From a virus, in IMG/VR virus record IMGVR_UViG_3300035698_005835, positions 1 to 36,536 of that record: 36,536 nucleotides of DNA; one strand, written 5' to 3'. The first letter of the stretch is position 1; each line of letters starts with the position of its first letter. The position numbers were made by a program, and so were the translations under genes. Shown here piece after piece: positions 1 to 36,536 of the stretch. Under the pieces are notes generated by a model. It was given only the letters and a program-made list of their open reading frames with translations. It made no database searches and was not told the DNA's origin.

Positions 1-420
1 CCGATGATGTTGCGGACGCGCCAGCAAGGCTAGCTCGACAGCCTACAAGTCGAGACCGTGGTCATGCTCAACACAACAACGAAGACGACGACCCAGCAAG
101 GCTAGCTCGACAGCCTACAAGTCGAGACATCCTGTCGATGCGGATCGACGTCGGCAACGCAATCCCAGCAAGGCTAGCTCGACAGCCTACAAGTCGAGAC
201 GACACCCCTATCACTTCCCCGATGATGTTGCGGACGCGCCAGCAAGGCTAGCTCGACAGCCTACAAGTCGAGACCATGAGTCGAATGCCCTACTGCGGTT
301 GCGGCCGATGCCCAGCAAGGCTAGCTCGACAGCCTACAAGTCGAGACGAGGCTTGGGCGTCGACGCCGACGAACGAGGCTTCTTCCAGTAAGGCTAGCTC
401 GACGGCCTACAAGTCGAGAC
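1..420 (+). CRISPR. CRISPR array, six full repeats, left end cut by window
   Basis: Six 36-nt repeats lie at 21-56, 93-128, 165-200, 239-274, 312-347 and 385-420. Five are identical, beginning CCAGCAAGGCTAGCTCGAC and ending CCTACAAGTCGAGAC. The last has two changes (C>T near its start and A>G in the middle). Spacers are 36, 36, 38, 37 and 37 nt, and 1-20 is the end of another spacer. The degenerate repeat at the right suggests that the leader lies to the left, outside the window. Each repeat can fold near its 3' end: CTCGAC pairs with GTCGAG around a 9-nt loop, leaving AC before the spacer. That 3'-hairpin architecture, repeat length and spacer length resemble compact type V (Cas12j-like) arrays found in large phages, but the type is inference because no cas gene is present. 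Confidence 0.95.
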
Positions 421-457
421 CACGAATGGGGTCAACTGCGTCATGATGATCGTGTAC

Positions 458-464
458 CCAGCAA
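458..464 (+). repeat. Probable truncated seventh CRISPR repeat
   Basis: The first seven bases of the repeat (CCAGCAA) recur here, 37 nt after the end of the sixth repeat, which is exactly one spacer length. The match stops after 464. This looks like the broken end of the array, with 421-457 as a relic spacer. A chance match is possible because only seven bases agree. Confidence 0.45.
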
Positions 465-479
465 ACCCAAAGGAACCCG

Positions 480-638
480 ATGGAACAAATGATCTTCGAA
501 CTCCAAAAAGCAAATGCAAACCTCGCAGCGATCCGATCGCACACCAGGGGCATGTACACGGTGGTAGTTGTCATGTTTGGGATTTGTTTGCTCGGTGCCG
601 CACTTGGCTCGTGCACTTTCATCACCGCCGTGATGTAG
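480..638 (+). CDS. Small single-helix membrane protein (52 aa)
   Basis: The ORF starts MEQMIFELQKANANLAAIRS, then has one strong hydrophobic helix at about residues 25-50 (YTVVVVMFGICLLGAALGS). A good Shine-Dalgarno, AAAGGA, lies 6-7 nt upstream of the ATG. The short helical N-terminus followed by a C-terminal membrane helix suggests an inner-membrane protein of unknown role. A holin-like or membrane-signalling role cannot be told apart. It is the first gene after the CRISPR array and lies in the same direction. No family is recognised. Confidence 0.7.
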   Translation: MEQMIFELQKANANLAAIRSHTRGMYTVVVVMFGICLLGAALGSCTFITAVM

Positions 639-645
639 ACCAACT

Positions 646-659
646 GGAGATCGATCTCC
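646..659. promoter_or_regulatory. Dispersed palindrome, copy 1
   Basis: GGAGATCGATCTCC is a 14-bp perfect palindrome. The outer base pair of the 16-bp core is lost here (T at 645 against C at 660). It lies 20 bases upstream of the ATG at 679, with the Shine-Dalgarno of that gene in between. ATG immediately follows the right arm at 661. Confidence 0.8.
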
Positions 660-678
660 CATGAAGGAGGGAACCAAA

Positions 679-1245
679 ATGGAATCAATCAAGGAAACAC
701 CCACCATATTTGACGCAATCTCGGGGGGCATCGAAGCATCGGAAGCGAGGGGTCAGTCGCTGTTCGTGGAGAGTTGCCTGATGCCAACGGAGCTTATGGA
801 TCCTGTGGCCGACTTCATTACGCTCGGATTCGAACTCGGTGCGGTTATCGAATCGGACCCACTGTTCCAACAAGCAACGCTTCCACCTGGTTGGAGCAAA
901 CGTTCGACCGGACACTCGATGTGGTCTGAAATCGTGGATGAGAACGGGTGCGCCCGCGTGGCCGTGTTTTACAAAGCGGCGTTCTACGACCGTAGCTCAC
1001 ATGCGAACTTGATTCGACGATACCGGATGGACATCGTCAGTGGTGACGGCAAACGCAACGACAGGTGGGTCGTGCGTGACGGCAAGTGGGTGGCAGGTGA
1101 TGATAAAGTCGCGACGGTTGTGTTCGACCCGTCGGAATTCTCACCAAGTGGACTCGCTCAACGTGATGGCTACAAGGAGTGCAACGAGTGGCTTCGTGTG
1201 CACTCCAGCGGCACCGACATCAACATGCTGTGGTCGGCTCCGTAG
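679..1245 (+). CDS. Hypothetical phage protein (188 aa)
   Basis: This is a soluble protein with the segment LPPGWSKRSTGHSMWSEIVD followed by a V-A-V-F-Y-K-A-A-F-Y-D-R block. The pattern resembles an uncharacterised small protein I have seen in many tailed phages; its function is unknown. I chose ATG 679 because AAGGAGGG lies 8 nt upstream. An in-frame ATG at 661 directly abuts the palindrome and would add six residues. The gene opens the cassette that leads to the terminase genes. No signal peptide or membrane segment is visible. Confidence 0.75.
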   Translation: MESIKETPTIFDAISGGIEASEARGQSLFVESCLMPTELMDPVADFITLGFELGAVIESDPLFQQATLPPGWSKRSTGHSMWSEIVDENGCARVAVFYKAAFYDRSSHANLIRRYRMDIVSGDGKRNDRWVVRDGKWVAGDDKVATVVFDPSEFSPSGLAQRDGYKECNEWLRVHSSGTDINMLWSAP

Positions 1246-1319
1246 CGGGCCCACCAAGCGACCCCGTGACCAACCGTCTTCAAACACCTTGTGTACCCAT
1301 AACAGACCGTGGCATCGTA

Positions 1320-1373
1320 ATGAAATGGTTCGACCTACTTCGGATCTTTGCGAAACGAGTCGGGGAAAATTGA
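1320..1373 (+). CDS. Possible 17-aa leader peptide
   Basis: A short ORF encoding MKWFDLLRIFAKRVGEN ends with a TGA that overlaps the ATG of the next gene (TGATG). The amphipathic sequence and the stop/start overlap fit a translationally coupled leader peptide. It is too short to be sure, and no clear Shine-Dalgarno is present. The flanking bases 1246-1319 hold nothing else I can recognise. Confidence 0.2.
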   Translation: MKWFDLLRIFAKRVGEN

Positions 1374-1789
1374 TGTCCGAAATCAAGCCTGAGAAGACCC
1401 ACAAGCGCATCGTTTACAAAATCATCGACGATGCGCCAACCGATTTGAAGATGAAAGAGTTTGACACGTTGGTTAGATCCATCCGCCAGCGAGCCAAGTA
1501 CGTTGCGCAGGTCATGCGGAAGAAGCGGAAGAAGCAAGTGCGCAAGGTCCAGCGTCTCACGCTGTGTCACCATTGCGGCGCCGTCATCCCGTGCCCCGAC
1601 AACCTCTCGGTTGCATCGAAATCATTGTACTGTGGCGCCGGGTGCCGCAAGCGAGCCGAGCGGAAGCGTTCTCGCTTCCGAGCTGCAAAGCAAATGCACT
1701 TGTTGGCGCCCGTACCAAACACGAGAATGTGTTCGTTCTACGTCGTGATCGATTGCATCAACATTGCTGGGGCCATAGGCAGAGCATGA
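1373..1789 (+). CDS. Small basic zinc-ribbon protein (138 aa)
   Basis: The N-terminal half is helical and very basic (a KKRKKQVRKVQR stretch). It is followed by a likely zinc site, C65-x2-C68 and C87-x3-C91 (CHHCG ... YCGAGCRKR). The tail carries a short hydrophobic end. A nucleic-acid-binding role is likely from charge and metal site, but no named family is recognised. The ATG at 1373 is taken as start because it overlaps the upstream stop; the frame stays open further upstream but that region is covered by the preceding gene. It overlaps the terS start (ATGA). Confidence 0.7.
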   Translation: MSEIKPEKTHKRIVYKIIDDAPTDLKMKEFDTLVRSIRQRAKYVAQVMRKKRKKQVRKVQRLTLCHHCGAVIPCPDNLSVASKSLYCGAGCRKRAERKRSRFRAAKQMHLLAPVPNTRMCSFYVVIDCINIAGAIGRA

Positions 1790-2532
1790 AGAAGAAACGA
1801 GAACGTGTGGCGAGGCCTCCGTTTCGTCGTCGCGATCCCGTCGTTGTGGATCCAGAGACGATTGATGCAAACACCGATGACGATGCAGTCTTGGCCGAGC
1901 TTGAAGCAGAAGCTGATAAAGCCTACGGCTCATTTGCGAACCGTGACATCCGTGGCACCATCATCGCGGCACTTGCTGCGGGTTCCTCAGTCGCCAACGC
2001 TGCCAGATACGCGGGCGTCTCACCGTCTGCGTTTCGTGAGTGGTATGCCATTGGGAAGAATCTTGTTGAGGGAAAACGATCCACGAAAGAGTACCGCAAG
2101 TTTGCGGCCGACGTGGACAAGGCGAGGGCTAAGCTCAACGTGCTCGCGGGTGCAACGCTTGTGGCTGCCATGCAAGATCGTCTTTTGGTAAAGGTTGGTG
2201 AGAAGCGTACAATCAAGGGTGACACCATCACGGTCGAGGCTGTGATGCGAGAGCGGATTTCCCCTGTTGCGCTCAGCGCCGCACAGAGCGCGCTCGTAGC
2301 AACGGACCCGAAGAAGTGGGGAACCGGGAAGCAACGTATTGAACTCACTGGTGCCGAGGGTGCACCCATTGAAGTCATGGCTGTTGACGAACTTGGGAGC
2401 ATCAACAGCAAGGTGAGGTCTCTGCTTGGGGGCATCGCGCTTGCGGCCATGAAAGCTAACGCGGGTAGGCTTCCAGTCCCGGTTGACGTGGAGATGCTCG
2501 ACAGCGCGCCTGTCGATGAGGACACAGAATGA
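1786..2532 (+). CDS. terS: Terminase small subunit-like protein (248 aa)
   Basis: This is a likely DNA-recognition subunit of the packaging motor. The N-terminus is basic. Residues about 50-75 (IIAALAAGSSVANAARYAGV and onward to SAFREWY) read as the helix-turn-helix typical of phage small terminases, followed by a helical oligomerisation region. The C-terminal half ends in an acidic tail (SAPVDEDTE). It overlaps the preceding gene by ATGA and the following nuclease-like gene by ATGA, and terL comes next but one. The assignment rests on the HTH and on position; an HTH-bearing regulator is the main alternative. Confidence 0.7.
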   Translation: MKKKRERVARPPFRRRDPVVVDPETIDANTDDDAVLAELEAEADKAYGSFANRDIRGTIIAALAAGSSVANAARYAGVSPSAFREWYAIGKNLVEGKRSTKEYRKFAADVDKARAKLNVLAGATLVAAMQDRLLVKVGEKRTIKGDTITVEAVMRERISPVALSAAQSALVATDPKKWGTGKQRIELTGAEGAPIEVMAVDELGSINSKVRSLLGGIALAAMKANAGRLPVPVDVEMLDSAPVDEDTE

Positions 2533-3191
2533 GTGCTCGCAATCGGGACTACGAGAAGGAGACCGAACTTGCCCGTGCCGTGGTTGTGTGGCTGCGCGCG
2601 AACGGGTGGGAGGTGTGGCAAGAGGTCGATGGGTTCTTCGACATCCTTGCCGTGTGTGCAGGCGTGCTTTGGAGCATCGAGACGAAGCTTGCGTTCAGCT
2701 CGCCTGTACTCGTGCAGGCGTGGCGACGGCGTGGAAGCGCACACAGGATCTCGGTCGCCACGTTACCTGGGCCATCACATAGGAGCACGCGGCTGTATCA
2801 TGCCCGCTGTGCTCGTGAGCTAGGCATAGGCGTTGTGAGTGTGGACAGGTACGGGGTGCGCGAACGAACCGTTGGTAGATTGCACAGGGCACCAGGTGCG
2901 ACGAAGTTGCTCAAGCGGCTCGAAATGATTCCTCGCGATTACGTTGAAGCTGGTACGAACGGCGGTGGTTACTGGACCCCGTTCAAGGGGTTCGTCGAGC
3001 GGCTTGAAGCCTACGTGGGCGCGCACAGCGGGTGCGCCGTGAAGGCCGTGGTTCGAGACGTCCCTCATCACTATGCGACCGAGGCAAGTGCTCGCAACCG
3101 TGTGGGCTTGCTTGCGAAGCAGGGTGTGTTTGAGAACGTGCGCGCCGAGTACGTTGGTCGTGCGTTGTGTCTGTACCCGGTGACGAAATGA
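2529..3191 (+). CDS. PD-(D/E)XK nuclease-like protein (220 aa)
   Basis: The N-terminal 70 residues carry the restriction-endonuclease-fold signature. An early helix is followed by E32, then F-F-D38-I-L-A-V, a short turn, and the strand W-S-I-E51-T-K53, giving the D...ExK catalytic set. A basic region follows (QAWRRRGSAHRISVA), typical of this class in phages. The C-terminal half looks like a winged-helix domain (residues about 160-220: ATEASARNRVGLLAKQGVFE). The protein lies between terS and terL with stop/start overlaps on both sides, so a role in DNA end processing or packaging is plausible. This is inference; no biochemical family is certain. Confidence 0.6.
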   Translation: MSARNRDYEKETELARAVVVWLRANGWEVWQEVDGFFDILAVCAGVLWSIETKLAFSSPVLVQAWRRRGSAHRISVATLPGPSHRSTRLYHARCARELGIGVVSVDRYGVRERTVGRLHRAPGATKLLKRLEMIPRDYVEAGTNGGGYWTPFKGFVERLEAYVGAHSGCAVKAVVRDVPHHYATEASARNRVGLLAKQGVFENVRAEYVGRALCLYPVTK

Positions 3192-4795
3192 GGGCCCCGA
3201 AGTTTGTGGATCCAAACACGGGAGATCGATCTCCCGTGTTGCCAACGTGGCCGCTTGCAGCTTGTCATGGTGTGCTGGCCCCCCACGATTCCGAAGCGTA
3301 CGCGAGCTCCATCTTTGCCAATGTTGCCCATGTGCTCACGGCATTTCCAATGGAGGAACGCCGTGCCCTGTTTACGTGGGCATCTACGCTGTACTCGTAC
3401 CAGGTCGATCTCATTTTCGACCCGTGGGAAAAGTCTGTCCTGAACAAGAGCCGCAAGATCGGCGCCTCGTATGCGTATGCGGGCGCCGCTGTCTTGTGGG
3501 CCATGTTGGGTGAAGAGACGATCGTAATCAGCCAAACCGAGGACACCGCCAAGCGGTTCATTCGGGACGCGAAAGAACTGCACAGCCGTGCGCTGTGTGA
3601 GTTCGGAAGCGAGTGGGCCGTGTGCGGCGGCAACCAGAATGAGATCGTGTTCCCGAACACAGGTGGTCGCATCATTGCACGGGCGAGTGACAGTGCCGGT
3701 CGTGGCTACTCGGGAAACTTGATCCTGGATGAGTTCGCCTACCACAAGGACCCCGAGAAAGTTTGGGATGGTGCCGCTGCCGTTGCTGCCATGGGCAGGC
3801 GCATGCGTGTCTTGAGTACGCCCAATGGCGTGGGTAACTTGTTTCACACCATGTGCACCAATGAGCGGGCGCATGCGGGCTATCGCGTGATGCAAATCAG
3901 CCTCGCGTTCTCGCGTGCGGCTGGGGCCATCCCACGCATACCGCCTGCCATAGGACCGTCGACGGACGAAGATTGTTGGATGTTGGCGCATGGTGATACG
4001 CGCCTCTATGACCAGCTATTCGGTTGTGCGTTCCTTGACGCCAACATGCAGTACTTGCCGCATGCTCTCATCACGGCTGCAAGTACTGCGACGCTCGACG
4101 ACTTCACGAAGCTTGTACGGCTGCAAACGTTCGGCGGCTGTGACGTGGCGCGGTACCACGACTTGACCGCAATCGCGACCGTGATTGTTGACGAATCGAT
4201 CGGGTGTGTTGGTGCCGACGGCGTCTCTCGCAAGGGCCCTGTGTTGTGGGTTCCTCCCATTGTTACGTGCCGCAATACCGACTGGGTTTCACAACGCAAG
4301 CTCATCCAGGATGGGTTCCGTGGGCGTGGTTGGACGAGGCTGTGCGTGGACAAGGGCGGCATGGGTAACATGTTCACGGAGCAGTTGCAGCGCCGCCATG
4401 GGAAGTCGAAGGTTGAGGGTGTCGACTTTGCTGGCCGAGCGAAGGAAGACATGGTGACGCGGCTCTACGAGTGGTTCAACGAGGGCCGCATCAGACTCTT
4501 GCGAGAGGATGCCGAGCTGCGCCGTGACCTGTACGCGCTACGCCGGATCATTACGACGGCTGGAAACATTCGCTACGATGCTGCAAGGACCAAGGATGGG
4601 CACGCAGACAGGGCGTGGGCGCTCGCACTTGCTTGTCTTGCTGCTGCACGTTCTCACATCGCGCGTCATGATGATGGACAGAGCGCCGGTGATGTCATGG
4701 CGGCGTTGCAGAAGCTCGATGACGAGATTTACGGTGAGCGAGATCGGCACGGTGAGTACGCGTTCGAAGATGAGGATGATGGTTATGGGTACTGA
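3188..4795 (+). CDS. terL: Terminase large subunit, Mu gp28-like (535 aa)
   Basis: This is the ATPase/nuclease that drives DNA into the prohead. The Walker A-like loop is NKSRKIGASYA (residues 86-96) and Walker B is L-I-L-D181-E182-F. The C-terminal RNase H-like nuclease begins at FGGCDVARYHDLTAIA (about residue 318) and has a late acidic cluster, DGHADRAWALALAC (about residue 472). Length fits Mu-type large terminases. The ATG at 3188 overlaps the upstream stop (ATGA). An in-frame GTG at 3167 and another at 3236, within the palindrome, are alternatives. If 3188 is used, the palindrome is translated as NTGDRSPV at residues 10-17. The C-terminus is acidic (DEDDGYGY). Confidence 0.93.
   Translation: MRAPKFVDPNTGDRSPVLPTWPLAACHGVLAPHDSEAYASSIFANVAHVLTAFPMEERRALFTWASTLYSYQVDLIFDPWEKSVLNKSRKIGASYAYAGAAVLWAMLGEETIVISQTEDTAKRFIRDAKELHSRALCEFGSEWAVCGGNQNEIVFPNTGGRIIARASDSAGRGYSGNLILDEFAYHKDPEKVWDGAAAVAAMGRRMRVLSTPNGVGNLFHTMCTNERAHAGYRVMQISLAFSRAAGAIPRIPPAIGPSTDEDCWMLAHGDTRLYDQLFGCAFLDANMQYLPHALITAASTATLDDFTKLVRLQTFGGCDVARYHDLTAIATVIVDESIGCVGADGVSRKGPVLWVPPIVTCRNTDWVSQRKLIQDGFRGRGWTRLCVDKGGMGNMFTEQLQRRHGKSKVEGVDFAGRAKEDMVTRLYEWFNEGRIRLLREDAELRRDLYALRRIITTAGNIRYDAARTKDGHADRAWALALACLAAARSHIARHDDGQSAGDVMAALQKLDDEIYGERDRHGEYAFEDEDDGYGY
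3215..3240. promoter_or_regulatory. Dispersed palindrome, copy 2 (26 bp)
   Basis: This is a perfect 26-bp palindrome made of core GGGAGATCGATCTCCC with matching AACAC/GTGTT arms. It lies inside the 5' end of terL, in frame. A GTG at 3236 at its right edge is an alternative terL start. Together with the copy at 24053 it has the longest perfect arms in the window. Confidence 0.9.
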
Positions 4796-4827
4796 CCCCT
4801 CAGCGTTCACGTCATGATTGGTGCAAC

Positions 4828-4980
4828 ATGTTGATCAATTGGAATCGCATCGAACTGATCTTCGACAAGTTTCGTCGAACGGGCATGCTTGGACCTTGTG
4901 AGATTTGTGCTCTCAAAATGGCACGACTCTTGGGCGACAAGGACTATGAAACTCGATTGCGGAAGCTCGGACTTCCGTGA
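4828..4980 (+). CDS. Small hypothetical protein (50 aa)
   Basis: The protein reads MLINWNRIELIFDKFRRTGM, then a C-x2-C pair (PCEIC) and a basic helical C-terminus ending RKLGLP. It has one possible metal half-site. The stop overlaps the next gene's GTG (GTGA), so the two are probably translationally coupled. GTCATGAT lies upstream (4811-4818), 9 nt before the ATG. No family is recognised. Confidence 0.55.
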   Translation: MLINWNRIELIFDKFRRTGMLGPCEICALKMARLLGDKDYETRLRKLGLP

Positions 4981-5213
4981 GGTGTTGCGTGTGCGGTGGT
5001 GTTGCGCATCCTTCAACGGGCGCGCAGTACACAGTGGATTCATGTGCGTGTCGCGAGTGCGTATGGGAACTTTGGCGATGGGTTCTTGGACGACAAGGGC
5101 GCAAACCGCGCCGTGGTGGTCCGAGCTTTTTTGACCACGTGAATAGGGAGGCAACCGATGTTTCAACAACGACATGGAATCAAGTGGGTCGAACCGGGCA
5201 AGCATCATCGTAG
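4977..5213 (+). CDS. Zinc-ribbon microprotein (78 aa)
   Basis: Two Cys pairs, C3-x2-C6 and C25-x2-C28 (the latter within SCACRECVWELWRW), form a likely treble-clef or HNH-type zinc knuckle. A basic stretch (GRQGRKPRRGG) follows. The catalytic HNH residues are not evident, so binding rather than cleavage is more likely. The GTG start overlaps the upstream stop. The C-terminal 19 codons overlap the next ORF in another frame. Confidence 0.55.
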   Translation: MRCCVCGGVAHPSTGAQYTVDSCACRECVWELWRWVLGRQGRKPRRGGPSFFDHVNREATDVSTTTWNQVGRTGQASS

Positions 5214-5409
5214 TCTCACCATGATGGCTCGCGCGACGCGTGGCAATTGTTCGATGATGATGCAGGACGGGCGCAGATCCGACGTAGCAAGATGCTGCGC
5301 CCGAGAAAGCGGGTGTTGCATCTTTCATCTGCCACCCTCGCGTTGCTTTCGTTTCTCAAAGAACTTCGAGGTGATATTGCCCCCTTCATATACGAATCGA
5401 GCAGGGTGA
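5158..5409 (+). CDS. Uncertain ORF (83 aa), possible frameshifted gene
   Basis: The ATG has a strong Shine-Dalgarno (AGGGAGG, 6 nt away) and the stop lies 3 nt before the next ATG, which fits operon spacing. The second half is unusually rich in Cys, Met and Arg. In the frame of the preceding gene, 5214-5405 reads more like a normal protein (DAWQLFDDDAGRAQIRRSK, then LALLSFLKELRGDIAPFIY). A frameshift near 5214 could join the good start to the better-looking body. No family is recognised. Confidence 0.35.
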   Translation: MFQQRHGIKWVEPGKHHRSLTMMARATRGNCSMMMQDGRRSDVARCCARESGCCIFHLPPSRCFRFSKNFEVILPPSYTNRAG

Positions 5410-5412
5410 CCG

Positions 5413-5610
5413 ATGACGTTGCAAATGTGGATGGTTGGCGCGTGGCTGTTCATGCTCACGGTGTGGGTGTTGGACATGAAGCAGTGGCAGCGTGCACATC
5501 ATGACATGATTGAGCGCCACAACAAGTTGTTGGCTGACTTGAGCGCTGCTACTCGTGGTGCATTCGAAAGACAGGCTCGCACGAACAGGATCACACGGGG
5601 TGAAAAATGA
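5413..5610 (+). CDS. Small membrane protein of the lysis cassette (65 aa)
   Basis: An N-terminal hydrophobic helix (MWMVGAWLFMLTVWVLDM, residues 5-22) is followed by a charged, probably coiled-coil tail (QWQRAHHDMIERHNKLLADL). One N-terminal anchor plus a helical tail fits an i-spanin- or holin-like lysis accessory, and the gene lies directly upstream of the endolysin with an ATGA overlap. The topology is seen; the lysis role is inferred from position. The spacing to the upstream stop is 3 nt. Confidence 0.65.
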   Translation: MTLQMWMVGAWLFMLTVWVLDMKQWQRAHHDMIERHNKLLADLSAATRGAFERQARTNRITRGEK

Positions 5611-6443
5611 ACGCATCAAACAGGAAACGGTACACGCTTGCTGGTGATGATCAAGACGTGTTTGATGACCGCGATGACGCCAAAGGTGACTGCGTGTTCT
5701 GCGGGAACTGGCGTACCAATGCAAGCAACGAAAGGGCCCACAGCGCCAACTGCCCGCTGCGCGCTTCCGTGCCCATCTGTGCAGAACACTTGCCCGAGGT
5801 ACCCGGCACCGTGAGGGGCATCGACGTCTCACACCACAACGTTGTGACTGATTGGATCGGCGTGAAAGAATCGGGTGTCGAGGTTGCGTTCATTCGGGCG
5901 ACCCACGGGAGCCGTCACGATCGTGCCTTTGCGTCCCACGTAGCGGGTGCACAAGAGGCTGGTGTGCTCATTGGTTGCTACCACTACTTCGAGAACGCCG
6001 ATGTCTACAAGGGCGCCCCTGGGGCCATTGCGCAAGCGCACGAATTTGAAGACGTGCTGAGGTCGGTTGGGCTCATTGGGCCCAATGGTGCGAACGCTCC
6101 CATGTTGCCCCCTGTGCTCGATGCTGAGGAGGGCTCGATTGTGCCGGCCGACATGCTTATTTGGTTGAGTCAAGTCGAGTACGCGACCAAGCTGACACCG
6201 TGGCTTTACACGTGCCCGCATTGGTGGGATGCACATGTTGGGAACGACGACAGGTTCGGATTCCATCCGTTGTGGGTTGCGGACTGGACGCCTCCGATGG
6301 ATGTGCCGTTGCCGTGGCGTGATGCGATTGTGTGGCAGCAAACGAACGTAGGTCGCGTGCCCGGCGTTGTGGGCAACGTGGACATCAACGCGTTTGTGGG
6401 GTCGCTCGAAACATTGCGATGGATGGCGCGCGTTGCGTCATGA
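5607..6443 (+). CDS. GH25 endolysin with N-terminal zinc-finger-like extension (278 aa)
   Basis: Residues about 69-275 form a glycoside hydrolase family 25 (Chalaropsis-type lysozyme) domain that cleaves the MurNAc-GlcNAc bond of peptidoglycan. The hallmarks are V-R-G-I-D73-V-S-H-H near the start of the domain and P-V-L-D172-A-E174-E at the catalytic centre, then W-V-A-D-W-T and I-V-W-Q-Q strands and the closing V-D-I-N-A-F. The first 68 residues carry C29-x2-C32-x12-H45-x3-C49, a possible zinc knuckle not usual in GH25 enzymes. There is no signal peptide, so release would need a holin or similar. A GTG at 5811 could in principle initiate the bare catalytic domain. Confidence 0.92.
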   Translation: MNASNRKRYTLAGDDQDVFDDRDDAKGDCVFCGNWRTNASNERAHSANCPLRASVPICAEHLPEVPGTVRGIDVSHHNVVTDWIGVKESGVEVAFIRATHGSRHDRAFASHVAGAQEAGVLIGCYHYFENADVYKGAPGAIAQAHEFEDVLRSVGLIGPNGANAPMLPPVLDAEEGSIVPADMLIWLSQVEYATKLTPWLYTCPHWWDAHVGNDDRFGFHPLWVADWTPPMDVPLPWRDAIVWQQTNVGRVPGVVGNVDINAFVGSLETLRWMARVAS

Positions 6444-6450
6444 TGTAGGC
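6437..6450 (+). promoter_or_regulatory. Leaderless-type promoter element before the 27-aa gene
   Basis: GTCATGAT is followed by exactly 6 nt and then the ATG at 6451. The geometry fits a -10 hexamer (CATGAT) with transcription starting at the A of ATG. The same 8-mer and 6-nt gap occur before 8431 and 11311. No conserved -35 is seen. The element also contains the endolysin stop codon. Confidence 0.4.
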
Positions 6451-6534
6451 ATGGGAACTCCTTGCTACATTTGCGGGAAACTCTTGCCCGTTGATGAAAG
6501 CGCAAACTTCGATCTCCTCAAACTTGACGAATGA
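6451..6534 (+). CDS. Cys-pair microprotein (27 aa)
   Basis: This tiny ORF begins MGTPCYICGKLLPVDE and contains a single C-x2-C-G knuckle, followed by an acidic tail (NFDLLKLDE). There is no Shine-Dalgarno; the leaderless-type element above would explain expression. It is too short to have a recognisable fold alone and could bind zinc as a dimer. It fits the abundance of C-x2-C small proteins in this island. Confidence 0.4.
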   Translation: MGTPCYICGKLLPVDESANFDLLKLDE

Positions 6535-6539
6535 AACAC

Positions 6540-6555
6540 GGGAGATCGATCTCCC
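6540..6555. promoter_or_regulatory. Dispersed palindrome, copy 3
   Basis: The 16-bp core GGGAGATCGATCTCCC is perfect. The left flank is CAC but the right flank is ATG, so the extended palindrome is broken by one base that creates an ATG at 6556. It lies 18 nt upstream of the Shine-Dalgarno-supported ATG at 6574. Confidence 0.85.
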
Positions 6556-6573
6556 ATGAAAGGGTTGACACCA

Positions 6574-6945
6574 ATGGGGAGCAAATCAAAAGCAACGTGC
6601 AAATCCAATGCTCCGTGCTGTGCGCGTACTCTGAAAGTGGCGTTGACGAAGGCCAACGCCAAGGACAAGCAAGCCGCTGCGGAGTTGCTGAAACTGCGCA
6701 ATTCTTTGACGCGTGTGGAACGCAAACTAGAATCGCTCAAGTATCGTCATATGGATGCGCGTCGCAGGTTGGAAGAGAGTTGGTTTGAAAAGGTGAGGGT
6801 TGTCGAACACGAAGAGAACAAGCTCAAGGATCTCGTCGACGAAGCCATCGACAATTTGGCCGATGCAAGTGCACACGTCGAGTACGTCTACGGCGAAATG
6901 GCGGGAGCCGAAGCCGTGTTGAAAGAGATTGCAAGGAAGGGTTGA
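6574..6945 (+). CDS. Alpha-helical coiled-coil protein (123 aa)
   Basis: The N-terminus has a basic Cys-containing stretch (KATCKSNAPCCARTLK). Long charged helices with heptad spacing follow (LLKLRNSLTRVERKLESLKY, and later LKDLVDEAIDNLADASAHVE). The function is unknown. ATG 6574 is preferred because AAGGG lies 9 nt upstream and the same context (GGGTTGACACC) precedes the next gene's start. ATG 6556, adjoining the palindrome, is in frame and would add six residues. Confidence 0.65.
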   Translation: MGSKSKATCKSNAPCCARTLKVALTKANAKDKQAAAELLKLRNSLTRVERKLESLKYRHMDARRRLEESWFEKVRVVEHEENKLKDLVDEAIDNLADASAHVEYVYGEMAGAEAVLKEIARKG

Positions 6946-6950
6946 CACCG

Positions 6951-7232
6951 ATGGGAACCGATGAGAGTCTACGCGTTCATGGTCGGGCGCAAGCACGACC
7001 CAACGAGCCGACGCACAAGCCCCCCCGCGCGTCGGCTCGTTGCTTTCCAAATCTGTGGTTGTTGAAGGCACTCGACAACCGTGTGCACATCAGCGAGCCA
7101 GGTGCAGCGCGGGCCGAGTGCGGCATGTTGGTGAACGACGACTGGCGCAAGCTCCCGAAGTCGACGTTGTTGGAAGCAATCACGTGCCCGGTGTGCTTGC
7201 GTGTGCTCGTGGAGATGTGCCGTGAAAACTAA
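6951..7232 (+). CDS. Phage zinc-ribbon protein (93 aa)
   Basis: The C-terminal two thirds match a common phage zinc-ribbon layout: N-R-V-H-I-S-E-P-G, then A-E-C-G-M-L, a short loop with DDWRKLP, and T-C-P-V-C-L-R-V-L. His/Cys-x-Cys-x2-Cys residues would hold one zinc. Such proteins are found in many tailed phages with no assigned function. ATG 6951 is chosen by the repeated context GGGTTGACACC upstream, but a start further downstream is possible. The 3' end overlaps the next gene by 11 nt. Confidence 0.6.
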   Translation: MGTDESLRVHGRAQARPNEPTHKPPRASARCFPNLWLLKALDNRVHISEPGAARAECGMLVNDDWRKLPKSTLLEAITCPVCLRVLVEMCREN

Positions 7233-7530
7233 GTGGGCGTCACTCACACCGGCCGAACGCATCGAAGTACTCTCGGCTCGCATGCGCAGGACCCGCGAGA
7301 TTGCGAAACAGAAGCGGGTCATCTTGAAGCGGGCGACGCCTACTGAAAAGGTTGCAGCTTCTGTTCTGCGTCGTGAGCGCGAAGAAGCGAGGCTTGAACG
7401 CAGACGGGCCAAGATGGTTGTGTGGGCGTCAGCGTATGAAGGGTGTGCTGACGCCTCGCAGTTGCCCCGTGACGAGCCTGACGCGGTTGTTGTGGACATC
7501 TGTGTCACCCGCAAGGGCACGGCGTCATGA
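7222..7530 (+). CDS. Basic helical protein (102 aa)
   Basis: Translation from GTG 7222 gives VKTKWASLTPAERIEVL and a long Arg/Lys-rich helix (ARMRRTREIAKQKRV ... LRREREEARLERRRAK), then an acidic C-terminal segment. It looks like a nucleic-acid-associated helical protein, but no family is recognised. The start overlaps the preceding gene; the stop overlaps the next ATG (ATGA). Confidence 0.6.
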   Translation: MKTKWASLTPAERIEVLSARMRRTREIAKQKRVILKRATPTEKVAASVLRREREEARLERRRAKMVVWASAYEGCADASQLPRDEPDAVVVDICVTRKGTAS

Positions 7531-7646
7531 TGGGCTTGAGGTTCGATTCACGTGTGCTTGGGTTCGTGGCTGCGTCGACGTTGGTTGTGATGATGGGGGC
7601 GAAGCTGTGGATGTGGTGGGCACGTTCGTTGTGCTCGCGTAGGTAG
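7527..7646 (+). CDS. Tiny membrane protein (39 aa)
   Basis: The protein MMGLRFDSRVLGFVAASTLV continues to a hydrophobic helix (residues 11-31) and a basic end (RSLCSRR), a typical single-span inner-membrane topology. It overlaps the upstream stop (ATGA). The role is unknown; a holin or lysis accessory is possible since the endolysin is about 1.1 kb upstream. Confidence 0.5.
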   Translation: MMGLRFDSRVLGFVAASTLVVMMGAKLWMWWARSLCSRR

Positions 7647-7657
7647 GGATTGAAACA

Positions 7658-7677
7658 ACGGGAGATCGATCTCCCGT
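7658..7677. promoter_or_regulatory. Dispersed palindrome, copy 4 (20 bp)
   Basis: Core GGGAGATCGATCTCCC with one extra AC/GT pair on each side gives a perfect 20-bp palindrome in the gap between 7646 and the next gene. A GTG at its right edge opens only a 29-codon frame, so it is probably not a gene start. Confidence 0.88.
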
Positions 7678-7754
7678 GAACTGGAGTTGTCATGTATCGG
7701 ACAGAATGATTCGTTGTCGGAACGAAACGAGAATTGCACACATTGGACGATGTT

Positions 7755-8084
7755 ATGCGAGAGGATGCTGATGTGGTTGTGAGGCTTCAAGATGGCCGAG
7801 CCTACGTGGAGAAGAACAGGCATGGTCCACTGTCGAATGGCTCGATGATCACACCCCGTTTCAAGTTCGAACTAGGCGCTCTTGTGCGCTGCAAGGTGAC
7901 TGGCTACGAGGGCATCATAACTGGTCGCACCGAGTGGCTACATGGTTGCGTTGGTCTAGCCGTCAAGTCGCATGGGTTGAAGGGAGGCAAACCGATCGAA
8001 TCTGTGTACTTTGACGAGGATGCTGTCGTGCTTGTGAAGACGGCTGCTGACGTCGCGATCGAAGCGGTCAAGAGCACGGGTTGA
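7755..8084 (+). CDS. Conserved phage protein with SH3-like segment (109 aa)
   Basis: The core F-E-L-G-A-L-V-R-C-K-V-T-G-Y-E-G-I-I-T-G-R, then W-L-H-G-C-V-G-L-A-V and S-V-Y-F-D-E-D-A-V-V-L-V, reads as a small beta-barrel of a kind seen in many phage hypothetical proteins. The function is unknown. The start is uncertain: ATG 7755 is used, with TTG 7734 (7 residues longer) and ATG 7845 as alternatives; none has a strong Shine-Dalgarno. Confidence 0.6.
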   Translation: MREDADVVVRLQDGRAYVEKNRHGPLSNGSMITPRFKFELGALVRCKVTGYEGIITGRTEWLHGCVGLAVKSHGLKGGKPIESVYFDEDAVVLVKTAADVAIEAVKSTG

Positions 8085-8087
8085 GGC

Positions 8088-8270
8088 ATGATCTACGGTA
8101 CCGCGAATGTGTTCATCGACGGCGTCGAAAGTCCGGGCACTGTGCACGTTGGGATTGACTACGCGGACGGTACTGACTCGACGGTTATTGTGACCAAACG
8201 TGGTGATTCGGTGTGCTCGTTTAGTGCCACCACGAAGATGAGCAAGCGGGCGTGGCGCGAGTACTGTTAG
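8088..8270 (+). CDS. Small hypothetical protein (60 aa)
   Basis: The ORF begins MIYGTANVFIDGVESPGTVH and is predicted to be mostly beta strand, with a basic C-terminus (KMSKRAWREYC). The ATG lies 3 nt after the preceding stop, which fits the operon. No family or motif is recognised. Confidence 0.5.
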   Translation: MIYGTANVFIDGVESPGTVHVGIDYADGTDSTVIVTKRGDSVCSFSATTKMSKRAWREYC

Positions 8271-8387
8271 TTGTTCACTTCGTTGAACAGCAAGCGGTGG
8301 AGGAACCGTTCGAGCAAGCGTGCTTGCTACGAGTGGCGGGGTAAGATGCGTAGGCGCGCAATGCGTTTGGGCTACCCGGCACACTGA
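8271..8387 (+). CDS. Possible small basic protein (38 aa)
   Basis: A TTG immediately after the upstream stop opens a frame rich in Arg and Lys (NSKRWRNRSSKRACYEWRGK). It could be a readthrough extension of the preceding gene, an independent small protein or non-coding. There is no Shine-Dalgarno. It ends 11 nt before the next palindrome. Confidence 0.25.
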   Translation: MFTSLNSKRWRNRSSKRACYEWRGKMRRRAMRLGYPAH

Positions 8388-8398
8388 AGTTTTCCAAC

Positions 8399-8414
8399 GG
8401 GAGAACGATCTCCC
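8399..8414. promoter_or_regulatory. Dispersed palindrome, copy 5 (imperfect)
   Basis: GGGAGAACGATCTCCC differs from the core by one central base (T>A). It lies directly upstream of the GTCATGAT element, so it would cover the -35 region of that putative promoter. This is the clearest link between the palindrome and transcription in the window. Confidence 0.75.
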
Positions 8415-8416
8415 GT

Positions 8417-8430
8417 GTCATGATTGAACC
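8417..8430 (+). promoter_or_regulatory. Leaderless-type promoter element before 8431
   Basis: GTCATGAT, then 6 nt (TGAACC), then ATG at 8431. The spacing is identical to the elements before 6451 and 11311. The gene has no Shine-Dalgarno. The -35 position is occupied by palindrome copy 5, which suggests that binding there could control initiation. Confidence 0.42.
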
Positions 8431-8667
8431 ATGAGCATCGAACGAAGGTTCACACCAAACGGATTCGTGTACGGGGTTGCGAAAGTCTCGTGCTTGCATG
8501 CGTGGGCAGACACGACTGGGCGCATGCGAGGGCGCGTGTGGTTCGGGATCAAGACTGAGCGTGTGGATCTTCAAGTGCACGTGACGCGGACCGGGTTCGT
8601 GCGCATCGTCGACAGTAAGGGACGCGAATGGAAACCGACAGCTCCTAAGGAAAGGGATCCTGGATGA
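8431..8667 (+). CDS. Small hypothetical protein (78 aa)
   Basis: MSIERRFTPNGFVYGVAKV is followed by beta-rich sequence (RVWFGIKTERVDLQVHVTRT) and a basic, proline-containing end. No family is recognised. It probably starts a transcript, given the leaderless-type element at its ATG. The stop overlaps the next ATG (ATGA). Confidence 0.55.
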   Translation: MSIERRFTPNGFVYGVAKVSCLHAWADTTGRMRGRVWFGIKTERVDLQVHVTRTGFVRIVDSKGREWKPTAPKERDPG

Positions 8668-8861
8668 ACGTGCTGACCGAATATCAAATCCACCAGGCCG
8701 CCTTGTTGACCATGCGAGGGTGGATTTGTGATGAGCACAACGTGTGGCGCAAGGCCAACGTGACCCACTTGGTCACACATGAGTGGTCCTTGTGTCGCGA
8801 TACTGAGTCTGATGAATGGACGCGCGATGATGCGTATTGGGAGGCCACCTATGCCGGCTAG
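8664..8861 (+). CDS. Small hypothetical protein (65 aa)
   Basis: MNVLTEYQIHQAALLTMRGW, then WICDEHNVWRKANVTHL and an acidic, Trp-rich C-terminus (DEWTRDDAYWEATYAG). It looks like a compact alpha/beta fold. No family is recognised. It overlaps both neighbours by a few bases, so it is part of one translational unit. The upstream sequence AAGGAAAGGGATCC gives a fair Shine-Dalgarno. Confidence 0.55.
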   Translation: MNVLTEYQIHQAALLTMRGWICDEHNVWRKANVTHLVTHEWSLCRDTESDEWTRDDAYWEATYAG

Positions 8862-9168
8862 GAAGGGCACTCGCAAGTGCGTTGCATGCGGCAATGAGTA
8901 TGCTCGCAAGTCGTACGGGTGGACCTATGGGGTGTTCTGTTCGCATCATTGCCGCATCACGTCGCCGCCCCGTAGCAAGCGTCCCAATGATCGGACCAAC
9001 GAGCGGCACGACTGCGTCTACCACAGGCAATGCTTCGATGAGGCAGCCGTTGAGAATCGCAAAACGGTGTGTCCTCCAAACTGTGTTCGCTACGTGCGCT
9101 CACTTGAACCAGTAAAACGTGCGGTAGCGGATCTTCATTCGCACGCTTGGATGTGTGGAGAAAACTGA
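8851..9168 (+). CDS. Double zinc-ribbon protein (105 aa)
   Basis: The first metal site is C10-x2-C13 and C30-x3-C34 (K-C-V-A-C-G ... F-C-S-H-H-C-R). The second half has another Cys/His set (H-D-C-V-Y-H-R-Q-C and T-V-C-P-P-N-C). The basic N-terminus suggests nucleic-acid binding. The first half resembles the Cys arrangement of phage HNH or zinc-finger proteins but lacks visible HNH catalytic residues. The stop and the next start overlap (TGATG). Confidence 0.55.
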   Translation: MPARKGTRKCVACGNEYARKSYGWTYGVFCSHHCRITSPPRSKRPNDRTNERHDCVYHRQCFDEAAVENRKTVCPPNCVRYVRSLEPVKRAVADLHSHAWMCGEN

Positions 9169-9440
9169 TGGCTCACTTGAACGAGACTGAGTTGATCAAT
9201 GCGCTCATCGAGCGCGTGTTGGAAGAATCCAGCACCGTTCGGCGCAACTCTGTGCACAGCGACGACGTTCACGATGGAAGGGCGTCCAAGCTGAAGGTTC
9301 AGGCAATGTTCTATGAGTACGGGCGCAACCATGTGATTCCTCCCGAGTGGAAAGAGTACAGGACGGAGTTGGAGCTCAAGGCCGACCCCGAGTGGGCCGA
9401 GTACAAGAGGCTGTGCAAAAAGTTTGGAGGGCTGTCGTGA
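9168..9440 (+). CDS. Hypothetical helical protein (90 aa)
   Basis: MAHLNETELINALIERVLEE is followed by a polar linker and a charged C-terminal helix (EWKEYRTELELKADPEWAEY). It is soluble, probably all alpha, with no Cys pairs. No family is recognised. It overlaps both neighbouring genes at stop/start junctions. Confidence 0.55.
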   Translation: MAHLNETELINALIERVLEESSTVRRNSVHSDDVHDGRASKLKVQAMFYEYGRNHVIPPEWKEYRTELELKADPEWAEYKRLCKKFGGLS

Positions 9441-9634
9441 TGAAACGGATCGTTTCGATCAAAAGTAGAACTGCGATGGTTTCCAGGTCGCACGTGGTGG
9501 TTGGTGCAGTTGTGTTTGAACTCACACTTGATTGTGCTCACGTTGTGGAGAGGGGTCCGTACCCACACGGTCGCAAGTTCAAGCGCCCCGTTGTTGGGGC
9601 AATGGCAAAGTGTGACCAGTGCGGTGGCGCCTGA
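9440..9634 (+). CDS. Small Cys-pair protein (64 aa)
   Basis: A basic N-terminus (MKRIVSIKSRTAM), then a beta-like stretch, a C-x-H near D-C-A-H-V-V, and a terminal C-x2-C (K-C-D-Q-C-G-G-A). Together these could hold one zinc. Similar small ribbons occur across this island. No named family. Overlaps on both sides (TGATG). Confidence 0.5.
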   Translation: MKRIVSIKSRTAMVSRSHVVVGAVVFELTLDCAHVVERGPYPHGRKFKRPVVGAMAKCDQCGGA

Positions 9635-9906
9635 TGGGTGCAGTTGGGGTCATGGACAAGTGGAACTGTTCAACCAAGTTCCACTTTGAAACCAACGCGT
9701 GGACGCCGAGGAACTTGCCGAGCCTTATGAGTTGGTCGCACTTCACAGACGCCGGTGTTTACACAACGGAGGTTGTGGTTCCACGTTATGAAATGAAGTC
9801 ACCACTGGGTCATGAACCTGAGGTGGTTACACGGGGCAGCCGGTACTCGGTCACGCAAACGTGTGGCTTCCCTCAGAGCAGTGGTATTCGGAAAGGTGGT
9901 GCCTGA
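9634..9906 (+). CDS. Hypothetical protein (90 aa)
   Basis: The start MGAVGVMDKWNC resembles that of the following gene (MGAVGAMHVW), and the DNA around both ATGs is similar (CTGATGGGTGC). This suggests a shared origin for the start regions. The rest is polar and probably beta-rich (YTTEVVVPRYEM). Function unknown. Confidence 0.5.
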   Translation: MGAVGVMDKWNCSTKFHFETNAWTPRNLPSLMSWSHFTDAGVYTTEVVVPRYEMKSPLGHEPEVVTRGSRYSVTQTCGFPQSSGIRKGGA

Positions 9907-10226
9907 TGGGTGCCGTGGGAGCCATGCATGTGTGGGGCGAGGGCACGCTTTCATTCGACATCTACACGGCGTTACTTGTCGATTCCCATGTGCGTGGAGT
10001 AGTCGTGCGCTTGTACGTGTCGGCTGAGTTGTTCGAGCAGTTGGTGAAAGAGTTGAGGGTGCAGGTTGCAGCGTGCACTGCGGGCATGCCAACTATGTTC
10101 TTTGACGGAGGAACCCCGCTTGTGTGCTGCCCCTTCTTCAAGCCGAACCAGTGGATCGAAGCGCTGTCTGATGGGACCCAACGGTTGCACGGGTTCAAAC
10201 AACGGGAGGACAGTGATGGAAGTTGA
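9906..10226 (+). CDS. Hypothetical protein (106 aa)
   Basis: MGAVGAMHVWGEGTLSFDIY is followed by a segment with alternating beta strands and one amphipathic helix (ELFEQLVKELRVQVA), then a Cys-containing region (PLVCCPFFKPNQW). No family is recognised. The ATG overlaps the upstream stop; the end overlaps the next gene by 11 nt. Confidence 0.5.
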   Translation: MGAVGAMHVWGEGTLSFDIYTALLVDSHVRGVVVRLYVSAELFEQLVKELRVQVAACTAGMPTMFFDGGTPLVCCPFFKPNQWIEALSDGTQRLHGFKQREDSDGS

Positions 10227-10416
10227 GAAAATTGGTAGTTGGTCAATCATGAAACGTGGGAACAACACGCATTACGCCATGCTGCACATGGGGTACAGAA
10301 GCGTGCTGGTTTCATTGGATAGAGACTGCGTATCGATGGAGCGCACGGACAAGAGTGGAGGGTGCGTGTGCCCCCTGTCCATAATCCTTCGGCTACGGGA
10401 GATCGATCTCCCATGA
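10216..10416 (+). CDS. Small hypothetical protein ending in the palindrome (66 aa)
   Basis: MEVEKIGSWSIMKRGNNTHY starts with a Shine-Dalgarno GGGAGGA 7 nt upstream. The last codons, for REIDLP and the stop, are supplied by palindrome copy 6, and the TGA overlaps the next ATG. No family is recognised. Confidence 0.55.
   Translation: MEVEKIGSWSIMKRGNNTHYAMLHMGYRSVLVSLDRDCVSMERTDKSGGCVCPLSIILRLREIDLP
10397..10412. promoter_or_regulatory. Dispersed palindrome, copy 6
   Basis: The perfect 16-bp core GGGAGATCGATCTCCC is placed exactly at a gene junction. It encodes the C-terminus of the upstream gene, and the ATG of the downstream gene follows at once (10413). As in copies 1, 3 and 9, the base after CCC is A rather than G, creating ATG. 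Confidence 0.88.
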
Positions 10417-10613
10417 CCAAACACAACTATGTGGGGATGTTGTTGGCTGTGCTCTTTGCATTCGCAATTTGTGCAGGGGGTTTGGCGAAAGCGTTGCAAG
10501 CAGAATTCAACAAAGAATCTTGTGCAGACGCATGTTACCCAAGTGCCGTCGATGAGTGTTGCTCGGAACATGTCATTTGCGCGGTTGACAAATCTAGGAT
10601 TGATCACCCATGA
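10413..10613 (+). CDS. Cys-rich membrane-anchored protein (66 aa)
   Basis: A basic N-terminus is followed by a hydrophobic helix (MLLAVLFAFAICAGGLAKAL, residues 9-28). A Cys-rich tail comes next (C-A-D-A-C, then D-E-C-C-S-E-H-V-I-C). If the tail is outside the membrane, it could be disulfide-bonded. The helix could also be a signal sequence. ATG 10413 adjoins the palindrome. A lysis or superinfection role is possible but not shown. Confidence 0.6.
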   Translation: MTKHNYVGMLLAVLFAFAICAGGLAKALQAEFNKESCADACYPSAVDECCSEHVICAVDKSRIDHP

Positions 10614-10912
10614 ACACCGACTTGATTTTGCATACGCGCCGATGCATCAACCAATGGCGAGGCAAGGCACGCCTGCGTGCGTACCGTGCGCTTGTGCGGA
10701 GACGGCGGCTTGATGAGTTTGAGGCGAGTTTTGTCTACGTGACGAAGGGGGCGTGGGAAACTTGCACCGACATGTCTTTGATCCACTTGTCGCAGATCGT
10801 TGTGGGTACCAGCTACGTTTCCGAGTGGATCGAAGTGCACACGCGCTACTTGCCCGATGGGCGCACGGTGTACCTCACCCGCCTCATGTACGAACTTGAG
10901 TTCGGACTATGA
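10610..10912 (+). CDS. Hypothetical protein (100 aa)
   Basis: A strongly basic N-terminal helix (RRCINQWRGKARLRAYRALV) precedes a segment of beta strands and an aromatic C-terminus (TVYLTRLMYELEFGL). No family is recognised. It overlaps both neighbours by four bases (ATGA, then ATGA). Confidence 0.55.
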   Translation: MNTDLILHTRRCINQWRGKARLRAYRALVRRRRLDEFEASFVYVTKGAWETCTDMSLIHLSQIVVGTSYVSEWIEVHTRYLPDGRTVYLTRLMYELEFGL

Positions 10913-11235
10913 ATACGTTACCCCTGTACTATTGCGAGGCCGCGTGGGTCGTGTGTCTTGATCGGATCAATCAGTTCGCGAGGAACATGGATCTTCATCA
11001 CCCCGCCTACGCCCTCGACGTCTCGAATCACACCCGTGACCTAGAGCACGTGACCAAGTGCAGGTGCTACGAGCACGGATGTGGCGCGATGGTTGGTCGT
11101 GATGACGCGACCAACAGATTGCTCGAATTGGATTACGACAGTCCTGAGTGGCGACAGCTGGTTGAGACAGCGATCCTACACCTTGCAGACCCCTCCTATT
11201 GCTACGCTGTGCCCTGCCGCTTGGCCGGCGTCTAA
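10909..11235 (+). CDS. Hypothetical Cys-containing protein (108 aa)
   Basis: The central T-K-C-R-C-Y-E-H-G-C-G contains three Cys and a His that could bind a metal. The C-terminal half is helical with D-Y-D-S-P-E-W-R-Q-L. No family is recognised. This is the last gene of the overlapping small-gene run; a 75-bp gap with a leaderless-type element follows. Confidence 0.55.
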   Translation: MNTLPLYYCEAAWVVCLDRINQFARNMDLHHPAYALDVSNHTRDLEHVTKCRCYEHGCGAMVGRDDATNRLLELDYDSPEWRQLVETAILHLADPSYCYAVPCRLAGV

Positions 11236-11296
11236 GCGCGTACCCAAACAACGAGACGCACCTTGACTTTATTCTGACCTCGCACGGTGTGCTTGC

Positions 11297-11310
11297 GTCA
11301 TGATGGGACC
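11297..11310 (+). promoter_or_regulatory. Leaderless-type promoter element before 11311
   Basis: GTCATGAT plus 6 nt (GGGACC) leads to the ATG at 11311. The longer 11-mer TGCGTCATGAT is shared with the elements at 6434-6444 and 437-447. It lies in a true intergenic gap, which strengthens the promoter reading. No -35 consensus is apparent. Confidence 0.45.
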
Positions 11311-12480
11311 ATGGTGAAAGAATATTGTGGCGATCAGAATGTGCGAACGTTCAAAAGCGAGGGATCAAAGAGGGCAGGATTCGAACGGACGAAAACTGTG
11401 AAGGTGCGAGGTGACCTTTGCTTCATCGCAAACACAGTGGTCGCTCCAAAAAGTGAGCGTGATGATCCCGAACTGGTCAAGGCGTGGGTGCGTGCACACC
11501 CCAACGCTGGCTTGTGCGTGCGAGCTGACGAGGTGCTCGATACCAGGGTGGCCCACAGACAAGTTGAAGCCGTGATTGCCGACACGATGGAGTTGATGCC
11601 CAACGTTGGGGGCTCCACGTTGACGGAGAAGTGCGCCAACGCTTCCAAACGCATCCGTACCCTCTCGGCCCTACTCAACTCGCAGAAGGAATGCTCATCC
11701 TCTAAGGTCAACTCATTGCAAGAAACGATCGCTGCCCTCAAGATACAGATGCGTGATGGGTTCGAAACGCGAGACGCAGCGATCGATTCAAAGTGCGCTG
11801 ACATGCGGGCGCTCATGAGCACCATCGGTGCAGTGCTCAACCCCAACGACAACACCGCCCCGTGTGTGCTCACCGCAGCAATCGATGACGTGAAAGAACT
11901 GGGTGCCCAACGGGATGGGTTCGGCTTCACCGCCAACTGGAATCGCATAACCAGAGAACGCGATGCGCTCCAACGCAAGCTGGAAACCAAAGATGCCGAG
12001 TTGATCCCTCTCATGGATGCAATCCATACCGCGCTCGAACTTGGCAACGACAACCTGCCGCTCTCAATCAGTGGAGCAATTCATCATGTGAAAACATTGC
12101 GCTCCCAACGGGACGGGTTCCAAATACAATCAGAAGCCGTCACTGCCCATCGGATGAGCATAACCAAAGAACGCGATGCTGCGCTCACACAACTGGCAGC
12201 AACACAAACGAAACTGGACCAAGCAACCAGCAACCTCGACACAGCACAAACCGAACTGGCATCGCCACACATGGTCGCGTGGGAATTGAACAAGCCCACC
12301 GTGGCCCTCATCACACGCGCAGCAACCGACGCTTTGCACATGTGCTTCACCCCCTCCATGCGCTTCGACTTGCCAACTGTGATTGAGGTAGTCACAACCG
12401 CAATTCTGAAAGCATGCACCGCCACCGCCACCACGTCACATGAAGCCGGACCCGAAATCAAGGATCCCACTTCTGCATAA
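11311..12480 (+). CDS. Coiled-coil protein with internal duplication (389 aa)
   Basis: This is a long, mostly helical protein with coiled-coil stretches (about residues 205-240 and 285-325). A roughly 66-residue unit is duplicated: Q-R-D-G-F ... I-T-R-E-R-D-A-L-Q and Q-R-D-G-F ... I-T-K-E-R-D-A-A-L. The matching DNA (CCCAACGGGATGGGTTC and CCCAACGGGACGGGTTC) is 198 bp apart. No enzymatic motif, signal or membrane helix. The gene has more C than G on its coding strand, unlike its neighbours, which hints at separate acquisition. The function is unknown; a structural or scaffolding role is only a guess. Confidence 0.7.
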   Translation: MVKEYCGDQNVRTFKSEGSKRAGFERTKTVKVRGDLCFIANTVVAPKSERDDPELVKAWVRAHPNAGLCVRADEVLDTRVAHRQVEAVIADTMELMPNVGGSTLTEKCANASKRIRTLSALLNSQKECSSSKVNSLQETIAALKIQMRDGFETRDAAIDSKCADMRALMSTIGAVLNPNDNTAPCVLTAAIDDVKELGAQRDGFGFTANWNRITRERDALQRKLETKDAELIPLMDAIHTALELGNDNLPLSISGAIHHVKTLRSQRDGFQIQSEAVTAHRMSITKERDAALTQLAATQTKLDQATSNLDTAQTELASPHMVAWELNKPTVALITRAATDALHMCFTPSMRFDLPTVIEVVTTAILKACTATATTSHEAGPEIKDPTSA

Positions 12481-12574
12481 GTACAACCGGACCAGTACCC
12501 ACCAAAGTGCAGATGTGCCACAACCACTACCTGTACCCGTGATCGCCCCCTAACAAGACATCTCGACACATACA

Positions 12575-12598
12575 AACCGGCGTGTAAGTGTGCCGGTT
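12575..12598. repeat. Inverted repeat at the portal start
   Basis: AACCGGC and GCCGGTT form a 7-bp stem around a 10-nt loop. It spans the GTG at 12590, so it could sequester the portal start in mRNA. No T-run follows, so it is not a typical intrinsic terminator. The gap 12481-12589 otherwise holds nothing recognisable. Confidence 0.5.
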
Positions 12599-13930
12599 GT
12601 GAACGCATCAACAACAACTGTCCCCATCGTGCAATCGGCCTTCGTCGTGAACCCGACGCCGCAGCCGTTCATGCAATCGGATGTGGATGTAACTGTTGCC
12701 ACGGTGCGGCACATCTTGGACAACCACGAGCACGGTGACTTTTACGCAAGCGCGCAGCTCGCCGATCGTCTCGATCGCAACACGCGCATCAGGGGTGCCC
12801 TCGATAGCCGCGTGCGTGCCTTGCTCGGTTCGGAGTCGAAGGTTGTTGCCCCGGAGCATGCGGTAGGTGACCCGCTTACTGAGTCCATCACGCGCAAGAT
12901 TGGTGCTTGGTGGCACACGGTCGTGAACGAGTCTGTTCTTGAGGGCATGCTTCGAAGTCACACCACGATGGGCTTCTCGATTGCAGAGCAGACTTGGGAA
13001 GTTCGGCGTATTGGTATCAAGAGCACATGGATGCCGGTGTTGCATCCATGGCACTGTGGCTGGGCCGGCTACAACCAGGCGAGCGATGGGTTCTACGTGA
13101 GCGATGCGAAGGGTAAGCACGTTCCTGTTGTTCCCGGCAACGGCCGCTGGCTCATGTTGAACGCGACCGCGGTTTATCCTTGGATGCGTGGTGTGATCCG
13201 TTGTGTTGGGCTCGGGGATGTGTTGCGTGGGCAAGCGGTTTGTAATTGGAGCCGTTGGGCTGAGAAGCACGGCATCCCGATCACGAAGGTGAGCGTGCCT
13301 CGGAACGAGGTCAACGCGTATGCGACGAAGCGGTTCATGCGTGACCTCCGTCTGATGGGCAGGCAGGGTCATATCAAGCTTCCCACGGACGAAGAGGGGA
13401 AGAAGCAATTCGACGTCGAGTTCGCCGAGATGAAGGCGAAGGGGTGGGACGGGTTTCAGGGGCTCATTGGGCTCACGGACACGGACGTTTCGATCGCGAT
13501 ACTTGGACAGAATCTCACGAGCGAAGTGAGTGGTGGTTCGTACGCCGCCGCCAAGGTTCACGATGAAGTGCGTCTTGATCTTGTGAAGGCAGACGCCGAG
13601 ATGCTTTCGACGTGCGTGCGTGAGTGCGTGTTCAAGCCGTGGGTCAAGTACAACTACGGGGCCCACCTTGTTGACCTGGCCCCGTGGCCGCGTTGGCAGG
13701 TTGAGCCGCCCGCGAATCTTGAGATTGCGTCGAAGGTTCTGGCCTCCGTGATGGTCGCTATTGAAGCGGCAGCTCGCACGATGGCTGCGGGGTTGCCTGT
13801 ACCTGTTGATGTGCGTGCGCTGTTGGAAGAGTACGAGATTCCGACGACTGCTGTGGATGCCATCGCGCCCGTGGTGAAGCAACTTGCTACCGCCACCGTG
13901 CCGGTTGCCGAGGGGGTGGAAGGTGGCTGA
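12590..13930 (+). CDS. Portal protein, Mu gp29-like (DUF935) (446 aa)
   Basis: This forms the dodecameric head-vertex channel for DNA packaging and tail attachment. Diagnostic family stretches are T-R-I-R-G-A-L-D-S-R-V-R-A-L-L-G near residues 64-80, W-S-R-W-A-E-K-H-G-I-P mid-protein, and I-L-G-Q-N-L-T-S followed by G-G-S-Y-A-A-A-K-V-H-D-E-V. K-A-D-A-E-M-L-S-T and W-V-K-Y-N-Y-G then follow, as in Mu gp29 relatives. GTG 12590 is the best start; GTG 12599 is an alternative. No good Shine-Dalgarno is visible, and the hairpin noted above overlaps the start. Confidence 0.92.
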   Translation: MPVVNASTTTVPIVQSAFVVNPTPQPFMQSDVDVTVATVRHILDNHEHGDFYASAQLADRLDRNTRIRGALDSRVRALLGSESKVVAPEHAVGDPLTESITRKIGAWWHTVVNESVLEGMLRSHTTMGFSIAEQTWEVRRIGIKSTWMPVLHPWHCGWAGYNQASDGFYVSDAKGKHVPVVPGNGRWLMLNATAVYPWMRGVIRCVGLGDVLRGQAVCNWSRWAEKHGIPITKVSVPRNEVNAYATKRFMRDLRLMGRQGHIKLPTDEEGKKQFDVEFAEMKAKGWDGFQGLIGLTDTDVSIAILGQNLTSEVSGGSYAAAKVHDEVRLDLVKADAEMLSTCVRECVFKPWVKYNYGAHLVDLAPWPRWQVEPPANLEIASKVLASVMVAIEAAARTMAAGLPVPVDVRALLEEYEIPTTAVDAIAPVVKQLATATVPVAEGVEGG

Positions 13931-14813
13931 GTTCGTTTTGAGTTTTGCACCTGCGCCACCTGAGGAGTCCGCTGTCCTTGTGGTACCCGTTGCGAGTGAC
14001 CCCAACACGGGAGATCGATCTCCCGTGGTTGAGCGAGCCGCAAATGGTGGTGAACGTGCAGTTGCGATGCAGGCTCGAATCACCAGGTCGCATGAATGGT
14101 TGCACGCCTACTGCGAGGACTTGAAAGAAGAAGCGCGCAAGGTGTTTGAAGACGGTGGTGCTGCGCTTGGTTCGACTTCACTCGACTCGTTGAAGACGAG
14201 CATGCGCGGTGCACTCACAGCTGTGGTGCAAGATGCCCGCACAGTGGTTCATGGGCGTGCTCCCACAGACATCGTGGAAGAGCTTGCGGCTGGGTTCCCT
14301 GCTGTGGAGGGACTCGAACTCGATGGGGGCAATGCTCCCATCGAAGCGACCGTGCGTGAGTGCGTTGAGAATGCCGTTGACATCGCGCTTGAACTCACAC
14401 GCGATGCGATTGAAGACGGTGAGTCAGACGTGCGTGCGTTCCTCACAACGCAGGGGTGGCGTGGGGTACGCGTTGCGGTGACGAAAGCGGCCGCGCAGTA
14501 TGACCACACCCGCATGGCTGCATACAACGATCTTGATGCAAACCATGCTGGCGTATTTGGGTTTGAGATTCTCAAGGACGAAGACGAGTTGCCCGGACAG
14601 GGTGAGCGCGCGAAGGGTGACCAAGAGGTGACCGTTGTGCTTGCACTCCGTTGGGGTGCCATCATCGACAAGGTCACGTGCTTGCGGTGTCGTCAGCGCG
14701 ATGGGCAGTTTACAATTCTGGCGATCCCTTTCGTGGGGCCACCGCTTCACGACCATTGCCGATGCGTCACGTCCCTGTGGCCGATCACGTGGACGTGGGA
14801 GGATGACGAATGA
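13923..14813 (+). CDS. Head morphogenesis protein, Mu gp30/SPP1 gp7-like (296 aa)
   Basis: This is a minor head protein that usually binds the portal and acts in DNA ejection or assembly. The body is helical. The C-terminal signature is typical of the family: C-L-R-C-R-Q-R-D-G, then P-F-V-G-P-P-L-H-D-H-C-R-C-V. The GTG start overlaps the portal stop by 8 nt. The N-terminal 45 residues form a low-complexity Pro/Val-rich leader that includes NTGDRSPV (residues 28-35), encoded by palindrome copy 7. A GTG at 14025 in frame could start a shorter form without the leader. Confidence 0.88.
   Translation: MAEFVLSFAPAPPEESAVLVVPVASDPNTGDRSPVVERAANGGERAVAMQARITRSHEWLHAYCEDLKEEARKVFEDGGAALGSTSLDSLKTSMRGALTAVVQDARTVVHGRAPTDIVEELAAGFPAVEGLELDGGNAPIEATVRECVENAVDIALELTRDAIEDGESDVRAFLTTQGWRGVRVAVTKAAAQYDHTRMAAYNDLDANHAGVFGFEILKDEDELPGQGERAKGDQEVTVVLALRWGAIIDKVTCLRCRQRDGQFTILAIPFVGPPLHDHCRCVTSLWPITWTWEDDE
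14006..14027. promoter_or_regulatory. Dispersed palindrome, copy 7 (22 bp, in frame)
   Basis: This is a perfect 22-bp palindrome: core GGGAGATCGATCTCCC with CAC/GTG arms. It lies inside the 5' part of the gp30-like gene and is translated as part of NTGDRSPV, the same peptide as in TerL. An in-frame GTG lies at its right edge (14025). Confidence 0.9.
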
Positions 14814-16774
14814 ACCGCGACGCGCAAACGAGCAATGTGCTCACACGCTACATCGACCCCAACTTGCTCAAGCTTGAGGATCGACAGTTCGACGTTGGCG
14901 CTGCCGGCGAGCGTGTTATCCGTGATGTGGTTGTGAGCACAGAAGACATCGACTCGCACCGGAGCATCATTCGGCTCAAGGGGTGGGACCTTGAACGCTA
15001 CGCGGACAACCCGATCCTTGACTGGATGCATGCATCCACGGACCACGGACGTCCGAGCCCCGATGAGTTGATCGGACAAGCGGTCACGAAGATGACACCT
15101 CAGGCGCTGATGGCCGACCTTGTGTTCGTGCCCGATGAGCTGTCAAACATCGCGGGCAAAGTGTACCTCCAGATGAAGGCTCGGATCCTGCGTGGGTTGA
15201 GTGTGAGCTTCATGCCGAAGGAGTACACATGGAAACTCCAGATGCCCGATGGCGAGATCGTAGACGAGCCTGACCTTGGGACAGATGATGGGTTCCTCCA
15301 GTACATCCAAATGATGCGTGCTGGCGCACGGGACTTGCTTGAAGTGACGAAGCAAGAATTGGTTGCGATCGGTGTCGTCATGGTGCCGTCGAACCCCAAC
15401 ACGCTATCAAACGGCATTGCTCAACTTCGTGGTGCGGACCCTCGTAGGGAAGCGGCTCGTGAAGAAGCACGCAAGCCTGTGAGTAAGGTCACAAGTGGGC
15501 CCACAGCTCGACGGGGGGCGGTTGCCTTCGAATCCTACACGCCCGTCGATTGTGGTTGGGATGACGGCGAAGCTGCCGCGCGTGTGCGTGCTGATGTGAC
15601 AGACGGGGCCGGTGCTGTGGACTGGGCTCGGTACCGCAGCGCGTTCGGCTGGTACGACGAGGCGGCCCCTGACAAGTACGAGAGCTACAAGCTCGTGCAT
15701 CATGATGTGAATGACGACGGGTGGTTGACTGTTCGAGCCGGCGTGGTTGCGGCCGGTGCGCAATTGGAAGATCCCGTTGATGCTGATGTTGTGCCTGCTG
15801 GTGATGTTGAAGATGTGCGGGCGCACTTGGCACAGCACTTCGCAGAGTTTGGAATTACTCCTCCCTGGGAGGGTCAGACCGAAGGGGAACCCGCTGAGGG
15901 AAAACCCGCCGAGAACAATGCGGTGAAACCGCAGGAGATCAAGAACATGGGCAAGACAAAGAACCCTGCGCCGGTCGCCGCATCTGTTGAGCCGATCGCT
16001 GTTGAGCCAGTGACTGCACCGACCACCAACGATGCGGTTGGGGCTTCGGATAACCTGGCCATCAGTGAAGAGGTCAAAACCAACGCGATGAAGGCAGGTG
16101 CCATTTGCGCAGACGCCATCACGAGCGCCAACAGTGCGCTCGAAGGCACCGATGAAGACGAGGCCCGCAAGGCATCGGCCGAAGCGGTCGCAGCGTGTGA
16201 CCAGTGCCGCGAAGCGTACGGGCAGATTGCCCCAGTCGAGGCCTCCGACAAAGGTGAGGGTGAAGGTGGTTCAAAGGCCGTGGCGCCCTCGTGGGTCCGT
16301 ACCTTGACGGACAAGGAAGACGAGCCCTCGCAACGTGGTGTGGTCGAAGCTTGGAAGAAGAGTTCGAATGAGTTGGTTGCCGCGCGTGCGATGATCACGA
16401 AGCTTGAAGCCGACGTGACCAACGCGAAGCTCGTGCCGATTGAAGACCAGATGCGCGCCGTACTCGATGCAGCCGCGACCAAGATCACGCCGGCCGAGCG
16501 CGAGAGCTACGAAGGACGTCACTACAAGACCGAAGGCGTCGTGCGTACGTTCACCGGAACCAACGACGATATCTCGTGGTTGCGTTCGCACATGGAAGCG
16601 TTGCCTGAGCGCAGTGAGCTTGCACCCGCGACGGCGCAAGCAACGAAGCCGCAGAACGACGGGTTGGATGAGGAAGAACTCAATGTGGCTCGCCAGTTCG
16701 GCATCAGCCCTGCGGAGTTCGCAGCACACAAGCGGTCGCTTGCGGCGCGTCCCACTGACGAGGATGAGTATTGA
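14810..16774 (+). CDS. HK97-type prohead protease fused to scaffold (654 aa)
   Basis: This is a maturation protease with a C-terminal scaffold. Residues 1-210 resemble HK97-family (S78) prohead proteases: W-M-H74-A-S-T-D-H79-G-R holds the likely catalytic His and R-G-L-S131-V-S-F the nucleophile. Residues about 272-350 hold a further domain often fused to these proteases (FGWYDEAAPDKYESYKLVHH and onward to AAGAQLEDP). Residues about 380-654 are Ala/Glu/Lys-rich and helical, as in scaffolds, ending FAAHKRSLAARPTDEDEY. The ATG overlaps the gp30-like stop. Mu itself uses a different protease type. Confidence 0.85.
   Translation: MNRDAQTSNVLTRYIDPNLLKLEDRQFDVGAAGERVIRDVVVSTEDIDSHRSIIRLKGWDLERYADNPILDWMHASTDHGRPSPDELIGQAVTKMTPQALMADLVFVPDELSNIAGKVYLQMKARILRGLSVSFMPKEYTWKLQMPDGEIVDEPDLGTDDGFLQYIQMMRAGARDLLEVTKQELVAIGVVMVPSNPNTLSNGIAQLRGADPRREAAREEARKPVSKVTSGPTARRGAVAFESYTPVDCGWDDGEAAARVRADVTDGAGAVDWARYRSAFGWYDEAAPDKYESYKLVHHDVNDDGWLTVRAGVVAAGAQLEDPVDADVVPAGDVEDVRAHLAQHFAEFGITPPWEGQTEGEPAEGKPAENNAVKPQEIKNMGKTKNPAPVAASVEPIAVEPVTAPTTNDAVGASDNLAISEEVKTNAMKAGAICADAITSANSALEGTDEDEARKASAEAVAACDQCREAYGQIAPVEASDKGEGEGGSKAVAPSWVRTLTDKEDEPSQRGVVEAWKKSSNELVAARAMITKLEADVTNAKLVPIEDQMRAVLDAAATKITPAERESYEGRHYKTEGVVRTFTGTNDDISWLRSHMEALPERSELAPATAQATKPQNDGLDEEELNVARQFGISPAEFAAHKRSLAARPTDEDEY
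15947..16774 (+). CDS. Internal in-frame scaffold start (275 aa product)
   Basis: An in-frame ATG at codon 380 of the protease gene is preceded by AGGAG (15933-15937) at a 9-nt spacing. Initiation here would yield the helical scaffold alone, beginning MGKTKNPAPVAASVEPIA. This matches the nested arrangement of lambda C and Nu3. The start signal is seen; use of it is inferred. Confidence 0.5.
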   Translation: MGKTKNPAPVAASVEPIAVEPVTAPTTNDAVGASDNLAISEEVKTNAMKAGAICADAITSANSALEGTDEDEARKASAEAVAACDQCREAYGQIAPVEASDKGEGEGGSKAVAPSWVRTLTDKEDEPSQRGVVEAWKKSSNELVAARAMITKLEADVTNAKLVPIEDQMRAVLDAAATKITPAERESYEGRHYKTEGVVRTFTGTNDDISWLRSHMEALPERSELAPATAQATKPQNDGLDEEELNVARQFGISPAEFAAHKRSLAARPTDEDEY

Positions 16775-16791
16775 AGCGGCGCGGTTAGCGC

Positions 16792-16809
16792 ACGCGTTTG
16801 AGAACGCGT
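16792..16809. repeat. Short hairpin between scaffold and decoration genes
   Basis: ACGCGTT and AACGCGT pair as a 7-bp stem with a TGAG loop in the 76-bp intergenic gap. No T-tract follows. It could slow RNA polymerase or protect the abundant downstream mRNA; alternatively it is incidental. Confidence 0.4.
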
Positions 16810-16850
16810 CGATTGCCGACGCACATTGACGGAATGAAAGGATCGCAATC

Positions 16851-18011
16851 ATGACCGCACTCGCCGCATCGAAAGCACTGTACAAGTTGGACGGCTCCCC
16901 GCTCCCCGTGCAGATTGGCTACAAGCAGAAGATCAGCACCACCATCTACCCGGGCGCACTGTGCGCAGTCGACACCACGGGCTACTGCCGCCCCGCCCGC
17001 ACTTCGACCACAGACGCTGTGGTGGGCTACGCGAAGAAGAACCCGCGTGCTGCAACCGGACTGTACACGAGCACCGTGGCAGGCGACACGTATGTGGAGG
17101 TTGCAGCCGGCGTCATCGAGTTGAATAACAGCGCAAGCTCGGACGAAATCACCATCACCGAAATCTGGGACTACTGCTACGTGGTCGACGATCAGACCGT
17201 GGCGAAGACGGACGGCACATCGACTCGTGTTCGTGCTGGCCGTGTGGTTGGCCTGACTGGGGCCGGTGTGTTGGTACTCGTTGGACTTGCGATGACTGCG
17301 ATCGATTCGGTCACGTTGACGGGCGCAGAGACGCTGACAAACAAGGTCCTGACCACGCCGACGATCGCGGACATGACGAACGCGACCCACGACCATGCCG
17401 ACGCGGCCGGTGGTGGCGCTACCCTGACCAGTTCCACGCTCGTGACTCCCACGATCGCATCGTGTGTGAACGTTGCAGCCATCGCTGACTACAAGGGCAC
17501 CATCGACATCCCGCTCGCCACGTTCTTCGATGCAGATGGTGACCCGATCGTGAAGTTCGTGGACGCGAGCGCTGCGACGTTCGGTCTCAACTTGGCGGAC
17601 TCGAAGAACCTCAACATGCGGTGGAACAACGACGGCACCCCCGGCACTATGTTGGGTGAGTTCACCGTGCCCGCCGACGCTGACGTGACCGAAGACATCC
17701 TGCTCAAGTTCATGTGCTCGAAGTCGGGTGCGACGATCGGCGACGCAACCACGATCGATGTGGAAGCGTTCAACCAGGTCAACGGCGCATTGCACGATGC
17801 AGACTCAGACTACGGGTCTACGTCCAATGCGCTCACGGGCGATGCGACCGCGAAGACCTTGGATGTGATCTTCGTCACGTTGGCTGCGGCTGGACTTCCC
17901 GCGGCCGGATCCAAGGTGACCATTTCGGTCACTCCCCACGCGGGTCTGTTGGGCACGGACGATCTGTTGATCAGCCGTATTTGGGGCGAGTACACGAAAC
18001 AGGTTGCATAG
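16851..18011 (+). CDS. Head decoration/fibre protein (386 aa)
   Basis: The N-terminal 150 residues resemble phage decoration proteins upstream of gpT-type capsids: Y-P-G-A-L-C-A-V-D, then V-G-Y-A-K-K, G-V-I-E-L-N-N and Y-V-V-D-D-Q-T-V-A-K. A linker with TLTNKVLTTPTIADM follows, of the kind seen in fibre proteins. The C-terminal 180 residues form a beta-rich extra domain (FFDADGDPIVKFVDASAATF). The Shine-Dalgarno GAAAGGA lies 7-8 nt upstream. It precedes the major capsid gene, so it is likely a capsid-surface protein. Confidence 0.7.
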   Translation: MTALAASKALYKLDGSPLPVQIGYKQKISTTIYPGALCAVDTTGYCRPARTSTTDAVVGYAKKNPRAATGLYTSTVAGDTYVEVAAGVIELNNSASSDEITITEIWDYCYVVDDQTVAKTDGTSTRVRAGRVVGLTGAGVLVLVGLAMTAIDSVTLTGAETLTNKVLTTPTIADMTNATHDHADAAGGGATLTSSTLVTPTIASCVNVAAIADYKGTIDIPLATFFDADGDPIVKFVDASAATFGLNLADSKNLNMRWNNDGTPGTMLGEFTVPADADVTEDILLKFMCSKSGATIGDATTIDVEAFNQVNGALHDADSDYGSTSNALTGDATAKTLDVIFVTLAAAGLPAAGSKVTISVTPHAGLLGTDDLLISRIWGEYTKQVA

Positions 18012-18025
18012 CGCGTAAGCGTGTT

Positions 18026-18047
18026 GACGGGAGATCGATCTCCCGTC
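18026..18047. promoter_or_regulatory. Dispersed palindrome, copy 8 (22 bp)
   Basis: This is a perfect 22-bp palindrome with GAC/GTC arms around core GGGAGATCGATCTCCC. It lies in the gap between the decoration gene and the major capsid gene, 34 nt upstream of the capsid ATG. Here the right flank is GTC, so no start codon adjoins it, yet the palindrome is intact. Confidence 0.9.
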
Positions 18048-18081
18048 GTTGACTGACGAGAGATCGAGAAAGGATTCCGAA

Positions 18082-19020
18082 ATGTATCTTCAGAGTTCGA
18101 CAATGGCAGCTGCGCGCGTTGGCTTCGACCGCATCTTCCAGGAGGGCTACCAAGCCATCACCGAGAACGACCTTTGGTGGATGAAGTTCGCGAGCGCGCG
18201 ACCGTCCACGGACAAGAGCAACATCTACCATCTCTTGAAGTTGTTCCCTCGCATGCGCAAGTGGGTTGGCGCACGCGTACTGCACAACCTCTCGATGAGC
18301 GACTACACGTTGATCAACGAGCCCTATGAGGACGGCTTTGAGATCGACATGGACGACTTCGAAGACGACAAGCTCGGCATCTACGACGACGCGCTTCGTC
18401 AGCTCGGCAGAGCCGCCGCGCTGTGGGGCAACGATGTCATCTACGAGACGATCATCGCGGCCGATGGGGCAGTTTGCTATGACGGCCAGTATTTCTTCGA
18501 CACCGACCATCCGCTCGTTGTCGAAGGCGTTGAGAGCACCACACAAGCGAACCTGCACACGAGCACTGCGCTTACGGCTGCGAACTATGCGACCACCTAC
18601 GAGGCGATGATCTCGCGCAAGGGTGAAGACGGCAAGCCGCTCATGGTGGTGCCCGATGTGCTTGTGGTTCCCCCGGCCCTCAAGTTCACGGCCGAGCGGG
18701 TCGTCAAGGCCGTGAACGCGGGCTACCTGATGAACGCATCGAGCACCGCGACCGACGACAACATCTTGAAGGGCACCGCGACCGTGCAGGTTGTGCCCGA
18801 ACTCGCTGCGGACTCTTCGACGTCGTGGTACTTGGCCGACACGACCAAACCAGTCAAGCCGTTCATCTTCCAGCAGCGCCGCATGCCGAATCGCATCGAC
18901 GTGCTGAATCGGAGCACCGACCCGAACGTGTTCAACGAGCGCGTGGTCAAGGTCGGCGTCGACGGACGTTGTGCGGGCGGGATGGCGCTGTGGCAGCTGA
19001 TGGACAAGTGCGAGGCGTAG
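18082..19020 (+). CDS. Major capsid protein, Mu gpT-like (312 aa)
   Basis: This is the HK97-fold shell subunit. Family features are the segment L-F-P-R-M-R-K-W-V-G-A-R, then S-M-S-D-Y-T-L-I-N, the acidic D-M-D-D-F-E-D-D-K-L-G, and C-Y-D-G-Q-Y-F-F-D-T-D-H-P, all as in Mu gpT relatives. It ends near R-C-A-G-G-M-A-L-W-Q. ATG 18082 is used because of GAAAGGA 8-9 nt upstream; a TTG at 18049 is in frame but less likely. Codon usage is C-ending and regular, as expected for a highly expressed gene. Confidence 0.93.
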   Translation: MYLQSSTMAAARVGFDRIFQEGYQAITENDLWWMKFASARPSTDKSNIYHLLKLFPRMRKWVGARVLHNLSMSDYTLINEPYEDGFEIDMDDFEDDKLGIYDDALRQLGRAAALWGNDVIYETIIAADGAVCYDGQYFFDTDHPLVVEGVESTTQANLHTSTALTAANYATTYEAMISRKGEDGKPLMVVPDVLVVPPALKFTAERVVKAVNAGYLMNASSTATDDNILKGTATVQVVPELAADSSTSWYLADTTKPVKPFIFQQRRMPNRIDVLNRSTDPNVFNERVVKVGVDGRCAGGMALWQLMDKCEA

Positions 19021-19080
19021 ACCGCGACATGATGACGTGACTTCGATCGTGTGGTACCTATTGGAGTCATGTTGTCACGC

Positions 19081-19126
19081 AAGTGATGTGAGTTCGCGTT
19101 CATGGTGAGACGGACTCACATCACTT
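19081..19126. repeat. Long inverted repeat after the major capsid gene
   Basis: AAGTGATGTGAG (19081-19092) is the exact reverse complement of CTCACATCACTT (19115-19126), giving a 12-bp stem with a 22-nt loop. It lies in the 131-bp gap after the capsid gene. There is no T-tract, so partial termination, RNase III processing or mRNA stabilisation are the likely roles; none is shown. Confidence 0.6.
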
Positions 19127-19151
19127 CGATTGGAGAGAGGGCAGGACGATC

Positions 19152-19676
19152 ATGCAGGTATTCGAAGTTACAGGCCGAGCGGTTCGACGCGAAAAGTTCA
19201 ACACGGTTTGGAGGTGTGGTGCGCCGTGGCCTACTACCGATAAGCAGAGCGGTGTGAGTAGTGTCACGCATCAGTTGCGGTTGTACCGCAAGGCCAGCGA
19301 CCCACAGTTCGACGAGCTTGTGATCAAGGATCCGGTCATCGACGAAGAGACCGGCGAGCCCAAGATGCTCAAGGTCAAGAACGCGAAAGGCGATCTTGTA
19401 GACGGTTCCCGACCGATGCTGAAGGTCAGGCAGAGCCCTGGCACAGGGGCACCCGTACGACGCCCTCTCAAGTGGTGTCTGCGTGAGGATGGTTCGCGAG
19501 TTGTCGAATGCTACGCTGACACGTTCGAGTTGGCGAAGGGCGACAACTTGTTCGACTTGCTCGACATGCGAGAAGTTCCGAACGATGAGGTCGTGAGCAT
19601 CGAGAACGCCGAGAACGGTTCGAACTACGAAAAGGTCGTGGCAGCTTCGAAGCCACGGCGGATTGCGAAGCGGTAA
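19152..19676 (+). CDS. Hypothetical head-region protein (174 aa)
   Basis: The protein starts MQVFEVTGRAVRREKFNTVW and has a beta-rich N-terminal half, a charged middle (DPVIDEETGEPKMLKVKNAK), and a helical, basic end (SKPRRIAKR). No family is recognised. Position between capsid and the gp36-like gene suggests a head or neck protein. The Shine-Dalgarno AGAGAGGG lies about 13 nt upstream. Confidence 0.65.
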   Translation: MQVFEVTGRAVRREKFNTVWRCGAPWPTTDKQSGVSSVTHQLRLYRKASDPQFDELVIKDPVIDEETGEPKMLKVKNAKGDLVDGSRPMLKVRQSPGTGAPVRRPLKWCLREDGSRVVECYADTFELAKGDNLFDLLDMREVPNDEVVSIENAENGSNYEKVVAASKPRRIAKR

Positions 19677-19680
19677 CATC

Positions 19681-20148
19681 ATGGGTAACTACCTGACTCA
19701 GACGGGCGGGACGATTGCTGCCGCAACAGGTGACCTTACCGACAGCGTAGGGAACGACTTGCTTGCACAATTGTGCTCGGATGGGTCAGGTGGGATCTCG
19801 ACTGCGAAGGTGACGAAACTCATCTCGAAAGCTGAGGGTCGAATCAATGTGGAGGTCGCGCCTATCTACAACGTGCCCCTCGACCCGGTGCCCGATCCCA
19901 TCGCAGCGGTCGCCGAAGATTTGTTTGTGTTCTACGCGTACAACAACAAGCCCGAGTTCTTCACGCGCGATGGGAAGAACCCCGCGGCGGCACGATTCAC
20001 TGACGCGAAAGAACAACTGAAAGCGTTCCGTGAAGGCAAGCCCCCACTCACGACTCCCGCAACGAATGTTGAGCAGTACGTGGGCGAGCTTGTTGAAAGC
20101 GACGATGTGAGTGGGTGGGACGATCCAACTGCGGATGATGAAACATGA
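19681..20148 (+). CDS. Head-tail connector, Mu gp36-like (DUF1320) (155 aa)
   Basis: The helical N-terminus (GNDLLAQLCSDGSGG, then KVTKLISKAEGRINVEVAPI) and the segment P-D-P-I-A-A-V-A-E-D-L-F-V-F-Y-A-Y match the gp36/DUF1320 pattern of neck adaptors. The end is acidic. The ATG is 4 nt after the previous stop; the end overlaps the next gene (ATGA). The assignment rests on sequence pattern plus position. Confidence 0.75.
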   Translation: MGNYLTQTGGTIAAATGDLTDSVGNDLLAQLCSDGSGGISTAKVTKLISKAEGRINVEVAPIYNVPLDPVPDPIAAVAEDLFVFYAYNNKPEFFTRDGKNPAAARFTDAKEQLKAFREGKPPLTTPATNVEQYVGELVESDDVSGWDDPTADDET

Positions 20149-20618
20149 TCAAGGTCACAGCAGAGACGCAGGCGGCGCAGGACGATCTGCTCAAGACGAA
20201 GATCGCGATTGACCACGCGGTTGCGAAGTCATGGAAGAACTCGACGCAAGTGGCGTTGCGGTTCATGAAGCACAACGGGTACTTCGATCGCACCGGCAAG
20301 CTCACCAAGTCGATGTCGTTGCGGTTCAAGACCATGGGGTTCCTTCGTATTCAATCGCAAGTGCGTGCGGATGCACACTACGCGCTGTGGGTCGATCAGC
20401 CCACGAAGCCTCATCCGATCGATGCGAAGTACGCACCGTTTTTGGTGTTCTTCTGGGGCCCCCCGAAGGGGCCTGGACATGTGATCTTCGCCAAGCACGT
20501 TGACCACCCCGGTACGCGCGGTGCGCTGTTCAGCGACAACACGCGCAAGCACATGTTGGGGCGGTTCCAGGTCTCGACGCAACAGGCGATTGACGCCGTC
20601 TTGACGGGTGCAAAGTGA
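20145..20618 (+). CDS. Neck/tail-completion protein, Mu gp37/HK97 gp10-like (157 aa)
   Basis: The middle contains the typical motif of this class, R-T-G-K-L-T-K-S-M ... A-D-A-H-Y-A-L-W-V-D-Q, followed by K-P-H-P-I-D-A-K-Y-A-P-F-L-V-F-F-W and G-H-V-I-F-A-K-H-V. A C-terminal helix follows. Proteins of this class close the neck or join head to tail. It overlaps both neighbours by four bases. Confidence 0.7.
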   Translation: MIKVTAETQAAQDDLLKTKIAIDHAVAKSWKNSTQVALRFMKHNGYFDRTGKLTKSMSLRFKTMGFLRIQSQVRADAHYALWVDQPTKPHPIDAKYAPFLVFFWGPPKGPGHVIFAKHVDHPGTRGALFSDNTRKHMLGRFQVSTQQAIDAVLTGAK

Positions 20619-21610
20619 GCCGCACCGTCTACCAGTACGGCAACGCTACGATGCCGCCAGCAACGATTGCTGCGGCCGCTTCATTGCTGGCGAATTGCGA
20701 CCCGATGCTTGAAGGACTCCTGGCGGGGTTCGCTTGGGCGATCGACCATTTCCTTGGGGCCGCATGGGCGAACGCGTGTGTTGGCTTTGGCGGCGATGCA
20801 ATCGTGGCTGAGACGTATGCGGTCGACCCGATTGATGAGGTTGCAAGGGCCACATGGCGTTGGCCCGCTTTGATCGGGTGGCGTGGTGAGACTCGATTCG
20901 ACAAGCGCACGATCCACTTCGATGGGCAAGAGACTGACATCAACTTGGTGTACGTGCTGCCCCCTCTCACGCTCGAATATCTTCAGAGACTTTCGCACAT
21001 TCGCGTGGCGGTGATGCGGGTGTGTCGCATGTTCATCGAAGAGCATGGGCACGCCGACTACACGGCCGGTGGTGACAACTGGTTGGAAACCATTGGTGTC
21101 GATTCTCTCATACTCAAGGACGCGCTTGAGGCTGACGCGTTTCCGCAGATGGACTCGCAGCAACGTCACATGGGCGTGCGGATGACGTTGGTACTTCGAG
21201 AGCGAGAGATCCTTTACGACGCCGACATGGACGACCGCACGAAGAGTCTTACCACGGTGGTACACGACGACGGTGTGAGTGAGCAACTTGAAGCGATCGA
21301 GTTCTACTCCGGCGGTGCGTTGCCGACTGTTGCGATCGTGGTTCCAGCTGCGTCGTTTGCTGCGGTTGAAGATGACACGTTGACCGTGAGCGGCACGTGT
21401 GCAGATACGACGGTGGTGGAAGTTTGGATGCGTGTTGACCGTGGTGTGTGGTTCAGCCTTGGTATGCTTGACACGGTCGGAGAAGTGACGTTCGCGGTCG
21501 CGCGATTGCTTGTTGCCGACAACATTGGCGCCGTCGACTTGAAGGCGATTGCTGAAGGTCCCGGTGGTGATACCACTTCGACCGAAGTGAGCGGGACGGT
21601 GACGGCATGA
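20615..21610 (+). CDS. Probable neck/tail-terminator protein with Ig-like C-terminus (331 aa)
   Basis: Residues 1-220 occupy the place of the tail terminator and have mixed alpha/beta sequence, with no recognised family. Residues about 235-331 look like a bacterial Ig-like domain: P-T-V-A-I-V-V-P-A, L-T-V-S-G-T-C-A-D-T, V-E-V-W-M-R-V-D, then V-D-L-K-A-I-A and the closing V-S-G-T-V-T-A. Such surface domains usually bind carbohydrate or decorate virions. It overlaps the preceding gene by ATGA-type spacing. The fusion is unusual for this position. Confidence 0.6.
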   Translation: MSRTVYQYGNATMPPATIAAAASLLANCDPMLEGLLAGFAWAIDHFLGAAWANACVGFGGDAIVAETYAVDPIDEVARATWRWPALIGWRGETRFDKRTIHFDGQETDINLVYVLPPLTLEYLQRLSHIRVAVMRVCRMFIEEHGHADYTAGGDNWLETIGVDSLILKDALEADAFPQMDSQQRHMGVRMTLVLREREILYDADMDDRTKSLTTVVHDDGVSEQLEAIEFYSGGALPTVAIVVPAASFAAVEDDTLTVSGTCADTTVVEVWMRVDRGVWFSLGMLDTVGEVTFAVARLLVADNIGAVDLKAIAEGPGGDTTSTEVSGTVTA

Positions 21611-21627
21611 GAGTTGCGAAACACAAC

Positions 21628-21643
21628 GAGAGATTGATCTCCC
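21628..21643. promoter_or_regulatory. Dispersed palindrome, copy 9 (degenerate)
   Basis: GAGAGATTGATCTCCC has two changes from the core (G>A in the left arm, C>T at the centre). It lies in the gap before the sheath cassette, 23 nt upstream of the ATG at 21667. ATG adjoins the right arm (21644) but opens only an 8-codon frame. Confidence 0.65.
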
Positions 21644-21666
21644 ATGAGTTACGAGAGGGTAAACCT

Positions 21667-22107
21667 ATGACGACTGAACACACCTACTTGGTGCTGGCAA
21701 AGGGCTCGGTTCTCGTAGCCGACTACGAACGGATGAAGGCGACGGAACGTTTGAGTTTCGTTGGAAGAAAGGCGCATCGTGCGCCGACAGTGGATGCCCT
21801 CCCCATAGCGGCGTGCGGTGCGCCTATTCGCACCCTTGACGCAACCGAATGGACCGGTGATGACCCACGCGTTGAAGCGTGGGTCGCGAAGCGTGTGCCG
21901 ACCAAAGTGTCGGCTGCAACGCATCCGGAACCGGAACGGCGGGAAGCGGGTTGCTACTATCGCAAGCGCATTTTGGAAGGTGGGTTGTGGCCTGCGGACG
22001 CCGCGACCGCGCATGCATGTGGGGTCGCATTTGATCCCGTGTTCGACGGTGAATATCCGGAGTTGTTGCCGGTGGCATCGACTCCCGTGAAGGCAAAGAA
22101 GGAGTAG
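21667..22107 (+). CDS. Hypothetical protein before the sheath (146 aa)
   Basis: MTTEHTYLVLAKGSVLVADY, with Pro-rich and acidic segments, and a C-terminus ending TPVKAKKE. The segment YYRKRILEGGLWPADA may be a helix. A small protein sits in this place in Mu-like tail clusters (gp38 region), but no sequence match can be claimed. GAGAGGG lies 8 nt upstream of ATG 21667. An in-frame ATG at 21607 is less likely. Confidence 0.6.
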   Translation: MTTEHTYLVLAKGSVLVADYERMKATERLSFVGRKAHRAPTVDALPIAACGAPIRTLDATEWTGDDPRVEAWVAKRVPTKVSAATHPEPERREAGCYYRKRILEGGLWPADAATAHACGVAFDPVFDGEYPELLPVASTPVKAKKE

Positions 22108-22112
22108 GAACC

Positions 22113-23627
22113 ATGGGAACCCTCGCGCTATCGCTCACCGGCATCAGCACCAATTGGTTGCCGCCTGCCCAGTTGATCCAGGTGCAGTTTGCACAAGGTA
22201 CATTGCTCGGCGACCCGGGACAGCCGAAGGTACTGTTGGTCGGCACCGTGCTCACGAGCGGTAGTGCGACGGCAGACACGCAAGCGTACCCGCTCGGCAC
22301 AGAAGCGGAGGTCATCGACTACTTCGGTGAGGGCTCTGATATCCACGTGGCATGGCGCGCGTTCACGTCCGTTTGCAAGACTGCAAACATGTACGGTATC
22401 GGCGCGACTGAAAGTGATGGCACCGCTGCGAGCATTACCATCACGTTCGCTGGCGATGCGGCTGGAGTGGGCTCGGCTGAACTCACGATGTTTGGTGAGA
22501 CCATCAGCGTGAGCTTCGCAAGTGGAGACGCGTTCGACACGGCCATCGCTGAGGATCTCAAGGACGTTATCAACGACCAGACCCATTGGCCCGTGACGGC
22601 TGCCCGTTCGCAGGGTGTCATCACCATCACGTACAAGACCAAGGGTACGAACGGCAACTGGGCACGGACGCATGTGAAGATCACGAGCGGTGTTACGACC
22701 ACGATGGTTGCAGGAGGCACGGGTGTGCTTGCATCTGGCGCGACCGACGAAGTTTTCACCACCGCGCTTTCGACGATTCTCGCATCGCACTACGACTACA
22801 TCGTACCGTGTGTGAACCCAACGGCTGGGGCTGACGCACGACTCTCGTCGGTCAGTGCACAGGTTCTCACGCAGGCGTTGCCGGCGAGCGGAATTCGTCA
22901 GCAATTGATCGCGGCATCGGCCGATTCACTTTCGAATGCGACCACGCTTGTGACTGCCTACAACAAGGCGGGCAACCAAATCTGGTGGCACACGAACAGT
23001 GAGGAGTTGCCGCTTCAGATTGCCGCACACAATGCTGGCGTGAGGTACAACGAAGAGACTGGTGCGGACCCCGGCGTCAGCTACGACGGCTATGGTCCCG
23101 GAACCAACGATGTGTTTTTCATCAAGCCCCAGTACAGCGGGAGTGACCACCCGACGCAAGCTGAAATCAACACGGCGTTGTCGGTCGGTCTGAGCCCCAT
23201 CGGCGTGAACTCGCAGGACAAGGCTTACATGGTGATGAGCTGCACTGCGGCCGGTGCGGACCCTCGGATCCGTGACACCTCGAAGGTGACCGTTTCATAT
23301 CGATTCGTGAACGACTTGGCGGCCCGTGATGCAAGCATTTGGCCTCGCGCCAAGATCGCTGACAATGAGCCCGTGGGGGCACGCAAGTATCCAGCGAAGA
23401 TTTGCACACCCACACGATTGAGGGACACCGTAATTGAGCCGGTGTTGCGTGAATTTCGCGACCGCGGATTGCTCATCGAAGTGGACGGCCCGACGGGTTC
23501 ACTCGCTTCGACTGCGACTGGTCTTGATCCGACCGTGAGCACACGGATCAACGCACGCATTCCGATCAAGGTGACGCCGCTTCGGCACCAGGTACAGTTC
23601 TTGGTCAATGAAGTGTCGACGGGCTAG
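22113..23627 (+). CDS. Tail sheath protein, Mu gpL-like (504 aa)
   Basis: This is the contractile outer tube of the tail. The N-terminus has P-G-Q-P-K-V-L-L-V-G-T typical of sheath proteins, followed by T-E-A-E-V-I-D-Y-F-G-E-G-S. The C-terminal region has F-V-N-D-L-A-A-R-D, then P-T-R-L-R-D-T-V-I-E-P-V and the closing V-T-P-L-R-H-Q-V-Q-F-L. An inserted domain (about 105-210) is Thr/Gly-rich (AASITITFAGDAAGVGSAEL). Shine-Dalgarno GAAGGAG is 8 nt upstream. Confidence 0.9.
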   Translation: MGTLALSLTGISTNWLPPAQLIQVQFAQGTLLGDPGQPKVLLVGTVLTSGSATADTQAYPLGTEAEVIDYFGEGSDIHVAWRAFTSVCKTANMYGIGATESDGTAASITITFAGDAAGVGSAELTMFGETISVSFASGDAFDTAIAEDLKDVINDQTHWPVTAARSQGVITITYKTKGTNGNWARTHVKITSGVTTTMVAGGTGVLASGATDEVFTTALSTILASHYDYIVPCVNPTAGADARLSSVSAQVLTQALPASGIRQQLIAASADSLSNATTLVTAYNKAGNQIWWHTNSEELPLQIAAHNAGVRYNEETGADPGVSYDGYGPGTNDVFFIKPQYSGSDHPTQAEINTALSVGLSPIGVNSQDKAYMVMSCTAAGADPRIRDTSKVTVSYRFVNDLAARDASIWPRAKIADNEPVGARKYPAKICTPTRLRDTVIEPVLREFRDRGLLIEVDGPTGSLASTATGLDPTVSTRINARIPIKVTPLRHQVQFLVNEVSTG

Positions 23628-23678
23628 ATTGACTTCGGCGTGCCCATGACGTCTTGACGAACGGAAGGAAACGAATCG

Positions 23679-24044
23679 ATGGCAAGCGAACTTTACGCAC
23701 AAGGATCTCTGTTCGTCGAAGGCATCATTGTGATGCAGGCGGTGGAGTTTTCGATCGACTACGACACGAACGACAACCCCGTGAACACGATCGAACTTGG
23801 CTTCGGTGGCATCACTCCCGGTGCCGGCATGACACAGGTTTCAATCACGAGCGCGGTGCCACGTACTGGGTTCGAGATCAGCTACCACAAGTGGGCGAAG
23901 GCGCGGAAGGCGATCGAGGTACTTGGGTACCGTGGCAGTTCGAAGATTTCCGTCACGGGGTTCATCAAGACGGTGGGTGAGAAGATCGGTGTGGACGGTG
24001 TGACTGGCACGATCGGCATTCACGCAGGCGAGCCTGAACTGTAG
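23679..24044 (+). CDS. Tail tube protein, Mu gpM-like (121 aa)
   Basis: The inner tail tube subunit directly follows the sheath. It is a compact beta-rich protein: F-S-I-D-Y-D-T-N, then P-V-N-T-I-E-L-G-F-G-G-I-T-P-G, V-S-I-T-S-A-V-P-R-T-G and a C-terminal G-T-I-G-I-H-A-G. Length is typical of Mu gpM-type tubes. GGAAGGAAAC lies upstream of the ATG. Assignment is by position and fold pattern. Confidence 0.8.
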   Translation: MASELYAQGSLFVEGIIVMQAVEFSIDYDTNDNPVNTIELGFGGITPGAGMTQVSITSAVPRTGFEISYHKWAKARKAIEVLGYRGSSKISVTGFIKTVGEKIGVDGVTGTIGIHAGEPEL

Positions 24045-24052
24045 ACAGTCTT

Positions 24053-24078
24053 CACACGGGAGATCGATCTCCCGTGTG
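24053..24078. promoter_or_regulatory. Dispersed palindrome, copy 10 (26 bp)
   Basis: This is a perfect 26-bp palindrome, core GGGAGATCGATCTCCC with CACAC/GTGTG arms, in the 80-bp gap after the tail tube gene. The ATG of the next gene is 46 nt downstream with GGAGGG in between. The GTG at its edge opens only 15 codons. Confidence 0.92.
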
Positions 24079-24124
24079 TCACATCGATTCGCGGGCGACG
24101 GCCCACAACTGGAGGGATTGACAA

Positions 24125-24835
24125 ATGGCTGCTCCGTGGATCGAAAAGAGTACCCGAGACAAGCAAGCAAAGCGGAGTGAGAATTCTCCGCCCACCAATG
24201 TGCAGCCGAGTGCACTCGTTGCGAGGCTCCAACAGATGCCACGGCCGGGTGAGAGGGGCCTCCCATTCCCTCGGCTCGATGATGATGGTGAGCCCATCGG
24301 CAAGTTTGATGTGTGGGTACTGGTACAGGAGGAGATCGACACCGCGCGTGCGGACGCGGAAGCGTACACGACCGCGCTCATGAAGCGTGAGAAGGACACC
24401 AATGAGCCGAACCAGAAGGCGTGGGAGGAGAACTACCAAAGCGCCGTGTTGGTCGAGGTACTGTTCCGCGCGTTGCGCGACAACGACAACGCGTCGATGC
24501 CCCTGTTCCGATCGCCCGAAGAAGTGCGCCACGAGTTGAGCGATGATGAGATCGTGCACTTGTTCGAAGCGTACTCGGCGTTTCAACAAACACATGGACC
24601 ACTGTTTCGGGTGCTCACTGCCGATGAACTTGAGGAGTGGATCGAAGTCCTGTCGAGGGGGGCAGACCACTACCCTTTCGAGCTATGCTCGCGCGGACAA
24701 CTCGTTGCCCTGGTGATTTCTTTCGCGAGCCTGATGCGACCGTTGCCGACTGGCGAGTTGTCCTCTGGTACGGCTTCCACAGATGGTGTCGAAACCACGC
24801 CGAACTCTTCAGCGACGAAAGGTGATGAGGACTAG
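24125..24835 (+). CDS. Probable tail assembly chaperone (236 aa)
   Basis: The gene sits between tube and tape measure, the place of the tail assembly chaperone. It is acidic and largely helical, with F-R-S-P-E-E-V-R-H-E-L-S-D-D-E-I near residues 130-145, a central F-D-V-W-V-L-V-Q-E-E-I, and a disordered Ser/Thr-rich tail. No clear slippery sequence for the frameshift typical of these genes was found, but the search was by eye. Ends 3 nt before the next ATG. Confidence 0.6.
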   Translation: MAAPWIEKSTRDKQAKRSENSPPTNVQPSALVARLQQMPRPGERGLPFPRLDDDGEPIGKFDVWVLVQEEIDTARADAEAYTTALMKREKDTNEPNQKAWEENYQSAVLVEVLFRALRDNDNASMPLFRSPEEVRHELSDDEIVHLFEAYSAFQQTHGPLFRVLTADELEEWIEVLSRGADHYPFELCSRGQLVALVISFASLMRPLPTGELSSGTASTDGVETTPNSSATKGDED

Positions 24836-24838
24836 ATC

Positions 24839-27139
24839 ATGCCTGCCCCAGTCGTCGTAAAGTTCTCCACTGCTGGTGCGAAAGAAGTCGAAGCTGTCTT
24901 CGCCAAACTGACGAAGAAGATGCAGCAATTCGCCAACGCGCAAGTGAGTGCGGCGACGCGGGCAGCACGTGCTGAAACGAAGGAACGTGAGAAAGGCGGC
25001 AAGGCGAGCGTAGCTGCCAAAAGTAAGCACGCCCGTCAGATGGAGCGCATCAACGACAAGACCGCCACCATGGCGGGGCAGCACGCAAAGCGCATAGTCG
25101 CTGAGGAGGCTAGGGCGGCCAAGGCTGCGACTCGTGTGATTGAGAAGGAAGCCAAGCGTAGGAACGCCATCCGCGCCCGTACCGCCACCATGGCGGGGCA
25201 GCATGCCGTAAGAGCCGCGAAGGCTGAAGCTGCTGCGGCAAAGATGGCGAACGCTGAGATGAGCAAGCTCACTGCGCAGCGCACACGGGGCGCCATGAAC
25301 GTAGTGGGTGGGGTAGGTCGTTCGATGCGTTCTGCCACCGGCATGGTCGGGATGGTAGGTGCAGGTGTCGGCGTTGGTATGGTTGGGGCAGGTGTCAACA
25401 GCGCGTATCAGTTGAACAAGCGTGGTGCACTCCTTTCGATCGCTTCTCAGATGCCTGGTGAGACGCAGCGGGACCCGGGTCAATTGGTAGGCGCGGCCCG
25501 CTCACTTGCGAGTGAGACGGGCATGAGTTCGGAGAACATTTTTTCGGGCATGGAGATGGTGAGCGCGAAGGGTGGAGGGGCGGCTGGTCTGACGAAGTAT
25601 CTCCAGGACATGCGTGAGTTGGGGAAGCTTGCGATTTCGAACGGCATCGAGATGGAGGACATGGGCTCGGTGGTTGCGGCAGCCTACAACACAGGTGTGA
25701 AGCCGGGTGAAGACTTGCTCTCACTTGTGCGTTCTTTGATCGTGCAAGGGCGTGCAGGTTCCATCGAGTTCAAGGACTTTGCAGATGAGCTTGCGAGGCT
25801 CGGTGGCAGCGGTGGCAAGTTTGGAAGTGGGACCAAGATGTTGCAAGACATCGGCGGGCTCACGCAGCTTGCAGCCGTGACATCTGGTGGCAACAAGCAA
25901 GGCGCTCGCACAACGGTTGTCGACATGGTCCGAGAGTTCTCACAAGGTCCCAAGATCGCGATGCTTGGTGAGATGGGCGTGCAGACGCACGACGCAAAGG
26001 GCTTGCGCAACGCGGGCACATTGATGACGGAAACGATCGCTGCAATCGAAGGCGGTATGGCTCCAAAGAAAATCCCTGGACTGTCTGCGAAGCAGCGCAA
26101 GGATATGGGTCCCGAGCAGATCAAGGCTGCACTACTTTCGTCGATCTTTACGGGCAAATCAGGCGACCTAGCGACCACGTTGCAGAAGACGTTCAAGGGT
26201 GGCTTCACGACCAACGCGGGTAAGGCGCTCACGGGCAAGGCTGCCGTTGCTGCAAGGATTGAAGAAGCGTCGCGTCCCTACAACATGACGCAGAAAAACG
26301 CGACTGCTGACTTCGAACAAATCTCGAAGGTGCAAGAGCTTGCGAGGGCACACGAAGACTTCAAAAACAAGATGGCGGAACTACTGCCCGAACTCGCGAA
26401 GTTGATCCCTCAATTGGTGAAGGCTGCCGACGCGTTTGCGAAACTCATCGTGTGGTTGGGGAAGAACCCTCTGCAAGGGTTTGGCGCGTTCATGATGGCA
26501 TCGTTCACACGAGAGTTGACAAACGCAGCGATGGCAAAAACGATTGAGGCTGGGTTTGCAAACATCACCTCGTCTATTGTTGGTGGCAAGGGTAAGGGGG
26601 GCGTGCTCGGTTCGCTCGGTTCGTTGGGTGCGATTTCGATCGTTGCCACGACCGTTGCACTCACCGGGATGATCGTGCTCGACAAGATATTCAACGCGGG
26701 CGAAGACGTGGGGAAGAAAGGTGGGGCCGCGGTGCGCAGTGGTGCTTCAACAGCGCGGTCTGCTGAACGGATGCTCGAAGCCGGTACCGAAGGTCCGGTG
26801 GATCCAGCAGCTCGACAGAAGCTTATCGCGAAGTTGGAATCGGAACGCGCGACCGCTGCGAAAACCTCCAAGGCGTTGACCTCACCAAGTGCTGGTGAGG
26901 TTGCCATACGCACCGCAATAGGTGGAGCACCTGTATTAGCTGTTGAAGCACTCATCCGTGAGACTGCAAAACAACAGGGTGTCTCGAAAGAACAGACCGA
27001 CGCGCTTACCACAAATCACGATCGGTTGATCATAGGTTTGAACAATCTCGCGACCAAGATCGAAGCGGGCGGTGGCGTGCTTGCAGACCCGAATTCAGGC
27101 CCTCGGAAAACACCGGCCGCTAACGCAGGGTTCAAGTAG
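24839..27139 (+). CDS. Tape measure protein (766 aa)
   Basis: This is the longest gene in the window and the ruler of tail length. The N-terminus is Ala/Lys/Arg-rich and helical. A Gly-rich segment follows (MVGMVGAGVGVGMVGAGVNS), then the family-like region F-S-G-M-E-M-V-S-A-K-G and R-S-L-I-V-Q-G-R-A-G. A hydrophobic helix near residue 600 (ISIVATTVALTGMIVLDKIF) may insert in the host membrane during injection. Typical position after the chaperone gene. Residues 71-130 hold a 40-residue duplication (TATMAGQHA twice). Confidence 0.88.
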   Translation: MPAPVVVKFSTAGAKEVEAVFAKLTKKMQQFANAQVSAATRAARAETKEREKGGKASVAAKSKHARQMERINDKTATMAGQHAKRIVAEEARAAKAATRVIEKEAKRRNAIRARTATMAGQHAVRAAKAEAAAAKMANAEMSKLTAQRTRGAMNVVGGVGRSMRSATGMVGMVGAGVGVGMVGAGVNSAYQLNKRGALLSIASQMPGETQRDPGQLVGAARSLASETGMSSENIFSGMEMVSAKGGGAAGLTKYLQDMRELGKLAISNGIEMEDMGSVVAAAYNTGVKPGEDLLSLVRSLIVQGRAGSIEFKDFADELARLGGSGGKFGSGTKMLQDIGGLTQLAAVTSGGNKQGARTTVVDMVREFSQGPKIAMLGEMGVQTHDAKGLRNAGTLMTETIAAIEGGMAPKKIPGLSAKQRKDMGPEQIKAALLSSIFTGKSGDLATTLQKTFKGGFTTNAGKALTGKAAVAARIEEASRPYNMTQKNATADFEQISKVQELARAHEDFKNKMAELLPELAKLIPQLVKAADAFAKLIVWLGKNPLQGFGAFMMASFTRELTNAAMAKTIEAGFANITSSIVGGKGKGGVLGSLGSLGAISIVATTVALTGMIVLDKIFNAGEDVGKKGGAAVRSGASTARSAERMLEAGTEGPVDPAARQKLIAKLESERATAAKTSKALTSPSAGEVAIRTAIGGAPVLAVEALIRETAKQQGVSKEQTDALTTNHDRLIIGLNNLATKIEAGGGVLADPNSGPRKTPAANAGFK
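25061..25203 (+). repeat. 23-bp direct repeat within the tape measure gene
   Basis: The sequence ACCGCCACCATGGCGGGGCA followed by GCA occurs at 25061-25083 and again at 25181-25203, exactly 120 bp apart and in frame. It encodes TATMAGQH twice. This is a 40-codon duplication, which could alter tail length. Confidence 0.85.
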
Positions 27140-27697
27140 ATGGCACAGCTTCAAGATTGGGAAGTGCTCTCACAACTGCTGCCACTTTCATGGCGTGGGA
27201 TCGAAGTGCCATGTGTTGCGATCACGTCGAGTGCGACGAACCGACTCAGTGAGCATGAGCAATACGGCGTGCCCGCTGCTGATGTCGAGAACGGTGGGCG
27301 CAAGAGCGCGGCACACACATTTGCGATTCCGTTTAGGCGACTCCTCTTCAACTACGTCGGGTTGTATCCTCGCATCTTCCGACAGTTCGTGAAGGCGTTG
27401 ATCAACACGAGTGCGGGCAAGCTCCGGCACCCCGAGTTTGGGCTGATGGATTGTCAGGTCGCGTCGTGGAGCTTCACGTGGACGGGCACCAAGCGTGACG
27501 GCTGCGATCTTCAAGTTACGTTCAAGGAAACGAACGAGCTTGGGCTCACACTTGAAAAGGCAGCCGTCTCGGTTGTGGACGCACAACAACTTGCGCTCGA
27601 ACTTCAGATCATGATGCTGAAGCGAAGCCTCCGATCACGTACGAAGACCCAAGTGGTCTCACGTTGTCGGAGCAACTTGCGAAGGTCGCAAGCTTGA
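27140..27697 (+). CDS. Tail protein, Mu gp43-like, N-terminal part (185 aa)
   Basis: The N-terminus reads as the DNA-circularisation/gp43 family: P-L-S-W-R-G-I-E-V-P-C, then H-E-Q-Y-G-V-P and R-L-L-F-N-Y-V-G-L-Y-P. Beyond residue about 155 the sequence becomes Arg/Ser-rich (RSLRSRTKTQVVSRCRSNLR) and unlike a protein core. In the adjacent frame at the same place a smooth continuation is found (see the next entry). The gene therefore looks interrupted by a frameshift near 27605, whether natural, programmed or a sequence error. Confidence 0.7.
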   Translation: MAQLQDWEVLSQLLPLSWRGIEVPCVAITSSATNRLSEHEQYGVPAADVENGGRKSAAHTFAIPFRRLLFNYVGLYPRIFRQFVKALINTSAGKLRHPEFGLMDCQVASWSFTWTGTKRDGCDLQVTFKETNELGLTLEKAAVSVVDAQQLALELQIMMLKRSLRSRTKTQVVSRCRSNLRRSQA

Positions 27698-28050
27698 AGC
27701 TGTTGGCTGAGTTGGAGATCGCGGGTGCGTTGGCAGAAGTGCAACGCGTAGTGGATGGGGTCAACGGGATCCTTGACATAGTTGGCTCGCTCACGGATGC
27801 GGACGCGTCGGCTATGTATGCGGCCGGTGGTGGGATCGTCGACGCAATGAACAAGCTTGAAAGTTCGTTGTCGGTTGGAGGATCGGGCAAGCGCATTGCT
27901 CAAAAAATCAACGACAAGGAACGGACCGTTTCCGAGTCGGCCGTGCACTTTGGAATGGCTACGAGTTCGTTCTACTCGATGAACCCTAAGGCTGCGCGTA
28001 GCGGCACCGTGTTGAAGAACCAAACCGTGCTTGTGTACGAGGCCGCGTGA
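27664..28050 (+). CDS. Gp43-like C-terminal part in another frame (128 aa)
   Basis: The frame is open from 27556 and reads D-A-E-A-K-P-P-I-T-Y-E-D-P-S-G-L-T-L-S-E-Q from 27616, before the only formal start, TTG 27664, which has no Shine-Dalgarno. The body is helical, ending with an element like the gp43 C-terminus (FGMATSSFYSMNPKAARSG, then VLVYEAA). This fits the second half of one gp43-like protein of about 290 residues. If not joined, it would be a separately translated protein. Confidence 0.6.
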   Translation: MSEQLAKVASLKLLAELEIAGALAEVQRVVDGVNGILDIVGSLTDADASAMYAAGGGIVDAMNKLESSLSVGGSGKRIAQKINDKERTVSESAVHFGMATSSFYSMNPKAARSGTVLKNQTVLVYEAA

Positions 28051-29153
28051 TGCGTAATCACGAAGTGCAAGTGGTGTTCAACGGCGTACCTGTCGACGGG
28101 TTCGAAAGCTATGCGATCAACACGGACTTCTTGACGCCATGTTCTGGCTGGACTTTGACGCTCGGTGGTTTGCGCAAGTGGAACAAGTACAGCGGCGTGA
28201 TTGTGAAAGACGCCCGTGTGCAGATCAACCTTGACGGTACCCAAGTGATGCAGGGCTGGGTGGACATTGCGCACAGCCACGGTGATGCTTCCAACTACAA
28301 GGTGGAGATCCAAGGGCGCGACCACTTGAAGCCACTGGTGAAGGCGAACATTCACCCCAACACAGTGATCAAGGATCTGACAGTTGCACAAGCAGTCGAG
28401 AAGATCCTTGTGCAAGTGTATCGGCAAAACGTGCCGACGATTTTCTTCGACAACGACGCGAATCGCAAGGTGTTGACGCGTTCGAAGAAGTCGAGCAAGG
28501 GCAAGAAAGTCACTGCGAAACAGTTGATCGAACAGTTGCAGCCCAAAAGTGGCGAGGGCGCGTGGGAGTTCATCGCGCGACTTCTCCGCCGCAATGGGTT
28601 GTGGATGTGGCCCACCGTGGACGGCAACATTGTGGTGGGCAAGCCCAACTATGAGCAGGCTCCCAGCTACACGTTGCAACGGCCCATCGACGATACCGTT
28701 TCTTACATGAGCAACGTGAGTGTGAAGCGCGACAGCACGAACGTGCCCTCGCATGTGTTCGTGGTCGGCAAGGGTGGGGGCAAGGGAGAAGCTTCAAGCG
28801 TCGTGCAGGGTAAGGCTGTCGACGACACGTGGGCCCTTTGGGCGCCCGCCTACATCAAGCATGACGAAGTGAAGGACGCGAAAGAAGCCGACAACATCGC
28901 GGTGCAGGAACTGGGCAAACAGAAGCAAAATGAGTTCGTGTATGAATGCACGGTCAAGGGTCATCTCGATGAGTTGACTGAAGCATACTATGCGATCGAC
29001 ACGGTTGCGCACGTGCACGATGAGATCGAAAGTTTGGACGCGGACATGTACGTGACCAGTTGTACATGGATGCGCAGTGTGAGCAAGACGACAACGAAAC
29101 TCAAACTCGTGCCGTTGTACTCGCTCGTGTTTGATCCGGAGGACTCACCGTGA
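28050..29153 (+). CDS. Baseplate hub protein, Mu gp44/gpP-like (367 aa)
   Basis: The baseplate hub joins tube and spike. It has the two-domain layout of the late-control-D/gpP family: a beta-rich N-terminus with L-T-L-G-G-L-R-K and V-M-Q-G-W-V-D, then the middle W-E-F-I-A-R-L-L-R-R-N-G-L-W-M-W, a hallmark of hub proteins, and a C-terminal beta domain (Y-V-T-S-C-T-W-M-R-S). ATG 28050 overlaps the previous stop; GTG 28047 is in frame too. The next gene overlaps by GTGA. Confidence 0.85.
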   Translation: MRNHEVQVVFNGVPVDGFESYAINTDFLTPCSGWTLTLGGLRKWNKYSGVIVKDARVQINLDGTQVMQGWVDIAHSHGDASNYKVEIQGRDHLKPLVKANIHPNTVIKDLTVAQAVEKILVQVYRQNVPTIFFDNDANRKVLTRSKKSSKGKKVTAKQLIEQLQPKSGEGAWEFIARLLRRNGLWMWPTVDGNIVVGKPNYEQAPSYTLQRPIDDTVSYMSNVSVKRDSTNVPSHVFVVGKGGGKGEASSVVQGKAVDDTWALWAPAYIKHDEVKDAKEADNIAVQELGKQKQNEFVYECTVKGHLDELTEAYYAIDTVAHVHDEIESLDADMYVTSCTWMRSVSKTTTKLKLVPLYSLVFDPEDSP

Positions 29154-29782
29154 GCAACTACTCAGACTTGTACGATGTTCTGAAGATTTCGCGCAGCGTG
29201 CTCGTGGGCAAGGCGAAGAATGTGGTTGCGCTTGTGATGCGCTCGCCCGAACCGCAACCTGGTGATGAGGGTGCGCCGCCTGAGACAGAAGGCGAAGAAG
29301 TTGAGAACTGGCAGCACTACGGGTTCGTTTCGAAACCTCCGAAAGACGCCGATGGGATCGTGCTTCGGCTTGGTCGATTCGTTGTGTGCATCGCGAGTCG
29401 CATGGTTGACCACGCGAAGATTTACGGGCTGTTGTCCGATGGTGACGTGGGCCTGTATTCATCGGGAGGCCAACTGTTTCGTTTGAACGCAGACGGCTCG
29501 ACTTCGTTTTTGAAAGAGACCAAGGACGGGCAGCACATGGCGATTCAAATCACGGCCGACGATGAGATCAAGATCGTGCATCCGTGTGGAGCCTACATGG
29601 AGATTTCAAAAGACAAGATGGTGTTCAAGCACAACACAGCACCAGTAACGATTTCGTCAGGAGTGATGGTTCAGATTGTTGCACCGAAGTTGATCAACTT
29701 GGTCGGCTCAAATTCATTGAGCGTAGCAGCAGCGAAGCCGATGGCAGCGGTGGGTGCTGTGGCGCCGAACGTTTTCCTTTGA
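29150..29782 (+). CDS. Baseplate spike protein, Mu gp45-like (210 aa)
   Basis: This is the central membrane-piercing spike. An N-terminal OB-like region (GIVLRLGRFVVCIASRMV) precedes beta-helix-like repeats of the shaft (Y-S-S-G-G-Q-L-F-R-L, I-K-I-V-H-P-C-G-A-Y-M-E-I). The C-terminus is hydrophobic and Ala-rich. GGAGG lies 8 nt before the GTG start, which overlaps the hub stop. A metal-binding His-x-His tip is not evident. Confidence 0.8.
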   Translation: MSNYSDLYDVLKISRSVLVGKAKNVVALVMRSPEPQPGDEGAPPETEGEEVENWQHYGFVSKPPKDADGIVLRLGRFVVCIASRMVDHAKIYGLLSDGDVGLYSSGGQLFRLNADGSTSFLKETKDGQHMAIQITADDEIKIVHPCGAYMEISKDKMVFKHNTAPVTISSGVMVQIVAPKLINLVGSNSLSVAAAKPMAAVGAVAPNVFL

Positions 29783-29794
29783 GGATCATGATGA

Positions 29795-30124
29795 ATGACG
29801 CTGTGCAAATTCCCGTTGATTCCACCGATACCTTGGCCAGGTTTGGATCCAAACATTCCGTTCCCAGACCTGCCCGTGATTCCGCCAATGTGGATCCCGG
29901 AGTTGGGAATCTGGATCGTGATTCCGCCGATACCTTGGCCGAGCTTGTCGCCGAATATTCCGATCCCGGATCTGCCAGTGATTCCACCGATGTGGATCCC
30001 GGAGTTGGGGATCTGGATCGTGATTCCACCAATACCATTCCCAAGCATCGACCTGGCGTTACCAATCCCAGACATACCGTTGCCCAGCTTGCCAAAGTGC
30101 CCGCTGGACGGGGGTGCTGGCTAG
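29795..30124 (+). CDS. Proline-rich repeat protein in the baseplate cluster (109 aa)
   Basis: The protein is built of near-identical units rich in Pro, Ile, Leu and Trp (PMWIPELGIWIVIPPIPWPS twice, with variants). GAGG at 29781 gives a Shine-Dalgarno. Changes between units are mostly synonymous in this frame (CCA/CCG, GAC/GAT, AAC/AAT), which supports it over the longer overlapping frame. The role is unknown: spike-adjacent position suggests a tip or needle-associated protein. The 30125-30286 gap holds palindrome copy 11. Confidence 0.65.
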   Translation: MTLCKFPLIPPIPWPGLDPNIPFPDLPVIPPMWIPELGIWIVIPPIPWPSLSPNIPIPDLPVIPPMWIPELGIWIVIPPIPFPSIDLALPIPDIPLPSLPKCPLDGGAG

Positions 30125-30251
30125 GTGGTCCCGGGGCTCCCTCAAGTAAGATTCCACGTGCCACTGACCGAAGATTGATTCTCGGGCCAGTTCTGACGCG
30201 CCACGGGGCAAACCAAACCAGGTCACGTGGGCCAGTTGGCAGCGTTCCAAA

Positions 30252-30273
30252 CACGGGAGATCGATCTCCCGTG
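30252..30273. promoter_or_regulatory. Dispersed palindrome, copy 11 (22 bp)
   Basis: This is a perfect 22-bp palindrome, CAC/GTG arms around GGGAGATCGATCTCCC, in the gap upstream of the baseplate wedge cassette. The Shine-Dalgarno AGAGGAGG of the next gene begins right after it, 13 nt before the GTG at 30287. Upstream bases (CCAAACACGGG) repeat those of copy 2. Confidence 0.9.
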
Positions 30274-30286
30274 AGAGGAGGTTTTC

Positions 30287-30748
30287 GTGGGCTTCGGTAG
30301 CGATCCAGCTGCGGGAAGTGGAGCCGGTGTCGGTGTACTCGTGGTGAGCCCTGCGCTTGCTGCGAAAGGATACCAGCGATCGACCACAGGTGCCGTGAGT
30401 AGTATCAAGATCGATGGGTTGTTGAGGGACACAACGATCGATTCGTTCGGTAACGAAGACGGCATGAGCGACGCGGCCCAGTGCGTTCAGATCGCGTTCG
30501 GCACGAAGGCTGGCGACATCATGGTTGACCACGAAGCCGGTGTGAGATGGCCTTCGAAGTTGGGCGACAACATTACGAACGAAATGAGGGCTGAAGCCGC
30601 ACGTGTGATGTTGCCTCTTACGACTGCGAACATTGCCGAGTTCGTGAGTGTTGAAATCGAAACGGTCGGCACCACGTTGTATGGCGTCGTGAAGTGGCGA
30701 GACATGCGCACGGACCTGGAACGGACCACGCGAATTCCGATCGGATGA
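30287..30748 (+). CDS. Baseplate wedge protein, gp25/Mu gp46-like (153 aa)
   Basis: This is a wedge subunit that joins the hub. The gp25-like core is visible: D-G-L-L-R-D-T-T-I-D-S-F-G-N, then C-V-Q-I-A-F-G-T-K-A-G-D, G-V-R-W-P-S-K-L-G-D and E-F-V-S-V-E-I-E-T-V-G. The N-terminus is a Gly/Ala/Val-rich extension. The GTG start is chosen for its strong Shine-Dalgarno. Five bases separate it from the J gene. Confidence 0.75.
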   Translation: MGFGSDPAAGSGAGVGVLVVSPALAAKGYQRSTTGAVSSIKIDGLLRDTTIDSFGNEDGMSDAAQCVQIAFGTKAGDIMVDHEAGVRWPSKLGDNITNEMRAEAARVMLPLTTANIAEFVSVEIETVGTTLYGVVKWRDMRTDLERTTRIPIG

Positions 30749-30752
30749 ATCA

Positions 30753-32264
30753 ATGGCAATCACACGCTTGACCGTACCCAGCATTGACGAACTTCGCGAC
30801 CGCGCGTTGATCGACGTGCGACGTTTGAAGATCCGTGCCGGCATCACGAGCCCGAACGTTGCGGCGGGCAGTGAGAGCTACACGAAGGCTCAATCGTATG
30901 CGGCCGCTGTGCAACTGGTGATGGCCCGAGAGGTCGCGCTGCAAGATGCACAGATGGGAGACGCCGCAGTTGGCGATGACATCGTGAGGTTGTGCAACAT
31001 CGAAGAGATCACAATCAGTCTTGGTTCAGGCGCGACCGGGTTTGTGCTTGCATCGTGCACGGGTGGCACGAGCTACCCAAAGGATCTTGAATGCAAAGGA
31101 TCCGATGGGCTGCGTTACAAAGTTGTGACGACCACGCTTGTGGGAGATGGTGGTTCGGTTCCCATCGTAGGTGTTGATGTTGGGAAGCGCACGGACAAGG
31201 CGGCCGGTGCGATCGTGCAATGGACATCTCCTCCAGTTGGGTCCGATGTCGAAGCGACTGTGGACACGAGTGGGTTGAGGTTCGGTGCTGATGCAGACAC
31301 CGACACGACGTTGCAAAACAAGTGGATCGAACGCAAGCGTCATCCGCCGCGTGGTGGCAACTGGGCACAAATCGCAAAGGATGCGCAGGATGCGAGCGCG
31401 TCGATTGAAAAGGTGTTCGTGTACTCAGGTTTGTACGGGCCATCGACATTGCAACTTGCGATCACAGTTGCTGCTGACCAAGCAGAAGGCTACACGCGCG
31501 CTGCCGATACGGTGCTGCAACTAGCAGCCGCCCAAGGTGTTGTGAGTGCACACCCCGAGCACGCAAACATCACGACCACCACGGTGACGGATTGGGATCT
31601 TGCGATGATTCTCAAGCTGGAGTTACCCGAGCCGAAAAGCGTCGGCGGTGTTGGTGGTGGGTGGGTCGATGCGAGTGCTGACCGTTGGCCAACCGCTGTG
31701 AACGCGTTGACTCCATTTGCGGTGTCTCTTGCAACTGCGCCTTCGAATCCGCGTGAGCTTTCCGTGACTTCGGATGTTGAGCCAGTCGACGATGCACACA
31801 TCGTGATTTGGAGTGATTCTGAAAAGGAGTTCGTGCATGCACAGATCGCAAGTCACAGCGGCGTGGGACCTTACACGATCGTGTTATACGAGGCGATCGA
31901 TCCGAACGTGTTCGCGAGCGGAGATTGGGTCATGGCTGCATGTGAGCACGCCGACGACTACGCCGTGACGCTTGCTGCTTCATTCGGCGCACTCGGTCCG
32001 GGGCAGAAGACTACGGACACGTTGAAGTTACCTCGCAGCTACCGCAAGCCGAAGGTGCAGGAATCGTGGCCGTGTGATGTGAGCAGTAAAACGACAGACA
32101 AGCTTTCGACCGTGCATGGTGAAGTGGCGCACGTAGAATTCTACCGCGCGATCGATTCGTCGACCACTCACACAACGTTGCCGATCGCGTGTCCAACGAA
32201 CTCGACGAAAGACGATCCGCCGTACAACATACGGTTGGGCAAACTCACATTTTACGAGGCGTGA
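30753..32264 (+). CDS. Baseplate J-like protein, Mu gp47-like (503 aa)
   Basis: This is the second wedge protein. It begins helical (SIDELRDRALIDVRRLKIRA), then a beta-rich centre (GSGATGFVLASCTGGTSYPK, then V-D-V-G-K-R-T-D-K-A-A-G). The Mu gp47/J signature W-I-E-R-K-R-H-P-P-R-G-G-N follows, with A-S-I-E-K-V-F-V-Y at about residues 190-230. The C-terminal 180 residues are longer than in minimal J proteins and carry a charged region. ATG 30753 lies 4 nt after the preceding stop. Confidence 0.85.
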   Translation: MAITRLTVPSIDELRDRALIDVRRLKIRAGITSPNVAAGSESYTKAQSYAAAVQLVMAREVALQDAQMGDAAVGDDIVRLCNIEEITISLGSGATGFVLASCTGGTSYPKDLECKGSDGLRYKVVTTTLVGDGGSVPIVGVDVGKRTDKAAGAIVQWTSPPVGSDVEATVDTSGLRFGADADTDTTLQNKWIERKRHPPRGGNWAQIAKDAQDASASIEKVFVYSGLYGPSTLQLAITVAADQAEGYTRAADTVLQLAAAQGVVSAHPEHANITTTTVTDWDLAMILKLELPEPKSVGGVGGGWVDASADRWPTAVNALTPFAVSLATAPSNPRELSVTSDVEPVDDAHIVIWSDSEKEFVHAQIASHSGVGPYTIVLYEAIDPNVFASGDWVMAACEHADDYAVTLAASFGALGPGQKTTDTLKLPRSYRKPKVQESWPCDVSSKTTDKLSTVHGEVAHVEFYRAIDSSTTHTTLPIACPTNSTKDDPPYNIRLGKLTFYEA

Positions 32265-32265
32265 A

Positions 32266-32739
32266 ATGCTACCTGACATCAATGACCCCACTGTTGATTT
32301 TGAGTTACCCTACGAGGACTTCTCTTTTCAAGTCGATCCGGAAACGGATGTGCGCGCAACGGTCATAGAGAAGATCGGTGTTGAGATTTCCGCGATGTCT
32401 CAAACGATTGGGCGCGCGATGGTTGAAGTCGACGCAAGCGCTTCTGACATCATCGCGCACCGGGCCGTGTGGGGCAACAAGGCAGGGGTCATTCCAACAC
32501 TCACGAAGAACGGCACGGGCGATTTCACGCTCACATGGGATTCAAGTTATGACGACTTGAACCCGACAGCATCGAAACGCGTTTCGCATAGTCCAAACTT
32601 CCAACTGGCAGGCGGGACAATCAATGACCTCGTGGCGGGGTGTATTGCGGTTGGGTTCACAGCAAACACAGTGAGGGTCAAGACGTTCACACATGCGGGT
32701 GCCGCAGCTGATTACGACTTCACCGTGTGGGCTGCATAA
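32266..32739 (+). CDS. Hypothetical tail protein (157 aa)
   Basis: The protein starts MLPDINDPTVDFELPYEDFS and is beta-rich, with T-L-T-K-N-G-T-G-D-F-T-L-T-W and V-R-V-K-T-F-T-H-A-G-A-A-A-D-Y-D-F-T-V. The Gly/Thr pattern fits a small beta-sandwich from a tail or fibre. It lies between gp47- and gp48-like genes, where Mu has none. The stop overlaps the next ATG (TAATG). No family is recognised. Confidence 0.6.
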   Translation: MLPDINDPTVDFELPYEDFSFQVDPETDVRATVIEKIGVEISAMSQTIGRAMVEVDASASDIIAHRAVWGNKAGVIPTLTKNGTGDFTLTWDSSYDDLNPTASKRVSHSPNFQLAGGTINDLVAGCIAVGFTANTVRVKTFTHAGAAADYDFTVWAA

Positions 32740-33452
32740 TGGGCAACATCGGCGCATGGCAAAGCCCCCTTCCGATGCGACTTGGTGGTGGTTCGCATGA
32801 GCGGTGCCAGCGCATCTACAACGAGATTTGTGCGAACCTGCCTGAGCTGTTTTCGCGAGAGGATGGCAAGGTCAACACGGCCGATGACATCGCGGCTGCG
32901 CGTCTCATTGCGGCTGCCGATCGGTTCATCGATCGTCGCATTGTTCAGAGCGATCCGATGAAGCGATCGAGCGAGATGGTGCTGCGGTGGGAAAGCATCC
33001 TTGCAATCACGCCCGGGTATCAGTCAACATGGTATGATCGTCGTCGTGCGCTCGCTGCTCGTGAGTCTCGCAACACGCTGATTGCGCGTGGTGATATCGA
33101 CAGGCTTGTGGAAGATGCGTTCGCCCCGTGGGACACGACGCTTGTGTTCACGGGTGTAGACGATTCGGTTCGCTACTGGCCCGGGGCGACTGGTGTGGGG
33201 AACGATCACATAGACGCGGACGAGTGGACGTCAACGGTCGCACATGTGGTGGTGGGGTACACCGTGAGCGCGACCGCGACGCAGACTGAGATTGATCGGA
33301 GCTTGGACGATTGCCGCGATGCGCTTGATGAGATGTTGCCGGCGTGGACAACGTTCGACTTCTCACAAACGCCGAGTTACGGGGCAACCGCTGATTTGTT
33401 CGGATTCTACTTTGATCGGCCCAACTTCGACGTGGCCGTGTTTGGAGAATGA
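32739..33452 (+). CDS. Baseplate/tail protein, Mu gp48-like position (237 aa)
   Basis: By position it is the tail-I/gp48-type wedge protein that anchors the fibres. It is helical in the first 130 residues (RLIAAADRFIDRRIVQSDPM, W-E-S-I-L-A-I-T-P-G-Y), like the gp48 family, with a beta-rich end. ATG 32739 overlaps the preceding stop; GTG 32727 in frame is unlikely. The family call is based on order plus a weak pattern. Confidence 0.55.
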   Translation: MGNIGAWQSPLPMRLGGGSHERCQRIYNEICANLPELFSREDGKVNTADDIAAARLIAAADRFIDRRIVQSDPMKRSSEMVLRWESILAITPGYQSTWYDRRRALAARESRNTLIARGDIDRLVEDAFAPWDTTLVFTGVDDSVRYWPGATGVGNDHIDADEWTSTVAHVVVGYTVSATATQTEIDRSLDDCRDALDEMLPAWTTFDFSQTPSYGATADLFGFYFDRPNFDVAVFGE

Positions 33453-33455
33453 GTC

Positions 33456-34079
33456 ATGGCTGCCAACTCACTCGTAAACTCGACTGGCTGGGGATTGAAC
33501 AACGTCTGCACGAGCACGCAGGGCCAAGCGTTGCAAGTGCAGGGTGGTCAGAGCGTGAACCGCACGAACACCATTTCCGGTTCGCGTGCTTTGCCGTTGA
33601 TCATCAACAATGGCGCGACCGTTGAAATTACAACGAGTGCTTCGGATGGAACCGTGTACACAACCGATGTCAACGGGTGGCCGCACGCGATGCCTTTGGT
33701 TGGACTGCCGAACGGACATCTGTTGACTGGGGTCCGATTGTGGATTCTGCCAAACAGCACATCTCGTTCCGGAGAGGTGGCGACGAAGCCTGTGTTCAAG
33801 CTGTTCAAAAAAGAGTCCGTGCTCACCGCAGCTGCAACACTTCTCGGAATGGCAACTGCAACGTGGGCAAGTGAAGCTGCCTATGAAGCTGGCGAAGGGT
33901 TGCTTGTGACGGGGTTGACCGAAACGATCAACTTGGACACGCACAACTACTTCATCGTGTTCACTGGTGAGACTGGCGCGAACGCATATGCAGGGCTGAC
34001 GTTGTGCGGGCTCGATGCGATCGTGACCATTGACACAGCTTACGGTGGGCAAGACTTGACCCAATGGCGGAAGGCGTAA
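33456..34079 (+). CDS. Hypothetical fibre-region protein (207 aa)
   Basis: MAANSLVNSTGWGLNNVCTS leads to a beta-rich protein with G-A-T-V-E-I-T-T-S-A-S-D-G-T-V-Y, L-T-G-V-R-L-W-I-L and E-T-G-A-N-A-Y-A-G-L-T. The pattern suggests a virion surface protein, perhaps a receptor-contact or head-binding component. No family is recognised. The ATG is 3 nt after the upstream stop. Confidence 0.6.
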   Translation: MAANSLVNSTGWGLNNVCTSTQGQALQVQGGQSVNRTNTISGSRALPLIINNGATVEITTSASDGTVYTTDVNGWPHAMPLVGLPNGHLLTGVRLWILPNSTSRSGEVATKPVFKLFKKESVLTAAATLLGMATATWASEAAYEAGEGLLVTGLTETINLDTHNYFIVFTGETGANAYAGLTLCGLDAIVTIDTAYGGQDLTQWRKA

Positions 34080-34082
34080 GCG

Positions 34083-35642
34083 ATGGCAATCTCGGGCACC
34101 ATTACGCAAGACATTTCCTACCCGGCCGTGGGCGATGTGGTGAGCACGCGCGTTGACGATCTGACCGTTGGCAACAGAGTCATGTGGCGCATCGCAGCAG
34201 CGCCTCACGAGAGCACGTTGGATCTGTGGGTGGACGATGAGTTGCCCGAAGCATGGCTCACTGGGGCTCCCCACAATGGATGCAGGTTCGCACCCGACGT
34301 TGATGGGATCTATGAGCTTGAAGCGGTGGAAGAAGAGAGTGACACGTACCTCCCTAAGTTCGATGGTGATGGTTCCACAACGCAGCACCCGATTGAGGAA
34401 TGGACAGAAGTCACAACCGAAAGTCATACGGTTTACGTTGGCGTTGGTATGCGCAAAGATCTTGGAATTGGTGCACACACTGCTGTGCTCACAGCGTATG
34501 CGCATGAGAGCGCTGCTGGTTCGGGTGTCCTCTCATACAGGGCAGATCGGAATCGTTCGCCGAGAATCATTTCGGCATCGAGTGACGTTGCGAAGCTCGC
34601 GGTGGCCGGTACTGATTTGAACGAAGAATTGGTGCGTCAGGGTGGCAAAGGGTACACGGGTTCTGATGATTTGATCACGGCGCACTCGAACAATTTCACA
34701 TCGGATCCGATGACGATTGCGCAGCTGTTGGGCATTTCATTCGTTACCCATTGTGGCTCTACTACGAACGCTGCACACGGAACGGCAGATGTCACAAACT
34801 TGATGGGCGCAGTCGTGCTACCCACAAACTCTGCGACGTTCATTGCGTACGTTGTGACGTTCCAAATCAAGTACGGTGCGCACATTGGATCCGGCGCAAC
34901 GACGCATCCGTCAGGTGCAGATGTAACGAACGTTCTCGCGGTTGGTGCACCGGCCACATACGCGGCAGCAATCACGGCGTTGGTTGAGATTCGGGCGAAG
35001 TTCACCAGTCATCAGGTCTTGCATACAACAATGGGTCACACAGCGCCTGGTGAGTCGAGCACGGCATCAAGGATGCCCCACTGGTCCCTTTCATCTTCCG
35101 AGTACGATGCGAACGCCTTGGCCTACTTGAGCGACTGTGCGGACGCATACGATGAGCATCTTGGTTCGACTGGTTCGGGAGCCGGGTATCATTCGAATGC
35201 AGATGCAGCGAACGTGATGGAGCTTACGACGCCGGTGAGTCTCGATGACTTGATCGTGTTCGTGAACAAGCTCGCAGACTTGATCAGTGCACACACACAA
35301 AACATCGATTCGACGACGAACGAAACGGCCGCGTCTGCGTACCATCCTTATTTGGATTGGGGTGGAAACTTGTCGCAGGTTCCGCGTGCCCGCGATTGGC
35401 CCAGTGTGGTCACGCTTGTGGACAAGGTTGCGCAAATCTATTTGAGACACCTTGGACTAGGCGGCAAGTGGCACGGCGGGAAATCGGATAACGCGGGCAT
35501 CATGTTTGTGCAACTGTACGGCGTGAACTTGATCAACAAGTTGTTCGTGGATGCGACGGCCGCATCAAATCTAGGTGGCGCAGCGAACGCGCTCACCGCC
35601 GTCAAGTCGATGTTGAGCATCGGCGGATTCACGAGGCTATGA
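34083..35642 (+). CDS. Structural protein with His/Asp/Asn repeats (519 aa)
   Basis: The first 160 residues are beta-rich. From about residue 215 on, a unit of 45-55 residues repeats: a His, then H-x2-A/G-D/A-x-A/V-x-N, then a hydrophobic helix and another His. Copies are seen at A-A-H-G-T-A-D-V-T-N, T-H-P-S-G-A-D-V-T-N and Y-H-S-N-A-D-A-A-N, the helices ending K-Y-G-A-H, K-F-T-S-H and L-I-S-A-H. I recall similar His-rich units in large phage structural proteins, but no name is certain. Position suggests a fibre or adhesin. Confidence 0.6.
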   Translation: MAISGTITQDISYPAVGDVVSTRVDDLTVGNRVMWRIAAAPHESTLDLWVDDELPEAWLTGAPHNGCRFAPDVDGIYELEAVEEESDTYLPKFDGDGSTTQHPIEEWTEVTTESHTVYVGVGMRKDLGIGAHTAVLTAYAHESAAGSGVLSYRADRNRSPRIISASSDVAKLAVAGTDLNEELVRQGGKGYTGSDDLITAHSNNFTSDPMTIAQLLGISFVTHCGSTTNAAHGTADVTNLMGAVVLPTNSATFIAYVVTFQIKYGAHIGSGATTHPSGADVTNVLAVGAPATYAAAITALVEIRAKFTSHQVLHTTMGHTAPGESSTASRMPHWSLSSSEYDANALAYLSDCADAYDEHLGSTGSGAGYHSNADAANVMELTTPVSLDDLIVFVNKLADLISAHTQNIDSTTNETAASAYHPYLDWGGNLSQVPRARDWPSVVTLVDKVAQIYLRHLGLGGKWHGGKSDNAGIMFVQLYGVNLINKLFVDATAASNLGGAANALTAVKSMLSIGGFTRL

Positions 35643-36536
35643 TGGCGAGCGCAAACTTCAGAATCGGTTATTCGTCCGTGTCTGTTACTGGTCCTTGGAC
35701 ATGGGGATCATACGGCGCGGCCGTCGACATCAGTGCAGGTGATTGGGTCAAGATCGATCTCGAAAGTGCAGCAGGAATCGGCTCGATCAATGTGGCGATC
35801 CCACGCGCGGACGAGACCGTGTTGGCGGCTGGTGTGCCGGCCGTCACAATCGATCAAGTCACGCGTACGGCCACGTTCAAATCGACAACTGGTCCGCTCA
35901 CATACTGCGTCGAAGTGACAGGCAACCCGGGCACGTCGAGTGAGACAACGGTAGCACTTGCTGTGCACATCTTGACGTCGGCAGGGATGAGGTTGCTCGC
36001 GTACGACGAGACGACCGAATCGGACCCCGACTACAAGTGGTTGGCAAAGATCAACGATATGCTTCGCACGGGGGGCTCGGGCTACGCGGCAAGCAATAGT
36101 ACATTTTTGACTGTGGGTGCGCAGTCATCGCTCACTGGATCGCGTGCTCTTGCTGGTACTGCTGCACAGATTCTTGGCACAGACGGTGGGGCAGGCAACA
36201 GCTACACACTGAGCTTGATCGCGACAGCCGTGACGGCAGGCGCATATGCACTCGCATCGGTGACTGTCGACGATTACGGGAGGCTGACAGCGTGCAGCGC
36301 AGCGACGTCGATTGAACTGCCGAACGGCGCGAACCGAACGTTCAGCGTCGAGGCAACGGCTGGAGAATCCGGCGACGATCTAATGATCTACGCGGGCGCC
36401 GGGGGTGCCGGGGAAGACGACGGCAGGTTGTATATGAAAGACCCGTCCGGCAATATCGGGTTCACTGTCGGTAACAGTGGGCACGGCGACACAGAAGCCT
36501 ACATATCTTTCTACGGAGAGACGCGCGTAGCACGCC
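35642..36536 (+). CDS. Tail fibre-like protein, 3' end beyond window
   Basis: The frame stays open for 298 codons to the window end. Residues 1-110 are a beta domain. Then R-A-L-A-G-T-A-A-Q-I-L-G-T-D-G-G-A-G-N-S-Y follows, a phrase typical of prophage tail fibre shafts, and T-V-D-D-Y-G-R-L-T. Later G-R-L-Y-M-K-D-P-S-G-N-I-G-F fits a shaft beta-helix. The first ATG of the ATGATG (35639) or the second (35642) may start it; both overlap the upstream stop. Confidence 0.75.
   Translation, partial: MASANFRIGYSSVSVTGPWTWGSYGAAVDISAGDWVKIDLESAAGIGSINVAIPRADETVLAAGVPAVTIDQVTRTATFKSTTGPLTYCVEVTGNPGTSSETTVALAVHILTSAGMRLLAYDETTESDPDYKWLAKINDMLRTGGSGYAASNSTFLTVGAQSSLTGSRALAGTAAQILGTDGGAGNSYTLSLIATAVTAGAYALASVTVDDYGRLTACSAATSIELPNGANRTFSVEATAGESGDDLMIYAGAGGAGEDDGRLYMKDPSGNIGFTVGNSGHGDTEAYISFYGETRVAR

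Follow-up and report, generated by a model that had tools for sequence, protein, structure and literature searches.

A near-invariant dyad repeat placed mostly between genes in the structural module of an uncultured virus of bacteria

The window, that is, the whole stretch of DNA analysed here, is the 36,536-base IMG/VR virus record IMGVR_UViG_3300035698_005835, which derives from an uncultured virus of bacteria and is probably a fragment of its genome. A scan of the window proteins identifies a Mu-like structural module. This comprises genes for the small terminase subunit, TerL, an endolysin, the portal, a gpF-like head morphogenesis protein, a protease-like protein, a gpT-like capsid, a gp36-like protein, the tail sheath and the tape measure, together with baseplate genes. 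All genes in the coding-potential map lie on the + strand and are separated by short spacing, and no gene for a DNA-binding protein or regulator was recognised among the proteins scanned from this probable fragment.

Several further features accompany the module. At the edge of the record, positions 21-420 hold a CRISPR-like array with six copies of the 36-nt repeat CCAGCAAGGCTAGCTCGACAGCCTACAAGTCGAGAC, the last of them degenerate, and spacers of about 36-38 nt. The array is cut by the contig edge, and its partial first spacer is identical to the 3' end of the fourth. The scan of window proteins recognised no cas gene, neither IMG/VR nor a set of 84,980 prokaryote genomes contains the core of this repeat, and the array has no match in phage or plasmid records. 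An inverted repeat at 19081-19126, with 16-nt arms (94% complementary), a 14-nt loop and no T-run, sits in the gap downstream of the major capsid gene. At 29817-30073, a tandem 102-bp repeat of about 2.2 copies encodes a proline-rich repetitive protein.

Dispersed through the window is a palindromic motif, GGGAGATCGATCTCCC, which the sequence-only reading had reported at eleven sites, all of which were recovered. The copies are the following:

645..660, + strand: copy 1, TGGAGATCGATCTCCC then ATG; upstream stop 6 nt before, ATG 679 18 nt after.
3215..3240, + strand: copy 2, 26-bp perfect palindrome with core 3220-3235, then GTG; adjoins the TerL GTG 3236, or would fall within TerL were ATG 3188 (ATGA overlap) the start.
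6540..6555, + strand: copy 3, core exact, followed by ATG; the small gene 6451-6534 has its stop about 5 nt before, ATG 6574 18 nt after.
7658..7677, + strand: copy 4, 20-bp perfect palindrome with core 7660-7675, then GTG; in the gap before the gene 7734/7755-8084.
8399..8414, + strand: copy 5, GGGAGAACGATCTCCC then GTG; ATG 8431 16 nt after.
10397..10412, + strand: copy 6, core exact, followed by ATG 10413, where a small membrane protein begins; also encodes REIDLP, the C-terminal end of 10216-10416, the TGA of which overlaps ATG 10413.
14006..14027, + strand: copy 7, 22-bp perfect palindrome with core 14009-14024, then GTG; probably within the gpF-like head-morphogenesis gene 13923-14813, reading NTGDRSPV.
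18026..18047, + strand: copy 8, 22-bp perfect palindrome with core 18029-18044, then GTC; stop 17 nt before, ATG 18082 of the major capsid gene 37 nt after.
21628..21643, + strand: copy 9, GAGAGATTGATCTCCC then ATG; stop 17 nt before, ATG 21667 23 nt after.
24053..24078, + strand: copy 10, 26-bp perfect palindrome with core 24058-24073, then GTG; stop 13 nt before, ATG 24125 (gene preceding the tape measure) 51 nt after.
30252..30273, + strand: copy 11, 22-bp perfect palindrome with core 30255-30270, then GTG; GTG 30287 16 nt after.

Two of these copies have other repeats in their neighbourhood: the tandem 102-bp repeat lies upstream of copy 11, and the sequence AAGGGTTGACACC(A/G)ATGGG, whose first base context varies, occurs directly after copy 3 (6556-6579) and again at the next gene junction (6937-6957).

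The eleven palindromes are one sharply defined, strongly non-random repeat family. At two or fewer changes from GGGAGATCGATCTCCC, 11 copies were found against 0.11 expected from dinucleotide-preserving shuffles (maximum 1 in 100 shuffles), which rules out a chance origin. Eight copies are exact, two carry one mismatch (645 and 8399) and one carries two (21628). A PWM run over the window returns the same 11 copies far above background, with no weaker or intermediate sites and no graded tail. Perfect arms of 26, 20, 22, 22, 26 and 22 bp at 3215, 7658, 14006, 18026, 24053 and 30252, respectively, bear out the 20-26 bp at six sites of the sequence-only reading; alignment of the copies extends the conserved unit beyond the palindrome it described, to AC-GGGAGATCGATCTCCC-RTG. 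In the left flank, A at -2 and C at -1 are each present in 11/11 copies; in the right flank, +1 is a purine (4 A, 7 G), +2 is T throughout and +3 is G in ten copies, the sole exception being 18029, where GTC replaces RTG. Outside this unit the flanks differ from copy to copy.

The earlier suggestion that the copies gather at gene junctions is supported. Nine of the eleven are wholly non-coding, in a window whose gaps make up 4% of the sequence and where a random 16-mer is wholly non-coding in 3% of cases (p 9e-13). Two of these nine, 3220 and 21628, depend on the choice of start, since they would fall in the first codons if TerL started at ATG 3188 or the 21667 gene at ATG 21607; the seven unambiguous copies alone give about 1e-8 (same binomial, hand calculation). 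There are 17 gaps of at least 20 nt, nine of which contain a copy. From the end of the motif to the chosen gene start the distances are 0, 0, 16, 16, 18, 18, 23, 37, 51 and 79 nt. The two other copies (10397 and 14009) overlap coding sequence. Codons 13926-14003, upstream of the latter, score +4.1 bits in the gpF-like frame vs -13 and -15.5 in the others, which probably places this copy about 86 nt into the head-morphogenesis gene.

Although the core itself is symmetric, the family shows an asymmetry, in that the four core substitutions all affect the left half and the +1 departures, also four, all fall on the right, a pattern in keeping with a site that follows the direction of transcription. 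Leave-one-out scores follow the direction of transcription at seven copies, tie at two (3220 and 24058) and favour the reverse at two (18029 clearly, 14009 slightly). This evidence is modest, with n=11 copies, and suggests a site oriented with transcription.

Standard expression signals were not found at the copies. None of the eleven has a sigma-70-type promoter-like match, and no -35 or -10 hexamer is conserved at a fixed distance upstream of them, so a sigma-70 promoter was rejected. The operator for a late regulator proposed beforehand is equally unsupported in a promoter-based form, because shared -10/-35 elements are missing and most copies lie too close to the start to leave room for a promoter. 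The absence of a downstream T-run, also noted earlier, applies on the coding strand to 11/11 copies and led to rejection of intrinsic terminators; the terminator scan flags solely 6540 and 21628, both on the minus strand. A role for Dam-type methylation had been raised as well, and nothing points to it, since the window shows no avoidance of GATC (266 observed vs 279 expected).

As far as the collections searched show, the repeat appears to be lineage-specific, being absent both from genomes and from capsid relatives. The 21-mer has no exact match in 84,980 prokaryote genomes, by which a host repeat was rejected. The exact 16-mer occurs in only seven other virus stretches, single-copy in each, and none of the 118 contexts listed for the 14-mer carries the AC/RTG flanks. 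Searches through TerL, portal and sheath, which may omit the window's own or near-identical records, returned no close relatives in IMG/VR, and the motif is absent from the capsid relatives at 31-41% identity among the matches listed. Among the other loci of at least 9 kb that were analysed, a dyad scan yielded no family with at least four dispersed copies; as a positive control, the scan recovered the known dyad family in Firecracker and Catdawg, both Cluster O phages, which indicates that it works.

A resemblance to dispersed repeats of actinobacteriophages had been noticed from the start and is supported, the best parallel being one that was not named then. The closest known system is that of the 17-bp dyad repeats TGTTCGG-N3-CCGAACA of Cluster O mycobacteriophages (Corndog, Firecracker), which occur in about 34 near-invariant copies, often between genes or near 5' ends, and are absent from the main hosts (PMC4351075). 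They have no assigned function; their authors propose binding of a dimeric protein, think a transcriptional role unlikely and report little evidence for orientation, and they also mention the stoperators of Cluster A as dispersed phage sites (PMC4351075). Both systems consist of many dispersed near-invariant dyads in one phage lineage, here with 11 copies. They differ in the half-sites (GGGAGATC/GATCTCCC without a spacer here vs TGTTCGG/CCGAACA with a 3-bp spacer), in placement (9/11 wholly non-coding vs 4/13 intergenic in the first 50 kb of Firecracker) and in orientation, as AC...RTG here mostly points with transcription.

Two other phage systems share part of this picture. The Start-Associated Sequences of Cluster K mycobacteriophages, GGGATAGGAGCCC, are found in 11-19 copies per genome, mostly in one orientation; they are asymmetric, lie 3-7 bp upstream of the start, where they take the position of the ribosome-binding site, and serve non-structural genes only (PMC3203893). 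The motif has in common with them GGG...CCC ends, a Shine-Dalgarno-like core, a position upstream of starts and one main orientation, whereas it is a perfect dyad of another sequence located 0-79 nt from the start, most genes starting further downstream of it, and many of these genes are structural. Cluster A stoperators, as in L5, are 13-bp asymmetric sequences oriented with transcription, at which the immunity repressor binds and stops transcription. The motif copies are likewise dispersed short sites, with an orientation along transcription that is suggested on modest evidence; their core is a dyad and no repressor was identified in the fragment.

The data fit a sequence-specific site, bound either as DNA or as RNA. 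Tentatively, and with a probability that we place slightly below even, the copies are best explained as putative sites at which a single dimeric DNA-binding protein, probably encoded by the phage, would bind and exert a stoperator-like control at gene junctions. The site family would be ACGGGAGATCGATCTCCCRT(G), recognised in a sequence-specific manner by the dimer, and the sites would act in the orientation of transcription at the junctions of the late (head-tail) gene cluster. The bound dimer would most likely be a roadblock, stopping or attenuating RNA polymerase between genes, as stoperators do. In its favour are the excess of copies, the lack of a graded tail, the placement in non-coding DNA, the core stem free of compensatory changes, the asymmetric departures and the Cluster O parallel. 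The dyad symmetry runs continuously through the centre of the motif, including the four bases that an RNA hairpin would leave unpaired in its loop, and a DNA site would tolerate intact copies in coding DNA, such as those at the end of 10216-10416 and probably inside 13923-14813. Against it, a symmetric dimer does not explain the RTG tail, kept in ten of eleven copies even when it adds nothing to the palindrome; the window proteins scanned include no recognised DNA-binding protein and no promoter signals were found; and the Cluster O authors doubted a transcriptional role for their own dyads.

The RTG tail is where the main rival, an RNA-level element that is unlikely overall, gains most. In a polycistronic late mRNA the motif would fold into a hairpin of 6-11 bp whose loop is UCGA, beside or containing a ribosome-binding site (GGGAG) and adjoining RTG, and a phage RNA-binding repressor, or melting of the hairpin, would coordinate late-gene translation in the manner of T4 RegA or the coat-protein operators of RNA phages. 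RTG follows the hairpin at 10/11 sites, and AC...RTG reads with transcription at most copies. The best argument for this alternative is that RTG is kept where the palindrome is not extended: in the five copies whose left flank lacks a Watson-Crick partner (645, 7660, 8399, 10397 and 21628) the +3 G is retained 5/5, a post hoc observation on small numbers. The triplet opens a frame into a gene at 645, 3220, 6540, 10397 and 14009; the ATG adjoining 10397 is very likely a true start, given the ATGA overlap, and GTG 3236 is a possible start of TerL. Against this, the RTG at 7660, 8399, 21628, 24058 and 30255 either lies in another frame than the gene or leads into a stop, and 18029 has GTC, so that the motif triplet leads into an out-of-frame or early-stopped ORF at these six sites. 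It is therefore not simply a gene's start codon, and a universal gene start was rejected. Copy 14009, probably well inside a gene, also fits an RNA element poorly.

Folding and covariation bear on the same alternative. The hairpin is present in the predicted minimum-energy fold at all eleven sites, with a stem of just 4 bp at 21628. The centre four bases, which would form its loop, are palindromic in 9/11 copies and 42/44 of these bases are kept; the core never varies as pairs, and three outer pairs have changed on both sides. Covariation measures as high were reached by 29 to 170 of 500 shuffles and are not clearly beyond them. The core stem lacks compensatory changes, which indicates that the sequence, and not mere pairing, is conserved. 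The motif has no Rfam match, a covarying RNA structure is not supported, and covariation lends nothing to a structure-only version of the RNA hairpin put forward at the outset. Masking of the left arm shifts Shine-Dalgarno accessibility in differing directions by site, and an anti-Shine-Dalgarno switch by the right arm was rejected, as forcing or blocking the hairpin has no consistent effect on this accessibility. The more specific form, in which a hairpin with its own Shine-Dalgarno adjoining RTG would recur through the late genes as a uniform operator of translation, is quite unlikely. If true, a single RNA-binding protein would tune the levels of head and tail proteins, as a DNA-phage counterpart of the RNA-phage coat-protein operators.

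The position of many copies after stop codons brings to mind the REP elements of enterobacteria, host chromosomal palindromes that follow stops in transcribed gaps and are longer, imperfect, variable and often paired. In this distinctly improbable alternative, post-stop hairpins would protect the upstream mRNA or mark cleavage points, setting differing amounts of late messages from one transcript. Seven copies lie 4-17 nt past the upstream stop (645, 6540, 7660, 8399, 18029, 21628 and 24058), and the motif resembles REP elements as a palindrome after stop codons in transcribed gaps, but it is short, near-invariant and found in one phage. A structural barrier does not need the nearly invariant loop and stem sequence, copies 10397 and 14009 overlap coding sequence, and RNase III would be expected to need a longer stem in its substrate.

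It is very improbable that the motif is a short mobile palindrome, or a linker for recombination, which copying or gene conversion would have carried into junctions that tolerate it, where it would promote module exchange and have little regulatory role. The near-identity of the copies without a graded tail, their gene-boundary position and the lineage-specific motif agree with it, and recombination between Cluster O repeats appears to have caused deletions (PMC4351075); against it, neither a target-site duplication nor a constant outer boundary was seen, and the flanks beyond AC...RTG differ. Most improbable is a role in genome handling, in which a protein for partition, condensation or packaging would occupy parS-like, packaging or origin-related sites. 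A perfect 16-bp dyad dispersed across about 30 kb is compatible with this, but such sites are usually clustered and do not require an intergenic position, and the junction placement points to expression.

The motif represents an independent case of dispersed phage dyads, in a Mu-like structural module for which no close sequenced relative was found, and its placement, between genes of the structural cluster, is stricter than that of the Cluster O repeats. Returning to the favoured explanation of a dimeric DNA-binding protein, if one regulator binds all sites, the late genes of this virus would be under junction-by-junction control through a compact and testable set of sites.
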